From Streptomyces pluripotens (GTDB taxonomy: Bacteria > Actinomycetota > Actinomycetes > Streptomycetales > Streptomycetaceae), in NCBI RefSeq assembly GCF_000802245.2, contig NZ_CP021080.1:7130001-7194000 (forward strand): a DNA stretch of 64,000 bases, read 5' to 3'. Each line of letters starts with the position of its first letter. Position 1 is the stretch's first letter. A program made the position numbers and the translations under genes. Shown in pieces: positions 1 to 64,000 of this stretch. The notes below the pieces were generated by a model, which saw only the letters and a list, made by a program, of their open reading frames with translations, did no database searches and was not told the origin of the DNA.

Positions 1-2129
1 CCCCGGCGGGAGAGTTCTGCCTCAAGCCGGTCCACCGCGCCGGCCTGCCCGGCGACCGTGCAGGCGGCCGGTCCGTTCACAGCGGCCAGCGACAGATCCG
101 GGCCGAGGAGCGGCGCGAGGTCGGCCGCCGGGGCGGCGACGCCGACCGTGGCACCGCCGCAGGCGGATATGAGCCGGATGCGCTCGGCGACCACCGGCAG
201 CATCTCGTCGAGCTCCATCACACCGGCCAGGCAGGCCGCGGTGTACTCGCCCAGCGAGTGCCCGATCAGCGCGTCCGGGTGCACCCCCGCCGCCATGAGG
301 GTGCGGGCCAGCGCGTACTCCGTGACCAGCAGTGCCAGGAAGGCCTCGGTGCTTGCCGGCTCGACGCGCTCGAACAGTGCGGTGCGTAGATCACCCCCGG
401 TCACCGGCCGGAGCACACGGGCGCACTGGTCCACCGCGTCGCGGTAGACCTCCTGGTCGCGGTACAGCCCGGCACCCATGCCGACGTACTGGGTGCCGCC
501 GCCCGGCAGCAGGAACACCACCCGCGGCGGCTCGTCGGGAACCGGCGGGAGCGGCGGCTGCGGTGTGCGCAGCGCGGCGACCGCTTCGGACGTGCTGGCC
601 GCGGTCACCGCCAACCGGTGACGCAGCACCGGGCGTTCGGTGCGCAGGGAGTACGTGACGTCGGACAGACGCAGGTCCGGCCGGTTGTCCAGATGACGGG
701 CCAGTGCCTCGGCCTGACCGCGCAGGGCTCCAGCCGTCCGTGCGGACAGCGGGAGCACATGACGGTGCGGTGTCTCCGGTGGCCGGGGCGGATCCTGGAC
801 GGCCGGTGCCTCCTCCAGGACGACGTGGGCGTTGGTGCCGCCGACGCCGAAGGCACTGACCGCGGCCCGCCGGGGATGCCGCCGCTCCGGCCACTCCTCC
901 AGGACGGTGGGCACCCGGAACGGCCCGGACGCGAAGTCGATGAGCGGATTGGGGACGTCGAAGTGCAGGCTGGGCGGGATCTGCCGGTGCTCCAGGGCGA
1001 GAACGGCCTTGACCAATCCGGCGACACCGGCTGCCGCGCCGAGGTGACCGATGTTGGTCTTGACCGAGCCCAGAGCGCAGAACCCGCGGCGATCGGTGCT
1101 CTGTCGGAACGCCTCGGTGAGCGCGGCCACTTCGATCGGGTCGCCTATGCGGGTGGCGGTGCCGTGTGCCTCGACCAGGTCGATGGTTCCCGCGTCGACG
1201 TCGGCCTGGGCCTGTGCGGCGAGGATCACCTCGGTCTGCCCGGCCGCACTGGGAGCGGTGAAGCCCACCTTGCGGCGGCCGTCGTTGTTGACCGCGGAAC
1301 CACGGATCACCGCACGGATCCGGTCCCCGTCGGCGAGCGCGTCCTCCAGCCGTTTCAGCACCACGGCGCCGACCCCGTCCCCGGAGGAGGTCCCGGCCGC
1401 GTCGGCCGCGAACGCCCGGCAGCGGCCGTCCGGCGAGAACGGCCCGTCCGGCACGTGCCGGTAGCCGAGGAACGCCGACGGGTTGAGGGAGACCGCTCCG
1501 GCCAGCGCGAGGTCGCACCGAAGGTCGAGGAGGTCCTGGCAGGCGGTGTGCAGCGCGACCAGCGCGGTCGAACACGCCGTCTGCAGGGAGAGACTGGGCC
1601 CGGTCAGCCCCAGTTCGTACGAGACCCGGGTGGCCAGTGTGCCCAGCGAGTTGGCGGTCGCGGCGTGCACCAGGTCCACTGAGCCCGGTTGTCCGGCGTA
1701 CCGGGGGTGAAGGTGCGCCGGGTAGTAGCGGCTGTCGCCAGCGCCCGCGTACACCCCCGTCACCGTCGCCTGCGCCTGGAGTACACAGCCCGCGTCCTCC
1801 AGTGCGTGGTACGCCGTCTCCAGCAGCAGACGCTGTTGCGGGTCGACGACCGCCGCTTCGGAGGGGTTGTAGCCGAAGAAACCCGCGTCGAAGAGGTCGA
1901 TCCCCTCCACCACCGACACCATGCGTACCAGATCCGGGTCGTCGAGGTCGTGCGGGTCGCCGCCCGCCGCGAGGAACTCCTCGTCGGTGACGGGCCGTAC
2001 CGACTCGCGGCCGGCAGCGAGGTTCTCCCAGAAGGCGTCGACGTCGTCCGCGCCTGGGAAACGCGCCGCCATCCCGATCACGGCGACGGCGGGCAGTTCC
2101 TCCTCCGGCGGGTTCGCGCTCTCATCCAT
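1..2129 (-). CDS. antD: Antimycin-type polyketide synthase AntD, N-terminal part (KS-AT...), cut by window edge
   Basis: Modular type I PKS that would extend the NRPS-bound intermediate with one (alkyl)malonyl unit. About 709 residues are visible and the gene runs off the left edge. A KS domain (about residues 12-440) has the active-site Cys in QTACSTAL (near residue 186), the first His in [13 protein letters not shown] and the Lys/His pair in [10 protein letters not shown]. An AT domain follows with the nucleophile Ser in GHSLGEY (near residue 625); its substrate-specificity motif lies outside the window. The ATG start overlaps the end of the upstream NRPS by 8 bases, so the two are translationally coupled. 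An NRPS of this architecture followed directly by a KS-first PKS matches antimycin AntC/AntD (AntD family: KS-AT-ACP-TE). The ACP and TE cannot be seen here. The antimycin assignment is inference from architecture and neighbours. Confidence 0.85.
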
Positions 2130-5100
2130 CGGCTCGGTCCTTCCGTTCCTGCGCGCGCTGCCGTACGGAGCGACGGGCGCCGCGCGCCGCCCGCTGCCGC
2201 TGTGCCTGCTGCCTGGCACGGTCCAGGCCGGCCGGCGCCGTCTCCGGCCGGGGCGCGGCCACAGGGCCGCTGGCCGCGAGATGCCGGGCGAGTGCGCGCA
2301 CCGTCGGATGCGCGAAAAGGTCCACCACCGTGACCGCGCGCCCCAGTTCCTGGTCGATCGCCGCCTGCGCGCCCACCAGGAGCAGGGAGTTGCCCCCCAG
2401 ATCGAAAAAGTTCTCGTCACGGTCCACCCGGTCGCGGCCGAGCACGGTGCACCACACGTCGGCGAGCAGTGCTTCCAACTGCTGGAGGTCCTGGCCGTCC
2501 TCTGCGCCGGCCGACCGCTGCTGAGCAGTACCCGCGGATCTCAGCACCCGGGTACCGGCCGGCGCGCCGCGGGTCGCCGCGAGGTACAGGGCACCCAGGT
2601 CGGTGCCCTCGTCGAGGGCCACCCGCGCCGCGAGTCGGCGTACCTGCCGTACGGGGGCCACGACATGGCTGCGGACCCACGGTGCCGTCCGGTCCGCGCC
2701 GATCAACAGGTGTGGCTCGTCGAGGGAGCGCGCGAAGTCGAAGGAGCGCAGCGCCGCTGCCGGGTCCAGTACGCGGTAGCCGCGGGCCTCGGTGAGCGGG
2801 GCGAGACCGTACCCGCGGCTCATACCTCGCTCCCGCCACATGCTCCACGCCAGGCTCTGACCGGGCAGCCCGAGGCTACGCCGGTGCACGGCCAGAGCGT
2901 CGAGGAAGGCGTTGGCGGCTGCGTACGCCGCGTTCATCGCACCGCCGAAGTATCCGTTGACGGAGGAGAACAGAATGAAGGAGTCCACCGGGTGCTCCGC
3001 CGCGATCTGGTGCAGGATCAGCGCGCCCCGCACCTTCGCCTCCAGCGCCGCCCGCCAGCCGATCGGATCCAGGTCGTGCACCGGCCGCTCGTCGAAGGTG
3101 CCCGCGAGGTGCAGCACCGAGGTCAGCGGCACGCCCCAGGCCTCGGCGGCCTCCCGGACCGCGGACCGCACCTGAGCGGCGTCGGTGACGTCCGCCGCGG
3201 CGTACCGTACGTTGCCCGGTCCACCCCAGCGACCGGGCTCGCCGGACGCGGAGCGTCCGAGCAACAACACCTTCGCCCCCGGGGTCTTGAGGAGGTGCTC
3301 CGCCAGCTCCGTGCCCACACCGCCCAGGCCGCCGGTGACCAGGTGGAAGCCCGCGTCGGCCGGTGGGGTGCGCGACGGAAGCGGGTCGGGCAGCGGCGCC
3401 AGACGGCGCACGTACCGCTGTCCGTTCCGGTAGGCGACCTCCGTGTCCACGGGCGTGGACGCGGCCTCGGTGAGCAGCACGCCGGCGTCCGGCGCGCCGC
3501 CCGGAGGCAGGTCGACATGAACCGGCCGCAGCCACGGTTGTTCCTCCCGCAGCGATTTGAGCAACCCCACGGCCGTGGCATGAGTCCACCCCGGCCGGTC
3601 CTGTGCGGTGACTGCCTGTGCGCCCGACGTCGCGAACAGCAGGGGCAGGGGGCGGTGCGGGTCGTGCCGGCCGATCAACGCGCGGGCGAGGGCCAGCAAG
3701 GTCTCGGCGGGTTCCGCTGATGCGGCGGCGAGGTACAGCACGGCGTCCGGCGTACGCTCGTCACCAGCGAGCGCGTCCAGCAGTGAGCCGAAGCCGTCCG
3801 GCCCCACGCGGTACGTGGCGGCGTCGATCCGTTCGTACGCCGGCCCCTCGGCGGCCAGCGTGCACAAGCCGCCCGAGGTGCGCAGGCGTTCGACGATGTC
3901 CACGGCCGTTACCGAGTCACCGAGCACCAGGGTGTGCCTGCCCCGGGCGGGGAGGGGCGGGTGCAGGGCGTCGGCCCGCTGCCACACCGGGCGCAGGAAC
4001 CAGTCGGGCAGAGTGGCCGCCGTGCCCAGCAGCAGTTGCGCCGCGCGGACCGCCTCGTCGAAGTCGCCCGCCTCGAAACTCTTGCGCAGTTTGGTGCGCT
4101 GGATCTTCCCGATCTCCGTCTTGGGGATGTCCTCGGCGACGACCGGGACGAGGAAGGCCGGGGAGACACCGTTCTCCCGGGTCACCTTGCCGCCGATCTC
4201 GCGCAGGGCCGTGGCCGGGTCTTCGCCCTCGGCGAGGCGGAAGAACAGGGCCAGTTCGTCGGTGGTTGCCGAAGGATCGCTGCGCACCGCGACCGCGGCC
4301 GTGAAACTCCGTACTACGCAGGACAGTTCCTCGACGCACGCCTCGATCTCATGGCTGTAGTGGTTGACGCCGTTGACGATGATGACGTCCTTGGCACGGC
4401 CGGTGATGTACAGCTCGCCGTCCCGGAGGAAGGCCAGGTCGCCGGTGTCGAACCAGCCGTCCCCGGTGAACGACTCGGCGTTGGCCTTCGCGTTGTCGTG
4501 GTAACCCGGGGTCACCGAGGTGCCGCGTACCTGGAGCCGCCCGACCTCACCCTCGGTGAGCAGGGTGTCCCGGTCTCCGGTGATCCTCATGGCAAAGCCG
4601 GGGTACGGCAGCCCGCAGCTGACGAACGACTCGTCGTGATCCGGGGCTTGGTCGGGAAGGACGCTGTCGGTTACCACCGAGCAGGTCTCCGACATGCCCC
4701 AGCCCGGGTGCATGACGTCCTGTGGCAGGCCGAACGGGCGCAGCACGTGCAGGAAGCGGCGCGCGGCGGAGGCCACCACCACTTCGCCCGCGTTCATCAC
4801 CAGCCGCATGGGCGACAGGTCCCAGGTGCGCCCCGCGAACCGGTGGGCCTGTTCGGCGAAGAGCCCGAAGGCGAAGTTGGGCGCCCAGGTGACGGTCACC
4901 CGGTGCCGGTCGGCCAGGTCGGCCCAGCGCAGGGGGTCCTGGAGGATCCAGGAGGTGGGCGCGTGGACCTGCCGGCACCCGAGGTACACGTCGCGCAGGT
5001 GGAACATGACCACGCCGGTGACATGGTCCAGCGGGATCCAGTTGAGGCTGACGTCGTGCTGGCTGAGCCGGTTCATCGCCTCGGTCGCCGCGGAGCGGGT

Positions 5101-8100
5101 CAGCACACCCCGGTGGGTGACCCGCACGGCCTTGGGTAGCCCGGTGCTGCCCGAGGTCATCAGCATGAGGATCAGGTCGTCCGGCCGCGCCCGGTGCCAG
5201 TCGTGGTCCTCGGGTGCCTCGCGCAGGGCATCCGCGGTCGTCAGCCGCAGGTCCGGCCAGGCGTCGCGGTCGGCCAGTGCGCGCAGCCCGGCCGCATCGG
5301 CTGGTGAGGCGACGATCCATGGCCGGTGCAGCATCCGCCAGATGCCCTCCAGCTTGGTGACGGCGGCCGAGGGCACCGCGTAGGAACCGGGCACGGTCAG
5401 GGGCACGGCGACGAACCCGCCCAGGATGCAGCCCCACAAGACGGCCACGAAGTCCTCGGTGTCGGAACACTGCAGGATCACCTGGTCACCGGGGCGCAGA
5501 CCCTGGCGGCGCAGTCCCGCCAGGACCCGGGAGGCTTCCTCGGCGAGGGAGTCGTAGCTGCGACGGGTCTCGCTGCCGTCGGCGCGCACATGCACGATCT
5601 CACCGTGCGGTCCGGCAGCAGCGGCCCGGGTGAGGGCCTGCGCCCAGGTGGACACCGAAGGCTCAGGGAGGGGGCTGCCCTCACTCAGGGCCGGGACCGA
5701 GCCGGTCGGCAGCGGTGCCTCCGGCTCCTCGTGCGCCGCCGTGCGTGCAGGACCGGTGTGGATGCGGCCCAGCTCTTCGGGAATCTCTTCCACCTGCACG
5801 GCCGCCTCACGGACGCCCGTGAGGCCGGCGAACTCCTGCTTCCAGTGAACGGCCTCGGTGCCGTCGACCAGTGGCAGGGCGCGCAGCGCGTCGCTGTCCA
5901 GGGCGCCGTCCGGAGTACGGGGCAACGCGTTGACGGCGGTGACGCGTGCTCCGGCGAACGCCTGCTCCACCTGGTCGGCGACGCCCCCGCGCCCGGGTAC
6001 CACGTACAGGGCGTCCGGCGCCAGGGCGACCGCGTCACGGACCCCCGAGACACCGAGCGCTCTCGTCGCCAGGTCGTCCTGTGCCCCGGGCTGTCCGGCA
6101 GCGACGCGCGGCGGGGGAGCGGGCAGGGTGCTCACCCGCACCGCGCGGTCGGCGCACACCACCTCCAGGACCGCCGACAGCGCCTCGGTGAAACCTGCTG
6201 CGGTCTCCGCGAGGAACAGGTCCGTGGCGTATTCGACATGGAGATCGAGCCCCTTGGGCGCGCCGTGCTCGTCGCGCCGCTCGAGGACGTCGACGAAGAG
6301 ATCGAATTTGGCGGTGCCGGTCGCGGTCGGCCGCAGAGCAGCGTGCTGCCCGCCGAGACGCAGCACGGCCGGCTCGTTGTTCTGCAGGGCCAACATGACC
6401 TGGAACAGGGGGTGTCGTCCAGGGTGTCGGGGCGGGTTCAGCGCGTCGACCAGCAGGTCGAACGGCAGCTCCTGGTGGTCCAGCGCAGCGAGGTCGAACC
6501 GCCGGGTGCGGGCCAGGAGTTCGGGGAAGTCCGGGTCGCCCGAGACGTCGGTGCGCAACACCAGGGTGTTGGCGATGAGCCCGATCACGTCGTCCAGCGC
6601 CGGCTCGGACCGTCCGGCCACCGGGGTGCCGATCGCCAGGTCGTCGCCCGCGCCCCAGCGGCAGAGCAGGGCCCCCACGGCGGCGTGCAGCACCATGAAC
6701 AGGGTGACGTCTTCCGACTCGGCCAGTCGGAGCAGTCCGCGGTGCACAGGGGCGCCCACCGAAGCGGTCACATGGGCGCCTTCGCTTGCCCGGACGGCGG
6801 GCCGCGGCCGGTCCGCGGGCAGCGTGGTCTCGGCGGGCAGACCGGCCAGGGCCTTCCGCCAGAACGCCGTGAGTTGCGCGAGGCGCCCCGGCCCGTCGAG
6901 TGCGGCTGACAGGGCCTCGCGTTGCCAGAGCGCGTAGTCGGCGTACTGCACCGGCAGCGGCTTGCCGTGCGGGACCCGGCCTTCCCGGCGCGCCTCGTAG
7001 GCATCGCTGAGATCGTCGGCGAGGGGCCGCAGCGACCAGCCGTCGGCCGCGCTGTGGTGCAGGACGAGCAACAGGGTTCGCGTGGAGCCCGTGCCGACCA
7101 GTGCGGCCCACAGCGCGCCGTCGCGGGTCAGGTCGAAGGGGTGGCGGGCGGCGGCCGTCACCTGCGCGGCGACCTCCTCGGCCGGGCAGTCCACGATCCG
7201 TAGTTCGGGCCGGGTTCGGCCGGGCGGCAGGATCCGCTGCCGCGCCGCCTGTCCGTCGTCCACGAACACCGTCCGCAGACTCTCGTGCCGGTCCACGACG
7301 TCGGCGAGCGCCGCCCGCAGGGCCGTCACATCCACTTCGTGTTCCAGGGGCACGGCGAGCGGGATGTTGTACGTCGCTGCCGAGCCGTCCAGCCGGTTCA
7401 GGAACCACATCCGTTCCTGGGCGAAGGACAACGGAACCCGGGCGGGACGCTCCCGCGCATCCAGAGCGGGCAGCCGGGGCGCTCGGCCTGCTTCCTCAGC
7501 GAGCCGGACCGCCAGGGCGGCGGGCGTGGGTGTGTCGAAGAGCACGCTGATCGGCAGTTCCCGGCCGGTCTCGGCATGCAGTCGGGCCAGCAGGCGTACG
7601 GCGAGCAGTGAGTGTCCGCCCAGGTCGAAGAAGTTGCCGCTCACCCCCACCGCGTCGGCGGGCAGCCGCAGAACCTCGGCGAACAGGCGGCACACGAGGG
7701 CCTGTTCGGGGGTCGAAGGCCGCTGTCCGGCCGCTGCGTCGGTGAACTCCGGCTCGGGCAGTGCCCGGACATCGAGCTTGCCGTTCGCCGTGAGCGGCAG
7801 TGCGTCGAGCAGTACGCAGGCCGCCGGGACCATGTGGCCGGGTAGCCGTTCGGCCAGGTGGGTGCGCAGTTCCGCGGGGCGGGGCCGGTGTCCGTCGGCG
7901 GGAACGGCGTAGGCGACGAGCTGTGCGTCGCCGTCCGCCCCAGGGCGCGCGACCACAGCTGCCCGGGCCACCCCGGTGTGCTCGGCCAGTACGGCCTGGA
8001 CCTCGCCCGGTTCGATGCGGAAGCCGCGGATCTTCACTTGCTCGTCGGCGCGCCCGACGTATTCCAGGATGCCGTCGGGCGTGCGCCGGGCGAGGTCACC

Positions 8101-10650
8101 CGTACGGTACATCCGGCTGCCCGGCGGCCCGAACGGGTCGTCGACGAACCGCTCGGCGGTTAGCTCCGGCCGGCCGAGGTAGCCGGGGGCGAGCCCCGCA
8201 CCGGACACGTACATCTCGCCGGTGACGCCCGGTGGCACCGGCTTGCCCGCCGCGTCGAGCAGGTGGACGCACAAGTCGGCGAGCGGAGCGCCGATCACGC
8301 TGGGCCGGCGCGGATCGTCGAGGTGGGCGCGGGTCAGCCGCTGGAAGGTGACGTGCACGGTGGTCTCGGTGATCCCGTACATGTTGATCAGTTCCGGGGC
8401 GTCGAGGCCGTACCGGTCCGCCCACGGCCGCAGCCGCTGTGGCTGCAGCGCCTCGCCGCCGAACACCACGTACCGCAGCGCCGGGGCGCCCGGCTCGCCG
8501 TCCAGGTCCGCCTGCATCAGCTGCTCGAACGCGGAGGGCGTCTGGTTGAGGACCGTGACCCGTTCGGCCCGCAGCAGTGTGAGGAACTCGCGCGGCGAAC
8601 GGCTGACGGAGTGCGGAACGACGACGAGCCGCCCGCCGTGCAGCAGCGGACCCCAGATCTCCCACACCGAGAAGTCGAAGGCGTAGGAGTGGAACAGCGT
8701 CCAGGTGTCGCCCTCACCGAATGCGAAGTGCTCCGCGCTGGAGGCGAACAGCCGCAGCACGTTCGCATGCGGGACCGGTACACCCTTCGGGCGGCCGGTG
8801 GAGCCCGAGGTGTGGATGATGTACGCGATGTCACCGGGGCCGGTGGGCCCGGTGCGCTCTGCGTCCGTGAGATTACCGCCCGGCCGGCCGCTGAGAGCAT
8901 CGGCGGTCTGCGCGGCGTCCATGACGACGGTGGGGACGGGGAGCACGGGGAGCGTCCCCACGGTGTCCGTGTCGGTGACGAGTACCGTAGGCAGGACGTC
9001 CTCGGTGACCAGCCGCAGCCGCTCGGCGGGGTGCCCGGTGTCGAGCGGCAGATACGCGGCTCCCGTCTTCAGAACGGCGAGCAGGGCCACGACCAGCCGT
9101 ATCCCACGGGGGAGGGCGAGCGCGACGACCCTGCCAGGTCCGGCGCCGCGCTCCACCAGCAGTCGCGCCAGCCGATTGGCCTCGGTGTTGAGACGGGTGT
9201 ACTCCAGGCTCTCGCCCTCGAAGGTGACTGCCGGTGCGTGCGGCACCCGGGCTGCCTGTTCCTCGAAGCGCCTGGTGAGGGTGGTGGTGATGGAGTAGGT
9301 ACGTGCGGGTGCGGTCTCCGGTTCCTCGCCGGGCAGCAAGAGGGCGATCTCGGCGAGCGGCAACTGCGCGGGAGCTTTTGCGAGGTGGTGCAGTACGTGC
9401 CGGAACCGCTCCAGATGTGTGTCGAGTTCACGCTGTTGGTAGACCGCGGGATTGGCGTCGAAGGCGAGCCACAGACCACCCGCCTCGGCCGCCGGCCGCA
9501 CACTGATCTGCAGGTCGTCCACCGCGCCGCCGGACAGGTGGTGGGAGGTCGTGGGATGGCCGGCGAAGACCAGGTCCTCGGAGAACGGCACGATGTTCAC
9601 CACCGGCCCGTGCAGGCGGCGCCCTGCGCCCAGCAGCCCGAGGTCGCGGCGCAGGAACTCGCCGCGGTACTGCTGGTGCCGCCGCAGCGCGCGCAGTTCT
9701 TCGGCCACGGTCTTGGTGAGGTCCCCGACCGAGCTGGTGGGGTGGGCGGTCACCCGCAGTGGCAGGACGTCCGAGGCCGTGCCCGGCGTACGCAGCGCCG
9801 CCGATCCCAGTCGGCTCATGGTGGCTAGGCCGAGGACCAGGTCCTCCGCGCCGGTCATGCGGTGCACATACGCCGTGATCGCGGCGACCAGCAGGTCGGT
9901 GCGGGAGACTCGCAGCCGGCCCGCGGCCGCAGCGAGTGCGTCGGTCTCGTCGGGCGTCAGGTCGTGTGTACTGCGCAGGAAGGGCGCCTCGGGTGGGGCA
10001 GAACGCCCGGCGAGCCGTACCGGATCGGGGAGTTCGGCCAACCGGGCCCCCCAATGCTCGCGGTCGCGTGCGTGCCGTTCCGAGGCGATGTAGGCGGCCT
10101 CCTCGGCCTTTAGCCGGTCCACGGGTTCGAATCCGGCCGGCTCTGGTTCGCGTCCGGCAGCCAGCGCGGTGTACGTCTCGGCGAGACGGCGGGCGACGAG
10201 CTTGTAGCTGTAGCCGTCCAGGACGATGTGATGTGCCTTCAGGAACCAGATGAACCGGTCGGCGGCCAGGGTGATCAGCGCGTGTGAGAACGGCGGGCCC
10301 GAGGTGAGGCCGACGGGTACGGTCAGGTCCTGGCGGATCCAGTCCTCGGCCGCGGTTCCCGGATCGGGTTCCGCACTGACGTCGACCCGGTGCAGCGGCC
10401 AGTCGTCCGGAGCCGCGGCCTGCGCGCAGCGCGGGCCGTCGGGGGTATCGGTGAAGCGCAACGCAAAGGTGTCGGCCTCGGCGACGGTGCGGCGCAGCGC
10501 GGCCTCGAACAGGCTGGGGTCGATGGGGCCGTGGATCTCCACGTACTCCCCCGTGTTGTAGGCGGCGGCCTGCGGCGCGAGCCGCCCGGCGAACCAGAGA
10601 CCCTCCTGCGCAGCCGACAGCGGCCGACGTTCGTGCTCGTGGACTGACAT
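2122..10650 (-). CDS. antC: Antimycin-type NRPS AntC (C-A-T-C-A-KR-T)
   Basis: About 2,842 residues. Order: C1 (HHIVLDG near residue 140), A1 ([10 protein letters not shown] near 610; YGITETT near 755), T1 (GGHSLL near 1010), C2 (HHSAADG near 1197), a second adenylate-forming domain ([11 protein letters not shown] near 1830), KR ([10 protein letters not shown] near 2440; catalytic Tyr in NAAYAAAN) and T2 (GGNSLLL near 2750). The ten-residue specificity positions of A1, read by alignment to GrsA, are D-F-W-N-V-G-M-V-H, the threonine code. A2 followed by KR fits an alpha-keto acid (pyruvate in antimycin) reduced to an alpha-hydroxy acid for the depsipeptide ester. C1 resembles C domains that accept an aryl acid from a separate carrier protein, as 3-formamidosalicylate is in antimycin. 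ATG at 10650 is preferred over an upstream in-frame TTG because the C domain begins right after it and AGGG lies nine bases before. Confidence 0.9.
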
Positions 10651-10835
10651 GGCACCAACCCTCAATGGCGAGCGGTTTCACACGAATCACTGGGTAGTAC
10701 CGGCTGAGCGCCGGATAGCGGACGCACCGACAAGGCGGTGAATGCAGCGGGAAAGCCGAGATGCGCAGGGGGAGAGTGGGAAACACCCAAGCGGGGGAAC
10801 GCCTGGATAGGGGAACGATCACCATCCGCCGCCTC

Positions 10836-10865
10836 ACTTTGCATGACCGGGAGCGGGCCAGTCAA
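10836..10865 (-). promoter_or_regulatory. Candidate antC promoter
   Basis: On the minus strand TTGACT (10865-10860) is followed after an 18-base spacer by CAAAGT (10841-10836), giving a leader of about 180 bases before the antC ATG. Just upstream, GGGAGAATTC (10894-10903) resembles half of the PAS-LuxR (FscRI/PimM-type) site. Visual match only. Confidence 0.35.
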
Positions 10866-11644
10866 GGCGTTCCGGTCAGGTCCGAATGCCTTCGGGAGAA
10901 TTCAAGGGAAAGAGCCCGTGCCTTCTCCGGCAGTGTTTACCGGTGGCGTGAATTGATTTAGGACATCCTTCGCCGAGGCCTTGTTGCCAAGCACGGTCGA
11001 GCGTGCGGAGCGGTGCTCGCGGGGCCCAGGAGGGCGGGCGAGGGGACGTGGTGCCGGCAGGACAAGGGGCGCATGAGGTGCTGCGGAGCGGCAGGGGACG
11101 CCCTGTCGGCCTGGCCCCACACTCCCGCTCAGGTCCGTGCGGGGAGCCGTTTCGGGTGCGGAACCAGCGGCCGCAAGTGCACCCGTCACGACATGAATGA
11201 GTCAACTTGCTTTGTTCATCTGCCTGTTCACAGTGGCGATGTGAAAATATGCGGCCAACGGGAAGGCGGCGGACCCTCGGTGGTTGCGTCACGCCGAGGC
11301 GCGAGCAGTGCCGTACGAGCCGGTCACAGGCCCGTGACGGGACCTCATCGCCCGGCGCGCGCGATCGCCGGGGGAGGCTTCGGTGTCGGTTGACGTCGTG
11401 TGGGACGGACGGAGGGGTGGGCCGAGCGGTTCCTTCGGCAGGTGGCGGGCTGTCGTGTTGAACGCGGACAGCGGTAGGAATCCGCACCGAACGCGGAATT
11501 GTGGCGAGCGAACGTTTTCCGGACCGACGGGTGACGCGGCCGGTACCGGGCAGTCAGGCAAGGAGTGCTCCGGCTGACTTCCGCTCTGTGAATAGTGTTT
11601 GTCCGATCAGGCCTGTCTCGCGGCACGCCCGTCCGGCGTGCGCA

Positions 11645-11653
11645 GGGAATTCC
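11645..11653 (+). promoter_or_regulatory. Candidate PAS-LuxR (FscRI-type) activator site upstream of antB
   Basis: GGGAATTCC is a 9-base near-palindrome about 73 bases before the antB start. It matches the core of the consensus CTVGGGAWWTCCCBAG recognised by FscRI/PimM regulators, which are known to activate antBA and antCDE in S. albus. The outer bases match poorly, so this is only a candidate. Confidence 0.35.
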
Positions 11654-11725
11654 GAAAGAAAGCACAAAGAAACCGCCGGCCGACCCCTCCCGGTGCGCGA
11701 GCCGGCGGACAGAAAGGCTGTGTGC

Positions 11726-13024
11726 ATGCGACGCGAGCTCTGCCCCGTGGAAAATCTGTACGTAGCCCAGAGAAGCAGGGCCGTGGTGTCCTGCGCCCTG
11801 GACGGGCCCGTCGACACCGCGACGCTGGCCGCGGCGTTCGACAGCATCACGGCCGAGGGGCCGACCTTGCTCACCCGGATCGTCCCCGCCGGCTCCGGCC
11901 ACGCCCTCGCGCTCCTGCCCGAGGACGACCGACCGCGGCTGCGTACACGGACCGGCGGGGAGGAGGCGTACACGCAGGAGCTCAACGACCCTTTGCCGGT
12001 GGGCGGTCCGCTGGCCCGCGCCACCCTCGTCAGCACCCCGGAAGGGGAACGTCACCTCTTCGTCCTGGTCATCGACCACGTCATCACCGATGGCCACAGC
12101 GCCATCGCCCTGCTCAACGCCGTGTGGGACCGGTACCGGGAGTACGCCGGGCCTGCCCGGGCGGACCGAACCGCCTCCGGGCCGGTCTCTGCCCTCCCGG
12201 CGCCCGTCAGCACCCTGCTCCCGGTCACTGACCCGCAGGTCACCGCCGGGTACCTGCAACGCCGGATCGACGACACCCGCGGCCCGGTGGAACTCCTCGC
12301 CTATGACGTGCCCACCGCCGGCGACGGCTCGCGCGAGCCGCACCGCATCGAGGTCCAGCGGCTGCTCCTGGACACCGGAGAGACCGGCCGGTTGCGCCGG
12401 CTGGCCCGTACCGCCGGTGTGTCCGTGCACGGCCTGGTCGGCGCCGCCGTCCTGATCGCGGCCCGGAGCCGACTCGACGGCACCGGCCCGCGCGCCCTGC
12501 GGTGCTTGTCCCCTGTAGACCTGCGCTCGCGCCTCACACCACCGCTGTCCCCGGACGTCATGGTCGCCGCGGTCACTGCCCACCTGAGCGCGGTGGAGGT
12601 GAGCGACGACAGTGATCCGCTGGAACTGGCCCGCCAAGTGGGCCTAGGGCTCCGGAACTTCCTTGACCGAGGCGATCACTTCCAGGAGATGCGGATCATG
12701 CCGGACGCCCCCCGGTATCCCGCGCTCCAACTCGGCACGGTCATCGTCACGAACATGGGCGTGGTGCCCGGGCCCCGGCTCCCCGATGGCCTGCGCATGA
12801 CGGACATCCGCTTGGTGCCGGCCCGCGAGCACTACTTCCCCCAGGCCGGTCGGAGCCCCCTCATGGCCTGTGTCGTCTCCTTCGACGGGTGCCTCGCCAT
12901 TGAGTTCCCGCACCACACCGCTTGCTTCAGCCCGGCGTTCACGGCGGAGCTGCGCGACGACGTCCGCGCCACGCTCCTCGCCCTCGCCGGCGAGGAGCAG
13001 CCCGTCCCCGTGGCCACGGCCTGA
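11726..13024 (+). CDS. antB: AntB-like acyltransferase (condensation/PapA fold)
   Basis: 432 residues. Chloramphenicol-acetyltransferase/condensation-like fold with the catalytic motif HVITDGHS (HxxxDG) near residue 120 and a later conserved-looking segment around VTNMGVVPG. It resembles stand-alone PapA-type O-acyltransferases rather than an NRPS C domain because it is a single free domain. In antimycin clusters AntB adds the acyl group to the C-8 hydroxyl of the dilactone and lies upstream of antA, as here. ATG at 11726 is chosen because AAAGG lies eight bases before it; an in-frame GTG two codons earlier is too close to that site. The role is inferred from neighbours and fold. Confidence 0.75.
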   Translation: MRRELCPVENLYVAQRSRAVVSCALDGPVDTATLAAAFDSITAEGPTLLTRIVPAGSGHALALLPEDDRPRLRTRTGGEEAYTQELNDPLPVGGPLARATLVSTPEGERHLFVLVIDHVITDGHSAIALLNAVWDRYREYAGPARADRTASGPVSALPAPVSTLLPVTDPQVTAGYLQRRIDDTRGPVELLAYDVPTAGDGSREPHRIEVQRLLLDTGETGRLRRLARTAGVSVHGLVGAAVLIAARSRLDGTGPRALRCLSPVDLRSRLTPPLSPDVMVAAVTAHLSAVEVSDDSDPLELARQVGLGLRNFLDRGDHFQEMRIMPDAPRYPALQLGTVIVTNMGVVPGPRLPDGLRMTDIRLVPAREHYFPQAGRSPLMACVVSFDGCLAIEFPHHTACFSPAFTAELRDDVRATLLALAGEEQPVPVATA

Positions 13025-13155
13025 CGCCTGCGGCAGCGGGCCGGCCTGCCACCGGCCCGCTCTGCACGCCGCCTGTCACCGGCCGCTCGCCGCTCGCACG
13101 GGAGCCGCTCGCGTACCACGTACCGGGCCTCCCTCCGCCAAGGAGCACCCCCACG

Positions 13156-13677
13156 ATGAAACCCGAGAACGAACCCCGTGCCCGTGTCGCCGCGCTGGTG
13201 GACCGAGCCCAGGCCGGCGACCACCGGGCGATGAACGACCTGCTCACCGAGATCACGCCGTATGTCGCCCGGGTGTGCTTCTCCATCGCCGGTGACAACG
13301 GCTCCGACGCCGTCCAGGAGGCGCTGCTGGCCATCTACCGCGGCCTCGGGTCACTACGCGAACCCGCCGCTTTCTACGGCTGGATCCGTGCCGTCACCAC
13401 CCGCGAGGCCGTCCGGACCGCCAAGCGGTTGCGCGATGAGGCGGCCAGCCTGCAGGTGGACTCCGGGCCGTTGGAGAACCCCCTGGACGCCGTGCACATC
13501 AACGATGTTCTCGACCGGCTCTCGGAACCGCACCGCCAGGTCCTCGCACTGCGGTTCTACGGCCTCAATGAGGACGAGATGGCAAGGACGCTGTCACTGC
13601 CCGTGGGCACCGTCCGCTCCCGCCTCTACCGGGCTCGCCGGCGATTCCAGGAGGCCTGGCAGCCGCACGCCGCCTGA
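13156..13677 (+). CDS. antA: ECF RNA polymerase sigma factor, AntA-type
   Basis: 173 residues. Region 2 spans roughly residues 15-85 (QEALLAIYRGL as the core-binding helix) and region 4 roughly 110-165, with the helix-turn-helix in LSLPVGTVRSRLYRARR. It starts at ATG with AGGAG ten bases upstream, 131 bases after antB. No anti-sigma gene is adjacent, so it is an orphan ECF factor. In antimycin clusters the orphan sigma AntA switches on the 3-formamidosalicylate genes and is turned over by ClpXP through a C-terminal Ala-Ala. This protein ends in His-Ala-Ala, which fits that mechanism. The identity is inference, well supported by position, length and C-terminus. Confidence 0.85.
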   Translation: MKPENEPRARVAALVDRAQAGDHRAMNDLLTEITPYVARVCFSIAGDNGSDAVQEALLAIYRGLGSLREPAAFYGWIRAVTTREAVRTAKRLRDEAASLQVDSGPLENPLDAVHINDVLDRLSEPHRQVLALRFYGLNEDEMARTLSLPVGTVRSRLYRARRRFQEAWQPHAA

Positions 13678-14037
13678 GGGGGCGGCTCGGGCCGGCGAGC
13701 ATACCGGGGCACCCCGTCCTGATCGTTCTCGGCTCAAGCTCACCCGCGGCCCGGTCGGCTCCCAGCACCGGGACGGGTCCCGCGCGCCCCCTCCCTCGTC
13801 GTCAGCCACCTGTAGCCCGCACAACACCGTCCGCCACCTGCCTGCGCGCACAGCCGCGCGCAGCAGCTTGAAGGAGGCTGGGCCGGTGGTCCCTGGGGAA
13901 AGAGGCCGGATGGCCCTGGAGCCCTCTTCGAGTCAATGCCCAGACTGGTGCGGGCAGGCTCCGGTGCCGCGGGGGCTGGTGTCCCCCTGACGCGGCGCGC
14001 GGTGCCGGGAGTCACCGGGGCGAGAGGAACCAGTCGC
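13678..14037. other. 360-base gap, right edge of the antimycin-type cluster
   Basis: No gene or clear terminator recognised. It separates antA from genes with no evident link to antimycin, and so probably marks the cluster boundary. Confidence 0.5.
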
Positions 14038-14511
14038 GTGAACGACCTGAACGACGCACACGTTTCCTGCGGGGTCGCGGAGCGGAGCACGGCATACCCA
14101 GGATCGCGCCGGTCTCTGCTCGTGGAACGTGGCGAGGCACTGCGGCTGCTGGGCAGTGTCTCGCTGGGGCGCATCGTCTTCACGCGGCGCGCGTTGCCCG
14201 CGATCCGGCCGGTCAACCACATTCTGGACGGCGGAGACATCATCGTGCGCACGCACGAGTGGACCGCCCTGGCCACCCGCATGCGCACCGGTGCCGGGTG
14301 TGGGGTGGTCGTGGCGTACGAGGCGGACGACATCGACCCGGTCACCCATCTGGGCTGGAGCGTGGTGGCCGTCGGATACGTGTACCCGGTCACCGGCCGG
14401 GAGGATCTCAACCGCTACAGTCGGCTGTTGCAGCCCTGGGTGGAACAACCCATGGACTGCGCGGTGAGGATCCGTCCCGAGGAGATAACCGGTCTCCGGC
14501 TCGTTGCCTGA
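14038..14511 (+). CDS. Pyridoxamine 5'-phosphate oxidase-like flavin-binding protein
   Basis: 157 residues. It resembles the actinobacterial PNPOx-like split-barrel family: an N-terminal LGSVSLGRIVFT strand pair, then RPVNHILDGGDIIVRT and a central GVVVAYEADDID strand. Members bind FMN, F420 or heme and reduce or sense small molecules; the ligand cannot be read from sequence. A GTG start with GAGAGGAA about ten bases upstream is chosen over an earlier in-frame start that would add 34 low-complexity residues. The gene stands alone, with about 390 empty bases after it. Confidence 0.75.
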   Translation: MNDLNDAHVSCGVAERSTAYPGSRRSLLVERGEALRLLGSVSLGRIVFTRRALPAIRPVNHILDGGDIIVRTHEWTALATRMRTGAGCGVVVAYEADDIDPVTHLGWSVVAVGYVYPVTGREDLNRYSRLLQPWVEQPMDCAVRIRPEEITGLRLVA

Positions 14512-14903
14512 GCGATCGTTGCGGCCCCGCCGTTCGAAGCGCCCTCCTACGGGACCGTCAGGCCCTACGGCCACCGGACTCGGGCGGTCCCGCCCGGTCG
14601 GTAGCGAGCCCCGCCACCGCCCCTCAGCGCTGGTCAGGAACCGTGCTCCAACATCTACTTCCCCGCGCCGACTTCCCGCGGGGCGCAGCTTCGCACTGCC
14701 GCGCAGCCCTCCCGACATCCGGTGACCGGCCCCCCTGCAACAGCCGCTTCGCCGCCGCTTCGAATGTGGACCGGCAGGTGGTGCAGCCCCGCCGGCCAGC
14801 GGGTCGGCGTGCCCGGACCCGGTCCGGCACCCGTCGGGTCCGTGGCTGTCCTTCGGCGCAGACCCACCCCTTCCCCACACATCAGCGAGGCAGAACACCT
14901 CTC
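14512..14903. other. 392-base gap
   Basis: Nothing recognisable: no domain-bearing ORF, no strong hairpin. It probably contains the promoter of the following membrane-protein gene. Confidence 0.5.
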
Positions 14904-15572
14904 ATGACGCATCACGGCACCATCCATTCACGCCACGCCGCAAACGGGCTCCAGAAGAGCGGACCACAGCGGCCGGCCCCTTCGCAGACGGAGGCCGGGG
15001 CCGGACCCGCCTTCGCCTGGCTCCTGATCGTCACCGGTGCGCTGGGAGCACTGGCCTCTTTCGTCATCACCATCGACAAACTTCAGCTGCTGCAGGACCC
15101 GACCTTCTCGCCGTCGTGCAACCTGAGCCCGGTGCTGTCCTGCACGAGCGTGATGAGCAGTGATCAGGCCGCCCTCTTCGGCTTCCCCAACCCGCTACTC
15201 GGTCTGCTCCTCTATCCCGCGGTCATCACCATCGGGTGCGCGCTGTTGGCGGGTGCCCGCCTGCGCCGCTGGTTCTGGCTCGGTCTCAACCTCGTCACGC
15301 TGCTCGGCGTGGGCTTCTGCATGTGGTTGATGGCCCAGGCCCTGTACGAGATCGGCACACTCTGCCTGTGGTGCTGCCTCACCTGGGCGGTGACCATCGC
15401 ACAGTTCTGGTACGTGACCGCCCGTAATCTGGCGCAGGGCGTCCTCACCGCGCCGCGGGCCGTGGTTGCCTGGACCCGGGAGTTCCGCTGGGTTGTGCCC
15501 GTCACTTGGTACCTGACCATCGTGATGCTGATCGCCACCCGTTTCTGGTCCTACTGGCGAACCCTCATCTGA
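14904..15572 (+). CDS. Vitamin K epoxide reductase (VKOR) family membrane protein
   Basis: 222 residues with four to five hydrophobic segments (about residues 35-57, 95-115, 122-145, 150-170 and 195-215). The CLWC redox motif sits at the membrane face of a late helix, with an upstream Cys pair in the first loop (CNLSPVLSC). Bacterial VKORs reoxidise DsbA-like thioredoxins and pass electrons to quinone. The cytoplasmic N-terminus carries a ~35-residue hydrophilic extension. No DsbA partner is adjacent. Start ATG at 14904. Confidence 0.85.
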   Translation: MTHHGTIHSRHAANGLQKSGPQRPAPSQTEAGAGPAFAWLLIVTGALGALASFVITIDKLQLLQDPTFSPSCNLSPVLSCTSVMSSDQAALFGFPNPLLGLLLYPAVITIGCALLAGARLRRWFWLGLNLVTLLGVGFCMWLMAQALYEIGTLCLWCCLTWAVTIAQFWYVTARNLAQGVLTAPRAVVAWTREFRWVVPVTWYLTIVMLIATRFWSYWRTLI

Positions 15573-15659
15573 TCCCGACGGCGTCCAGCGAGGGTCCCGA
15601 AGTCGGGCATGCTGACGGTGAAGCGCATCCCAGCAGGATGCACACCGGTCGAGCGGGCC

Positions 15660-15943
15660 GATCGAGGGAACCCAGGGGAGGCATGCTCGCGCTGGCCTTC
15701 CTGACCGCCATCGCCGCCGACGCGGCACCGAAGCGGTCCACCGGTCCGCACCGCCCGGCTCGCGACAGCGAACCGATCTCCTTGACCGTCCCGGAGATCC
15801 GCCACCTGTGCGCCCTTGTCCTCGGCCCGCCGACCGTGACAGCTGCCAGACTGCTGCACTGGTCGATCTGGCGCAGACACCACCAGGCAACAGCCCGACG
15901 CAGCCGCTACCGACGGCGATCCATCCACGAGCCTGCTGGATAG
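15660..15943 (+). pseudogene. 3' fossil of a transposase (copy A)
   Basis: The frame ending at 15943 encodes a typical transposase tail with LTVPEIRHL, ARLLHWSIWRR and HQATARRSRYRRR and then stops, but no N-terminal or catalytic part remains. The tail style is that of IS701-like actinobacterial transposases; the family is inferred. A related fossil in the same orientation lies near 22915-23150, and both are followed by the same short sequence AAACCGCACTGGAGTAC. Confidence 0.65.
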
Positions 15944-16162
15944 ATCATGAAACCGCACTGGAGTACTCACTGGGCGTGCGCCGATCGCCGTCCAGGGCGG
16001 CAAGCCTGGGGCGGCACGGTCCCACGGCCCCCGGGAGCCCTCCGCATCCACCACCACACCCCGTCGTTGACCCTGAATGGCTTCAGCACCCTGGACGTCG
16101 CCGCGTTGGCGTACACGACCGATCCCACTCATGTCACCGTCCGGAACGCCACTCCCTGGAAT
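15944..16162. other. Unassigned sequence between transposase fossils
   Basis: Begins with the sequence shared with the second fossil. A short plus-strand frame contains SLTLNGFSTLDVAALAY, which looks protein-like but could not be assigned; it is cut by the IS derivative that follows. Confidence 0.35.
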
Positions 16163-16357
16163 GATCTTTCCCCGTAACGGATCACGACGTTGTGTGATCG
16201 TTCAGATGGTGCGGTCGTACTCGAGCTGGAGCAGGACGAGGGCTGCGGCGGCGATCTTCGTGATGCGGCTGGGGTCGAGGCTGACTCTGCGCAGGGCTTT
16301 TCCGTAGCGGAAACATCGCGATCACAGAGAGCGACCGGCGCCTACGGGGAAAGACTC
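16163..16357 (-). mobile_element. Internally deleted (MITE-like) derivative of the IS5-type element at 19794-20804
   Basis: Both ends of the intact IS are present in reverse orientation, joined directly: about 140 bases matching the reverse complement of its right end (transposase C-terminus, stop and inverted repeat) and about 57 bases matching its left end, bounded by CTTTCCCCGTA-type inverted repeats. Roughly 800 internal bases are missing. By eye the ends are nearly identical to the intact copy, which suggests a recent event. The element abuts a transposase tail at its right end. Confidence 0.8.
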
Positions 16358-16442
16358 GCTGGCACCGCTGGCGCACCCGCCACCAAGTCCGCGCCCGGGC
16401 CAGCCACTACCGCACCCGCGCAGCCCGCGCTCACTCACCGTG
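16357..16442 (+). pseudogene. 3' fossil of a second transposase type
   Basis: Starting at the edge of the deleted IS, the frame reads RWHRWRTRHQVRARASHYRT, an Arg/His-rich tail of an IS701-like transposase, ending at TGA. The rest of the gene is absent, apparently displaced when the IS derivative inserted. Confidence 0.55.
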
Positions 16443-16483
16443 AAACCACCGGCTGGAGTACTAGTCGAGCGGGGCCGCTAGCG

Positions 16484-16615
16484 GCTGGTAAGTAGGCGCC
16501 GACGGCCTGGTAAGTGGGCTGGTAAGTGGTGACGGTTTAGTCAGGCGCTGGTAAGTGGCTCCGGTGGTCGGTAAGTAGGGCTGGTGAGTGAGAGTCGGTT
16601 GCTACTGGTAAGCAG
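16484..16615. repeat. Cluster of about seven CTGGTAAGT-like repeats
   Basis: GGTAAGT or a one-base variant recurs about seven times in about 130 bases at uneven spacing (starts near 16487, 16509, 16521, 16550, 16570, 16583 and 16607), mostly preceded by CT and followed by AGG or GGN. It sits just past the 3' end of the AraC-type gene. Confidence 0.7.
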
Positions 16616-16636
16616 AGCCGATCGTGTCGTGTCGGT

Positions 16637-17593
16637 TCAGTTCTCGGCGGACCGGGTCGAGCGGGCGTACTCGGTGGGCGTCTGGCCGTAACGCTTCTTA
16701 AAGGCCCGGATGAAGTGGCTGCGGTCCGCGAACTGCCAGTGAGCGGCCAGTTCGGAGACGCTCAGACGGTTGGACCGCGTGGTGAGAGCGAGCCGGGCCT
16801 CTTCGAGCCGGCGGTCGCGGATGTAGGCGCTCACAGACTCTCCGGTCGCGGCGAACGCCCGGTGCAGGGTGCGTAAGGAGACGTTGAGCTCGTGCGCCAG
16901 GGTTGCCGGAGAAAGCTCGGGCTCGGCGAGCCGACTGTCCGCGAGGCTCTTCGCGGCCTGGGCGAGCACGGGGGCCAGCCGGGGTTCCGTGTCGTCGAAC
17001 CGGCGCATCGCCACCGCCTTGGCCAGCTCGATCAGGGTGCCGTGGGCGGCTCGTACACCGGCCGGGCTGAGGTCGGGCATGGTGTCGTGGACCATGTCCG
17101 CGTGGGCCACCAGCAGGCGCACCTCCGGCGTGTCCGCCGGGCCGGTGACGCTCCGGTTTCCGAGCAGTGGGGTGAGCATCGCGGCGGGCAGGACGACGAT
17201 CTTCGCTGCGGTGTGGGGTGCCGTCTGGACGCGCAATGGCTGCCCGAAGCGCTGGAGGAGGAACTGCCCGGCCGCCACGGCGTGTTCACCGCGATCGGGC
17301 GAGCCGTCCAACGTCCACACCCCGCGCCGCACCACGTGCAGCCGCACCAAGTCCCCCATGCCGCCCGGGGTGAGCGCGGTCCAAACCGCCGACGCCCCGT
17401 CGATATCGGTGATCGCCACGTCGCGCAACCTGGTGGCGCGGGCCTTGACGCGGAAGTCACCGATTGTGGCCGGGCTGAACGTCGGTTGCGGGAAGCCGTC
17501 ACCGAAATGCCTCTCCCAAGCACGCAGGAAGGCATCGGTTCCTCGCGGCACGGCACCCGGGACGCGGGTGTCCAGGGAGAAAGCCCTGATCAT
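16637..17593 (-). CDS. AraC/XylS-family transcriptional regulator
   Basis: 318 residues. The C-terminal third has the AraC double helix-turn-helix (LAHELNVSLRTLHRAF and the recognition stretch HWQFADRSHFIRAFKKRYG followed by TPTEYA). The N-terminal ~200 residues match the cupin-like ligand domain of the AraC-binding-like (FeaR/NphR-type) group. Its target and inducer are unknown. It is transcribed away from the lipoprotein and lectin genes, with a ~275-base shared upstream region that could hold its operator. Start ATG 17593 fits the usual family length (about 310-330). Confidence 0.85.
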   Translation of the reverse strand: MIRAFSLDTRVPGAVPRGTDAFLRAWERHFGDGFPQPTFSPATIGDFRVKARATRLRDVAITDIDGASAVWTALTPGGMGDLVRLHVVRRGVWTLDGSPDRGEHAVAAGQFLLQRFGQPLRVQTAPHTAAKIVVLPAAMLTPLLGNRSVTGPADTPEVRLLVAHADMVHDTMPDLSPAGVRAAHGTLIELAKAVAMRRFDDTEPRLAPVLAQAAKSLADSRLAEPELSPATLAHELNVSLRTLHRAFAATGESVSAYIRDRRLEEARLALTTRSNRLSVSELAAHWQFADRSHFIRAFKKRYGQTPTEYARSTRSAEN

Positions 17594-17816
17594 CCCGTCG
17601 ACCTCCGCTCCAGTGCGCTGTCCAGCGCCGACCGGCCTGCATCGGCCGCTGCCGCAGTTCCCGACCGTGGCACTGATGTTCCATCAGAACGTCGCTGTGG
17701 TTCACAGCTTGTCATGTATCGATCTTCCTAAACTGGCGGATGCAGGACAACCCTTCGGACCGGCATCGCCTTCGACCTCAGCGCGCCCACGGACTTTGCA
17801 CAACCAGGGCGATCAA

Positions 17817-17853
17817 CCCCGCCCCCGCCCCCGCCCCCGCCCCCCACCCCCAC
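17817..17853. repeat. C-rich hexamer microsatellite
   Basis: About four tandem CCCCCG units followed by C runs, lying 15-50 bases before the lipoprotein start codon. The complementary strand is a G-run array able in principle to form a quadruplex. It may vary in length by slippage. Confidence 0.7.
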
Positions 17854-17867
17854 CGAGGAGCACGCCG

Positions 17868-18176
17868 ATGAACGCTCCGGTCGGATCGCGGCCTGCCGTG
17901 AATGCGGGTTGCGCCACCGCGTTCGCCGTCGGCCTCCTGGCCACCGGCTGCTCCGCGGGCCTGGCCAGCGGTGCGGGGGCTGCGACGTTGACCCCGCCGG
18001 TCATCCCGGCCTCTGCGGCAGCGCCGGTCACCGGGTACGACGGGCTGATGGGGCTGCCACTGTCCGCCTACGGCACCCCCGTGCAGGACGACGACCTGCG
18101 GTTCCGGGCGCAGAAGGCGCTGGTCGTCCGCTGTATGAAAAGCCGGGGCACGCGAGCTACTCCGGCCAGAACGTGA
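17868..18176 (+). pseudogene. Frameshifted small lipoprotein gene
   Basis: 102 residues with a lipoprotein-type N-terminus (LLATGC lipobox near residue 25) after GAGGAG and an ATG. The reading frame breaks at a GGGG run (about 18143-18147): up to there it reads ...VVRCMKSRG, while the next frame continues GHASYSGQNVIQFPLK, which reads as the natural continuation. One extra G would restore it, and the restored frame would then run on without a stop through the lectin gene downstream. It could be a real frameshift, a slippage site or a sequencing error. Confidence 0.6.
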
Positions 18177-18226
18177 TCCAGTTCCCCCTGAAGACCCAGG
18201 AAGACAAAGACGAAGAGGAGTCAGGC

Positions 18227-18778
18227 ATGGTGAACACGGAAGAGCCGAAGGCGGATGCCGCGAGTAACGCGCAGACCCCAACCCGGGCTTCGGTCCGCAG
18301 ACGTTTCGCTCGTCGCGGATGGGGGGCGGCTCTCGTTGCCGGGCTGTCCCTGGTGGTCTCGCTGATGAGCACGACCCCCGCGTCCGCTTACGTCGGGACG
18401 AATTTCCTGCGCAACTGGGCAACCGGGCGCTGCATGAGTCTCCAAGACGGATACCTGCACACGTCTCCTTGTGACGATAAGAATTATTACCAGTTCTGGG
18501 AGCCGATCTTCATCCGTCACGATGACTATGACGTAGTCACCCTGCGGAACCTGGGAACCAACACGTGCCTGAGCGTAGAGGACGGGGGCTATCTGGGGCA
18601 CCCTTCGTGCAGCACTACCAGCAACCACCAGTGGTTTAAGGCTAGGGGGACGGGCTGGGACAAGGTTGAGTTCCTGAGCCTCTACTGGTGGACCTGTGTA
18701 GACAGCAATGCACTCGGAAACATGTACACACTTGGGTGCAACGGCGGTGGAAACCAGAAGTGGAAGCTGGGCTACTGA
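18227..18778 (+). CDS. Secreted ricin-type beta-trefoil lectin-like protein
   Basis: 183 residues. ATG at 18227 follows GAAGAGGAG. A long N-terminal region precedes twin arginines and a hydrophobic stretch ending in ASA (RRRFARRGW, then about residues 40-60), suggesting Sec or Tat export. The mature part has paired Cys and repeated GRCMSLQDG, NTCLSVEDG and WWTCVDSN blocks ending in NQKWKLGY, the pattern of a ricin B-lectin fold with QxW-like repeats. It probably binds a carbohydrate; the ligand is unknown. The stop codon coincides with the first bases of an IS end remnant, so the original C-terminus may have been longer. Codon use is less GC-biased than in neighbours. Confidence 0.75.
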   Translation: MVNTEEPKADAASNAQTPTRASVRRRFARRGWGAALVAGLSLVVSLMSTTPASAYVGTNFLRNWATGRCMSLQDGYLHTSPCDDKNYYQFWEPIFIRHDDYDVVTLRNLGTNTCLSVEDGGYLGHPSCSTTSNHQWFKARGTGWDKVEFLSLYWWTCVDSNALGNMYTLGCNGGGNQKWKLGY

Positions 18779-18930
18779 ATCTTTCCCAGTAAGCGTCCGC
18801 CGCTCGCTGCGATCGCGATGCTTGCGCTGCGGCCCGCGCGGTCCCCAAGTCCGGGCAAACATAAGGCACTTGATAGGAATGATCTTGCGACAGATTCTCC
18901 TGACCGAGGGGCGTCACGTGTCGACACCAG
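18776..18930 (+). mobile_element. Left-end remnant of the IS5-type element
   Basis: TGAATCTTTCCCAGTA and the following ~140 bases match, with scattered changes, the left end of the intact IS from its inverted repeat through GACCGAGGGGCGTCACGTG at the transposase start. Homology then ends. It is more diverged than the deleted copy at 16163, so older. Confidence 0.75.
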
Positions 18931-19216
18931 TGGGGATGCATGAGATTCCCTCACAGTCTCGGATCCATCCCTTGCCTTTCAGGATCCATCCGCCTGGTAC
19001 AGAAGTGCAGAAAATCAGAAACAAGGTGCATGCACGAGTCGCCCATTCCTTCCATGAATGTGAAGCCGTAGGCCGCCACGGCACCTGTACAGCAACTACC
19101 CTCGTTGCATTGCCGCACCCTTTAAACGTTTGGGAATGTGGCGGTTCGATGAATCCTCGACATTACGCTAGCCTCGCGTACGCCATTCATCCCTCCACGA
19201 GCAAGGGTAATAATAC
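18931..19216. other. 286-base gap before the second lectin gene
   Basis: Lower-GC sequence with no recognisable gene; it presumably holds the promoter of the second lectin gene. An AAGGGTAA motif precedes that gene's GTG. Confidence 0.45.
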
Positions 19217-19693
19217 GTGAAACGGACATTAAAGAGGACGCTTCAGGTTGCGCTGACGACATTCGTTGCCACAGCCACCATGGGGGTGTTCGCGACGAGC
19301 GCAAGCGCCGGTGATAACACCTGGATCAGCAACAAGGCCGGTTTTTGCATCACCGCCTCCGGTGGAGGCACCACGTATGGCACTCTGTGCGGCTGGGGTA
19401 ACAGGGGACAGTTGTGGGATCGGGTCGGGTCCCAAATCAAGTTGGCTTACACGAATGAGTGCCTCGATAGCGATCGCCACGGAATCACGGGCAATGTTTA
19501 CTGGGGGCAATGCAACGGCGGCAATTTCCAGAACTGGGACTACGTCGACGTGGGCGGTGGCTGGGTTACCGTACAGGACCGGGAGACCAAGCTTTATCTG
19601 GTTATGACTCCGCAGTGGGGCACTGGGATTCAGAAGGTGTGGACTAGTGATCGCAACGACGACTACGCTTGGAGTTTCTACGGTGGCGAGTAG
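19217..19693 (+). CDS. Secreted lectin-like protein (ricin-type fold, second copy)
   Basis: 158 residues. GTG start; Sec signal peptide with Lys/Arg N-region, hydrophobic core and an ASA cleavage site near residue 31. The mature protein has GFCITASGGG, NECLDSD and NFQNWDYV blocks typical of ricin B-like trefoils, but it is shorter than a full three-lobe trefoil (about 125 mature residues). It differs clearly from the neighbouring lectin, so it is not a recent duplicate. The low GC and flanking IS sequences suggest acquisition by transfer. The ligand is unknown. Confidence 0.7.
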   Translation: MKRTLKRTLQVALTTFVATATMGVFATSASAGDNTWISNKAGFCITASGGGTTYGTLCGWGNRGQLWDRVGSQIKLAYTNECLDSDRHGITGNVYWGQCNGGNFQNWDYVDVGGGWVTVQDRETKLYLVMTPQWGTGIQKVWTSDRNDDYAWSFYGGE

Positions 19694-19793
19694 TCGTCGC
19701 GCACGGCTTCAGCCTCGGTCCACCGCGTGAATTCTGATCACGGGTGTCGGGCGGGTTCCTGATGTTTGTTCGGAATGCGGGCAGCGGTGCCAG

Positions 19794-20804
19794 TGAGTCT
19801 TTCCCCGTAGGCGCCGGTCGCTCTCTGTGATCGCGATGTTTCCGCTACGGCCCGTGCGGTCCCCAAGTCCGGGCAGGCGTAAGGCCCCTGGTAGGAACGA
19901 TCTTGCGACGGATTGTTCTGACCGAGGGGCCTCACGTGTCGACCAGTATCACCTATACCGCGGTGCTCGATGTGAAGCGGTCCACCGCCGAGCACCTGGC
20001 CCTGCTGCTGCGCGACCACCGCATCGCGGCCGGAACCCGCAGGGGCAGGCGGGCGCTGGGGTGCTTCCGGCAGGCAGTGCTCGTCCTGCGCTGGTTCATC
20101 GACAACGCCCGCCTTTCCCAACTCGCCCGCGACAATGGCCTGTCGGTCTCCACCGCATACCGCTACCTGCATGAGGGACTGACCGTTCTGGCAGCCGAGG
20201 CGCCGGATCCTGCGACTGCGCTGGAACGCGCGAAGGCGGCCGGCTTGACGCACCTGAACCTCGACGGCACCGTCATCCGCACCGATCGCGTCGCCGCCCC
20301 CGGCCCCAACGGCGCGGACCTGTGGTGGTCCGGGAAACACCGGCATCACGGTGGGAACGTGCAGGTCATCTCCACCCCGGACGGCTGGCCGATCTGGGTC
20401 TCACCGGTCCGTCCGGGCAGGGAGCACGACACCACCTGCGCCCGCCACCACGGTCTGATCGACGCCCTCAACCGCACAGCTGCCGAACTGGACATGCCGA
20501 CCCTCGTCGACCTCGGCTACGAGAACGTCGGCGACGGCTTCCGCCACCCGCACAAGAAGCCCGCCGGAGGCGGGCTGACCGAGGCCCAGCAGACCTACAA
20601 CAAGGTCATCCGCGGCATCCACGGCGTCTGCGAGCGTGCCAGCTCCCTGCTCAAGACCACCTTCAAAGCCCTGCGCAGAGTCAGCCTCGACCCCAGCCGC
20701 ATCACGAAGATCGCCGCCGCAGCCCTCGTCCTGCTCCAGCTCGAGTACGACCGCACCATCTGAACGATCACACAACGTCGTGCTCCGTTACGGGGAAAGA
20801 CTCA
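19794..20804 (+). mobile_element. Intact IS5-type insertion sequence (about 1.01 kb)
   Basis: Bounded by perfect inverted repeats TGAGTCTTTCCCCGTA (left 19794-19809; right end at 20804). It contains a single full-length transposase gene. No convincing target duplication is visible. Two further relatives lie in the window: a deleted copy at 16163-16357 and an end remnant at 18776-18930. Confidence 0.85.
19936..20763 (+). CDS. IS5-type transposase (DDE_Tnp_4-like)
   Basis: 275 residues. An N-terminal helix-turn-helix (LSQLARDNGLSVSTAYRYL) is followed by an RNase H-like catalytic core: first Asp in LNLDGTVIRTDR, second in LVDLGYENVG and Glu in RGIHGVCERASSLLK. This fits the DDE_Tnp_4 group within the IS5 superfamily. 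The GTG at 19936 is preferred because GAGGGG lies six bases upstream; an in-frame TTG at 19903 would add 11 residues. No internal stop or frameshift is seen, so the transposase is probably active. Confidence 0.85.
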   Translation: MSTSITYTAVLDVKRSTAEHLALLLRDHRIAAGTRRGRRALGCFRQAVLVLRWFIDNARLSQLARDNGLSVSTAYRYLHEGLTVLAAEAPDPATALERAKAAGLTHLNLDGTVIRTDRVAAPGPNGADLWWSGKHRHHGGNVQVISTPDGWPIWVSPVRPGREHDTTCARHHGLIDALNRTAAELDMPTLVDLGYENVGDGFRHPHKKPAGGGLTEAQQTYNKVIRGIHGVCERASSLLKTTFKALRRVSLDPSRITKIAAAALVLLQLEYDRTI

Positions 20805-20826
20805 ATGACTGGCGGCATCTCAACCC

Positions 20827-22662
20827 GTGGTGAAATGTCGTACCGTGACGTCTTCTTTGCTACGACTCGCTCCCTCTCCCACGGTTCCTGCCCTGGTCGA
20901 CGCCTTGTTCGGCCCACGATTCGAGCAACTGCACCAGCCATGGGCAAAGTTGTTCGGCACCGACGCCTTCCGATGGCAGGAGGGCCTGAACAAGTCCCAG
21001 CGGGCCGCACTGTCGTACGACCGGTTGCGGATCGTCAACGAATCCCTTGTCTCGCCCGAGGAATTGGTTGGTGACATTCGGGCGCTGACCAGCCTGCACG
21101 AGTGGTCGGCGCAGGTGGACGGCGGTCTGACGACCTTGGCGGGCATCCATTACAACCTGTTTCTCGGCAGTCTCATGGACCACGAATCCCGTCCCGAGGA
21201 GCTGAGCGACCTGTTGATGATGCGGCGTACAGGAACCTTTCTGTGCACCGAACTCGCCCATGGCAACAGTGCGGTTCAGCTGGAGACCACCGCCACCCAC
21301 GAGGCGACGTCCGGGGAGTTCGTGTTGCACACCCCGAATCCGGGTGCGCAGAAGTTCATGCCGAACACCAGCCTGACCGGTGGCCCCAAGACCGCCGTGG
21401 TCGCCGCTCGTCTGATCATCGCGGGCCGCGACGAGGGCGTTTTCCTGTTCCTGGTGCCCCTGAGCGACGAACACGGTTTCCGTGAGGGGGTACGGGCACG
21501 TCGACTGCCGGAGAAGACCGGCTCGCCGGTGGACCACTGCCTGACCTCCTTCGACCGGGTGCGCCTTCCGTCGAACGCGCTGCTGGGAGGCGCCCACGGC
21601 CGGGTGTCGGAGGACGGGGTTTTCAGCAGCGAGGTGGGCAGCCGACGCCTGAGGTTCCTGACCGGCATCAGCAGGGTGACGGCCGGAAAACTGTGCATGA
21701 GCGCGGCCGGTGTCGGCGCCTCGCGTCTCGCACTGGCTCTGGCGACCCGCTACGCCCACACCCGCCACACCGCGGGGCTGACTCCGGGGCGCAAGGTTCC
21801 GCTGTTCGCCTACCGAGGCCATCACGCACGGTTGTTGGAGGCCACGGCCACCCTGTACGCCGCGACGCTGTGGCACCGGGAGGTCGTCGAGCGCTGGACC
21901 CGGCACGACGAGAACGACCGGGAGGAGTGCGAGCGACTGGTCGCGGTGGCGAAGGGCTGGATCACCTGGCAGGCCAGGGATGTGATGACGGAGTGCCGGG
22001 AGCGCTGCGGGGCACAGGGCCTGTTCCTGCTGAACGGCATCGCCGGCATGCCCGCCGCCAACGAGGGCACCATCACCGCCGAGGGGGACAACCTGGTGGT
22101 ATGGACCAAGGCCGCCGGGGAAATGATCATTGGGCACACGCCGCCGGAGGCCTCCGATATCGCCCCGGCGGGCCAGAGCCCCGGCGATTCCGCCTTCCTT
22201 CAGGAACTGCTGGGCGATGTCGAACGGATCTGGCTGTCCCAAGCCCGCGCCCAACTGCGCGGCGGACCGCCCCGCGACCCGATGGGCCGCTGGAACGGTG
22301 CGACCGGTGCGGCTCTCGAAGCCGTCGGCGCCTTCGCCCGCCGGCAGGCGGGTCAGGCCCTGTATACAGCGGCCGTCCAGGCCGAGGACGCCGAGGCCGG
22401 CCGCCTGCTGGGTCTGCTGCACCGGTTGTTCGCGCTGCGCCACGTCAGCGCCCACAGCGGAGTTCTGTTGGCCCAGGAGCGGATGACCGCTGCCCAGGTC
22501 CGGGCGCTCACCGAGGAGATGGACCGGGTGGTGGGAAAACTCGTCCCGCACGCGCTCACACTCACTGAGGGGTTCGCCATCCCTGAATCGACCCTGGAGT
22601 CCTTCCCTCTGGGGAGAAACGATTACCTCGACGCGTTCGAGCGGTGCGTAGGACAGGATTGA
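20827..22662 (+). CDS. Acyl-CoA oxidase/dehydrogenase-like flavoprotein
   Basis: About 611 residues, the size of acyl-CoA oxidases rather than ordinary dehydrogenases (about 380). An N-terminal helical part is followed by a flavin-type middle domain (GTFLCTELAHGNSAVQLETT, then PNPGAQKFMPNTS), a helical domain and a long C-terminal acyl-CoA oxidase domain. The family oxidises acyl-CoA to enoyl-CoA with FAD. The usual catalytic base is a Glu in the C-terminal half; NEGTITAEGDN is a candidate region. It starts 23 bases beyond the IS end, so its native promoter may be lost. GTG 20827 and GTG 20845 are both possible starts. Confidence 0.75.
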   Translation: MVKCRTVTSSLLRLAPSPTVPALVDALFGPRFEQLHQPWAKLFGTDAFRWQEGLNKSQRAALSYDRLRIVNESLVSPEELVGDIRALTSLHEWSAQVDGGLTTLAGIHYNLFLGSLMDHESRPEELSDLLMMRRTGTFLCTELAHGNSAVQLETTATHEATSGEFVLHTPNPGAQKFMPNTSLTGGPKTAVVAARLIIAGRDEGVFLFLVPLSDEHGFREGVRARRLPEKTGSPVDHCLTSFDRVRLPSNALLGGAHGRVSEDGVFSSEVGSRRLRFLTGISRVTAGKLCMSAAGVGASRLALALATRYAHTRHTAGLTPGRKVPLFAYRGHHARLLEATATLYAATLWHREVVERWTRHDENDREECERLVAVAKGWITWQARDVMTECRERCGAQGLFLLNGIAGMPAANEGTITAEGDNLVVWTKAAGEMIIGHTPPEASDIAPAGQSPGDSAFLQELLGDVERIWLSQARAQLRGGPPRDPMGRWNGATGAALEAVGAFARRQAGQALYTAAVQAEDAEAGRLLGLLHRLFALRHVSAHSGVLLAQERMTAAQVRALTEEMDRVVGKLVPHALTLTEGFAIPESTLESFPLGRNDYLDAFERCVGQD

Positions 22663-22672
22663 AGCGCCGGGA

Positions 22673-22699
22673 CCGGTCCGGCGGACCCCGTCGGACCGG
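22673..22699 (+). terminator. Hairpin downstream of the acyl-CoA oxidase-like gene
   Basis: CCGGTCCGGCG / CGTCGGACCGG: an 11-base stem with one mismatch and a short loop, ten bases after the stop. No T-run follows, as is usual in Streptomyces. Confidence 0.55.
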
Positions 22700-22914
22700 G
22701 ACACCCCGGACTCGGACAGGCGAACCACATGGCCCCGGCCCCGTATACGAGCCCGTCACGGGGGCGCTGGCTGCCCGCGCCCTGGCCACTTTGCTGGTCG
22801 CTCTGGCCAGCATGATCACGACACGGCTCCAGGGTCGGAGGCGGTCACACCGTGGCTGAGCTTCGGTGCTGGACACGCCTCAGGGCTATCCGCCCAACTC
22901 CCTGCGCCTGAGGC

Positions 22915-23150
22915 ATGCCACGAATCCGGCCCAACTCGCCCGCGGTCACCCCCCGATCAAGCTGACCGTCTCGGAGATCCGACACCTACTCGCCGCCGTC
23001 TTCAACACGCCAGCCATGTCAACGGCCAGGCTGCTGCACTGGTCCGACTGGCGGCGAGAACACCAGGCGACAGCCCGCCGCAGCCACTACCGACGACACT
23101 CCGCCGACGAACCGACTGGATCGATCACAAAACCGCACTGGAGTACGAGG
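22915..23150 (+). pseudogene. 3' fossil of a transposase (copy B)
   Basis: The frame contains KLTVSEIRHLLAAVF, ARLLHWSDWRR and HQATARRSHYRR, closely similar to copy A near 15660-15943, and like it is followed by AAACCGCACTGGAGTAC. Catalytic parts are missing. With copy A it brackets the lectin/IS/oxidase segment in direct orientation. Confidence 0.65.
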
Positions 23151-23356
23151 CCGATGTGTCATCCGGTTCCTGAAACCACCTGCCAGGGTGACAATCCCGA
23201 CAGCGAAACTCGTGGGAAACATGTTCGCTCTGCGTCCGTGAGTCGGCAGGGTGGTCGACGCGTCCCGAGGGGAGCCGCGTGGGGGCACGTAGCGGATCCG
23301 TCTCGGACCACCTCGACCACACCATGACCATCATCGCTGTACGAGATGGGGGAAAG

Positions 23357-24085
23357 ATGAGTTTATTCCGCCGCATCACCGGTTCGCTGCTCGCCACTGG
23401 CGCGCTGTTGTTCGCCGGTGCGCTGCCCGCGCACGCCGCGCCAGCAGACACCGGTACCGCGGCCGGAGCGACCTTGGCCACCGCAACCGCGACGCGGGTC
23501 GGCCCGGTGCGCATCACCGTCCAGGGGTTCGGCTCCGGCCCGGACAACATCGCCTACCAGATGGCCTTCGCCACCGCCTACGGCCAGGCCGGCCGATACG
23601 GCTTCTCCTCCGGCCAGTGCCGGGTCACCTTCGGCCCAGTGCATCTCCTGGAACTGCCCAGCGGATACGGGGAATGGGCACTGGAACTCACCTGTGCCGG
23701 TGAGCCGGCCGTGAAGTCCGCGACCCGCGACCTCACCCGTTACAACGACGGCAAGACCGACCACCGCAGCACCACCTGGAACGTGCCTTCGGCATTCAAG
23801 GAGGAAGGCGTCCTCGGCAAGCTCTACATGAAACCGGTGGCGGGCACCCGGCCGTTGTACATGTGCCAGGTCGGCAAGGACACCTTCACCTCGCAGGACG
23901 TCAACTGTGAGGGCCAGCGGTATGTGACGCGTCTGGGCTGGATCTACGCCAGCAAACCCTCCGGCGTGTCCACCCGGCCGATCCGGCGCTGCACCGTCCT
24001 GGGCAGCGGCGAGCACTTCGACTCCATCAACATGCAGTGCGAGGGCCAGCACCAGGAGGGCATTCTGGGCTACGCGCTCACCTGA
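23357..24085 (+). CDS. Secreted Cys-rich repeat protein of unknown function
   Basis: 242 residues; ATG after GGGGGAAAG. Sec signal peptide ending in AHA near residue 28. The C-terminal third contains two copies of a ~35-residue module: a Cys near the start, an F-x-S segment, then an NCEGQ-type Cys and LGW/LGY (LYMCQVGKDTFTS...CEGQ and IRRCTVLGSGEHFDS...CEGQ). This type of module occurs at the C-termini of secreted Streptomyces proteins. The N-terminal part (ITVQGFGSGPDNIAYQMAFA) was not recognised. The function is unknown; it is not evidently linked to its neighbours. Confidence 0.65.
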   Translation: MSLFRRITGSLLATGALLFAGALPAHAAPADTGTAAGATLATATATRVGPVRITVQGFGSGPDNIAYQMAFATAYGQAGRYGFSSGQCRVTFGPVHLLELPSGYGEWALELTCAGEPAVKSATRDLTRYNDGKTDHRSTTWNVPSAFKEEGVLGKLYMKPVAGTRPLYMCQVGKDTFTSQDVNCEGQRYVTRLGWIYASKPSGVSTRPIRRCTVLGSGEHFDSINMQCEGQHQEGILGYALT

Positions 24086-24133
24086 CCGGTCACGGGCGTA
24101 CCGGGTCGTCCGGTGCGCTGTGACCGCGGACAC

Positions 24134-24167
24134 CGTCCGGCGGCACGGGTTCTCGTGCCGTCGGACG
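24134..24167 (+). terminator. Strong hairpin after the secreted repeat protein gene
   Basis: CGTCCGGCGGCACG / CGTGCCGTCGGACG with a six-base loop: a 14-base stem with a single mismatch, about 50 bases past the stop codon. It could also stop transcripts of the convergent gene. The rest of the 24086-24456 gap holds nothing recognisable. Confidence 0.7.
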
Positions 24168-24456
24168 CACGCACCACAGCAGTCACTCCGGCGGGCTGGA
24201 GGCACTGCGCGGTCACGGTGCTTCCCCTTCCGGGCTGATCTCCTCCCCCGTACCCGGCCGTGACCAGGGTCACGGCCGGACGAGCCGGTTCGACACGGGG
24301 CCTTCCGGTCGCGCGGCGCCGCACGCCGCACTTGTCACCACTTGTCACCGGGGGGAGAGCCGTACCCTCGTCGCCGGGTCCGGGGAACGCGTGATGCGGG
24401 CGAGGCGGCAGTGCGGTCCACCGTGAACGGGCGGGCAGCGACGGGCGCGACCCTGC

Positions 24457-26952
24457 TCAGATCTCCTGCTCGGCCCAGACCGTCTTGCCGCTCGGCGTAT
24501 ACCGTGTGCCCCAGCGGCGGGTGAGCTGGGCGACCAGGAGAAGACCGCGTCCGCTCTCGTCCAGCGCCCGTGACCGCTTCCTGTGGGGTGTCGTACTGCT
24601 GGCGTCGGACACCTCGCACATGAGTACCGTGTCACGGATCAGACGCAGGGTCAGCGGGGGGCGGGCGTAGCGGATCGCATTGGTGACCAGTTCGCTGGCC
24701 ACGAGTTCCGTGGTGAACGACAGGTCTTCCAGTCCCCAACGTGACAACCGTTCGGTGACGAGGTGCCGGACCCGCGACACCTCCGCAGGATCGGCTGCGA
24801 CGTCCCAGGTGGCGACGGAGGAGGCGGAGAGCGCCCGGGTACGCGCCAGCAGGAGCACTGCGTCGTCCTCGTGGTTGCCCGGTGACAGACCGCGCAGTAC
24901 GTCGTCACAGCGGCTTTCCAGCGACGTCACCGGTCCGCTGAGCAGGTCGCCGAGTAGCCGCAGACCATCGTCGAGGTCACGGCCCACGGAGTGCGGCAAG
25001 CCATCGGTGTAGAGAGCAATGATGCTGCCCCGGGGCAGTTCGAGGCCCGTGCTCTCGAAGGGGAGCCCGCCGACGCCCAGTGGCGGACCGTTCGGCAGAT
25101 CAGGGAAGAGCACCGCGCCGTCGGGCGAGATGATGGCCGGTGGCGGATGTCCGGCACGGGCCATGGTGCAGTACCGGGACACCGGGTCGTACACCGCGTA
25201 GAGGCAGGTGGCTCCGGCGACCGGAGTGTGCTGTGCGGACGTCCCGTGCGCGGCCGGTTCCCCGTCGAGGCGGAGAACGAGGTCGTCGAGATGGGTCAGC
25301 AGCTCGTCCGGGGGGACGTCGATGTCGGCCAGGGTCAGGGCCGCGGTGCGCAGTCGCCCCATGGTTGCGGACGCCTCGATGCCGTGCCCCACCACATCTC
25401 CCACCATCAGGCCCACGCGCGCGCCTGACAGGGGGATGACGTCGAACCAGTCACCTCCGACCCCCGCGGTGGATTCTGCCGGGATGTAGCGCGTGGCGAC
25501 GTCCGCCGCCGAGAGCCGTGCGTCGTGGCGCGGGAGCAGACTGTGCTGCAGGGCCAGGGACGTGTCGTGCTCGCGTGCGTAGCGGCGGGCGTTGTCGATG
25601 GCGAGCGCGGCCCGGGTGGTGATCTCCTGCGCGAGCTGGACGTCGTCCGTGTCGAAGGCGTCCGGTGTGCGGTGGCGTATGTAGTGCACGACACCGAGCC
25701 GAGTGCCGCGGGCGAGCAGCGGTGCGGTGATCAGGGAGTGGACTCGGTGAACCCGCAGGATCTCGGCGTGGTGGGGATCGGCGTCGAGCCATCGACGGAC
25801 GTCGCGGTCGTCGGTCCAGTGCACCGATGGTGTGTCTGCCGTCAGTGTCTGTGTCACGGGTGAGAGCGGATGGTGCCGGGACACCTGACCCGGCCGTACC
25901 GCGGACTCCGGGCATTCCTTCAGGACGGAGTCCTGGGCGACACGGAGCAACGCAGGCTCGTCGTGCCTGCCGGGGGAGGCGCCGGAGCGCAGGACGTCCT
26001 CGAACAGGTCGACGGCGGCGAAGTCGGAGAAATGGCCGATGGCCACCCGTGTCAACTCACGCGCGGTCTCGGTCACGTCCAGGGACGTTCCCAGACGGAC
26101 ACTCGCGGCGTTCATGACCGCGAGCCGCTGCCGCGTACGGTACTGACCCGTGATGTCCAGGGCGGAGACAGTCGTCCGGCACGCCCGCTGCGGCGGGGTG
26201 TGCCCGGCCAGCCGGGACAGAGCAACCGGCAGGCCGGACAACGAGGTGATGACCGCGTCTGCCTGCGCCAGGTCGTCCCGGCCGGGCGCAGGCGGCGCCT
26301 CACCGCGGAGCATCCACACGGCGCGCAGCCCCGCTCGCCTCGCACCTCGGACGTCGGCGTCGAGCCGGTTGCCGACGTGGACGGTGTGCTCGGCCGCGAC
26401 GCCGAGCTGCTGGAGCACGGTGCGGAAGGCCTCCTCGGCCGGCTTCTCGGCGGAGTCTTGACCACCGAGGACGATCGCGTCGAACAAGGGTGCCAGACCG
26501 TCGCGCCGCAACGCGTCCCGCACCTGAGGCGGCGAGTTGGACAGGATCCCGAGCCGGTAATCGACGGCCAGCGCATGCAGCACCGGTGCCACATCGGGAT
26601 ACAGGGACTCGACCGGATAGGCCCAGTGCCTGGCGATGCGAGCGCGCAGCACGGAGACGTCACCGCCGGGCAGGAACCTGCGGGCGAACGCGGTACGCAG
26701 GCCGGCCCCGCCCTTGCGCTCCGCCTCGTACAGCGACCAGAACTCGCTCTCGTCGAACTCGCCCGCCAGTTCGTGCACCGCACGGTACAGGGCCTCGACG
26801 AAGCGTTCGTCGTCGTAGATCGACCCTCCGATGTCGAACACCACCGCGTCCACCCGGCCGGTCCTCGCGCCGGTGTGATGCACGCCGTGGTCTGTGGCGG
26901 TGTCGACGTCCACGATGAGCCTTCCGGACACGGGCCGCTCCGTCACCCTCAT
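24457..26952 (-). CDS. HAD-like / GAF / PP2C (SpoIIE) phosphatase / HATPase fusion protein
   Basis: About 831 residues, four parts. (1) A HAD hydrolase-like domain (about 30-235) with VVFDIGGS, SNSPPQ, the Lys of EKPAEEAF and HVGNRLDADVRGA. (2) A GAF-type sensor (about 270-440). (3) A PP2C/SpoIIE phosphatase (about 465-680) with metal-binding GGDWFDV and GDVVGHG, then LYTDGL and EDDAVLLLAR. (4) A C-terminal anti-sigma-type ATPase (about 700-831) with ELVASELVTNAIRYA and RGLLLVAQLTRRWG. GAF-PP2C-HATPase proteins are common partner-switching regulators in Streptomyces; the N-terminal HAD domain is the odd part. ATG 26952 is chosen, but an in-frame GTG at 26991 is possible; neither has a clear ribosome site. 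It stands alone, without an adjacent anti-anti-sigma gene. Confidence 0.8.
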   Translation of the reverse strand: MRVTERPVSGRLIVDVDTATDHGVHHTGARTGRVDAVVFDIGGSIYDDERFVEALYRAVHELAGEFDESEFWSLYEAERKGGAGLRTAFARRFLPGGDVSVLRARIARHWAYPVESLYPDVAPVLHALAVDYRLGILSNSPPQVRDALRRDGLAPLFDAIVLGGQDSAEKPAEEAFRTVLQQLGVAAEHTVHVGNRLDADVRGARRAGLRAVWMLRGEAPPAPGRDDLAQADAVITSLSGLPVALSRLAGHTPPQRACRTTVSALDITGQYRTRQRLAVMNAASVRLGTSLDVTETARELTRVAIGHFSDFAAVDLFEDVLRSGASPGRHDEPALLRVAQDSVLKECPESAVRPGQVSRHHPLSPVTQTLTADTPSVHWTDDRDVRRWLDADPHHAEILRVHRVHSLITAPLLARGTRLGVVHYIRHRTPDAFDTDDVQLAQEITTRAALAIDNARRYAREHDTSLALQHSLLPRHDARLSAADVATRYIPAESTAGVGGDWFDVIPLSGARVGLMVGDVVGHGIEASATMGRLRTAALTLADIDVPPDELLTHLDDLVLRLDGEPAAHGTSAQHTPVAGATCLYAVYDPVSRYCTMARAGHPPPAIISPDGAVLFPDLPNGPPLGVGGLPFESTGLELPRGSIIALYTDGLPHSVGRDLDDGLRLLGDLLSGPVTSLESRCDDVLRGLSPGNHEDDAVLLLARTRALSASSVATWDVAADPAEVSRVRHLVTERLSRWGLEDLSFTTELVASELVTNAIRYARPPLTLRLIRDTVLMCEVSDASSTTPHRKRSRALDESGRGLLLVAQLTRRWGTRYTPSGKTVWAEQEI

Positions 26953-27137
26953 CGTGGCACCGCGTTCTGCCGGGCGCGAACCGCCCGGCACCGGTCCGCC
27001 GTCCGGTGAGTGCCCGGGACCCCGGGCCTCGCGAACCCGGGGAAAGGCCGTCGGCCACCGGCCCTCCCGGCTGAGGACCGTTCGGTCGAACCGGACCCGC
27101 CCGAGGGCGGTGGAGCGTTCCCGCCGGTACCGTTCGC

Positions 27138-28205
27138 CTAAGGTGTGCCGCCGGTTCCCGTGCGGCCGGCGAGAACCTCTGGATTGGCGCAGTGGGCGAG
27201 CGGTTCGCCCCGCAGGTACCGGAGCGTTTCCGCGGCGCAGATCCGGGCGGCCTGGTGCGCGGTCTGCTTGCTGGCCCCCGCGAGATGGGGGGTCATGACC
27301 ACGCCGGGGGTGTGCAGCAACCGTGAGCCTGCCGGGACGGGCTCCTCAGGGAAGACGTCGAAGGCCGCGGCGAACAGGTGACCCCGGTCGAGGGCGTCAC
27401 ACACCGCCTCGTAGTCGAGCAGCCCGCCGCGCGCGCAGTTGACGATCACGGAGCCCGTGGGCATGGCGGCGATCTGCTCGGCGCCGATCATGCCCCGGTT
27501 CTCCGCTGTCAGCCGAGCATGCAGGGACAGGACCCGGGAGCGCGCCAGGAGCTCGTCCAGGCTCACGTTCTCCGGCGCGTCGTCGGTATCCGGGCGTAGG
27601 TACGGGTCGTGGACCAGGACGTGGGCGCCGAACCCCCGGAGGATACGGGCGACGCGGTGCCCGATGGCGCCGTAGCCGACGAGCCCCACGGTGGTGCCTG
27701 CCAGCTCCAGGCCGACCTCGTCGTACTGGTAGTAGTCGCCCCGCCAGATCCCCCGCACCAGTTCGTGGTGGGTGTGCGGGATGCGGCGCACGGCGGCCAG
27801 CAGCATGGCGACGGTGTGCTCGGCGGTGGCGGTCGCGTTCCGGCCCGGGGCGAAGGTCACGGCCACCCCGTGCTCCGTGGCGGCCTCCAGGTTGGCGTTG
27901 ACCGGTCCGCCCCGCCCGACGGCGAACAGCCCGAGGTCCGGGCAAGCTTGGAGGACCCGGCGGGTGAGGGGAGCCATCTGGGTCACGCAGATCCGTGCGC
28001 CCCGCAGGGCCTCGATGAGCTGTTCCTCCGTGCCGGACGCCTCGTGTACCTCGCCGACGTCGCCGAACGGCTCGACGGGCCAGGGCAGGTGCAGTTCGCG
28101 GATCTCCAGTTCCCCGCGTGGCCCGCGGTGTTCGGCGCCCAGTGCGTCGGCGAGCAGGCTGGCGCGGACGAAGTGGTCGCCTGCGGCGAGGATCGTAACG
28201 GTCAC
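27138..28205 (-). CDS. D-isomer-specific 2-hydroxyacid dehydrogenase
   Basis: 355 residues, NAD(P)-dependent. Rossmann motif GLVGYGAIGHRVAR (about residue 155), catalytic Arg in NCARGGLLD, Glu in FPEEPVP and His in TPHLAGAS: the complete triad of the family. GTG start overlaps the phosphatase stop by four bases (GTGA). It is the last gene of the seven-gene sugar operon. The substrate is unknown; a phosphorylated or oxidised sugar-acid intermediate of that pathway is plausible. Confidence 0.85.
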   Translation of the reverse strand: MTVTILAAGDHFVRASLLADALGAEHRGPRGELEIRELHLPWPVEPFGDVGEVHEASGTEEQLIEALRGARICVTQMAPLTRRVLQACPDLGLFAVGRGGPVNANLEAATEHGVAVTFAPGRNATATAEHTVAMLLAAVRRIPHTHHELVRGIWRGDYYQYDEVGLELAGTTVGLVGYGAIGHRVARILRGFGAHVLVHDPYLRPDTDDAPENVSLDELLARSRVLSLHARLTAENRGMIGAEQIAAMPTGSVIVNCARGGLLDYEAVCDALDRGHLFAAAFDVFPEEPVPAGSRLLHTPGVVMTPHLAGASKQTAHQAARICAAETLRYLRGEPLAHCANPEVLAGRTGTGGTP

Positions 28206-28861
28206 GGGGTCTCCTCCTCGGGGCCGACAGCCGGTGCCGGAAAGTCGGCGAATGCTTCGGCAGGGGTGTTGAACTGCAGCAGCGCTGCCCGGTCCGCACC
28301 CTGGAAGCGGACCTCGGTGATCGCGCAGTTGCGCATCAGGGGAAACAGCCGCCGGTACTCCGACAGCGGTACGCCGGTCAGACGGCACAGGAGCAGCCGG
28401 TTGAGCGTGCTGTGGCCGACGACCAGGACCCGTCCGTCCGGGTGGCGGCGGTTGATCTCCCTCAGGCACGCCAGTCCCCGTTCGACGGCGTCGGCGGGAC
28501 GTTCCCCGTCCGGCAGGTGATGGCCCGAAGGGTCGGAGTGAAAGGCGGCCAGCCGCCCGGGGAACGCCTCGCGCATCTCGGCCGTGGTCAGTCCCTCGCC
28601 ACGCCCGAAGTCGATCTCCCTGAGCCTGGGATCCTCCCGTGGCTCCAGACCGATGGCTTCGGCGACGGGCCTGGCGGTGTCGCGGGCACGCAGGAGCGGG
28701 GAGACCCACAGGGCGTCGGGGCGGGCCCGCTTCGCCCAGGCTGCGAGCTGCTCGGCCTGCTCGTGTCCGCGCGGGGTGAGCGGGATGTCGCTGCGGCCGG
28801 TGTACCGGTTCTCGGCGTGCCAGATCGTCTCTCCGTGGCGGACGAGTACGAGATCGGTCAC
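28202..28861 (-). CDS. Histidine phosphatase (phosphoglycerate mutase-like)
   Basis: 219 residues. The catalytic motif LVRHGETIWHAENRYTG is at the N-terminus, with the second-half motif VVGHSTLNRLLLC (catalytic His) near residue 150. This fits the branch 1 histidine phosphatases, which mostly dephosphorylate small molecules. GTG start overlaps the upstream kinase stop (GTGA), so the two are coupled. In a catabolic operon with two kinases, a phosphatase may recycle or detoxify phosphorylated intermediates; that is inference. Confidence 0.85.
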   Translation of the reverse strand: MTDLVLVRHGETIWHAENRYTGRSDIPLTPRGHEQAEQLAAWAKRARPDALWVSPLLRARDTARPVAEAIGLEPREDPRLREIDFGRGEGLTTAEMREAFPGRLAAFHSDPSGHHLPDGERPADAVERGLACLREINRRHPDGRVLVVGHSTLNRLLLCRLTGVPLSEYRRLFPLMRNCAITEVRFQGADRAALLQFNTPAEAFADFPAPAVGPEEETP

Positions 28862-30351
28862 AGGTGGACTCTCCTTCGTGCGTGATCGGCGACGGCCGCG
28901 GGCAGCCAACCGCGCTCTTCCAGCGCGGCGACCAGCCTGAGATGGCTCTCCAGCAGACGTTGCGTGTGTCTGGGCCGCGGTTCGACCACGGTGCGCAGCC
29001 GCACCATGTCGCGGGCGGCGGTGGTGAGCGGGGCGGCGGTGCCCGCGCGGGCGAGAACCGCCATGCCCAGCGCTGCCTCGGCGTTGTCCGGCAGCCCGAC
29101 CGGGCGGGCGAGGACGTCGGCGCGTAGCTGGCACCAGTACCGGCTGCGCGCCCCGCCGCCGGTGAGGGTCACGGGGCCGTCGAGAGGTGCGCCGAGCAGA
29201 CCGAGGTAGTCGAAGCACAAGCGCTCGACGAAGGCGACCCCCTGCAGCAGCGAGGCGTGGTAGTCGGCCTCCACCGAGCCGTGCAGGTCCCCCAGCGTGA
29301 ACCCCTCGGCCTCCGGGGCGAGGAAGGGGAAGCGTTCTCCCCTGGAAGCCAGGGGGTAGGTCACCAGACTGGACGGCTCGTACCGTTCGGCCCGGGCATC
29401 GAGCGGCGCGAGGTTCCGCCCGGGAAACGCACGGGAGAGCACCCCCGCGCCGGTGCTGGACGCGCCGCCCGGCAGCCAGTTCCCGTTCGGGGCGCGGTGC
29501 GAATACACCACACCCAGGGGGTCGTGCAGACGGCGCGGGGTCACCCCCTTGAGGACGAGGGTCGTCCCGAGCACCGAGTTCCATGCGCCGGGCTCCAGGG
29601 CACCGGCACTGATCTGTGCCGCGCAGCCGTCGGTCATGCCGGCGACCAGGGGGGTGCCTTCGGGGATGCCGGTGGCCTCGGCGGCCTGTGCGCACACGGC
29701 CCCGAGCACCGTGCCGGGCCGTACGACGTCCGGCAGCAGTGTCACCGGAACCCGCAGTTCCTCGAAGAGCGCGGTGGGCCACGTCTCGTGCTCCGTGTCG
29801 TAACCCGTCTTGAGAGCGTGACTGGAGTCCGCGGCCACTGGGCCGCCGGTGAGCCGCTCACCGATGTAGTCCGCCTGGTGGACCAGCCGGGCCCCGGTGG
29901 GGACGCGGGGGTGGCAGCCGAGCAGCCACAGCAGCTTGGGCAGCGCCCAGGAGGGCTGCGGACGGTGGCCGAGCCGCCCCCATGGAGCGGCGACCGCTTC
30001 GGCGGCCAGGGACGCCTCCTCGACGGCGCGTGAGTCGTCGTACATCAGGCCCGGTGTCAGGGCACGTCCGGTGTGGTCGGCGAGCAGGATCGTGCCGGAG
30101 GTGGCGCACACCGCCACACCGCGCACCGGGGCACCGGCCAGACCGTCGAGCGCGCGGCGGCACGCGGTGCGTACCGCGCTCCACCACTGCTCGGGGTCCT
30201 GTTCGTGCCGGGGCCCGTCACGGTGGCTGCGTAGCTGCTCGGCACCGGAACCGCGGGTGCCGCCCGCCGCGTCGACGGCGAGCACGCGGACGCTCTGGGT
30301 GCCCAGGTCGATGCCCAGCCACACCTCGGGGAGGTCGTTCGGCTCAGCCAT
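28858..30351 (-). CDS. FGGY-family carbohydrate kinase (second of two)
   Basis: 497 residues. N-terminal ATPase motif WLGIDLGTQSVRVLAVDAAG; later AGMTDGCAAQISAGA, NSVLGTTLVLKG and the C-terminal ATP-binding LTGGGARSRYWCQ. The family phosphorylates pentoses, polyols, glycerol or gluconate; the substrate is not deducible. The ATG at 30351 overlaps the end of the first kinase by eight bases. The two kinases are only distantly similar, so they probably act on different substrates or successive steps rather than being a recent duplication. Confidence 0.85.
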   Translation of the reverse strand: MAEPNDLPEVWLGIDLGTQSVRVLAVDAAGGTRGSGAEQLRSHRDGPRHEQDPEQWWSAVRTACRRALDGLAGAPVRGVAVCATSGTILLADHTGRALTPGLMYDDSRAVEEASLAAEAVAAPWGRLGHRPQPSWALPKLLWLLGCHPRVPTGARLVHQADYIGERLTGGPVAADSSHALKTGYDTEHETWPTALFEELRVPVTLLPDVVRPGTVLGAVCAQAAEATGIPEGTPLVAGMTDGCAAQISAGALEPGAWNSVLGTTLVLKGVTPRRLHDPLGVVYSHRAPNGNWLPGGASSTGAGVLSRAFPGRNLAPLDARAERYEPSSLVTYPLASRGERFPFLAPEAEGFTLGDLHGSVEADYHASLLQGVAFVERLCFDYLGLLGAPLDGPVTLTGGGARSRYWCQLRADVLARPVGLPDNAEAALGMAVLARAGTAAPLTTAARDMVRLRTVVEPRPRHTQRLLESHLRLVAALEERGWLPAAVADHARRRVHL

Positions 30352-31903
30352 TTTGGTCTCCGGCGGACGTCGTAGTGGCCGGGGGAGTCGTAGCGGCCGG
30401 GGAAAGGGATGTGTCGGGTGTGGCCGGGGAGCCGGCGAGGATCCGCCAACCCGTGGCCGAGAGGTCACGGAGGGTGAGGAACGTGTCGAAGTGGGAGGCG
30501 TAGAACCTGCTGCGTTCCTCATCCGGTTCGTCGGCCGCCCGGATCCGTACATAGCGGTGGGCGGCGGTGGTGATGTCGGGTTCCGCGCCGAGGCTCACCA
30601 GACCGCTCAGGAAGGCACCCTTGGCGCCGACCTCGCTGTCAGCGGACCGCACGGTGCGTAGCCCGGTGACGTCGGCGATGAGTCGGCACCACGCGTCGCT
30701 GGCCGCGCCGCCTCCGCACAGGCGTAGCTCGTCGGTCGCGGCGCTGGAGGCGGTCAGACAGTCACGGATCACCATGGTGAGCCCTTCGAGGACGGCCCGG
30801 GCGACGTCACACGGTTGGTGGTCCAGGCTCATGCCCCAGAAGGTGCCGCGGGCGTGCGGGTCGAGGAAGGGGGCGCGTTCACCGGCCGGCGAGAGGTAGG
30901 GCAGGAAGACCAGGCCACGGGCGCCCGGCGGGCTCTGGACGGCGAGCTCACCGAGCTCTGCCGGTGTGTCCAGCCCCAGCGTTCGCACCGCCCAGGTGAT
31001 CACTTCGGTGCCCGCCAGAGTGGGGAAGGCGCGAAGGAGACGGCCGTGCGAGTCCTGGACGATGGTCAGCCCGGCGGGCTCGCCCGTGGTGTCGGGACGC
31101 TCGCGCACCACTTCGGTGCACAAGGTGGTGCCCAGAATGGTGCAGGCCTGGCCCGGGGCGGTGGCGCCGACCCCGGTCGCCGTCGAGACGATGTCGTACG
31201 GGGCCATCACCACGGGCAGCCCGGCCGGCAACCCCAACTCGGCCGCGGTCCGGGCGGTGAGGTCTCCGACCCGATGCCCGTTGCCCCGCACCGGCGGCAG
31301 CAGCTGTTCCGCCCAGTCCAGGCCGAAGAGCGTGCGGATCTCGGGGGAGTAGCGCCGGGTGCGGGGGTCGAGGAAGGGCGCCGAGGCATCCGATTCGTCG
31401 ACGGCCGTCAGACCGGTGAAACGAAGGAAGAGCCACCCGCCGCAGTACAAGGACGTGGAGGAGCGGGCCAGACGGTCCGGATCGTGTGCGGCCAACCAGG
31501 CGAGGATGGCGTTGGGCAGTCCGGGGAACGTGAGCGACCCGGTACGGCGGAACGCCTCGTCGAGGATCCCGGAGGCCCGCCAGCCCTCGACGACGGGGGC
31601 GGCGCGCCCGTCCGACCAGAGGATCGCCGGGCCGGTCGGGTCGCCCTTGTCGTCGACGAGCCAGCAGCCGTCGCCCTGTGCGGTGAACGCGATGAAGCGC
31701 ACGTTGTCCACGACGTGGCGCCGGGCCGACCGGATGGTGGTCACGACGGCCTCCCACACCGCGGTCATGTCCTGCTCGGCCCAGCCGGGCCGAGGACGCT
31801 GCACCGAGGTGGCCTGGCGCGCGACCGCCACCTCGGTGCCCTCGTCGTCCAGGACAACTGTCTTGATCATGGAAGTGCCGACGTCGACCGCGAGCACTGA
31901 CAT
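30344..31903 (-). CDS. FGGY-family carbohydrate kinase (first of two)
   Basis: 519 residues. N-terminal SVLAVDVGTSMIKTVVLDDEG, DGCWLVDDKG, ILWSDGRA, ILGTTLCTEVV and the C-terminal LRLCGGGAASDAWC motif define the family. The last ~35 residues are a Thr/Ala/Pro-rich tail (PAATTPPATTTSAG) without fold signal. It lies 232 bases after the permease gene, a gap containing a long inverted repeat, and is coupled to the second kinase. The substrate is unknown; xylulose-, erythritol- or autoinducer-2-type kinases are all possible. Confidence 0.85.
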   Translation of the reverse strand: MSVLAVDVGTSMIKTVVLDDEGTEVAVARQATSVQRPRPGWAEQDMTAVWEAVVTTIRSARRHVVDNVRFIAFTAQGDGCWLVDDKGDPTGPAILWSDGRAAPVVEGWRASGILDEAFRRTGSLTFPGLPNAILAWLAAHDPDRLARSSTSLYCGGWLFLRFTGLTAVDESDASAPFLDPRTRRYSPEIRTLFGLDWAEQLLPPVRGNGHRVGDLTARTAAELGLPAGLPVVMAPYDIVSTATGVGATAPGQACTILGTTLCTEVVRERPDTTGEPAGLTIVQDSHGRLLRAFPTLAGTEVITWAVRTLGLDTPAELGELAVQSPPGARGLVFLPYLSPAGERAPFLDPHARGTFWGMSLDHQPCDVARAVLEGLTMVIRDCLTASSAATDELRLCGGGAASDAWCRLIADVTGLRTVRSADSEVGAKGAFLSGLVSLGAEPDITTAAHRYVRIRAADEPDEERSRFYASHFDTFLTLRDLSATGWRILAGSPATPDTSLSPAATTPPATTTSAGDQNG

Positions 31904-32067
31904 GGGGATGGCTCCTTGTCTCAGCGTGCCACTGAGTGAAGGGGGGACGTGCGCGCCGCTGCGCGGCGGCGAGTCCTCCGGTGGGCAAGTTGTCCCACCC
32001 CTCCAGCTTGACCGGCCGGACGGGCGTTCGGCGGGTGGCGGTCCCCCCCGGCCGGACCGGTCCGCCT

Positions 32068-32141
32068 GGTTGAGGGACCGCAGTCGGGGGCGGTTCCCGG
32101 TGGCCGTGAGCGCGGCCGGCCGGGCCGTCGGTCCCTCAACC
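32068..32141 (-). terminator. Long inverted repeat at the permease 3' end
   Basis: GGTTGAGGGACCG (32068-32080) and CGGTCCCTCAACC (32129-32141) are perfect 13-base complements about 48 bases apart, and the second arm contains the permease stop codon. The loop is itself GC-rich (GCGGCCGGCCGGGCC). It may attenuate transcription into the kinase genes or protect the upstream mRNA. Confidence 0.5.
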
Positions 32142-33389
32142 GCGTCCGTGTGAGACGCGCGACCTGCGGGCGACCGAGTCCAGCGCTACCGCGAGGAGCA
32201 GGACGGCCCCGGTGACAGCGAAGCGGTAGGCGGAGTTCAGGCTGAGCAGCGTCAGACCGCTGGAGATGGACTGGATGACCGTGATGCCGAGCAAGGCCGA
32301 GAAGGCTGTGCCCCGGCCGCCGAAGAGGCTCGCGCCGCCGATGACCGCCGCGGCGATGGCGTTCAGGTTCACGTCGCCCCCACCACTGCTCTGGTTCGCC
32401 GAGGCCAAGCGGGCGGCGGCGAGGACCCCGCCCAACGCCGCCAGCGTGGTGCAGCCGACCAGGGCAGCCGTGTACACCCGCCGGACGTTGATGCCGGCCC
32501 GGCGCGCCGCCTCGGCGTTGCCGCCGACGGCGTACAGGGCACGACCCCACTTGGTGCGGCTCAGGACGTAGTGCACGCTGACCACGAGGGCGACGAAGGC
32601 GACGTACATCCACCCGATGCCCCTGGCCCGGTTGAGATACCAGACTGCGAACTCCAGCAGTGCCAGCAGTGCACCCGACCGCAGGGCGATCAGCCGCAGC
32701 GGGTGGGCGGACAGGCCCTCCCGGGAACGCTCCCTGGCATGGGCGCGACCGCTGAGGAAGTGCCCGGTCGCCGCGCCCAGGGCGAGGAGGTAGGAGAGCC
32801 ACGCGGGGGCGTAAGCGGTCTGCGCGAAGTGGACCAGGGTGGAGTCGAAGGGGATGTTGATGGAGCCGCGGTCACCCAGGACACCGAGCTGGATGCCGAG
32901 GAAACTGAGCAGCCCCGCCAGGGTGATCACGAAGGTGGGCACCCCGAGCCGGTTGAACACCTGGGCGTAGAACCAGCCGATCAGTGCCCCCGAGGTGAGG
33001 GCGGCGAGCACGGCCACGGGCCAGGGCCAGCCTTGGTTGACGAACAAGACAGCCATGCCGGCCGCGGCCAGACCGCTGACGGAGCCGACCGACAAGTCGA
33101 TCTGGCCCACGAGTAGCACACAGACTATTCCGAGGGCCATGACGCCCACCGGAACGCTCTCCATGGCGAGGTTGCCCAGGTTGGCGCTGGAGAGGAAGGT
33201 CGGGTTGGACGTGTCGAGTACCGTCCAGATGATGATCAGTCCGGCGACCACGGGGAAGGCGACCAGGTCTCCGGAGCGGAGGCGGTCGACGAGTCCGCGG
33301 GCCGTCCCCCGGACGCCGCCGCGGACCTGCAGCCGTTCGTCGCGCAGGTCGACGGCGACGGGCCGGATGTCGGTGGTGGCGTTGTTCAT
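32136..33389 (-). CDS. Sugar ABC transporter permease (XylH/RbsC-type)
   Basis: 417 residues with about ten hydrophobic segments. The BPD_transp_2-type motif is seen in GQIDLSVGSVSGLAA and AAAVIGGASLFGGRGT, typical of pentose and autoinducer importers. A longer central loop (GHFLSGRAHARERSREGL) matches XylH-type permeases rather than RbsC. It overlaps the ATPase stop by four bases (ATGA). It forms the channel with the adjacent ATPase and lipoprotein. Confidence 0.9.
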   Translation of the reverse strand: MNNATTDIRPVAVDLRDERLQVRGGVRGTARGLVDRLRSGDLVAFPVVAGLIIIWTVLDTSNPTFLSSANLGNLAMESVPVGVMALGIVCVLLVGQIDLSVGSVSGLAAAGMAVLFVNQGWPWPVAVLAALTSGALIGWFYAQVFNRLGVPTFVITLAGLLSFLGIQLGVLGDRGSINIPFDSTLVHFAQTAYAPAWLSYLLALGAATGHFLSGRAHARERSREGLSAHPLRLIALRSGALLALLEFAVWYLNRARGIGWMYVAFVALVVSVHYVLSRTKWGRALYAVGGNAEAARRAGINVRRVYTAALVGCTTLAALGGVLAAARLASANQSSGGGDVNLNAIAAAVIGGASLFGGRGTAFSALLGITVIQSISSGLTLLSLNSAYRFAVTGAVLLLAVALDSVARRSRVSHGRG

Positions 33390-34210
33390 GGGGTCACCTC
33401 TCCGGTGTGGGCCGGGGCCGTGGCGCGGGTCGCGGCCCGACGGGCCACCACGTTGTCGGTCGCTCCCGTGATGGCCGCGATGACGTCCTCCGCGGTCACG
33501 GAGGCCACGTCGAAGACGCCGTTGTTGCGGCCCAGGCGGAGGACGGCCACGCGGTCCGCGACCGCTTTCACATCAGCCATGTTGTGGCTGATCATGATCA
33601 CGCCGAGGCCGCGCTCACGCAGGCGTTCGATCAGGTTGAGGACCTCAGCGGTCTGGGCGACGCCGAGGGCTGCGGTGGGCTCGTCGAGGATGACGACCCT
33701 GGGATCCCCCAGGAGCGACCGCGCAATGGCGATGGTCTGGCGCTGGCCTCCCGACAGGGACGCGACCGGGGTGTGCAGGCTGGGGATCTTCGCGGAGAGC
33801 TGGCCGAGGAGTTCCCAGGACCGGGTCTCCATCTCCACCTCGGCGAGGCGGTGGGGGCGCACCTCGCGGCCGAGGAACAGGTTCTGGATGACGTTGAGGT
33901 TCTCGCACAGTGCGAGGTCCTGGTAGACGGTGGCGATGCCCAGTTTCTGGGCGGCGCTCGGGCTGGGGAGGGTGACCGGGCGCCCCTGGAAGGAGATGGT
34001 GCCGCCGGCGTCCGGGACGTGGACGCCCGCGAGCACCTTGACCAGGGTGGACTTGCCGGCGCCGTTGTCCCCGACCAGGGCCACGATCTCGCCAGCGTGG
34101 ACGTCGAGGTCGATGTCGGTGAGGGCGGCGACCGCGCCGAAGGTCTTGCTGATCCCGCGCAGGGACAGCGTGGGTGCCAGGGCGCCTGCGGCGGCTGCGG
34201 TTATGGGCAT
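33386..34210 (-). CDS. Sugar ABC transporter ATP-binding protein (single-domain XylG/FrcA type)
   Basis: About 274 residues. Walker A GDNGAGKST, Q-loop TVYQDLALCENL, signature LSGGQRQ and Walker B VVILDEPTAALG. Only one nucleotide-binding domain is present, whereas classical RbsA/XylG have two; single-domain forms are usual in actinobacteria. ATG 34210 (GAGGCAGG just upstream) is preferred; another ATG lies at 34225. The gene follows the binding-protein gene across a perfect hairpin. Confidence 0.88.
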   Translation of the reverse strand: MPITAAAAGALAPTLSLRGISKTFGAVAALTDIDLDVHAGEIVALVGDNGAGKSTLVKVLAGVHVPDAGGTISFQGRPVTLPSPSAAQKLGIATVYQDLALCENLNVIQNLFLGREVRPHRLAEVEMETRSWELLGQLSAKIPSLHTPVASLSGGQRQTIAIARSLLGDPRVVILDEPTAALGVAQTAEVLNLIERLRERGLGVIMISHNMADVKAVADRVAVLRLGRNNGVFDVASVTAEDVIAAITGATDNVVARRAATRATAPAHTGEVTP

Positions 34211-34234
34211 GGGCCTGCCTCGCATGGGTCTGGG

Positions 34235-34269
34235 CCTGCCAGACCGCCCCCGCCGGGCGGTCTGGCAGG
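34235..34269 (-). terminator. Perfect hairpin between binding-protein and ATPase genes
   Basis: CCTGCCAGACCGCCC / GGGCGGTCTGGCAGG: 15 perfect pairs with a five-base loop, 13 bases after the binding-protein stop. Its position suggests partial termination or 3'-end protection, giving more binding protein than membrane components, as in other sugar ABC operons. Confidence 0.75.
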
Positions 34270-34281
34270 ACGGGAGGATGA

Positions 34282-35349
34282 CTAGTGGATGCCGGCCTTG
34301 CGGCAGGCCTTGGCATAGGCAGGGGTACAGATCTGGGAGACCTTGAAGGGGCCGTTCTTGATCAGGACCTGGTCGAGGTTGTCCACGGTGACCACCGTCG
34401 GATCGAACAGCCGGGCTGGTGTGTCGAAGAGTGTCGTCTGCGCGGCAGGGGCCTTGCCCTGGGCGAACGCGTAGGCGATCTCGGCCGCTGCCTCCGCCAC
34501 GGTCTTGATGGGCTTGGAGATGGTGTTGTACTGCTCTCCCGCGACGATGCGCTGCGCGGCGGCGAGCTCGGCGTCGTTGCCCGTGACGGGAGGCACAGTG
34601 TCGACGCCGGCGGCCTTGAAGGCGGCTATCGTGCCGCCGGCCGTGCCGTCGTTGGCCGCGACCACTCCCGCGATCTTGCTCCCGTACTGGGTGATTTTGC
34701 TGCTGACCCAGTTCTGCGCCTTGGTCGGGTCCCAGCCGGGGGCGTCGTACTCGTCGAGCAACGTGAGGCCACTCGGGTCGACGGCCTTGTGAATGCCCTT
34801 CTTGATCAGGCCTGCCGCGGCGTCGGTGGGGGAGCCGTTCACCTCAAGCAGCCCGCCCTTGGCGCCCTTCTGCTTCAGGTGCTCCACGAGGGACTGGGCG
34901 ATCATCTGGCCGATCTTCTCGTTGTCGAACGAGACGTAGTAGTCGGCCTTGCCGCCCGGTATGGGACGGTCATAGGCGATCACGGGCACGTTCTGTGCCT
35001 TGGCGTTGCCGACGATGGTCGCCGCGGCCGCTGAGTCGACCGGATCGATCACCAGCGCCTTGACGCCCTGCGCGAGCGCGGAGTCGGCCTGTCTCTGCTG
35101 CGTCGCCGGGTCGGCCTTCGCGTTGGCGTACACCACTTCGCAGGTGGCACAGAGTGAGGTGAGCTTCGCCTCGAACAGCGGCTTGTCGAACAGTTCGTAT
35201 CGGGTGGAGGCGATGTCCGGCATCAGGAAGGCGATCTTCGTCTTCTCCTTGCCGGAGTTCGACGTGCCGCCGCTACACGCGGTCAGGGTGGCGAGGGCGG
35301 CGACCGCCGTCGCGCAGGTGGCTGCCTTCAGTGCACGGTGCTTGAACAT
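34282..35349 (-). CDS. Sugar-binding lipoprotein of ABC transporter (periplasmic-binding 4 family)
   Basis: 355 residues. A lipobox (LTACSG, Cys near residue 25) directs lipid anchoring. The mature protein has the type I sugar-binding fold: ALVIDPVDSAAAATIVGNA, PVIAYDRPIPGG, VVAANDGTAGGTIAAFKAAG and VTGNDAELAAAQRI, the last two typical of XylF/ribose-binding hinge regions. AAGGAGAA precedes the ATG. It is the first gene of the operon, divergent from the DeoR regulator across an intergenic region with paired repeats. Confidence 0.9.
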   Translation of the reverse strand: MFKHRALKAATCATAVAALATLTACSGGTSNSGKEKTKIAFLMPDIASTRYELFDKPLFEAKLTSLCATCEVVYANAKADPATQQRQADSALAQGVKALVIDPVDSAAAATIVGNAKAQNVPVIAYDRPIPGGKADYYVSFDNEKIGQMIAQSLVEHLKQKGAKGGLLEVNGSPTDAAAGLIKKGIHKAVDPSGLTLLDEYDAPGWDPTKAQNWVSSKITQYGSKIAGVVAANDGTAGGTIAAFKAAGVDTVPPVTGNDAELAAAQRIVAGEQYNTISKPIKTVAEAAAEIAYAFAQGKAPAAQTTLFDTPARLFDPTVVTVDNLDQVLIKNGPFKVSQICTPAYAKACRKAGIH

Positions 35350-35675
35350 CGGGTTCTCCTTCGCCGCCGCCGGAGCGGCTGGGGCGTGGCCGGGGCGCGG
35401 CACATGGCGTGCGGGCCGTGGGGAGCGGTGTCTGCGGCTCCGGCCGGATGGATGACGAGCCCGCGTGGCCAGACCGGTTCCCGCCGCCTTTGTGAAGCGG
35501 GGGATGGTTGTCCGGGGAGGTCCGATGTTCGGCGGCACCACCCAGCGGGTTGTGTGAAATCTAACTCCCTGTGTGTTAAATCTGACAAGGCTTGCGAGGT
35601 TCTCTGTTATGTCTTCGCAATGCACGTCTCTGCAACCCGTCCCCGGCCAGCGGTCCGACAGGTACCTTGAGGTGC
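35350..35675. other. Divergent promoter region, sugar operon / DeoR regulator
   Basis: 326 bases without a gene. It must hold both divergent promoters. Its middle is unusually A+T-rich for this DNA (about 35550-35615) and contains the direct repeats listed next. Confidence 0.65.
35551..35586. promoter_or_regulatory. Candidate DeoR operator: two direct repeats one 21-base step apart
   Basis: TGTGTGAAATCTAAC (35551-35565) and TGTGTTAAATCTGAC (35572-35586) differ at two of 15 positions and are offset by 21 bases, two helical turns, so two protein units would bind the same face. DeoR-family repressors typically use such direct repeats near their own divergent promoter. Confidence 0.65.
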
Positions 35676-36497
35676 ATGGATGACAAGCGATCCGTTGCGG
35701 CGGACGACACCGAACGGCCTGGTCTCGGCCTCAGCGAGCGACGCAACGTGATACGTCGTGAGGTGCTTCGCAAGGGCTTCACACGCATCGACGACCTCGC
35801 GCGTGCCCTCCAGGTCAGTGTCATGACGGTGCACCGGGACCTCGACGCCCTGGCAGAGGAGGGGTGGCTCACCAAGGTCCGGGGCGGCGCGACGGCCTCC
35901 CCCTCCGCTCTGCTGGAGGCAGGTGTGCGCGAGCGCACGGCGGCGCTCAACGCGGAGAAGGAAGCCATTGCCGCCGTTGCCGCCGAGTCCCTCCACCGGG
36001 GACAGACCGTCTTCGTCGACGAGAGCACCACGGCCCTCGCGCTCCACCCTCACCTGGCCGCAGCCGCTCCGCTCACGGTGGTGACCAACTTCTTCCCCCT
36101 CGTGCGAGTCCTCGGGGCCGCCAAGGGAATCGAAGTGATCACGCTCGGCGGCCGCTATTTCCCGCTCCAGGAGGCATGCCTCGGGTACCAGACCGCCCAG
36201 GCCATCCGGAACCTGCGGGCCGACTTGTTGTTCATGTCCACCACTGCGGTCAGTGCCGGTGCCTGCTACCACCGGTCCGAGGCGACCATCGAGGTCAAGC
36301 GGACCTTCATGCAGTGCGCCGAGCGCTCGGTACTGCTGGTCGATCACGCCAAGTTCGGCCGGCGCGCCCCCTACCTGCTCGCTCCCCTAGACGCGTTCGA
36401 CCAGATCGTCACTGACTCCGGTTTGGACGGCGAGGAGGTCGCGACGCTGCGGGATGCAGGTACTGACGTGCGGATCGCTCCCGTGCCCCGCGGGTAG
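35676..36497 (+). CDS. DeoR-family transcriptional repressor
   Basis: 273 residues. N-terminal helix-turn-helix with RIDDLARALQVSVMTVHRDL and the following EEGWLTKVRGGA wing, typical of DeoR/GlpR. The C-terminal sugar-phosphate sensor domain has VFVDESTTALAL, VVTNFF, VITLGGRY and the closing VLLVDHAKFGRRAP. Inducers are usually phosphorylated sugars made by the regulated pathway. ATG at 35676 is chosen (GAGG upstream). Being divergent from a transporter/kinase operon makes it the likely repressor of that operon. Confidence 0.9.
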   Translation: MDDKRSVAADDTERPGLGLSERRNVIRREVLRKGFTRIDDLARALQVSVMTVHRDLDALAEEGWLTKVRGGATASPSALLEAGVRERTAALNAEKEAIAAVAAESLHRGQTVFVDESTTALALHPHLAAAAPLTVVTNFFPLVRVLGAAKGIEVITLGGRYFPLQEACLGYQTAQAIRNLRADLLFMSTTAVSAGACYHRSEATIEVKRTFMQCAERSVLLVDHAKFGRRAPYLLAPLDAFDQIVTDSGLDGEEVATLRDAGTDVRIAPVPRG

Positions 36498-36825
36498 CCG
36501 CAGGCTCGGGTCCCGGCGAGCGGTGTGGCCCTCGAACGGGCCGGGCGAGCGGTGCGCCTGCCCGGAGAGCGACGACGCCGATGACGCAACCGGCTGCGCC
36601 GTCGGCCACGGAGCCGGCGGGGCTGGTGCCAGGGTGGGATCAGCCGTTGCCTGCTTCCCGTGCCGCGCACGTCAGCGGGATCCGGTTGCCGTACATAACC
36701 CCACGACCAACTCGCCTTGTTCGCAGTGGAGCTGGTGCCCGCGACCTGCCGTCGGGGCCCGAGCCGTATGCCGTGGGCCGCGGGTACGCTGTGCTCCCTG
36801 ACAGTCGTGCCGAGAGGTGACGCCG
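36498..36825. other. 328-base gap
   Basis: No domain-bearing frame or strong hairpin. It probably carries the DeoR gene's 3' end and the promoter of the following lipoprotein gene. Confidence 0.45.
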
Positions 36826-37365
36826 ATGCAGCAGTTTCGCTCCATAGCCGTGGCGTTCATAGCCGTGGCTGCCACCTCGCTTTCGCTGGCGGGCTGTTCC
36901 TCGGACGACGGCTCCGGGAAGAAGACTGCGGACACTCCCACAGCGGGTACCGCGGTACGGGTCACGGCTGACGCGACGGCGGCGGAGCCGTCGGATGCGG
37001 GAAGGGGCAGTGCCCATCTCACCTACAGCGGTGGCGACAGCGGGGAGTTCACCATCAAGAGCGTGGGCTGCACTGTGGTGGAAGGAAAGCTCACTGCCAT
37101 CACCGCTCCGGACGTCAACGACGCGAAGGCCTCCACTCCCCCGGCATTCACTGCCGGCATCACCAGCGACGGTGCGATGGCCACGCTGGTCACCCCGGGA
37201 AAGAAGACGTACGTCCATATTGCCGCGTCCGGGATCACCAGCCGGAAGACCGGTGGCACCTGGGTCGCCACCGTGGCGGGAATGAAGCTGGGGCCGACGG
37301 ATGGGGCAGGCGACTCGATCACTGTGGACGGCACCATCACCTGCGGGAAAGTGGCCGGCTCCTAG
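36826..37365 (+). CDS. Small secreted lipoprotein of unknown function
   Basis: 179 residues. Lipobox LAGCSS (Cys near residue 23), then a Gly/Thr/Ser-rich linker. The mature domain (about 60-175) has alternating polar/hydrophobic segments (YSGGDSGEFTIKSVGC, SGITSRKTGGTWVATVAG, SITVDGTITC) suggesting an all-beta fold with one possible disulfide. It resembles lipoprotein antigen-type actinobacterial proteins, but no family can be named. ATG 36826 is preferred over an in-frame start nine bases upstream because the Lys/Arg-poor signal peptide then has normal length. Confidence 0.65.
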   Translation: MQQFRSIAVAFIAVAATSLSLAGCSSDDGSGKKTADTPTAGTAVRVTADATAAEPSDAGRGSAHLTYSGGDSGEFTIKSVGCTVVEGKLTAITAPDVNDAKASTPPAFTAGITSDGAMATLVTPGKKTYVHIAASGITSRKTGGTWVATVAGMKLGPTDGAGDSITVDGTITCGKVAGS

Positions 37366-37564
37366 GCCGGTCCACCGTCCGTGCGGTGGGGAGCGGGGCT
37401 GTGCGTCGCTGAGGTACTGCGCGCAGGTTGCCCGAGCTGGGCCACAACGCCCAGTGGGGAGTAACCGCCTTCCCCGATCAGGATGCCCATCCGGCCGTAG
37501 CGCTCGCGGTCTGCGGTGGTCGCCAGTCCCGGCGCTACTGGGCCCTCGCGTAGACGAGTTCTGA
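37366..37564. other. Gap before a truncated gene
   Basis: No gene recognised. An in-frame stop at 37562 closes the frame of the following remnant upstream. Confidence 0.4.
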
Positions 37565-38419
37565 TCGTTTCGGAATGGTTGGCGGGTCAGGTATCGAGCT
37601 GCGGCGTCCAACATATGGGTCCGGCGGGCCGACCTCACACGGTTGTGGACTCGGTACGACAAGGGCCTGCAGTCCTGGGGCGATGAGCCATGGATCGCGC
37701 AGAACACCGCTGCCCTACTCGCGCTGCTCGATGGAGCCGGAATGGCGGCTCCGCCCGGCCTGATGGAGGAACTGACCCGGATCGGGACAGCAGGCGGGGA
37801 GCAGGACCCGGCCCTCACCGCGGGTGGCACCTGCCCCGACAACAACCTGCTCACCTCGGAGGGACTGCGGCTGATCGACGTCGAGGCAGCCTGCTATCAG
37901 TCGGTGTTCCTGACGGCCGCCTACTGCCGGATGCCGTTCTCGAGCTGTTGGTGTGTTTTCACTCTGCCAGCCGAGACGGCCGCGGAGATCGAGCATGCAT
38001 ATCGCGCGGAGGTCGCAGCGGTGTACCCGGCGCTGGCCGAGGATGAGGTGTGGCAGGCCGGAGTGCGGCAGGCCACAGCGGTCTGGACGGTGGACGCGAC
38101 GGCGCGTCTGCTGCCACGCTCCGTGGTGGATAAGCCGCTTCATCGGACTCGACGCCCGGTCCCGACGAGGCGCCAGGTGTTGCGGCACCGCTGGGAGTTG
38201 GCGAGCATGCTGGAGGAGTTCCCTGCCCTCGCGGAGACCATGCGGTTGCTGCTGCGTCAGGTCGCCGGAGACTGGGAGGCGGCCCCGCTGCCGGCGTATC
38301 CCGCTTTCGGGAACCAGGGGGCGATCCGATCGTCTCAGGCGTCGATCAGCATACCGACACAGACGAACGGTACGTCGGGGGAGGATCTGCGGAGTGTTCG
38401 CCGTTTTTGTTCCCGGTGA
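37565..38419 (+). pseudogene. 5'-truncated phosphotransferase-like gene
   Basis: The open frame (in-frame stop at 37562; only a TTG near 37643 as start) encodes about 258 residues resembling the C-terminal two thirds of an aminoglycoside-phosphotransferase-fold protein seen in Streptomyces. The kinase-like core is visible as GGTCPDNNLLTSEGLRLIDVEA (19 of these residues are contiguous in the catalytic region), followed by a helical domain. The N-terminal ATP-binding lobe is missing and no ribosome site precedes the TTG, so it is probably a decayed gene. Its last ~30 residues look like read-through of unrelated sequence. Confidence 0.5.
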
Positions 38420-38676
38420 CCTGGGCCTTCGGCGTTCTCGACGTAGCGGCTGTCCCGGTACCGACTCTGTACGGGGGGCACGAACGCGCAGCACCAGCAG
38501 GTAGCGCACGTCGTTGGAGCGGTTCTCTCACTCGCTTCGGTCGGCGGCCGGTTCAGGGGAACGTGATCGTCATTGGCGGGCGAACGCTGGTTCCACCTGG
38601 ATCCACGCCAGACTCATGGCCTCCGGCGACTACACCGGCGAGGGCAACGGGGACGTGATCGTCGTCTGGGCGGACG

Positions 38677-38905
38677 GTGGGGGCCTTTGCTGCGCGCTCT
38701 TCGGTGAGGTTCTGGCTCCACGCGATGACGTCCATGCCGAATGCGAGTCCGACCCGGGCCACCAGGCTGCCGGTCTTGCCCAGGCCGAGCAGTCCGAGCG
38801 TGCGGCCGTGCAGGTCGGATCCGACGGTGGACGGCCAGGGGCCGCCGTGGCGCAGGGCGTTGTTCTCCCGGACGGCCACATCGGCAGACAGTACGTCCTC
38901 GGCTC
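38677..38905 (-). pseudogene. Fragment of a D-2-hydroxyacid dehydrogenase
   Basis: About 75 residues on the minus strand read like the cofactor-binding core of this family: DVAVRENNALRHGG, then GRTLGLLGLGKTGSLVARVG (with GKTG in place of the usual GRIG), then FGMDVIAWSQNLTEERA. Homology ends at both sides; neither start nor catalytic triad remains. It is unrelated in detail to the intact dehydrogenase at 27138-28205. Confidence 0.7.
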
Positions 38906-39030
38906 ATCGGGCGGCGTTCTCCGCGGGGCGCGCCCCCTCCGTGGAGGTGGCGCGCCGACCCCCTGTGGATGAGGCGGGACCCCGCGGGCGAACGGAGCCC
39001 GGCTGGCAATCGCGTCACATCCCTGTACAC

Positions 39031-39045
39031 CACAACCAGGTTGTG
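39031..39045. promoter_or_regulatory. 15-base palindrome CACAACCAGGTTGTG
   Basis: Perfect seven-base arms around a central A, 194 bases before the secreted protein gene at 39239. It has the form of a dimeric-repressor operator (GntR-like). The regulator and target are unknown. Confidence 0.4.
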
Positions 39046-39238
39046 CTGACATGTCCATGCAATATGAATCTGCGCCTCCGGCTCCGTACCGGAGTTCACC
39101 ACCCGGCTGGGACGGACTTCCACCGGACGCTCCACGGACCCCGGACGAACTGCCGTGCACAGCCGCGGCGGCCCGGCCGGTTAGGCGTGATCCACGGACG
39201 ATTCCGCACCGCTCCGCGAACCTCCGAGGAGGATGGAC

Positions 39239-39880
39239 ATGAGAACCTCATCCGTGTTGGTACGTCCGCTCGTGGCCGCGGCCGGCTGCCTGGCGTTCGC
39301 CGGGCTCACGGTGACGCCCGCGTCGGCCGCCGACACCCCCGTTGCCTTCGACTGCCAGGCGAAGCCGCCGATCGTCTCGGCGCAGACCTTCGATCTCAGC
39401 GCCGGGGTCGACGCCACCGCACCCAGCACCGTCCTGTCCGGCAGTGCCTTCAACATCACCCTCGCCCCCGCGCCAATCACCGTGCCCGGCTCGGTAAACG
39501 GCTACACGGTCAAGTCGATCAAGGACATCAAGCTTCGGGCCGTAGTTCCGGCCAACGCCGCCCTGACCGGTGAGAGCCTCTCCGGAGGCTCCGGGACCGG
39601 CTCCGGTACCCCGAGCGTCGCCGTCAGCGGTGGCGACATCGTCATGACCGTACCCGGACCGATCAGCGGTGGCAGCACGTTCACGCTCCCCACCCTGACG
39701 CTGGACCTGGTCGCCGGCGCGTCCGGTGGCACGGTCGACACCCAACTCGCGGGTACCGCGTACGACAACCCCGGTCTCACCTTCACGGCCCGGGTGCCGA
39801 TCCTCTTCTTCACCGCGGACGTGCCGACGTCGTGTTACTCCTCGCCCAACCCCGTCCTCAGCTCCACGGCCGTCAGCTGA
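39239..39880 (+). CDS. Secreted beta-rich protein, actinobacterial family of unknown function
   Basis: 213 residues. ATG 39239 with GGAGG at proper distance (another ATG six bases earlier is too close). Sec signal peptide ending in ASA near residue 31. The mature domain has a single Cys near each end (FDCQAKPP; PTSCYSSP), which may pair, and strand-rich repeats such as ITVPGSVNGYTVKSIKD and DIVMTVPGPISGGSTFTLPT. Similar secreted proteins occur widely in Streptomyces without known function. No link to neighbours. Confidence 0.7.
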   Translation: MRTSSVLVRPLVAAAGCLAFAGLTVTPASAADTPVAFDCQAKPPIVSAQTFDLSAGVDATAPSTVLSGSAFNITLAPAPITVPGSVNGYTVKSIKDIKLRAVVPANAALTGESLSGGSGTGSGTPSVAVSGGDIVMTVPGPISGGSTFTLPTLTLDLVAGASGGTVDTQLAGTAYDNPGLTFTARVPILFFTADVPTSCYSSPNPVLSSTAVS

Positions 39881-40335
39881 CGCAGATCCGCCCGGCGGCG
39901 CGAAGACGGGCCACGAGCCAGCGATCCCCGACTCGGGTCGCCGTTACGCCCGGGCCGTGTGCGCGCAGTTGCGGAGCAAGCTCGCGGATCTCCACCCCGC
40001 GTACACGACGGCACCGGAGCCGACAGCCGCTCCGGTGCCGGCAGCGCTCAGAACCAACAATGCCGGCCGGGACCTGGAGACCATCAAGGCGCTGGAAGGC
40101 ACGCTGCCGACGTACGAGGAGGTCACCGAACTGCGCCGGATGCTCGGCCCGCCCGACTGCTTCCTGCGGCGTCGTCCCTCCGCCATCCTCACGATCAGAC
40201 CGCACGGCCGGGCCACGCCGTGCGAAACCCTCGTCGTGACCTTTATGGCCCAGCCAAGCCGGAGCTCTTTGGACCTGGCCTCCGGACCATGACGGCATAA
40301 GGGTGGGAAGATCTTCAACCTGACGGAGGGTTCTG
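39881..40335. other. Gap of about 455 bases with an unassigned frame
   Basis: One plus-strand frame (about 39903-40292) reads plausibly, including RYARAVCAQLRSKLADLHP and LPTYEEVTELRRMLG, but has no start codon or ribosome site and continues from the previous gene's other frame. It is probably a remnant of a small actinobacterial gene. Confidence 0.35.
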
Positions 40336-40761
40336 TTGAGTCTCACCTTCTTACTGACGGCTCTGATCGTGGTGATCACCCCCGGCACCGGGGTGGTGTA
40401 CACCCTCGCCACCGGGTTGTCCCACGGCCGCCGGGCGAGCATGGTGGCCGCGCTCGGCTGCACCCTCGGCATTGTGCCCCATCTGGTGGCGACGATGACC
40501 GGTCTCGCCGCGTTGCTGCACGCCAGCGTCGTCGCCTACGAGGCGCTGAAGTACCTCGGCGTCGGTTATCTCCTGTTCATGGCGGGGGCGACGCTGCGCG
40601 ACGAAGGCGCGTTGACCGTCGGGGCGGAGGACGAGCCGCGGTCGGCGGTCCGTGTGATCACCACCGGGGTGTTGACCAACCTGCTCAACCCGAAACTCAC
40701 CCCCGCTGGGCCGACAAGGTCCTCCGCGGCCCCGCCACAGGACCGGCTGGACAGTTCCTAG
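40336..40761 (+). pseudogene. 3'-truncated LysE/RhtB-type amino acid exporter gene
   Basis: 141 residues; TTG start after GGAGG. The N-terminus is characteristic: TALIVVITPGTGVVYTLATG (LysE signature), two further hydrophobic segments and GVLTNLLNPKLT. Family members are about 205 residues with six helices; here homology stops right after NPKLT and is replaced by an unrelated 19-residue tail. The last helices are lost, so export activity is unlikely. Its end overlaps the convergent LPMO gene by four bases, suggesting a deletion joined the two. Confidence 0.75.
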
Positions 40762-41471
40762 CAGGCTCCGAGGTCCTCCCATACGCCCCACTCGCCGGTG
40801 GTGCCGGGCTCTTCGCCGGTGGTCCACCACTTGGCGCGCCAGTTGTGATCCTCGTAGGACACCGTGTCACCGCCGGTGTAGGTGCTCTCGGGGTCCCAGA
40901 GGGGCGTGGTGCAGGAGCCGGGGGTGTTGCCGCCGCCTCCGCCATCACCGGTGCCTCCGATGTTGACGTCGATGCAGGAGTAGAAGGCATTGGCAGTGTC
41001 CGCGATGTTCCAGACGGCCAGGACCTTCTGCCGGCCGGTGAAGCCGCCGAAGTTCACCTGTTGGCTGACCTCGGCGGGTGGCTGCGCGCCGTGGCCGTCG
41101 AACTCGGCGATCTTCTTGTCGCCGATGAAGTACTGCCAGTTGGCGGTGGCGTGCCGTGCCGTGAAGTGCCAGGTGAACGTCTGTGTACTGTTCACCGGTG
41201 CGACGTGCCAGCCCTTGCTGTCGTCGTCGAGTTCGGCGAATTGCGCGTTGCCGCCGCTGCAACTGTGCAGCCCTTTCGGGCCTTCGACGCTCTGCGGCTC
41301 GTATTTGATCTCGCCGCAGTTGACGACGCCAGTGGCGCACTGGTCCTGCCGGCTCGCGGGTGAGGTCACCCAGCCGTGAGCGTAGGCCGTTCCCGCAGGG
41401 AGGCTGATGGCGACCAGTGGAGCGACCAGTACTCCGATCGCGGCAGCCACCCGTCTTGATTGCATGGCCAT
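40758..41471 (-). CDS. Chitin/cellulose-active lytic polysaccharide monooxygenase (AA10) with CBM5/12
   Basis: 237 residues. A signal peptide ends in AYA so that the mature protein begins HGWVTSPASRQ, placing His1 at the N-terminus as the copper ligand. The second copper His lies in TARHATANWQYF. After the AA10 domain (about 35-185) comes a Gly-rich linker (GTGDGGGGGNTPG) and a C-terminal chitin-binding CBM5/12 module (WDPESTYTGGDTVSYEDHNWRAKWWTTGEEPG). It oxidatively cleaves crystalline chitin (or cellulose) outside the cell. ATG at 41471 has GGAG nearby; ATG 41465 is an alternative. Two DasR-type operator motifs lie about 120-155 bases upstream, fitting regulation by chitin breakdown products. 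Confidence 0.92.
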   Translation of the reverse strand: MAMQSRRVAAAIGVLVAPLVAISLPAGTAYAHGWVTSPASRQDQCATGVVNCGEIKYEPQSVEGPKGLHSCSGGNAQFAELDDDSKGWHVAPVNSTQTFTWHFTARHATANWQYFIGDKKIAEFDGHGAQPPAEVSQQVNFGGFTGRQKVLAVWNIADTANAFYSCIDVNIGGTGDGGGGGNTPGSCTTPLWDPESTYTGGDTVSYEDHNWRAKWWTTGEEPGTTGEWGVWEDLGAC

Positions 41472-41591
41472 GACACTCCAATTCTTCGACGTGTCCAAGT
41501 CTGCGCCCGCGGGGCCCGGCACTTCGGGCCGCGCGCGGCGTGTGCGCCCAGACCTTGGTCGACACTGTGGATCACCGATGGGGGTGGAAGC

Positions 41592-41603
41592 AGGTCTGGA
41601 CCA
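41592..41603. promoter_or_regulatory. Second, imperfect dre-like site of the LPMO promoter
   Basis: AGGTCTGGACCA, an imperfect version of the DasR site, 22 bases (two helical turns) from the perfect site at 41614-41625. Confidence 0.55.
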
Positions 41604-41613
41604 AAAGGGAGCT

Positions 41614-41625
41614 TGGTCTAGACCA
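41614..41625. promoter_or_regulatory. Perfect dre (DasR-responsive element) upstream of the LPMO gene
   Basis: TGGTCTAGACCA, a perfect 12-base palindrome identical to the core of the dre consensus bound by DasR, the GntR-family N-acetylglucosamine regulator of Streptomyces. It lies 143 bases before the LPMO start; DasR control of chitinolytic genes is well established. Confidence 0.85.
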
Positions 41626-42086
41626 TACTCGCGGACTGGGTCCGGTCAAGAGGTTGAGCAACGGAACTACCAAAGAAACAACCCCAGTTGGGTCATGCGC
41701 GGCATGTTCTTGCCGCGACAGGCGACGCGTCGTGCAAGAGCCGGCTCAGCGCCGGCCCGGTTTCGGGCGCCCCGCGCCGTCCGCTGTCGTATGAGAGTGC
41801 GGTGACCGTCCTGCGTCGGGGCTTGGTCGGGGAGTCGCGCGGTATGGGGGCGGCCGTTACTCCCGCGACCCGAGCCCTCCGACCAGCGCCACGGGGCCCG
41901 TTCGCCCTGGGGTGCGGGGGTGCGCTGGACTACCGACTGCCCAGCAGGACTGCTGAGGCCGCCCGAAGTTGCGCGTCCCGACACTGCGCACGCCCGAGGC
42001 CGGTGGCCGCTGGGCCTGACCGGGCGGCAGGTCGGTCCGTGTATCGAAGCCCCGCGCGGTGGCACCAGCCTCTCAGGGCAGTACGC

Positions 42087-42584
42087 CTAGGACGCGGCTG
42101 AGGGGCGCAAGGCGATCAGCGGCACACCCTTGCGTCGGTCCGCACCCAACGCCTCGAAGTCGGCCGGAGTGCGCGGGTCGTGGCCGACGGAGCGCATGAG
42201 GCGCTCGGCCAACTTCGGATGTGTACGGGCGTAGTCGGCCAGGGCCCGTCCGGACTCCTCTGGCGGCAGTGGTACGGCGGTACCCCGGTACTTGCGGCGC
42301 CCCACTTGGTACTCCACCTTGGGTGTGGCGAGGATGTTGCGCAGCCACTGCGAGCGCTCCCCGTAGCCCGAGGCGATCAGGTACGTGCCCGGTTCGGGAA
42401 GGCGGGCGACCACCTCCAGGACCACCTGCCGCGGCTGGCCGGACTTGCGGCCCGTGTGGGTGAGCAACACCATGCGCTGCCCCATCAGCCCTCCCAGGCC
42501 CAGGTGGTAGAGCTTGATCGGTGCACGCAGAACGGCGCGCCGCGCCCCCTTCGAGGGCGGTCCGCCTTTGAGTGGGTTGAACAT
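42087..42584 (-). CDS. Deazaflavin (F420)-dependent nitroreductase-family protein
   Basis: 165 residues. Resembles the Ddn/F420H2-dependent quinone reductase family: GLGGLMGQRMVLLTHTGRKSGQPRQ (the TGRKSG phosphate-binding segment) and YLIASGYGERSQWLRNI (the WxxN segment). Such enzymes use reduced F420 to reduce quinones or nitro compounds in redox defence. It lies 97 bases after the TetR-type gene on the same strand and is probably controlled by it. Confidence 0.88.
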   Translation of the reverse strand: MFNPLKGGPPSKGARRAVLRAPIKLYHLGLGGLMGQRMVLLTHTGRKSGQPRQVVLEVVARLPEPGTYLIASGYGERSQWLRNILATPKVEYQVGRRKYRGTAVPLPPEESGRALADYARTHPKLAERLMRSVGHDPRTPADFEALGADRRKGVPLIALRPSAAS

Positions 42585-42681
42585 GATCCGGTTCCCCTCT
42601 CGGTCTCTTTCTTCGTACGGGCGACTCTCCTCCGCGGGCCTTCTTCCGCGTGTCTCCGCGGCCCGCGGAGGTGAGTGGTTG

Positions 42682-43266
42682 TCAGCGTGTCCGTGGCACC
42701 AGCAGGGTGACGATCGGTTCGGCGAGGGTGGCCAGGTCGACGGAGGGGTCGAAGAGCCACTGCAGGACGCAGCCCTCGATGGCTCCGACGAGTACGGTGG
42801 CGTGCTCGTACGGCGCGACGGACGGTTCGGTGCCGTCCTCGTCCCGTGCGTCCAGCAGCGCGGCGACGGCCGCCCGGTAGTCCTGGTAGAAGGCGGCCAT
42901 GTCGACCCACGCGGGTTTTCGCGCCCCCGCTGACCAGACGTCCAGCAGGACGCGGGCGAGGTCCCGTTCCCGGGTCAGCAGCGCCAGGACCGAACGCACC
43001 AGGAAAGCCAGCCGCTCCGAGGTGTCCCCGGGGTGGCGGCCGACCTCGGCGATCAGCTCCTCGGAACGGGTCGACATGCCGTCGAACGCGGCGCGTAGCA
43101 GGTCCTCGCGGCTGCTGAAGTACAGGTAGACGCTGCCCTTGGCCATGCCGGCCTCGCGGGCGATGTCCTCGATCCGGCTGTCGGCGTAGCCGTGTCGGGC
43201 GAAGACCCGCACTGCCGCGGCGAGGATCTCCCCCCGACGTGCCTCACGGTCCACCTGCCTGGGCAT
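42682..43266 (-). CDS. TetR-family transcriptional repressor
   Basis: 194 residues. N-terminal helix-turn-helix: ILAAAVRVFARHGYADSRI, then DIAREAGMAKGSVYLYFSSR, canonical for TetR. The C-terminal ligand domain (about 75-190) is not assignable. A 26-base palindrome begins 12 bases before the start codon, indicating autorepression. The downstream F420-type oxidoreductase is the probable target; the inducer is unknown, perhaps a quinone or xenobiotic. Confidence 0.92.
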   Translation of the reverse strand: MPRQVDREARRGEILAAAVRVFARHGYADSRIEDIAREAGMAKGSVYLYFSSREDLLRAAFDGMSTRSEELIAEVGRHPGDTSERLAFLVRSVLALLTRERDLARVLLDVWSAGARKPAWVDMAAFYQDYRAAVAALLDARDEDGTEPSVAPYEHATVLVGAIEGCVLQWLFDPSVDLATLAEPIVTLLVPRTR

Positions 43267-43278
43267 CGCGCACCTCCG

Positions 43279-43304
43279 ATAATGACTGACTGGTCAGTCA
43301 TTAT
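43279..43304. promoter_or_regulatory. TetR-type operator palindrome
   Basis: ATAATGACTGAC (43279-43290) and GTCAGTCATTAT (43293-43304) are perfect 12-base arms around two bases, immediately upstream of the TetR-type start codon. It contains the TGACTGAC/GTCAGTCA core common to TetR operators. Confidence 0.85.
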
Positions 43305-43508
43305 TGCACGCTCGCCGTTGAGGAGGTGGACCGCGGGCCCGACTTCCCGCGCCGCGACGCCAGCACCGACGCTCCGGAGTCGACTACGAACACGACCACC
43401 GGGCCGATTCCGCCCTGGAGCCGGCCGTTTGGAAGATCTTCATGCATCGAGAGGGGTGCCTGGATCAGTGCGACCGGAACTGATTCCCACCGCCTCGCCA
43501 GCATCCGC

Positions 43509-43874
43509 TCAGCTGGTCAAAGTGCCCTGGTGGAAGTACATCCGCCACCCCGTCTCCGTCAGACGCCACACAGAACTCCGCCATGTCCGACGGGCCTGGT
43601 GGACGGCGAAGTACGTCAGGTGAACGACGTCCGGAGCGAGGGCGACTCCAGACATCTCGCTGACCCTGACCGGAGACTCCGGGGACACCGAGGCGCCGCT
43701 CGTCACCGTGAGGATCGACGCCACGTCCCAGCGGCGTCCAGAAGCCCCGATCTCGGTGAACTCCGGATCCAGAAGCTCCAGGACGCGGGCCGGAGAGGCA
43801 CGCACCTCGGGGTCGAGGAGGCGCATCTCCCCATCGATGGCCGCTTGCACGGCTTGCTCACTCTCATCCGCCAT
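43509..43874 (-). CDS. DUF4440/NTF2-like small protein
   Basis: 121 residues. The sequence matches the SnoaL/NTF2-like DUF4440 pattern: N-terminal helices (EQAVQAAIDGEMRLLDPEVR), ELLDPEFTEIGASGRRWD, then strands ending in SSVWRLTETGWRMYFHQGT. Such cone-shaped folds act as small enzymes or binding proteins; no catalytic residue can be assigned. ATG at 43874. Isolated, not part of an evident operon. Confidence 0.75.
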   Translation of the reverse strand: MADESEQAVQAAIDGEMRLLDPEVRASPARVLELLDPEFTEIGASGRRWDVASILTVTSGASVSPESPVRVSEMSGVALAPDVVHLTYFAVHQARRTWRSSVWRLTETGWRMYFHQGTLTS

Positions 43875-44452
43875 GCGGAAACCCTACGGACGCCCCGTCA
43901 CCAGGCACAGCGAATTGTTCACCCGACACGGCGAGGCCACGGCGGCGTCGCTGCTGCCTCATTCGTGCGTCGGCGAAGACCTGAGCGAGCCGATCACGCA
44001 CCCGCACCGCCGGGCTTCCCTGCGGGAACGCCCCCGGCCGCCGCGGGGGGCAGCGCCGGAACCTCCGACAACTCCTTCCGTCGTATCCACACCCGCATTA
44101 CCCCCACGGCCGCACGACGTCCGGAGCCACTGCGGTCAGGCCGTCCCGCTCTCGTGCGGCCAGGCTGTCCCGCTCCCTCGCCGAGCCCGGGCAAGGGGCG
44201 CGCGGCCGTCTGCTCTCGGCCCGCCGCACCGCGGAGACCGTCCACGCGCAGCCGAAGCGACGGGCGGGCACGGACAAGGCCACAGACAGGGGTAGGCGCC
44301 GTGGAGAGCCGCGTGAGGACGGCGCGGCCGAGCGTGCGTTCCCTGCCGCCTGGGGTGCCGGAAGTGCCAGCTGTTCCGCAAAGGTCTAGACCGCTAAGGG
44401 GAGGGAGGGGAAGATGAGGCGCACGGATGGCGCCGCGGGTGAGGAGTGACGG
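43875..44452. other. 578-base gap, left edge of the Hpg-type cluster
   Basis: No gene is recognised. Its right end carries the dre-like palindrome and a purine-rich leader (GGGGAGGGAGGGG) before the condensation-like gene. Confidence 0.55.
44382..44393. promoter_or_regulatory. dre-like palindrome upstream of the condensation-like gene
   Basis: AGGTCTAGACCG with a perfect ten-base core GGTCTAGACC (44383-44392), 60 bases before the next start codon. CTAG is rare in such GC-rich DNA, making a chance match less likely. Confidence 0.65.
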
Positions 44453-45814
44453 ATGAACGAGCCGGAGCGAGTGCAACTCGCCATCACCGCCGAGCGTTCC
44501 GGCACCGCACCAGCCACGTGGGGGCAGCAGGCGATCTGGGACGCCGTCGCAGCGCTCGGTGCCGAGGCAGCCCGGTACAACGTGTCCGTGGGGTTCGCCG
44601 TGGAACCGGCCCGCCCCCGCTCTGCGGTGCTCGCCGCGCTCACCGAAGCCGTCCGGCACCACGAGGCGCTGCGCACCCGCCTGCGGGTTGGCCAGGACGA
44701 AGAGCTGGAGCAACTGCTCGACGCCGTCGGGACGGTCCCCGTCACGGTGTGCCGCTCCGCGACCGACGCCACCGGCCAGTGGGGGGAGCGGCTGCTCGCC
44801 GAACTCGCCGCCCAACGGTTCGACACCGCTGCCGCCTGGCCGATCCGGATCGGCCTCGTCGAGTCGGCCGGACTGGTGCGGCACCTGGTCATGGTGCTCT
44901 CCCACACCGCGGCCGACGGCGGTGGGCTGCGCCGCCTGGCGCGCGACGTGGCCGCTCTCCTGGACGGCGCCGCACCCGGAAGGCTCTGGGAGGCCTTCCC
45001 CGCCGTCCAGCCACTGGACGAGGCGGCCCGGCAGAAGTCCTCGCGAGGCCGCCGGCAGGACGCCGCCGCACGCCGGTACTGGCTCGCCAAGCTGCGTGAC
45101 GGACCCCGCCGGATCTTCCCGGAGCGAGCGGCGCGCGACCCGGACGCACGCTATCTGCACCTCGTCCTGCACTCCCTGGCGCTCCTGCGGGCCGTCGACC
45201 ACGTCGCCCGGACCCGCCGCGTCAGCATCCAGACGGTGGTGCTGGCCGCCGTCGCCCGGCAGATCAGTCTGATCGGGGGCTCCCCCGAGGTGCTGCTCCA
45301 GGTCGTGGTCAACAACCGGTTCCAGCCCGGGATGGCGCAGACCGTCACCACACTGGCCCAGGAGGCCCTCTTCCACGTCCCCCAGGCGGGCCTCGGCTTC
45401 GCTGACCTGGTGGGCCGGGTGCAGGCCGGGGCACTGGCCAGCTACCGTTGCGCGAGCTACGACAAGCGGCGCCTGGACCGCGACATCGAGGGCCTGCGAG
45501 CCGTGCTGCCGGACCTCGCGGACCACTCGTGCTTCGTCAACGACACTCGGGAGCCGGAATTGTTCCGCCCACCGGCGCCCGACCGGGTGCCGCCGCTGTC
45601 CGAGGCGCGAGAGGCCACGGTGTTGCGCTGGGGCGATGAGGTGCCGCCCCGCCCGCACCAGACGCTCGCCCTGGACGTGGTGGATGCGCCCGGCGCCATT
45701 GAGCTGGTGGTGGTCGCGGACGCGTCGCGGGTACCCCGCAGCCACATGGAGCGGCTGCTGTGCGGGGTGGAGGGGTGCATTGTCGAGGACGCCCTCGCTT
45801 CGGGCGGTGTCTGA
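44453..45814 (+). CDS. Free-standing condensation-domain-like acyltransferase
   Basis: 453 residues, the length of one NRPS condensation domain. N-terminal WGQQAIWDAV corresponds to motif C1 and SHTAADGGG to the catalytic HHxxxDG motif, with Ser in place of the first, non-essential His. C-terminal segments (VVNNRFQPG, SCFVND) fit C4-C6. It would join a carrier-bound acyl group to an amine or hydroxyl. With no modular NRPS in the segment it probably works on the separate carrier proteins at 47423, 58103 and 58372, for example acylating Hpg; this is inference. A dre-like site lies upstream. Confidence 0.78.
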   Translation: MNEPERVQLAITAERSGTAPATWGQQAIWDAVAALGAEAARYNVSVGFAVEPARPRSAVLAALTEAVRHHEALRTRLRVGQDEELEQLLDAVGTVPVTVCRSATDATGQWGERLLAELAAQRFDTAAAWPIRIGLVESAGLVRHLVMVLSHTAADGGGLRRLARDVAALLDGAAPGRLWEAFPAVQPLDEAARQKSSRGRRQDAAARRYWLAKLRDGPRRIFPERAARDPDARYLHLVLHSLALLRAVDHVARTRRVSIQTVVLAAVARQISLIGGSPEVLLQVVVNNRFQPGMAQTVTTLAQEALFHVPQAGLGFADLVGRVQAGALASYRCASYDKRRLDRDIEGLRAVLPDLADHSCFVNDTREPELFRPPAPDRVPPLSEAREATVLRWGDEVPPRPHQTLALDVVDAPGAIELVVVADASRVPRSHMERLLCGVEGCIVEDALASGGV

Positions 45815-45838
45815 GCGGGCTCACCCGGCCGCAACAAA

Positions 45839-46549
45839 CTAAATGGCGTCGGGGGCCCAGAGCCGGGGGAGGGGCTGCGGGGGCACCGGGCCGGTGAGCG
45901 CCACGGCGGCGCGGTAGTCGGTGCCGTCTGCCGGACAGGCCGCGATCCAGCATTCTCCGAGCGGCCCCCGCATCAGGCCCGCTGACCCCGGCGGCGGAGC
46001 GCAGGTGCGCAGCCCCTGGGTCAGCCGGCTGCCGAAGGCCTTCACATACGCCTCCTTGCAGGCCCACATCCAGGTGTACGCCGCGCCGGCTGCACCCGCC
46101 CGGCCCTGAGCCCGCCGAATCTGCTCCGCCTCCGCTTCGGGGTAGTAGCGGCGGGACAGGCGCAGCGCGGCGGCCTCGGGCGCGGTGCGCTGCACGTCCA
46201 CTCCGACGTCCGTTCCCGACGGGCCGGTGTCCGGGTTCAGCACGGCCAGCAGGGCCCAGCCGTCCCCGGTGCTGAGATTCCACCGGAGCCGGGCCCCGGC
46301 CCCGGTCAGCCGGGGTTTGCCGTTCGGCCCGAGCGTGCGTCGCAGGGTGTGCGCCGGACGCCCGAGCCGGGCGGCGAGGATCTGCCGGGTGGCGGCGTGG
46401 GCGACGGCGTACCGGGGGTCGCCCCGGGCACGCCGGGCCTCGTGCGGGTCGAGGACGGCGCGCAGCCGGTCCACGGTGCGCGGTGGCTGCCGCAGCGGGA
46501 TCGACCACACCTCGATGTCGCGAGCCGTCGGCACGGGCGGTGCGGTCAC
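45839..46549 (-). CDS. Sfp-type 4'-phosphopantetheinyl transferase
   Basis: 236 residues. Motif KPRLTGAGARLRWNLS-type substrate-binding region, metal-binding VGVDVQ and the signature WACKEAYVKAFG (WxxKEA). It activates carrier proteins by adding phosphopantetheine from CoA. The GTG at 46549 overlaps the stop of the upstream gene (GTGA). The gene ends 25 bases from the convergent condensation-like gene. A dedicated PPTase within the cluster fits its three separate carrier proteins. Confidence 0.92.
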   Translation of the reverse strand: MTAPPVPTARDIEVWSIPLRQPPRTVDRLRAVLDPHEARRARGDPRYAVAHAATRQILAARLGRPAHTLRRTLGPNGKPRLTGAGARLRWNLSTGDGWALLAVLNPDTGPSGTDVGVDVQRTAPEAAALRLSRRYYPEAEAEQIRRAQGRAGAAGAAYTWMWACKEAYVKAFGSRLTQGLRTCAPPPGSAGLMRGPLGECWIAACPADGTDYRAAVALTGPVPPQPLPRLWAPDAI

Positions 46550-47418
46550 CGGGGGGCCACCCACAGCATGTCCAGGTGTCCGAGCAGCGGGTCGTAGTCC
46601 ACAGCGAGCAGCGTGCGCCGTTCGGCGCGCAGCCGTGGCAGCGTCTGGACCAGAGCGCTCCACAGCCCGGTGTAGGGGCTCCGGCGCCGGGCACGCAGCA
46701 CCTCGGCGTCCGGCGGGCCGACGGCATCCTCGAGTCCGGCGCCGAACAGCAGCAGTGGTGCCGGACTGCTGGTCGGGGCGCGGCGCCAGGCCGCGGTGGC
46801 CTGGCCGGCGGCCTCCTCGGGGGTGCCGGCCGTGGTGGCTCCGGCCGGGGCCAGCGCGAGGCCGCTGCCGCGTTCGCACAGCAGCCCGACGGCGGTGTGC
46901 CGGTCCGGAACGGGGGTTCCGGCGGGTGGTCGGTAGTGCAGGGCCGCCTGCTCCATGACCAACACCAGGGCCCGGGAGAACCCGCCGCTCACCAGATAGG
47001 TCGGCACCAGCCGCAGGGCGCTGAACGCCCCGGCGGTGCCCTGCTCGCACAGCGCGAAGGCGAACGGCCGTCCCGGGCAGTGGGCGCTCAGGTGGACGGA
47101 GGTGGCCCGGCCGGGCTGGACGTCCGGTGCCGCGAAGACCTGGATCAGCAGGTCCACCGGGCGGTCTGCCGGAACCAGCGCGTCGATGGCGGCCTCGCCC
47201 ATCTCAGCGAAGGACTGACCGCGTCCGGCGGCGAAGGCGTCCTCGTCCAGCGGCAGACCGTGGGCGCGGACCAGATCGCCGGTGAACACCCGCAGATCGG
47301 GGTCGAAGGCGGTGGGTGAGTCGCCGGCGATGTCTAGGCTCACCGCGTCGACCAGGCGAGCCGGACCGATCGCCTCCGGCGCGTCCGGCGCGTCGGCCGC
47401 AGGGGTGACGGCGCGCAC
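46546..47418 (-). CDS. Thiolase-fold, KAS III-like protein
   Basis: 290 residues. Segments such as DLLIQVFAAPDVQPG and ALCEQGTAGAFSALRLV resemble the N-terminal half of ketoacyl synthase III, with a Cys at the expected nucleophile position, while the C-terminal half is short and lacks clear catalytic His/Asn motifs. It may be a partner or chain-selecting subunit for the adjacent KAS III. The GTG at 47418 has AGGGG eight bases upstream and lies five bases after the ACP stop, so ACP, this gene and the PPTase form a tight unit. Confidence 0.6.
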   Translation of the reverse strand: MRAVTPAADAPDAPEAIGPARLVDAVSLDIAGDSPTAFDPDLRVFTGDLVRAHGLPLDEDAFAAGRGQSFAEMGEAAIDALVPADRPVDLLIQVFAAPDVQPGRATSVHLSAHCPGRPFAFALCEQGTAGAFSALRLVPTYLVSGGFSRALVLVMEQAALHYRPPAGTPVPDRHTAVGLLCERGSGLALAPAGATTAGTPEEAAGQATAAWRRAPTSSPAPLLLFGAGLEDAVGPPDAEVLRARRRSPYTGLWSALVQTLPRLRAERRTLLAVDYDPLLGHLDMLWVAPR

Positions 47419-47422
47419 GTCG

Positions 47423-47728
47423 TCACCCCTCGTCGATGATGTGCGCGGCGAGGAATCGGGCCAGGGCACCCACCGAGGCCAAGTCGTCCGGCCCGATGTC
47501 CTCGACGTCGATCTGGACGTCCAACTCGTCCTCGAGTTCCAGGATGAGTTCGAGGGTCAGTCCGGAGGTGAGCCCGAGTCCCTCCAACAGCGGTGTGGCG
47601 GAGGTGACGGGCTCGGTGGGTTCGCCCTTGAGGATGCGCGGCAGCAAGCGCACGATGCCGTCCTCCACCTGCCGGTCGGGGCCGGAGGCCGAGGTGTCGG
47701 GTGCTTCGGGGGCTGAGGTCTCGGTCAT
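47423..47728 (-). CDS. Acyl carrier protein
   Basis: 101 residues; a four-helix carrier of about 75 residues after an acidic, Pro/Ala-rich N-terminus. The phosphopantetheine Ser is the S of LGLTSGLTLELILELEDEL, where the usual D-S-L reads T-S-G. Acidic helix II fits interaction with KAS-type enzymes. ATG 47728 and ATG 47737 are both possible. It lies 109 bases after the KAS III gene, with the thiolase-like gene right behind it. Confidence 0.78.
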   Translation of the reverse strand: MTETSAPEAPDTSASGPDRQVEDGIVRLLPRILKGEPTEPVTSATPLLEGLGLTSGLTLELILELEDELDVQIDVEDIGPDDLASVGALARFLAAHIIDEG

Positions 47729-47837
47729 GCTGATCATCCCGTCTGGGGGCGGGTCCGTCGCCGGCGCACACGCCGACGGCGGACGGGAGCTGATGCGTAC
47801 GAGGGGACGACGGCGTCCCGGTGGGTTTGTGGGCGGG

Positions 47838-48815
47838 TCAGTGCTCCAGCACCATCGCGGCGAACGTCGCGCCGAGGCCGGAGGCCGCGACCAGGTAGCG
47901 GTCACCCGGACTCAGCAGACCGCGCCGGGTGGCCGTGTGGTGGTTGAGCAGGAAGTCGGCCGCGAAGCTGTGGCCCACGGAGGCCACGTTCTCCAGCAGC
48001 ACCCGGTCCATCGGATACCCGACGGCCTTGCAGATCCGGCGCCAGGAGATCCGGTTGACGTTGTGCGGGAGCAACAGGGTCACGGAGTCCCAGGTCTCTC
48101 CGGCCTGGGCCAGTGCCTCCTCCAGCACCCCGATCATGGCCGAGGGGTAGGCCCGCTGGTAGCGGTCGAGGAGGTCCCGGTCCTCCGCCAACCTTCCGTC
48201 GAACTCGCCGCGGAGATCGACGACATAGGAGAGTACCCGGTCGCGTTCCCCATCGGCACCGACCAGACAGGCCGCCGCCGTCTCACCGAAAACCGCGGTC
48301 TCCGGGACCAGTTGGGCATCCCGGGTGAAGGTCTTCTCACCCGCGACGATCAGGGCGAGGGCCTCCGGGTCCGGTTCGGCGGCCAGGAGCCGCCCCGCCA
48401 CGTCCACGGCCAGCAGGGAGCCGGCACAGGCGTGATGGGTGACCGTGAACGCACGGGCGTGCTCCAGCCCCAGACGGCCGAGCAGCTCATGCGGTGGATT
48501 GGTCGGGTACGGCACCCCGACCGGCATGCTGCGGGCGTACAGCACGTAGCGGACCAGGTGTTCCCGGCCGTGCAGTGACGTCAGCTCGCGTGCCGCCTTG
48601 GTCAGGAGGTCGGTGAGATCGCCATCCGGTTCGAAGCGGACCTGATCGAGGCCGTGGAACCGGCGTAGGAGCGTACGCTGTCGCGGCGTCAGCCCCAGTC
48701 GTTCACCCACCTTCTCCACTGGTTCGACCACGGGAGGCAGGTAGGCGGCGACTCCCTTCAGTGCGGTCACCCGGGTCAGTATTCCCACTGCTCGGGGATC
48801 ACACAAGATCTTCAC
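47838..48815 (-). CDS. 3-oxoacyl-ACP synthase III-type enzyme
   Basis: 325 residues; GTG start with GGAAGAG upstream. Active-site Cys in HHACAGSLLAVDVAG, catalytic His in LLPHNVNRISW. The third position, normally the Asn of an N-x-S-A-A motif in FabH, reads VGHSFAADFLLNHHTA, with His at the usual Asn place. Such variants occur in secondary-metabolite KAS III relatives that transfer or condense unusual acyl groups. It probably starts or terminates a chain on the adjacent ACP. It is divergent from the glycosyltransferase gene across 72 bases. Confidence 0.85.
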   Translation of the reverse strand: MKILCDPRAVGILTRVTALKGVAAYLPPVVEPVEKVGERLGLTPRQRTLLRRFHGLDQVRFEPDGDLTDLLTKAARELTSLHGREHLVRYVLYARSMPVGVPYPTNPPHELLGRLGLEHARAFTVTHHACAGSLLAVDVAGRLLAAEPDPEALALIVAGEKTFTRDAQLVPETAVFGETAAACLVGADGERDRVLSYVVDLRGEFDGRLAEDRDLLDRYQRAYPSAMIGVLEEALAQAGETWDSVTLLLPHNVNRISWRRICKAVGYPMDRVLLENVASVGHSFAADFLLNHHTATRRGLLSPGDRYLVAASGLGATFAAMVLEH

Positions 48816-48887
48816 CGTCTCTTCCTGATCGCTGCGCTGTGATGAACTCGCGTTCGACGCAGACCCGTTCACTGCTCTGGAGGCTAC

Positions 48888-50114
48888 GTGTCCTCTTCCT
48901 CCCGTCCGCTGCGCATCCTGCTGGTGACGCCCCCGTTGACCGGCCATCTCCATCCTGCGCTGGCGCTCGCCGATGAGCTGCGCGGTCGCGGCCACACCGT
49001 TGCCTGGGCCGGGCCGGAGCCAGTGCTGCGCCCCGTCCTGGGGCCTGGCGCGGAGATCCGGCCCACCGGGTCGAGGCTGTTCCGGGAGCAGGCGGTGGGC
49101 GGGACAGCCGCGATCCGCACGCTGTGGCGGGACTTCGTCGTGCCGTACGCCCGCTTCACCCTGCCCGCACTGCGCCGGGCGGTGGGGGAGTGGCGGCCAG
49201 ACGTGGTGCTGGTCGACCAGCACAGCCCGGGCGGGGCGCTGGCCGCGCATCTTCACCAGGTGCCCTGGGCGGGCTTCGCTCCTTCGTCGATGGAGCTGGG
49301 GCGACCGCCGGGGGAGCAACCGGAGCTGGCCCGGTGGCAGGAGGAACTGCTGCGCGGGCTGTGGCGACGCGCCGGACTACCCGAGGACGACTACGTGGAC
49401 CCGAGGTATGCGCCGGGACTGATCCTCGCCTGCACCTCGCCGGCACTGCTGGGCGCGGCGGTACCGGGGATGCCCGCCCCCGGTGCGGACATGGAGCCGC
49501 TGCCGCCCCAGTGCGTCGCGGTGGGACCGCTGCTGACGGTGCGCCGGGAGAACGACGCCGGGTTCCCCTGGGAACGGCTGCGATCCGGTCGCCGCCGGGT
49601 ACTGGTCACGCTCGGCACGCTGTCGGCGTCGGTGGCGGAGGACTTCCTGATGCGCACCAGCGCGGCACTGACCGCACTGGCCGACCGCGTCCAGGCGATC
49701 GTGGCGGCACCGCCACCGGTGCTGGACCGCATGCCGGAGGATGTGCTGGGCCTGCCGCGGGTGCCAGTGCTGGAACTGCTGCGGCGCGGCGAGGTGGATG
49801 CGGTGCTCTGCCACGGCGGCATGAACACGGTGTGCGAGGCGCTGGCTCACGGCGTTCCGCTAGTGCTGGCCCCCATCCGCCATGACCAGCCGATCACCGC
49901 GGATCGCGTCGCCTCGCTGGGCGCCGGCGTGCGGCTGGATTTCGCAGCGGCCGGCCCCGAGCGGATCGGCGCGGCGCTGCGGGCCGTTCTGGACGAGCCG
50001 GGTCCGGCTCGTGCCGCGCGACTGATGGCCAGTCACCTCGCCGGTCTGGGCGGAGCCTCCCGCGCCGCGGACCTGCTGGAGCGCTGGGCGCACTGCGCCC
50101 ACGTGCCCGGCTGA
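48888..50114 (+). CDS. GT1-family glycosyltransferase
   Basis: 408 residues; GTG start with GGAGG just upstream. The N-terminal acceptor domain begins ILLVTPPLTGHLHPALALADEL, and the C-terminal donor domain has the nucleotide-sugar motif CHGGMNTVCEALAHGVPLVL, PIRHDQPITADRV. This is the GT-B fold of macrolide- and polyketide-type glycosyltransferases. It would glycosylate the cluster product, or inactivate it for self-protection, as oleandomycin-type enzymes do. No deoxysugar genes are seen nearby, so a common UDP/dTDP-sugar is likely. Confidence 0.9.
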   Translation: MSSSSRPLRILLVTPPLTGHLHPALALADELRGRGHTVAWAGPEPVLRPVLGPGAEIRPTGSRLFREQAVGGTAAIRTLWRDFVVPYARFTLPALRRAVGEWRPDVVLVDQHSPGGALAAHLHQVPWAGFAPSSMELGRPPGEQPELARWQEELLRGLWRRAGLPEDDYVDPRYAPGLILACTSPALLGAAVPGMPAPGADMEPLPPQCVAVGPLLTVRRENDAGFPWERLRSGRRRVLVTLGTLSASVAEDFLMRTSAALTALADRVQAIVAAPPPVLDRMPEDVLGLPRVPVLELLRRGEVDAVLCHGGMNTVCEALAHGVPLVLAPIRHDQPITADRVASLGAGVRLDFAAAGPERIGAALRAVLDEPGPARAARLMASHLAGLGGASRAADLLERWAHCAHVPG

Positions 50115-50131
50115 CGAACGCTGCCGCATTT

Positions 50132-50143
50132 TGGTCCAGACCA
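50132..50143. promoter_or_regulatory. dre-like site upstream of the ABC exporter genes
   Basis: TGGTCCAGACCA, differing from the perfect DasR palindrome at one position, 18 bases after the glycosyltransferase stop and about 103 bases before the ATPase start. Confidence 0.6.
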
Positions 50144-50245
50144 TTGCCCCGGCGTGTTGCGGTCCCCTAGGGTGACGCTGGCCGAGCGGGCCGGCGGAGT
50201 CCCGCCACACCACCCCCAACCCCCTTTCACCACCGGGAGACTGGG

Positions 50246-51235
50246 TTGATCCTGACCACGGGGCTGCGCAAGTCCTTCACCTTCCGCCGAGGACGCGGCA
50301 AGCCGGTCCATGCCGTTCGCGGAATCGACCTGGCCGTGCAGCCGCGCGAGATCTTCGGTGTTCTCGGCCCCAACGGCGCCGGCAAGACGACGACGTTGCG
50401 GATGCTCGCCACTCTGATCCGCCCGGACGGCGGTCGCGCCGAGATCGCCGGAGTCGACCTGCTCACCGATCCCGGTGAAGTGCGTCGGCGCATCGGGTAC
50501 GTGGCCCAGGGTGGCGGCACCACGGACGGGGTCAGTGCTCGCGAGGAACTCGTGATGCAGGCCCGCATGTACGGGATCGCCAAGACCGAGGCCGCCGACC
50601 GGGCCCAGGCCGCCGTTGACGCCTTCGGCCTGGCCGAGTTCGGCGACCGCCACTGTAAGACCTATTCCGGCGGACAGCGGCGGCGGGTCGATCTGGCGCT
50701 GGGCGTCATCCACCGGCCCAGGCTGCTGTTCCTCGACGAGCCCACTGTGGGCCTGGACCCGCAGAGCAGGTCTCAGGTCTGGGCCGAGGTGCGGCGCCTG
50801 CGCGACGAGGGGATGACGGTGCTGCTGTGCACCCACTACCTGGACGAGGCCGACGGGCTGTGCGACCGCGTCGGGATCGTCGACCACGGCCGCGTCGTCG
50901 CCGAGGGGACCCCCGAACAGTTGAAGAAGGAGATCTCCGGTGACGCGGTCGGCCTGACGCTGCACCCTGCGGAACTCGGCGGTGCCGAGGCCGTGCTGCG
51001 TGAACTGTCCTGGGTCAACCGCCTGGAGCGGGTTCCCGGAGCCGAGGACACTTCGGGGGAGGCCCGGGACGCGGGGGAGCTGCGCGTGTATGTCCCGGAC
51101 GCGGCAGCTGCCCTGCCGCAGCTCCTGCGGGTGCTCCAGGACGCCGGTGTCGATCCGGTTCTCGTCCAACTGCGCCGGCCGAGTCTGGACGATGTCTTCC
51201 TGGCCCGCACCGGCCGTTCGCTCGACCTCGGCTGA
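50246..51235 (+). CDS. DrrA-type ABC exporter ATP-binding protein
   Basis: 329 residues. Walker A GPNGAGKTTTLRML, Q-loop YVAQGGGTTDGVSAREEL, signature YSGGQRRRVDLALG, Walker B LLFLDEPTVGLD. The ~90-residue C-terminal extension (ending SLDDVFLARTGRSLDL) is typical of the daunorubicin-resistance DrrA family. TTG start with GGGAGA ahead. With the next gene it forms a drug exporter, probably for the cluster product and self-resistance. Confidence 0.9.
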   Translation: MILTTGLRKSFTFRRGRGKPVHAVRGIDLAVQPREIFGVLGPNGAGKTTTLRMLATLIRPDGGRAEIAGVDLLTDPGEVRRRIGYVAQGGGTTDGVSAREELVMQARMYGIAKTEAADRAQAAVDAFGLAEFGDRHCKTYSGGQRRRVDLALGVIHRPRLLFLDEPTVGLDPQSRSQVWAEVRRLRDEGMTVLLCTHYLDEADGLCDRVGIVDHGRVVAEGTPEQLKKEISGDAVGLTLHPAELGGAEAVLRELSWVNRLERVPGAEDTSGEARDAGELRVYVPDAAAALPQLLRVLQDAGVDPVLVQLRRPSLDDVFLARTGRSLDLG

Positions 51236-51303
51236 GCGACGCCTGTGCCCCTCCCGCCGCTGCCGTTTCCGTCTCTTCCGTCACCGCACTCCGTGAGGCC
51301 ACT

Positions 51304-52068
51304 GTGAAGTTGTCGCGGGACACCTGGCTCATCTTCCAGCGCCAGGTGCTGATCATGTGCAGGACGCCCGTCTGGATCCTGGTCGGCATCCTGCAACCCG
51401 TCTGCTACCTGCTGCTGTTCGCTCCGCTGCTCAGGGCCGCCCTGGTCACCGAGGGGGCACAGAGCCAGGCGGACGCCTACCGAGTCTACGTCCCCGGCCT
51501 GCTCACCGCACTGGCCCTGATGGGCGGCTTGTTCACCGGCTTCTCGCTGCTCGGGGAGTTGCGGGCCGGCATCATCGAAAGGTCCCGGGTGACGCCCGTC
51601 AGCCGTGCGGCACTGCTGCTGGGGCGCGCACTGCGCGAGGTGGTCGCTCTGCTGGTGCAGGCGCTGTTGGTCACGCTGCTCGCCTTGCCCTTCGGGCTGT
51701 CGGTGTCGCCGGCCCATCTGGTGCTGGCCTTCCTGCTGCTGGGACTGATCGTGCTGATGGCCTCCAGCGTCTCCTACGGGCTGGCCCTGCTGATCGGTGA
51801 CGACGCCGCCCTGGGGCCGGTAGTGAACACCCTGGCGCAGCCGCTGGCCCTGCTGTCCGGCACGTTGTTGCCGATTGCCCTGGGGCCCCGGTGGCTGCGG
51901 ACCGCGGCCGAGTGGAATCCGCTCTACTGGGCCGTCGAGGGTATGCGTGCGTTGTTCCGAGGCGACGCAGGTGCGCCCGCCGTGTTCAACGGCCTGCTAT
52001 TGACCTCTGGGCTGGCCGCGCTGGCGGTGGCCTGGTCCGCGCGGCTGTTCGCCGTGCGGATCCGCTGA
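51304..52068 (+). CDS. DrrB-type ABC-2 exporter permease
   Basis: 254 residues with six hydrophobic segments; the ABC-2 family pattern is visible in LLFAPLLRAALV, a central GFSLLGELRAGIIERSRVTPVSRAALLLGR loop (two motifs of up to 20 residues each) and the C-terminal NPLYWAVEGMRALFRGD. GTG start 68 bases after the ATPase gene. It forms the membrane channel of the two-component exporter. Confidence 0.9.
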   Translation: MKLSRDTWLIFQRQVLIMCRTPVWILVGILQPVCYLLLFAPLLRAALVTEGAQSQADAYRVYVPGLLTALALMGGLFTGFSLLGELRAGIIERSRVTPVSRAALLLGRALREVVALLVQALLVTLLALPFGLSVSPAHLVLAFLLLGLIVLMASSVSYGLALLIGDDAALGPVVNTLAQPLALLSGTLLPIALGPRWLRTAAEWNPLYWAVEGMRALFRGDAGAPAVFNGLLLTSGLAALAVAWSARLFAVRIR

Positions 52069-52101
52069 GCGAGGCCGGCACCTGTTTGCCCTGCCCGCTT
52101 G

Positions 52102-53445
52102 TCACCGGCCGGGAGCGGGGCCCCGGCCGGTGCGCACGGTGACGAAGGCAGCGAGCCGACCGACACCCTGCCGGATCCGGTCCGGCGTCAGATAGCTGCA
52201 GGACAGCCGAGCCAGGCGTGCACCGCCTCCTGCCGGGTAGAAGGCGGCCATCGGGGTCCACAGGACTCCGAAGTCCCGTGCGCACTCCTCCATCGCCTCG
52301 GGGTCCGCCTCGAAAGGCAGCGTCAGGACCAGGAAGAACCCGCCGGACGGTGCGTTCCAGGAGACACCGTGGATGGCCTGCCGGTCAGCGGGGAAGACCC
52401 GCTCCAACTCGCCCAGTAGCACACGCAGGTTGCCGGCGTAGAAGCGCCGCACCGGCTCCCCGGCGGCACGTAGCCGGAAGCCGCAGCGCAGCAGCATCCC
52501 GCCGATGACGGCCTGGCTCAGGGCCGAAGTGTTCACCGTGGTCATGGATTTGAGCCGAGCCAGTTCGTCGGCGAGCCTTCCGGCCGCACCGCTCCGGCCG
52601 GTCACCCGTTGATCGGCGACCACGTAGCCGAGGCGTGCGCCGGGGAAGCAGGTCTTGGCGTACGACCCGATGTGGACCACTCTGCGCCGGGTGTCCAGTG
52701 CCTTCAGCGTCGGCCGGGACCGGTCGTCGAGGGAGAAGAAACCATAGGGGTCGTCCTCGATCAGCAGTAGGTCCAGATCCTCGGCCAGGTCCAGCAGCCG
52801 TCGCCGCGCGGCCACCGGCAGCGACGCCCCCGACGGGTTGGCGAAGTCCGGGACGAGGTAGCAGGCCCGCGGCCGGCGGCCGGCGGCGCGCTCGGCCCGC
52901 ACCGTGGCGGCCAGTGCCTCGGGGGCCATCCCGCCCGCTGCTCCTTCGGGCACCGGCACCACCGGGATGTCCAGTAGCCGGGCGGCACCGGTGATCCCGA
53001 CGTAGCACGGGGAGGAGACGAGCAGCACGTCGTCGGGCCCCGCACACAGCGCGCGCAGTACCAGCAGCATGCCTTCCTGTGCGCCGACGGTGACGACGAT
53101 GTCCTCGGGGTCGGCGCGGATCGCCTCGTCCGCCAGCAGTTGCCGGGCGATGAGATCGTTGATCAGGCCCTTGGTGCGGCCGTACTGGAACAGTCGAGAG
53201 CGGACGGCGTCGCCGTCGAGCCCGCAGTCCTCGCGGAGATGGGCGACGTAGGAGTCGAGCGACGCGCTGATGTCGGCCGTGTCGAAGAGCCCCTCGTAGG
53301 GGCGGCCGGGCGCGAAGGACACGGCATCGGGATAGCGCAGGGTGACCTCGTTGAGGAAGGTCATCTGGTCCAGCAGAGGATCGGCTAGGGAGCCATGCAG
53401 CTCCGCCAGCGGCAGCCCGGTGGGGGCCGGGGACGGCGTGCTCAT
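52102..53445 (-). CDS. hpgT: HpgT-like PLP aminotransferase (4-hydroxyphenylglycine formation)
   Basis: 447 residues, fold-type I class I/II. FQYGRTKGL, TVGAQEGMLLVLRAL, DFANPSG, the Asp of IEDDPYGFF and the PLP Lys in GSYAKTCFPGARLGY are all present. The N-terminal SFAPGRPYEGLFD segment is characteristic of HpgT/PglE enzymes, which turn 4-hydroxyphenylglyoxylate (or phenylglyoxylate) into the arylglycine using tyrosine or phenylalanine as donor. ATG overlaps the hydrolase stop region by four bases. It is the last gene of the leftward Hmo-methyltransferase-hydrolase-HpgT operon. Confidence 0.85.
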   Translation of the reverse strand: MSTPSPAPTGLPLAELHGSLADPLLDQMTFLNEVTLRYPDAVSFAPGRPYEGLFDTADISASLDSYVAHLREDCGLDGDAVRSRLFQYGRTKGLINDLIARQLLADEAIRADPEDIVVTVGAQEGMLLVLRALCAGPDDVLLVSSPCYVGITGAARLLDIPVVPVPEGAAGGMAPEALAATVRAERAAGRRPRACYLVPDFANPSGASLPVAARRRLLDLAEDLDLLLIEDDPYGFFSLDDRSRPTLKALDTRRRVVHIGSYAKTCFPGARLGYVVADQRVTGRSGAAGRLADELARLKSMTTVNTSALSQAVIGGMLLRCGFRLRAAGEPVRRFYAGNLRVLLGELERVFPADRQAIHGVSWNAPSGGFFLVLTLPFEADPEAMEECARDFGVLWTPMAAFYPAGGGARLARLSCSYLTPDRIRQGVGRLAAFVTVRTGRGPAPGR

Positions 53446-54404
53446 CGGCGGGTCTCCACGCCGGCGCTGTCGAAGGCGGACCGCAGCCGCGTGGCCGCGA
53501 GTACCTGGGCGTCCCGCGCGTCGTCCAGTGTGCCGGCCATGGTGAAGAAGCCGTGCGCCATGCCCGCGAAGCGCCGCAGTCCGACGGGGACCGCGGCGGC
53601 CCGCAGCCGTTCCGCGTACCGTTCTCCTTCGGCGCGCAGCGGGTCGTACTCCGCAGTGATCACCGTGGCAGGTGGCAGCCCGGCGAGATCTGGGGCGAGC
53701 AGCGGGGAGGCCAGCGGATCGTGCCCGTCGGCGGGGTCGGCCAGATAGTGCGACCAGTACCAGTCCACCGAGTGCCGGTTGAAGAGCAGGGGATCCTCCT
53801 CATCGCCGGCCGCTGACGAAGAGGGGGGCCGGTATGCGGTGTTGGGATAGACCAGGAGCTGGTGCCGCAGTGGTGGTGCGGAGGCGTCCCGCCACAGCAG
53901 CGTCAGCGCCGCGGCCAGGTTGCCACCCGCGCTGTCCCCGCCGACCGCGAGGCGACTGGAGTCCAGGCTGTGGGCGGCGCCCCGCTCATGCAGCCAGCGG
54001 AGCGCGGCATGGCAGTCCCGCAGCCCAGCGGGAAAGGGGTGTTCGGGAGCCAGCCGATATCCCACCACGGCCACCGCGCAGCCCGCCGCGTTGGCCAGGG
54101 CCCGGGAGACGCCGTCCGCGGTGTCCAGGCAGCCCAGTGTCCAGCCCCCGCCGTAGAGGTAGAGGAGCACCGGCAGACCGGTGTCCTCGGTGGGGCGGTA
54201 CAGGCGGACGACGAGCGGTCCGCCGGGCCCCGCGATCAGGTGCTCTTCCACCCGGGCGACCCGTTCGGCGGCGCCGGCCGAGGCCCGGAGCGCGGCAAGG
54301 TCCTCGGCCCGCGCCCGCTCCAGCGGGAGCCGGTACAGCGGGGGAGTGCCGGCGCGGGCACGCTCCCGCCGCAGCTGCTGCCACTGCGGGTGCAACGGGG
54401 TCAC
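53442..54404 (-). CDS. Alpha/beta hydrolase (HSL/acetyl-esterase family)
   Basis: 320 residues. Oxyanion-hole motif YGGGWTLG (HGGG variant), nucleophile Ser in GGDSAGGNL, Asp in EYDPLRAEGE and His in GMAHGFF: a complete triad of hormone-sensitive-lipase-like esterases. GTG start overlapping the methyltransferase stop (GTGA). It lies between Hpg genes. It may release, cyclise or deacylate the carrier-bound product, because no thioesterase is otherwise visible; inference. Confidence 0.85.
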   Translation of the reverse strand: MTPLHPQWQQLRRERARAGTPPLYRLPLERARAEDLAALRASAGAAERVARVEEHLIAGPGGPLVVRLYRPTEDTGLPVLLYLYGGGWTLGCLDTADGVSRALANAAGCAVAVVGYRLAPEHPFPAGLRDCHAALRWLHERGAAHSLDSSRLAVGGDSAGGNLAAALTLLWRDASAPPLRHQLLVYPNTAYRPPSSSAAGDEEDPLLFNRHSVDWYWSHYLADPADGHDPLASPLLAPDLAGLPPATVITAEYDPLRAEGERYAERLRAAAVPVGLRRFAGMAHGFFTMAGTLDDARDAQVLAATRLRSAFDSAGVETRR

Positions 54405-55216
54405 CAGTCCGCCCCGGCCCCAGGCCCGCTCGGTGCCGCGGCCTCCAGGTAGAGCGTCTCGTCCCGGCGGAAGCTGGTGTCCAGCGCCGCCACGTCCTCC
54501 CGCAGTCCTTCCCGATAGCTGCGGCGGCGGATGTCCCAGCCCTCGAAGCCGGCCGAGTCCAGGGCATGGCGCAGCTCGTCCTCGTCGTAGATCCACCGGT
54601 GTCCGAAGTGGTAGAAGATCTGGTTCAGCATGAATGCTCTGCGTTCGGGCATCGGGGGGCCCACCCGCAGGGTGCGTAGCCTGCGGCGGTGTCGGGTGAA
54701 GAACGCGCCGCGGTCGTCGAGATAGCCGCGGACGTAGCGCTCCAGGTCCGGTGTGGTCAGCCGCAGGATTCCGCCGGGCCGCAGGATTCGACGGACCTCT
54801 CGCAGCCAGGAGGTGACGGTGCCCAGCGGGACGTGCTCGACCAGATGCTCCGCGTAGACCCAGTCCACCGAGCACGCGTCGAAGGGGAGTGGGTCGCTGA
54901 TGTCGAGCTGGGTGAAGTGGTGGGCCCCCTCCACCAGGTACACGGATCCGGGGGTGGTCGCGGTGTCTGGAGTGTGCAGGGGGAGCAGATCGGTGCCCAG
55001 GCCCTGTGGGTGCGCGGTACGGAAGGCGGCGAACTCGATGCCGGTGAGGCCGAGTCCGGCGAAGTCGGCGTGGCTGCGCGGTACCTGCTCGCACACCTTC
55101 TCCAGGGAGGAGCAGGAGGCCAGGTTCTCGGTGAACCGGCCCATCAGCTCGTCCAGTCCTGCGGGGTCCTCCCAGTCCCAGCCGGGGAAGGTCTGGTCGG
55201 TGGATGCGGTGGTCAC
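54401..55216 (-). CDS. SAM-dependent methyltransferase-like protein
   Basis: 271 residues. The second half matches class I methyltransferases of the COG4627 type: QLDISDPLPFDACSVDWVYA, EHLVEHV, EVRRILRPGGILRLTTPDLE. The usual glycine-rich SAM motif I is not visible; the N-terminal ~80 residues are unlike standard members. So either the cofactor loop is atypical or the protein has diverged in function. GTG start overlaps the Hmo-like gene stop (GTGA). It could methylate the Hpg nitrogen, oxygen or carboxyl group; unproven. Confidence 0.7.
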   Translation of the reverse strand: MTTASTDQTFPGWDWEDPAGLDELMGRFTENLASCSSLEKVCEQVPRSHADFAGLGLTGIEFAAFRTAHPQGLGTDLLPLHTPDTATTPGSVYLVEGAHHFTQLDISDPLPFDACSVDWVYAEHLVEHVPLGTVTSWLREVRRILRPGGILRLTTPDLERYVRGYLDDRGAFFTRHRRRLRTLRVGPPMPERRAFMLNQIFYHFGHRWIYDEDELRHALDSAGFEGWDIRRRSYREGLREDVAALDTSFRRDETLYLEAAAPSGPGAGADW

Positions 55217-56370
55217 CGGAGGCCTCCTGAGGTCGTGGATGCGGTGCGGGACGGCTCTCCGTGCGAAGGGGGCCAGGGGTGATCGCGTAGCGGGGGGCGT
55301 CGGCTCACCGCGGTGGGACCGAGGCCGGCGAGGCTCGGACAGCCCGACAGAGCCATGGTCTCCAGCAGTTCGGAGCGCAGCAGCCCGAGAACCTGCCCCA
55401 CCCCCTCTGCCCCGGCATGGGCCAGCCCCCACAGCACCGGTCGGCCGACCAGCACGGCGCGGGCGCCGAGCGCCAGTGCGATCGCGGCATCGGCGCCGGA
55501 CCGCACGCCGCCGTCGATGAGTACCGGACAGCTCTCCGGTACCGACGCCACGACCTCGGGCAGCGCCTGAAGAGCGGGCACCGCCCGGTCCAGCTGCCGC
55601 CCGCCGTGATTGGAGACCACCAGCGCGTCCACGCCGCACTCCACCGCGATCCGGGCGTCCTCGGCGGTCAGCACCCCTTTGAGGACCAGCGGCAGTCGGG
55701 TGCGCTCCCGTAGCCAGCTGAGATCGTCCCAGGTGAGCGTCGGGTCGAACTGCTCTCGGGCGTGCGCCTCGATACCGGAAGAGCCGGCCGTCGCACGGTG
55801 GGTGCGCTCGGTGAGTCCGGGATCGAGATTGACGGCGGTGACATCGGCAGGCAGGGCGAAGGCGTTGCGGACGTCGCGTCGGCGGCGGGCGACCTGCGGC
55901 GCGTCCACCGTGAGCATCAGCGCACCGAAGCCCGCGGCCTCGGCCCGGTCCACGAGCCCGGCGAGCGCGTCCCGGCGGCGCAGCCAGTACACCTGGAGCC
56001 AGCGCGGCCCGCCGGCCGAGGCGATGTCCTCCAGAGGACGGCTGGCGAACATCCCGACCACCAGCAGCGCTCCGGCCCGTGCGGTGCCCTCGGCGGTCGC
56101 GGTCTCGCCCTGGGGGTGGACCAGTCGGTGGTAGGCCATGGGGGCGACCCCGAAGGGGGAGGCCAGCGGTGTGCCCAGCAGTTCCAGTGCACAGTCCGGG
56201 TCGGCCACGTCGACCAGGACCCGTGGCCGCAGGCACAGTTCGCGGTACGCGGCCTCTCCCGCGCGCAGGGTGTGTTCGTCTCCGCTACCGCCCTCGATGA
56301 AGTCCCAGACCGGTCCGGGGAGGCGTTGGCGGGCGTGTTCTCGCAGCTCGTCGAGGGTGAGCACAGGCAT
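55213..56370 (-). CDS. hmo: Hmo-like FMN-dependent alpha-hydroxyacid oxidase
   Basis: 385 residues, TIM-barrel flavoenzyme. LVLKGVLTAEDA carries the FMN-contacting Lys, VSNHGGRQLDR the catalytic His and substrate Arg, and LIDGGVRSGADAAIALALGA the FMN phosphate site. In arylglycine pathways Hmo oxidises 4-hydroxymandelate to 4-hydroxyphenylglyoxylate. With HmaS- and HpgT-like genes in the same cluster this role is likely; lactate or other hydroxyacid oxidase activity cannot be excluded by sequence. ATG 56370. It is the first gene of the leftward operon, divergent from the ligase gene across 246 bases. Confidence 0.85.
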   Translation of the reverse strand: MPVLTLDELREHARQRLPGPVWDFIEGGSGDEHTLRAGEAAYRELCLRPRVLVDVADPDCALELLGTPLASPFGVAPMAYHRLVHPQGETATAEGTARAGALLVVGMFASRPLEDIASAGGPRWLQVYWLRRRDALAGLVDRAEAAGFGALMLTVDAPQVARRRRDVRNAFALPADVTAVNLDPGLTERTHRATAGSSGIEAHAREQFDPTLTWDDLSWLRERTRLPLVLKGVLTAEDARIAVECGVDALVVSNHGGRQLDRAVPALQALPEVVASVPESCPVLIDGGVRSGADAAIALALGARAVLVGRPVLWGLAHAGAEGVGQVLGLLRSELLETMALSGCPSLAGLGPTAVSRRPPLRDHPWPPSHGEPSRTASTTSGGLR

Positions 56371-56448
56371 GGCAGCACCGTTCTCAAGGGGCCATGACGG
56401 CCCATCAACTCGTCCTGGAGGCAACGAGCTTAGAGGCTTCAACGGAAT

Positions 56449-56460
56449 TGGTATAGACCT
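56449..56460. promoter_or_regulatory. dre-like site in the divergent Hmo / acyl-AMP ligase promoter
   Basis: TGGTATAGACCT, matching the DasR consensus at most positions, 79 bases before the Hmo-like start and 157 before the ligase start, so it could control both operons. Confidence 0.55.
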
Positions 56461-56616
56461 TGACGGGCTCCCGGGGGCTGTGCCACGGTCGGGCACCGAG
56501 ATCTGCAGGCCCCACACTCGATCTTCACTTGATGTCCCCCGATGGGCGCAGTGCGTCCGCTTGCCGCCTGGTGGTGCGCCACCACCGACATCGCGTGATC
56601 TCTGCGGGATGGAGCC

Positions 56617-58008
56617 GTGTTGCCTCTCAACGAACAGCTGGACTGGGTGGACCGGGTACTGCTCGCCGGTGCTGACGACACCCCTTGCCTCTCCCTCGAC
56701 GAGCCGCTGACCCGAGGCACCCTGCGCGACCGGGTCGCCCACCGGCGCTGCGAACTCGACGCCGTCGGACTCGTTCCCGGTACCACCGTGGCGCTCCGCA
56801 TGCCGCCGGGCCTCGACTTGGTCACCACCCTGCTCGCCGTGTGGGGTGGCGGTGGCCAGGCCCTGCTCCTTGACCACCGCCTCACCGACGCCGAGGTGGC
56901 CCGGGCCCGCGAACTGCTGCGGCCCCAACTGCTCGTTGCCCCCGGCAGCCATCTGCCGCGGGACCTGCGCGATCCGCCCCGAGACAGCACGGCGCTCGCC
57001 GCGGTCCCGCTGGCCGACGGGCGCCCCGCCGCCACCGCGCACTGCGTCGTCCAGCTGAGCTCGGGATCGACCGGATACCCCAAGGCCATCGCCCGCACCG
57101 CTGCCGACCTGGAACGCGAACTCGACTGCTACGCCCGGCTCCCCGAGTACCCCGCCGAAGGGCACCGGATCGTCCTGCTGTCCTCGCTCGTCCACGTCCT
57201 CGGTCTCGTCGGCGGTCTGCTGCACAGCCTGCACGCCGGCGCCGAACTCGTGGTCCCCGCCCGGATCACACCACTCGCCGTCCTCGACGCCGTTGCCCGC
57301 CGGGACGCACCGACCACCGTGCTGGGCGTGCCCTTCCACGCCGAGCTCCTCGCCGGCCGTGCGGACCCGCCCCGGCCACCCGGGCTCCAGCGCATGATCG
57401 TGGCCGGGGAACCCACCCGCCCTGGTCTGGCGCAGGCCTTCACCGAGCGCTACGGAGTGCCCCTGGGCACCATGTACGGCATGACCGAGACCGGGGTCAT
57501 CGCCACCGATCTCACCGGCCGTCACCACCCCTGGCTGGCCCCCGTACACGGCATGCGCCCCACCCTGGCGGAAGGGGAGCTTCACCTCGCCATGCCGGCC
57601 TCGCCCTACCTGGGCCGCACCGCACCAGAGCGGTGGTCCGACGGGCTCCTGCACACCCGCGACGCCGCGTCGATCGATCCCGCCACGGGACGCCTGGCCG
57701 TCCACGGACGCCGCGACTCCCAGGTGTCGATCGGCGGCCTGAAGGTCGACCTCACGGAGGTCGAACAGACCCTGACCGCCCTGCCCGGCGTGCACGAGGC
57801 CGTCGTCCTGTTCACCGAGGGGGCCATCGAGGCCTATGTCGCCGGCCCCGGCAGCGACCCCGACAGGGTGCGGGAACTGCTGGCCGCCCGGCTCGCCGGA
57901 TACAAACTGCCGCGTCGGCTCACCGCACTGCCGGCGCTGCCCCGCACCACCACCGGGAAGCTGCGACGCAGTCCGGAAACCCTGCGCGCCCACGCCGCCG
58001 CCCTCTGA
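56617..58008 (+). CDS. Acyl/aryl-AMP ligase (free-standing adenylation enzyme)
   Basis: 463 residues. P-loop QLSSGSTGYPKAIAR, MYGMTETGVI, the hinge-region GRRDSQVSIGGLKVDLTEVE and the C-terminal catalytic Lys in TTTGKLRR. It is shorter than CoA ligases (about 520), resembling stand-alone adenylation enzymes that load carrier proteins. The carrier gene 58103-58375 follows. Candidate substrates are Hpg or an aryl or fatty acid; the specificity pocket could not be read reliably. GTG 56617 starts it; this is the first gene of the rightward eight-gene operon. Confidence 0.85.
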   Translation: MLPLNEQLDWVDRVLLAGADDTPCLSLDEPLTRGTLRDRVAHRRCELDAVGLVPGTTVALRMPPGLDLVTTLLAVWGGGGQALLLDHRLTDAEVARARELLRPQLLVAPGSHLPRDLRDPPRDSTALAAVPLADGRPAATAHCVVQLSSGSTGYPKAIARTAADLERELDCYARLPEYPAEGHRIVLLSSLVHVLGLVGGLLHSLHAGAELVVPARITPLAVLDAVARRDAPTTVLGVPFHAELLAGRADPPRPPGLQRMIVAGEPTRPGLAQAFTERYGVPLGTMYGMTETGVIATDLTGRHHPWLAPVHGMRPTLAEGELHLAMPASPYLGRTAPERWSDGLLHTRDAASIDPATGRLAVHGRRDSQVSIGGLKVDLTEVEQTLTALPGVHEAVVLFTEGAIEAYVAGPGSDPDRVRELLAARLAGYKLPRRLTALPALPRTTTGKLRRSPETLRAHAAAL

Positions 58009-58102
58009 CGCGCGCCCCAGACCCGCGGGGGCGTCCGGCCGGGCCAGACACCAGCCGCGGCGCTCCCGCGCTCCACTCGCCTCCCCAGCCACAGGAGCAG
58101 CC

Positions 58103-58375
58103 ATGCACGAAAAGATCCGCACCTTCGTCGTCTCCGCCCTGGCGGCGATGAACTACGACGTCTCCGACGTCACCGGAGACACCGACCTGGGTCCCGCGGG
58201 CCTGGACCTCGAATCCCTCGCCCTCGCCGACCTGGCGGTACAGGTCGAAGAGGAGTTCGCGATCCGCTTCGAGCTCGACGACATGGAGAGCACCGCCCTG
58301 ATGACCCTGGACGAGTTCACCTCCGAGGTCGCCGGGCGCATCGCCAGAAACGGCCAGGTCGCGAGCGCCTCATGA
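58103..58375 (+). CDS. Acyl/peptidyl carrier protein
   Basis: 90 residues. Helix I IRTFVVSALAAMNYDVSDV and the attachment-site segment PAGLDLESLALADLAVQVEE, where the Ser of ESL carries the phosphopantetheine (usual D-S-L reads E-S-L). It lies 94 bases after the ligase gene and overlaps the next small gene by four bases (ATGA). It probably accepts the acyl group activated by the adjacent ligase. Confidence 0.88.
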   Translation: MHEKIRTFVVSALAAMNYDVSDVTGDTDLGPAGLDLESLALADLAVQVEEEFAIRFELDDMESTALMTLDEFTSEVAGRIARNGQVASAS

Positions 58376-58608
58376 CCCCGGTGACCCGTGACGAGATCGT
58401 CGCGCTCCTGGCCCGCTACGGGGAACGAAGCCCCGAAGAGGTCGGCGAGCACCTGGGTTCGCTCGAACTGACCTGGTTGCTCGCCCAGCTTGAGGAGTCC
58501 CGCGGTGCCGAGCTGGACCCGGCGGACCACCGGATCGACGGGATCCGCACGGTGGACGACGCCGCCTGCGTCCTCACCGAGGTCCTGCGGGAGGCCGCGG
58601 CACCATGA
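58372..58608 (+). CDS. Small carrier-protein-like protein
   Basis: 78 residues. It has the size and helix pattern of an ACP: ILVA-like helix I (DEIVALLARYGERS), then EHLGSLELTWLLAQLEESRG, where G-S-L replaces D-S-L and the Ser could carry phosphopantetheine. Acidic helix II fits. It is coupled by ATGA overlaps on both sides, between the first carrier and the KS. Two different carriers back to back suggest separate acyl and aminoacyl loading. Functional modification is not proven. Confidence 0.65.
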   Translation: MTPVTRDEIVALLARYGERSPEEVGEHLGSLELTWLLAQLEESRGAELDPADHRIDGIRTVDDAACVLTEVLREAAAP

Positions 58609-59693
58609 CCAGGGTCCAGATCACCGGGCTGGCGGTCCGCAGCGCGGCCGGAGAGGGCCTCGCCCCCCTGCACCGCCGGACGGTGGCCGGCCGCGCGCTG
58701 TTCCGACCCCTCGACCGCTTCCCCCGGTCCGGCCCGCCGGCCGCCGTGCTCGACGGCGACCCCGACCTGGGGACGGCACTGGCGGAGGTGGTCGACCAGG
58801 CTCGCGCCGACGCCGGCTACCCCCCGGACGCCCCGCTGTTCCTCGCCCTTCACGCCGACCGCCGCACCGCTACCGTGGTGCGGACCGTCGACCCCGCGGC
58901 CCGCGTCTACACCGGCGCCTGTGTGGCCGCCTCCACCGCCCTGATCGACGCCGCCTCGGCCATCGCGGCCGGGCGCCACCGCCAGATCGTCGTCGCCGCC
59001 GGATACCTGGTGGAGCCGCGGACCTACGCCCTGTTCGAAGCCGGCCGGGCGCTCGCACGTGACGGCGCGGCCCGACCGTTCAGCCGCGCCCGCAGCGGAC
59101 TGCTGCTCGGTGACGCGCTGGTGGCGGTGGTCCTGGAGGACGCGCGGTCCGCCACGGCACGCGGCGCCCGTTCCCATGCCCGCCTGGCCGGTTGGGGACG
59201 GGCGGGAGACGCCCACCACGTCTGCCGGCCCGATCCCGATGGCGCCGGCCTGGCCCGCGCGGCCCGCACCGCCCTCGGCCGCGCCGCACTTCGCCCCGAA
59301 CACCTCGACTACGTCAACGCCAACGGCGCCGGCTCCGCGCTCAGCGACCGGTCCGAGGCCGCTGCGCTGCACACGCTCTTCGGCCCGCCCCGCCCCGGTC
59401 GCCGCCGCCCCCCCCGCCCACCGATCGGCGCCACCAAATCCGTCCATGGCCACGCCCTGGAGGCATCCGCGCTGCTTGAACTCGCCGTCACCGTCGCCGC
59501 ACTCCACCCCCCGGACGGCGGCGACGCGTCGGACCGGCTGCCTGCCACCGCAGGCTGGCTCGGCCTCGACGAGGACTGCGGCATCCGGCCCCTGCACCCC
59601 GACGACCCGGCTCCCGACCGCCCGCCGCGGTGCGCTCTCACCCTGAACGCTGCATTCGGCGGAGCCAACACCGCGCTGGTGGTCGCCGTATGA
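58605..59693 (+). CDS. Ketoacyl synthase-like enzyme with altered catalytic His
   Basis: 362 residues, shorter than FabF-type KS (about 410). A nucleophile Cys is retained in YTGACVAASTAL (near residue 106) and the Lys/His region is retained in ATKSVHGHALEAS, but the first catalytic His of the usual NAHGTGT motif is replaced by Asn (VNANGAGSALSD). Decarboxylating condensation may be impaired, and acyl transfer or a partner role is possible, as for chain-length factors. Overlaps both neighbours by four bases. Confidence 0.78.
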   Translation: MTRVQITGLAVRSAAGEGLAPLHRRTVAGRALFRPLDRFPRSGPPAAVLDGDPDLGTALAEVVDQARADAGYPPDAPLFLALHADRRTATVVRTVDPAARVYTGACVAASTALIDAASAIAAGRHRQIVVAAGYLVEPRTYALFEAGRALARDGAARPFSRARSGLLLGDALVAVVLEDARSATARGARSHARLAGWGRAGDAHHVCRPDPDGAGLARAARTALGRAALRPEHLDYVNANGAGSALSDRSEAAALHTLFGPPRPGRRRPPRPPIGATKSVHGHALEASALLELAVTVAALHPPDGGDASDRLPATAGWLGLDEDCGIRPLHPDDPAPDRPPRCALTLNAAFGGANTALVVAV

Positions 59694-60235
59694 CGCCGCA
59701 CCTACCCACGCCCGACGCTCCGCCCGACCGTGCCACCGTGGCCGAGCCGTACCTGCTCGCCCACGGTCGCTGGACCGCGGACGGCGACGGACCACCGCCC
59801 GCCGTGGCGGGGTTCACCGGATCCCCCTTCAACCCGTCCATTGCCCTGGCGGCCGAGCGTTGCCTGCGCCAGCACCTGCGTGGGCCCCTCGCCGACGACG
59901 GCCCCGTGGTCGCCGTCGTCCTGGTCAGCGTCACCGGCGACCTGGACACCGACCGCGTGGTGGCCGAGGCCCTGGACACCGGCCGCCGCGTGCCGCCGCT
60001 GCTGTTCTTCCAGTCCAACCCCAACGCCGTGCTCGGCCACATAGCAGCCCGATGGAAGCTGCGGGGCCCCGTCATCTCCCTGGGCGCCGGGCACGGCGCC
60101 CCGAGCGCCACAGCCGCCGCGCTGCTGGACGACGGTGAGGCCGAACTCGTCCTGCTGTTGACCGCCGAACCCGGCGTGTCCACGGCCTCCCTCTACACCC
60201 ATGCCCATCCTGAGAACGGAACGGCCTTCAGTTGA
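59690..60235 (+). CDS. KS-like half protein lacking the active-site Cys
   Basis: 181 residues. It resembles the N-terminal half of a ketoacyl synthase (the ketoacyl-synt_2 type found in aryl-polyene clusters): FTGSPFNPSIALAAERCL, SNPNAVLGHIAARWKLRGPV. At the place of the TACAS nucleophile motif it reads LGAGHGAP, without Cys, and the C-terminal half is absent. A structural or chain-length role with one of the two full KS proteins is likely. Coupled by ATGA/TTGA overlaps. Confidence 0.6.
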   Translation: MTPHLPTPDAPPDRATVAEPYLLAHGRWTADGDGPPPAVAGFTGSPFNPSIALAAERCLRQHLRGPLADDGPVVAVVLVSVTGDLDTDRVVAEALDTGRRVPPLLFFQSNPNAVLGHIAARWKLRGPVISLGAGHGAPSATAAALLDDGEAELVLLLTAEPGVSTASLYTHAHPENGTAFS

Positions 60236-61857
60236 CTTCCCCCTTCCGCGGCCTGCGCGCCGCACTCGCCGCCGACCCGGCCGTCGGGGCTGGAAACGTG
60301 CTGACCACTCGTGTCGAACGGGATCTCCACCCCGATGCCCCCGCGCTCACCTTCGACACCCCCGTCGACGGCCTGCCGGCCTGGCAGCCGCTGTCCGTGC
60401 GGCGGCTCGACCACGCCGTCCGTATCCGTGCCTCTGCCCTGCACGAGCTCGGGATCCGCCGCCGCGACCCCGTCGCGGTTCAGGCGTCAAACGCCTCGGA
60501 CAACATCCTCGGCTTCCTCGCGCTGACCCGGCTCGGCGCCATTCCCGCCCTGGTCAACCCCTTGCTGGACGGCCCGCTCACGGCCCGCTACCTCGCCGAG
60601 CGCCTGGGACCCGGCGTCCGGCTGCTGGCGGACGCCGAACACCTCAACGCCCTCACCGGTCACCGGCACACCCCACTTGCCGACATCCGCTCGCTCGTCG
60701 CCGGCGACCCCGACACGGCGCCCACGCCCTACCGCCACTGGGGTGGTGATCCGATCGCCATCACCCACTCCTCGGGCACCACCGGGCTGCCCAAGGCCGT
60801 GGTCCATTCCCACGACAGCCTCTACGCCGCCATCCGCCACCGGCTCAGACTGCCCCGCCCCCAGGGTTCGCACCGGATGCTCAGCGCGCTGCCCTCCCCG
60901 CACGCCGCCACCCTGATCGCGGTCAACCTCGCCCTCAGCTTCGGCTCGGAACTCCTCCCGCTCTCCCGGCAGACCGGCCCCGACGTGTTGGACTCCATCG
61001 AGCGCTGGCGCCCCGCCAGTGTCTACGGTTTCGCGACCACCTGGACCGACCTCGCACGCCACGACCTCAGCGCCCGTGACCTGGACTCCGTCGCCCTGTG
61101 GTGGAACACCGGAGACTGCGCCCACGAAACCCACATCCGGCGCCTGGTGAACGCCGGTACCCGGGAGCAGGCCACACGCGACGGCCGCGTCCGGATCCCC
61201 GGATCGGTCTTCGTCGACGGGCTGGGCTCCACCGAGATGGGCCACTCCCACTTCTTCATCAGCCACTCCGCGGACTCCTCCCGCTACGGCCGCTGCGTGG
61301 GCCGCCCGCACGCCTTCGTCGACTGTGCCGTCCTCGGGCCCGACGGCGACGAACTGCCCCCCGGCGAGGTGGGCGAACTCGGCACCCGGTCCCCGACGCT
61401 CGCCCTGGGCTACTGGAACGACTCCGAGACGACGTACCGCACCCGGGTGCGGGGCTACTTCCTGACCGGCGACCTGATGTACCGGGACGAGGAGGGCTAC
61501 TACTACCACGTGGACCGGGCGGTCGACTCCGTCGACCTGCCCGGCGGCCAGCGCCTGCACACCGCGCTCTGCGAGGAACACGTCCTGGCCGCCTGCCCCG
61601 AGGTGCTGGACTGCACGGTCGTTGCCGTGCGCAGCGGGGATCGGACCACCACCGATGTGCTGCTCCAGCTCGCCCCGGGCGCCGCTCCATCGGATGACCG
61701 CGCACCCGCGATCCGCGACGCACTCGGCCCCGACGTCGCGGCCACCCTCCGCGACATCCTGGTCGTGGCCGACGAGGAACTCCCGCTCGGCCCCACCGGG
61801 AAGGTCCGCAAAATGCTGCTGCGCGAACGGCACCTCGCCCGGACGGCCGCCGCATGA
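60232..61857 (+). CDS. Acyl-AMP ligase / acyl-CoA synthetase family protein
   Basis: 541 residues. P-loop THSSGTTGLPKAVVHSH, the variant A5 region DGLGSTEMGHSHFF, the A7-like FLTGDLMYRDEEGYYYHVDR and the terminal Lys of PLGPTGKVRKML. The larger N-terminal domain and GSTEMG motif differ from the first ligase (56617), so the two probably activate different acids. TTG start overlapping the preceding stop (TTGA). In this operon it may load the smaller carrier or make an acyl-CoA for the KAS III. Confidence 0.85.
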   Translation: MTSPFRGLRAALAADPAVGAGNVLTTRVERDLHPDAPALTFDTPVDGLPAWQPLSVRRLDHAVRIRASALHELGIRRRDPVAVQASNASDNILGFLALTRLGAIPALVNPLLDGPLTARYLAERLGPGVRLLADAEHLNALTGHRHTPLADIRSLVAGDPDTAPTPYRHWGGDPIAITHSSGTTGLPKAVVHSHDSLYAAIRHRLRLPRPQGSHRMLSALPSPHAATLIAVNLALSFGSELLPLSRQTGPDVLDSIERWRPASVYGFATTWTDLARHDLSARDLDSVALWWNTGDCAHETHIRRLVNAGTREQATRDGRVRIPGSVFVDGLGSTEMGHSHFFISHSADSSRYGRCVGRPHAFVDCAVLGPDGDELPPGEVGELGTRSPTLALGYWNDSETTYRTRVRGYFLTGDLMYRDEEGYYYHVDRAVDSVDLPGGQRLHTALCEEHVLAACPEVLDCTVVAVRSGDRTTTDVLLQLAPGAAPSDDRAPAIRDALGPDVAATLRDILVVADEELPLGPTGKVRKMLLRERHLARTAAA

Positions 61858-63131
61858 CCACCGTGCACCACACCGCCGCGGTCACCGGGATCGGACTGTT
61901 CACCCCGCTCGGCCGCACACCGACCGAGGTCCACGCCGCCCTGCTGGCCGGGTGCGGTGGCATCACCGCACCGCCCGAGGGACACCCGGTCCACGGCTGG
62001 CTCGACCACGCTGGAATCGCCCCGCCCCTTGACGCCACCGAGGTACTCCCGCCCCGGGAGACGCGCTGCGTGGACCGCTTCGTCCTGCTTGCCCTGGCCG
62101 CAGCCGCGGACGCCCTCGCCGACGCCGGCCTCACCGTCGGACGCGACGTCCACGCCGAACGGTGCGCCGTGGTACTGGGCACTGGAGGCGGCGGACTGGA
62201 GACCTTCGAGGAGTACGCCCACCGCAGAGAGGCCCGCGGGCGCCCCGCGGTCAGCCCGTACCTGCTGCCCGGCATGCTGTTCAACATGGCTGCGGCCCGC
62301 GTGGCCATCGCACACGGCATCCGGGGCTACAGCGGCGCACCGGTGACGGCCTGCGCCGCCGGAGCGCAGGCCGTCACGGAGGGACTCCGGCTGATCGCCG
62401 CCGGACAGGCCGATGTCGTGGTGTGCGGCGGCAGCGAGACCCCGCTGCACCCCACCATCGCCTCCGCGTTCACCAACTCCCGCGCCCTCGCCTCCCGCTG
62501 GGACGACCCCGGGATGGCATCCCGTCCCTTCGACGCCCGCCGCAACGGATTCGTGCTCGGGGAGGGTAGCGGCGTACTGGTCCTGGAGCGCCCGGACCAC
62601 GCCCGGGCCCGCGGCGCCACCGGCTACGCCGAGCTCATCGGCTGGGGTGCCTCCACCGACGCCCACCACCCCACCATGCCCCGACCGGACGGCGAGGGCG
62701 CCGCGGCCGCCATGCGCGCCGCACTCCGCTCCGCCCGCCTCACCCCCGCGGACATCACCCATGTCAACGCGCACGGCACCGGCACCCGACTCGGGGACAC
62801 TGCCGAGGCGACCGCGCTGCGCGAGGTGTTCCCCGGCAACGGCCCGAGCGTCACCTCCACCAAGGGCGCCACCGGCCATCTGCTCGGTGCCTCCGGAGCG
62901 GTCGAGGCAGCGTTCTGCGCTCTCGCCGTCGCCGGGCACGCCGTGCCGGCGACCCGCAACCTCGACGTCCCCGATCCCGCCTGCCGACTCGACCACGTCA
63001 CCACCGCCCGCACCGGCCCACAGACCGCGGTCCTCTCCAACTCCTTCGCCTTCGGCGGACACAACATCAGCCTCGTGTTCGCGCCGCCGGGCATCCCGGG
63101 CCGTGACATCTCCCCTGGAGTGACCCCATGA
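61854..63131 (+). CDS. Ketoacyl synthase (FabF/KAS II-type) with complete active site
   Basis: 425 residues, the standard KS length. The nucleophile Cys sits in VTACAAGAQAVTEG, the first His in VNAHGTGTRLGD, and the Lys and second His in STKGATGHLLGASG. It catalyses decarboxylating Claisen condensation of acyl and malonyl thioesters on carriers. No ketoreductase or dehydratase gene is visible in the cluster, so the product of condensation may remain a beta-ketone. ATG overlaps the ligase stop (ATGA) and its own stop overlaps the HmaS-like gene. Confidence 0.9.
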   Translation: MTTVHHTAAVTGIGLFTPLGRTPTEVHAALLAGCGGITAPPEGHPVHGWLDHAGIAPPLDATEVLPPRETRCVDRFVLLALAAAADALADAGLTVGRDVHAERCAVVLGTGGGGLETFEEYAHRREARGRPAVSPYLLPGMLFNMAAARVAIAHGIRGYSGAPVTACAAGAQAVTEGLRLIAAGQADVVVCGGSETPLHPTIASAFTNSRALASRWDDPGMASRPFDARRNGFVLGEGSGVLVLERPDHARARGATGYAELIGWGASTDAHHPTMPRPDGEGAAAAMRAALRSARLTPADITHVNAHGTGTRLGDTAEATALREVFPGNGPSVTSTKGATGHLLGASGAVEAAFCALAVAGHAVPATRNLDVPDPACRLDHVTTARTGPQTAVLSNSFAFGGHNISLVFAPPGIPGRDISPGVTP

Positions 63132-64000
63132 CCGTCAACGGCATCGCCTACCTCGAATTCCACTGCGAGGACGCCCGCAAGTACGCCGCACAACTCCGCG
63201 ACGGCTACGGATTCACCGTCGCAGCCGCCCCCGGCCGGCACCCCGAGGACCTGACCCGGGTCATCGCCCGCCAGGGCGACATCACCCTGGTGCTGACCTC
63301 CGCAGCGGCTCCGGACCACCCCGTCAACACCTTCGTGGCCCGCCACGGGGACGGCGTGGCGGTGCTCGCCCTGCGGTGCGACGACGCAGAGGACGCGACC
63401 GAGCAGGCCCGGGCCGCCGTTGCACGTGGTGCCACCGCCACCGGGGACACCGGCATCGAGGGCTTCGGCGACCTCACGCTGCGTTTCGTCGGCGCGGACG
63501 ACCCGCTGCTCAGCGGCCCGGAACCGGCCCCCGGCGGGCCACTGCGAGAGATCGACCACCTGGCCGTCTGCCTGCCGGCGGGCACCCTGCACCCGGCCGT
63601 CCGCCACAGCGTCGGCGTCCTGGGATTCCGGATCATCTTCCGCGAATACCTGGAGGTCGGCGACCAGGCCATGGACTCCACGGTGGTGCAGAGCCCGTGC
63701 GGCGGCATCACCCTCACCCTCATCGAACCGGATCCCACCCGGGAGCCGGGTCAGATCGACCGGTTTCTGGAGGCCCACGGCGGCGCCGGCGTCCAGCACC
63801 TCGCCTACCGCACTGACGACATCGCCGGCGCCGTCCGCGCCCTCACCGCGCGGGACGTCGCCTTCCTGACGACCCCGGGCGCCTACTACGACTCCCTCGC
63901 CGACCGGCTGGGCGCCACCGGAATCCCGGTCGGGACGCTGCGCGAGCTCGATCTGCTGGTCGATCAGGACCACGGCGGCCAACTGTTCCAGATCTTCACC
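63128..64000 (+). CDS. hmaS: 4-hydroxymandelate synthase / 4-hydroxyphenylpyruvate dioxygenase family enzyme, 3' end outside window
   Basis: About 291 residues are visible. Two vicinal-oxygen-chelate domains; the iron ligands His (IDHLAVCL, near residue 144) and His (GVQHLAYRTDDI, near residue 224) are present. The final QLFQIFT segment precedes the expected Glu ligand beyond the edge. HmaS and HPPD share fold and substrate (4-hydroxyphenylpyruvate). Hmo- and HpgT-like genes in the same cluster favour HmaS, the first step to Hpg; tyrosine catabolism by HPPD is the alternative. ATG start overlaps the KS stop (ATGA), tying precursor supply to the assembly genes. Confidence 0.85.
   Translation, partial: MTVNGIAYLEFHCEDARKYAAQLRDGYGFTVAAAPGRHPEDLTRVIARQGDITLVLTSAAAPDHPVNTFVARHGDGVAVLALRCDDAEDATEQARAAVARGATATGDTGIEGFGDLTLRFVGADDPLLSGPEPAPGGPLREIDHLAVCLPAGTLHPAVRHSVGVLGFRIIFREYLEVGDQAMDSTVVQSPCGGITLTLIEPDPTREPGQIDRFLEAHGGAGVQHLAYRTDDIAGAVRALTARDVAFLTTPGAYYDSLADRLGATGIPVGTLRELDLLVDQDHGGQLFQIFT

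Follow-up and report, generated by a model that had tools for sequence, protein, structure and literature searches.

A candidate gene cluster of free-standing enzymes for a 4-hydroxyphenylglycine-derived product in Streptomyces pluripotens, with a conserved family of related loci

Hydroxyphenylglycine genes and the extent of the cluster

Among the key building blocks of the glycopeptides in clinical use is 4-hydroxyphenylglycine (Hpg), which is consumed by a modular NRPS in the glycopeptide, CDA and enduracidin clusters. To our knowledge, Hpg is known only as an NRPS monomer. In these clusters, and in that of epoxinnamide, the canonical cassette comprises HmaS, Hmo, HpgT and prephenate dehydrogenase; the epoxinnamide report describes this pathway and the supply of Hpg to a modular NRPS (PMC9321520). 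HmaS-, Hmo- and HpgT-type enzymes are shared by the locus described here, which lies at the right end of the window (the whole stretch of 64,000 nucleotides that was analysed). However, this locus is without a modular NRPS and has a PhyH gene after HmaS.

About 23 separate proteins are encoded (Table 1), a set that is complete for making Hpg, and Hpg appears to be incorporated into a small molecule without giant assembly-line enzymes. That approximately 44453-67030 is a self-contained biosynthetic gene cluster built of free-standing enzymes belongs, together with the pathway proposed below, to one joint reading, which we hold at slightly less than even probability. The initial annotation had placed such a cluster at 44382..64000. 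Every enzyme class it listed was recovered in that segment by profile searches, motifs or predicted folds; its content stood, and its right end did not, as PhyH, E1-alpha and E1-beta continue to about 67030. The absence of modular NRPS or PKS from the segment was borne out: none was found at 44453-67030 among called ORFs and profile matches, so that no modular NRPS was seen there to consume Hpg. When the contig was extended rightwards, 67030-103000 was also without a modular NRPS (no called ORF exceeded 806 aa, and the largest are not NRPS/PKS). A modular NRPS-PKS is located at 3-10650 of the window, outside the annotated segment. The annotation could name no known compound with this gene set, and a literature search covering few subscription journals found neither a description of this gene set nor a known compound.

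The claimed Hpg pathway is well supported for all three enzymes by structure-sequence scores, PF01070 and homologue names, and its genes are embedded in free-standing carrier-protein chemistry. HmaS scored highest against 2r5v and 3zgj, which we take to be HmaS structures; the 4HPPD model also passes (287.5 bits, cut-off 277), which we count against our scheme. At the position of Hmo the gene caller had placed two opposite-strand ORFs, and absence of Hmo was rejected when a PF01070 search recovered it. Hmo reached 315 bits against the solved 4-hydroxymandelate oxidase 5zzp, compared with about 190 for single-copy lactate oxidases; its top two structure matches, at 379 and 358 bits, were constructs with lactate oxidase in double copy. 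For HpgT, homologues were named (S)-3,5-dihydroxyphenylglycine transaminase (9 JGI names among the 120 matches listed) or, in one case (P0147), hydroxyphenylglycine aminotransferase, while further homologues carry the label of a generic aminotransferase or of a GntR regulator. Among the best 25 of the 54 NCBIfam matches listed, no equivalog scored above its cut-off.

A second HmaS-/HpgT-like pair was found in the same genome at 634789-637264, beside an NRPS-like gene (629002-634023). The Hpg genes of the window might only supply a remote NRPS of this kind: HmaS- and HpgT-like genes are already present at 629-637 kb, but the window Hmo is the only full-length Hmo-type match of the genome (the next, at 94.5 bits, is partial). 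We regard this as very improbable, since dozens of genomes have genes for ligases, carriers and KS enzymes interspersed among the Hpg genes of this locus, and any provision of Hmo to the remote locus would be a secondary function.

Table 1. Genes of the candidate cluster, with positions in the window or, where so marked, in locus L010
Feature	Position	Strand	Evidence
Free-standing condensation-domain enzyme	44453-45814	+	PF00668 62.9 bits; SHTAADG, second His of HHxxxDG kept
4'-Phosphopantetheinyl transferase (PPTase)	45839-46564	-	PF01648 39.6 bits; WACKEA
KAS III-fold partner without nucleophilic Cys	46546-47418	-	predicted fold; alignment
Carrier protein ACPc	47423-47728	-	PF00550 33 bits
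KAS III-like enzyme, Cys-His-His (His for usual Asn)	47838-48815	-	PF08541 56.1 bits; alignment to FabH 4dfe
UDP-glycosyltransferase-like, MGT type	48888-50114	+	PF00201 57.9 bits; TIGR01426 128.9 bits, cut-off 260
DrrA-type ABC exporter ATPase	50246-51235	+	TIGR01188 318 bits, above cut-off 312.45
ABC-2 permease, DrrB-like	51304-52068	+	PF01061 101 bits
HpgT-like aminotransferase	52102-53445	-	PF00155 82.8 bits; PLP Lys motif; homologue names
Alpha/beta-hydrolase / esterase	53442-54404	-	PF07859 234 bits; GDSAG
SAM methyltransferase	54401-55216	-	PF13489 36 bits
Hmo, 4-hydroxymandelate oxidase-like FMN enzyme	55213-56370 (start inferred)	-	PF01070 425 bits; catalytic SNHGGRQ
Acyl/aminoacyl-AMP ligase 1 (463 aa)	56617-58008	+	PF00501 109.8 bits; A3, A5, A10 motifs
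Carrier ACPa (DLES serine)	58103-58375	+	PF00550 22.5 bits; Ser in 43/44 rows
Small carrier ACPb	58372-58608	+	no Pfam match; Ser in 45/45 aligned rows
Short KS, Cys-Asn-His active site	58605-59693	+	PF02801/PF00109; alignment
Half-KS / short chain-length-factor-like partner	59690-60235	+	PF13723 22.9 bits, under cut-off 25
Acyl-AMP ligase 2, AvaA6 relative	60232-61857	+	PF00501 150 bits; NF058622 435 bits, cut-off 975
FabF-type KS	61854-63131	+	PRK07314 421.8 bits, above cut-off 387; intact Cys-His-His
HmaS-like dioxygenase	63128-64126 (window ends 64000; L010:128-1126)	+	2r5v 273 bits, 3zgj 269 bits vs 152 for HPPD 1t47
PhyH	L010:1168-2091, after HmaS	+	PF05721 78.8 bits; motifs
E1-alpha	L010:2076-3071	+	PF00676 239.8 bits; motifs
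E1-beta	L010:3068-4030	+	PF02779/PF02780; motifs

Condensing enzymes

A KS-CLF-type arrangement is present, in which the short KS and a KS-fold partner without the active Cys are encoded by overlapping genes (58605-60235) and are predicted to pair. Residue counts indicated that Asn (Asn240 in the window protein) replaces the HGTG His of the short KS in 46/49 rows, with all 49 kept although L055 is a FabF ORF, L061 and L033 are apparently frameshifted and the rows of L032, L042 and L059 are truncated. As judged from this alignment, the replacement is a new point. The half-KS has a conserved FFQSNPNAVLGH region without Cys, and its predicted model (pLDDT 85.2) matched 7f28 (Foldseek E 2.9e-7), ApeC (6qsp_B, E 1.7e-6) and the ishigamide CLF (6kxe_B). 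The aryl polyene and HR type II KS-CLF pairs (ApeO/ApeC, ishigamide) are thus among the closest known systems; the window system is different from these in the Cys-Asn-His of its KS and in that no KR or DH was found among the cluster genes, the latter in agreement with the initial annotation.

The cispentacin and coronafacic acid KS-CYF system (AmcB, AmcF, AmcG, AmcH) also has a free ACP, a short KS, a half-KS-like partner and an AMP ligase adjacent to one another. If the short KS and half-KS were an AmcF/AmcG pair, a 2-oxoglutarate-derived chain would be cyclised to a cyclopentene, to which Hpg would be joined. The sizes are alike, the KS adjoins a half protein with an AMP ligase and an ACP alongside, and amcG-bearing clusters of minimal type are reported to hold ACP, KS, CYF and ligase (PMC10698177). 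However, the half-KS reached only 40.4 bits with the AmcG model (39.8 in the genome search; cut-off 80), and below-cut-off proteins of other genomes score equally high (43 bits), whereas true AmcG, present in 17/392 genomes, scored 157-228 bits. The short KS reached 124.7 bits with the AmcF model (cut-off 325), both His are kept in the 5 true AmcF rows listed (17 aligned) while the window short KS has Asn for the first, and an AmcE-type gene was not identified. We consider this reading improbable, and identity with a cispentacin-type KS-CYF was rejected because of the AmcF/AmcG scores and the replaced His. A TAS1-type cyclising KS was rejected as well, since the Cys-His-Asn reported for TAS1 (PMC4640141) alters the other His. 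The only cluster KS with an intact triad is the FabF-type enzyme, which scored 430.5 bits with TIGR03150, below the cut-off of 493.75.

The left block holds a putative KAS III pair. It resembles KAS III heterodimers such as PqsB/PqsC in that one KAS III with Cys is accompanied by a KAS III-fold mate without Cys; it differs in that the catalytic mate has Cys-His-His and that its own carrier protein lies alongside. C130, H251 and H282 of the KAS III-like enzyme were invariant in 11 aligned rows. The partner gave no Pfam match and no PDB sequence match, and comparing the profiles of the two KAS III proteins gave no significant similarity (prob 1%, E 0.052). Its predicted model (pLDDT 90.1) was closest to FabH 5bqs in Foldseek (E 1.4e-9), and a KAS III fold without nucleophilic Cys in this partner is, on the strength of that model, a new point. 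The effect on condensation of the two active-site variants (Asn for His in the KS and His for Asn in the KAS III) can be assayed. An aaRS-like gene adjoins ACPc in three of the left flanks, and the KAS III pair of L137 is accompanied by ATP-grasp and PLP-decarboxylase genes; these neighbours hint that ACPc may carry an amino acid. The condensation enzyme was only 26-32% identical to its left-flank relatives (61% in L129), and its role may, judging from these identities, differ from that of most relatives.

A conserved locus family

The same genes, largely in one order, recur in at least 48 named loci, and the locus is therefore more than a chance assembly. This number is a lower bound, since the search patterns recover only relatives that keep certain peptides. 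HmaS, PhyH, ligase 1, the short KS and ACPb were found in 40/40 full-length loci, and ACPa, ligase 2 and FabF in 39/40; the half-KS was the search bait, and its 40/40 is by construction. Hmo was present in 35/40 loci and HpgT in 31/40. Among the nine loci without HpgT, it was encoded elsewhere in all eight genomes searched and further along the cluster in the ninth (L126); the five loci without Hmo gave the same picture, with Hmo elsewhere in 4/4 genomes searched and further along the cluster in L126. The block KAS III a - ACPc - KAS III b was found in all seven left flanks fetched, and the condensation enzyme and the PPTase each in six of them. Gene set, intact motifs, conservation and linkage to the Hpg genes are all read directly from sequence here.

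In G153 and G312 a reduced version occurs, in which the Hpg genes are accompanied by ligase 1, a single ACP, ligase 2 and FabF, and the short KS with its half-KS, the KAS III pair and the condensation enzyme are missing. This points to the retained genes as the core. L031, a full-length locus without ACPa, ligase 2 and FabF, is a misfit with FabF as indispensable. A conserved cluster family that handles Hpg by separate enzymes offers chemistry that can be dissected, and a new compound class is likely in Kitasatospora, Actinokineospora and relatives.

Proposed pathway and the PhyH and E1 genes

We infer substrates, step order and product as follows, with much of the carrier chemistry taken from gene order, at the just-below-even probability of the joint reading. 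HmaS, Hmo and HpgT would convert 4-hydroxyphenylpyruvate to Hpg, and PhyH would probably oxidise Hpg or an Hpg precursor further. One ligase would put the aryl unit on ACPa, where FabF would extend or acylate it with a malonyl unit; the resulting beta-keto thioester would stay unreduced, there being no KR or DH in the cluster. The short KS (Cys-Asn-His) and half-KS would probably act as a non-elongating transfer or cyclising pair. ACPc would bear a second unit, on which the putative KAS III heterodimer would act, and the aryl-derived and ACPc-borne units would be joined by the condensation enzyme. Release or trimming by the esterase, decoration by the methyltransferase and glycosyltransferase and export by DrrAB would follow. 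The product would be an Hpg that malonyl-derived units extend or acylate and that may be glycosylated; the initial annotation had likewise proposed a beta-keto-acylated, possibly glycosylated Hpg product.

The E1 pair has no part in this scheme, and we count that against it. E1-alpha and E1-beta were present in 32/40 full-length loci; the other eight are all from Actinokineospora, and in the one such genome checked (L125) the E1 genes are on the opposite side of the cluster. E1 enzymes act on 2-oxo acids. The aryl unit might enter as 4-hydroxymandelate or 4-hydroxybenzoyl, with Hmo forming 4-hydroxybenzoylformate, itself a 2-oxo acid, E1-alpha/beta decarboxylating it to a 4-hydroxybenzoyl thioester as KS starter, and HpgT making a separate second unit. 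The S. tateyamensis cluster, which keeps HmaS, PhyH and E1 and is without HpgT and Hmo, would suit such a starter; however, that genome has both elsewhere, HpgT occurs in 31/40 loci, and no E2 or E3 was seen among the identified cluster genes. We regard the 4-hydroxybenzoyl route as unlikely, though deserving of some weight.

For ligase 2, the best NCBIfam match was AvaA6, the 3-aminoavenalumate diazotase of avenalumic acid (435 bits; next model 160), and a nitrite-using diazotase or nitrosating enzyme would lead to an N-N bonded product. Its score is, however, far under the equivalog cut-off, and no nitrite-forming enzyme was seen among the identified cluster genes, so that we give this possibility hardly any credence.

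The scheme preferred here, with Hpg as the aryl unit, has PhyH as an assayable oxygenase tied to the Hpg genes. Compared with the initial annotation, the operon continuation, the Cys-Asn-His site of the short KS, PhyH as a recurrent HmaS partner, the conserved family and the second HmaS/HpgT pair are new. We suggest, tentatively and with rather more doubt than confidence, that HmaS, Hmo, HpgT and PhyH jointly make an oxidised Hpg-type amino acid used by several unrelated cluster types, a second, undescribed Hpg branch, which in the window would be joined by new condensation catalysts (the Cys-Asn-His KS with half-KS and the Cys-His-His KAS III with its inactive mate). PhyH is missing from most HpgT-bearing genomes, and the HmaS-PhyH association recurs, including in Hpg loci unrelated to the window cluster. 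The cluster types in question would be the free-standing carrier chemistry of the window, an operon with an EamA exporter and a dipeptide-type locus with an L-amino-acid ligase.

Extent of the cluster and its conserved family

The source genome is a single contig of 7346075 bases, of which the window covers bases 7130001-7194000. The sequence was extended by 39 kb rightward of the window and its genes were called with a codon model. The cluster ran from the start of the condensation enzyme at 44453 to the end of E1-beta at 67030 (Table), followed by an L,D-transpeptidase-like gene and then a beta-propeller protein. All enzyme classes that the initial annotation had named for the segment are present. 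A modular NRPS just right of 64000, which would have refuted its reading, was not found among the genes called through 103000: no called ORF between 67030 and 103000 exceeded 806 aa, and NRPS or PKS genes were not among the largest genes scanned there (six plus four called genes), which were YcaO, lantibiotic-dehydratase-like and AMP-ligase genes. Between the cluster and the modular NRPS-PKS to its left lie about 34 kb, in which sugar uptake and kinase genes occur.

Table. Coordinates of cluster genes beyond the window and of neighbouring or comparable genes (L, DNA stretches, L010 and L011 lying right of the window; G000, source genome)
Feature	Position	Strand	Remark
PhyH	64168-65091 (window numbering)	+	Beyond window edge
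E1-alpha	65076-66071 (window numbering)	+	Beyond window edge
E1-beta	66068-67030 (window numbering)	+	Beyond window edge
Match to phage receptor-binding beta-propeller domain	L010:5912-6862	+	Close to cluster, on its right
Modular PKS (KS-AT) and NRPS-PKS of 2842 aa (domains C, A, PCP, KR)	Window 3-10650	-	Left of cluster
PapA-like gene	Window 11726-13024		Alongside this NRPS-PKS
FAD monooxygenase, DHQ synthase II-type gene, AMP ligase	L011:2526-7372	-	About 18 kb right of cluster; apparently a 3-amino-4-hydroxybenzoate-type group
YcaO cyclodehydratase and lantibiotic-dehydratase-like genes	L011:13842-20000	-	Probable RiPP cluster
aaRS-like gene	L123:7811-8701		Beside PPTase
aaRS-like gene	L124:1560-2441		Beside PPTase
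aaRS-like gene	L125:15744-16646		Beside PPTase
KAS III pair and carrier; neighbouring genes ATP-grasp, PLP decarboxylase, acyl-CoA dehydrogenase	L137:9706-16495
HmaS- and HpgT-like genes beside NRPS-like gene	G000:C1:629002-637264 (L164/L165)		Second Hpg-type locus
Four KAS III-like genes	L136:3820-14266		Within 10.5 kb

A search of actinobacterial genomes with the half-KS alignment as bait returned 48 loci, mostly from Kitasatospora, Streptomyces and Actinokineospora; the nearest named half-KS relative was that of Streptomyces sp. MUM 16J (98% identical). Ligase 1, ACPb, short KS, HmaS and PhyH were each present in 40/40 full-length loci, as was, by construction, the half-KS. ACPa, ligase 2 and FabF each occurred in 39 of the 40, the esterase and ABC permease in 37, the ABC ATPase in 36, Hmo in 35, HpgT in 31 and the methyltransferase in 21. 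Because the locus edge often cut off the glycosyltransferase and the left block, their counts in these loci are of little weight. Seven left flanks were therefore taken from their own stretches: all seven carried the trio KAS III a - ACPc - KAS III b, and six each had the condensation enzyme and the PPTase. At E <= 1e-20, KAS III a was matched in 39/41 genomes, in one of them (G411) at only about 30% identity. An alternative gene order was seen in three Kitasatospora stretches (L130-L132).

Hpg supply and the PhyH link

The closest structures to HmaS were 2r5v (273 bits) and 3zgj (269 bits), which we take to be HmaS structures, against only 152 bits for the HPPD 1t47; however, the cluster protein also passed the 4HPPD model cut-off, which counts against the assignment. 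The source genome held two more HmaS relatives, 46% and 36% identical, the latter probably its housekeeping HPPD. Hmo scored 315 bits against a solved 4-hydroxymandelate oxidase. Among the 120 HpgT homologues listed, nine JGI names read (S)-3,5-dihydroxyphenylglycine transaminase and P0147 was named hydroxyphenylglycine aminotransferase, while others were named generic aminotransferase or GntR regulator. The metal, FMN, PLP and TPP motifs were all intact in the cluster enzymes. At the second Hpg-type locus of the source genome, the NRPS-like gene (1673 aa) resembles condensation plus adenylation domains, and no second strong Hmo accompanied this locus in the genome.

Nine full-length loci lacked HpgT: it was found elsewhere in 8/8 genomes searched and, for the ninth (L020), further along in L126, against a background of matches at E <= 1e-60 in 133/392 same-genus genomes. 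Five lacked Hmo, with a strong match (at least 320 bits) in 4/4 genomes searched and, for L020 again, in L126.

PhyH had a match at E <= 1e-60 in 29 of the 392 same-genus genomes. HmaS lay near it, within the same stretch of about 3.9 kb, in 19/19 fetched loci besides the window's own; FabF preceded HmaS in nine, HpgT was nearby in five, Hmo and HpgT in four, and neither in one. Longer stretches from eight genomes revealed the order HmaS-Hmo-PhyH-HpgT in G193, G174 and G089, with an EamA transporter after HpgT in the last two, and a reduced set in G153 and G312 (both ligases with one ACP, FabF, PhyH and the Hpg genes), in which neither the short KS nor its half-KS, the KAS III pair, E1 or the condensation enzyme was matched. 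In G253, Hmo and HpgT were fused. The PhyH cluster of G026 (L172/L173) had HmaS-PhyH-prephenate dehydrogenase-HpgT-Hmo adjoining L-amino-acid-ligase, luciferase-type monooxygenase and MFS genes, and that of G206 resembles it by gene sizes; the G026 product is possibly a dipeptide-type Hpg compound. HpgT was found in 24/29 PhyH genomes (counted by hand from two match lists, both at E <= 1e-60; five had no match) versus 109/363 others (Fisher p 2.7e-8, related species not being independent). As 109/133 HpgT genomes had no PhyH at E <= 1e-60, PhyH is dispensable for Hpg itself, and it would represent an added oxidation.

Proposed pathway, ketosynthases and carriers

The best supported reading is a stand-alone Hpg-using pathway, in which FabF would perform malonyl extension, ACPc would hold a second unit, the condensation enzyme would do the joining and DrrAB would serve export; the steps past Hpg supply are those we infer. 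In the foremost alternative, E1 would make a 4-hydroxybenzoyl starter; the E1-alpha and E1-beta genes were present in 32/40 full-length loci. The cluster parts are members of known families. The literature searched, from which most subscription journals were missing, yielded no account of their combination, of the active-site variants or of the PhyH link.

FabF, the proposed extender, retains Cys-His-His, the first His in 44/49 rows; of the other five rows, three (L021, L031, L057) are in fact the short KS, one has a gap and one is frameshifted. The short KS kept the Cys and the second His, and the HGTG His was Asn in 46/49 rows, the others being L020 (His), L055 (actually a FabF ORF) and L061 (misaligned). 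Loss of the HGTG His marks non-elongating KS domains in trans-AT PKSs. The half-KS model (pLDDT 85.2) folds like a KS half (best 7f28, E 2.9e-7; next ApeC 6qsp_B, 1.7e-6). A ring former of the AmcF/AmcG type, the cispentacin-type KS-CYF pair, was rejected by the membership tests for that pair.

In three left flanks (L123, L124, L125), an aaRS-like gene shared the block with ACPc; none was present in the window. These genes resemble amino acid:carrier ligases. Because of these neighbours and of the gene company in L137, a stretch with no HmaS match, there is a hint that the ACPc cargo is an amino acid. L134 and L135 look like L137 by size and KAS matches only.

The KAS III partner had no match in Pfam and PDB sequence searches; its model folds like KAS III (pLDDT 90.1; 5bqs, E 1.4e-9), with Gln-Gly and a non-Cys residue at the nucleophile position. 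Its catalytic mate has three invariant residues, Cys, His and a second His replacing the usual Asn, and the two proteins showed no significant similarity when their profiles were compared. Three partner homologues (P0266, P0273, P0274) are named 2-hydroxy-acid oxidase or 4-hydroxymandelate oxidase at source, labels that find no support in their KAS III-like family. The four KAS III-like genes of L136, a stretch of the Streptantibioticus silvisoli genome that contains locus L035, are about 29% identical to those of the window.
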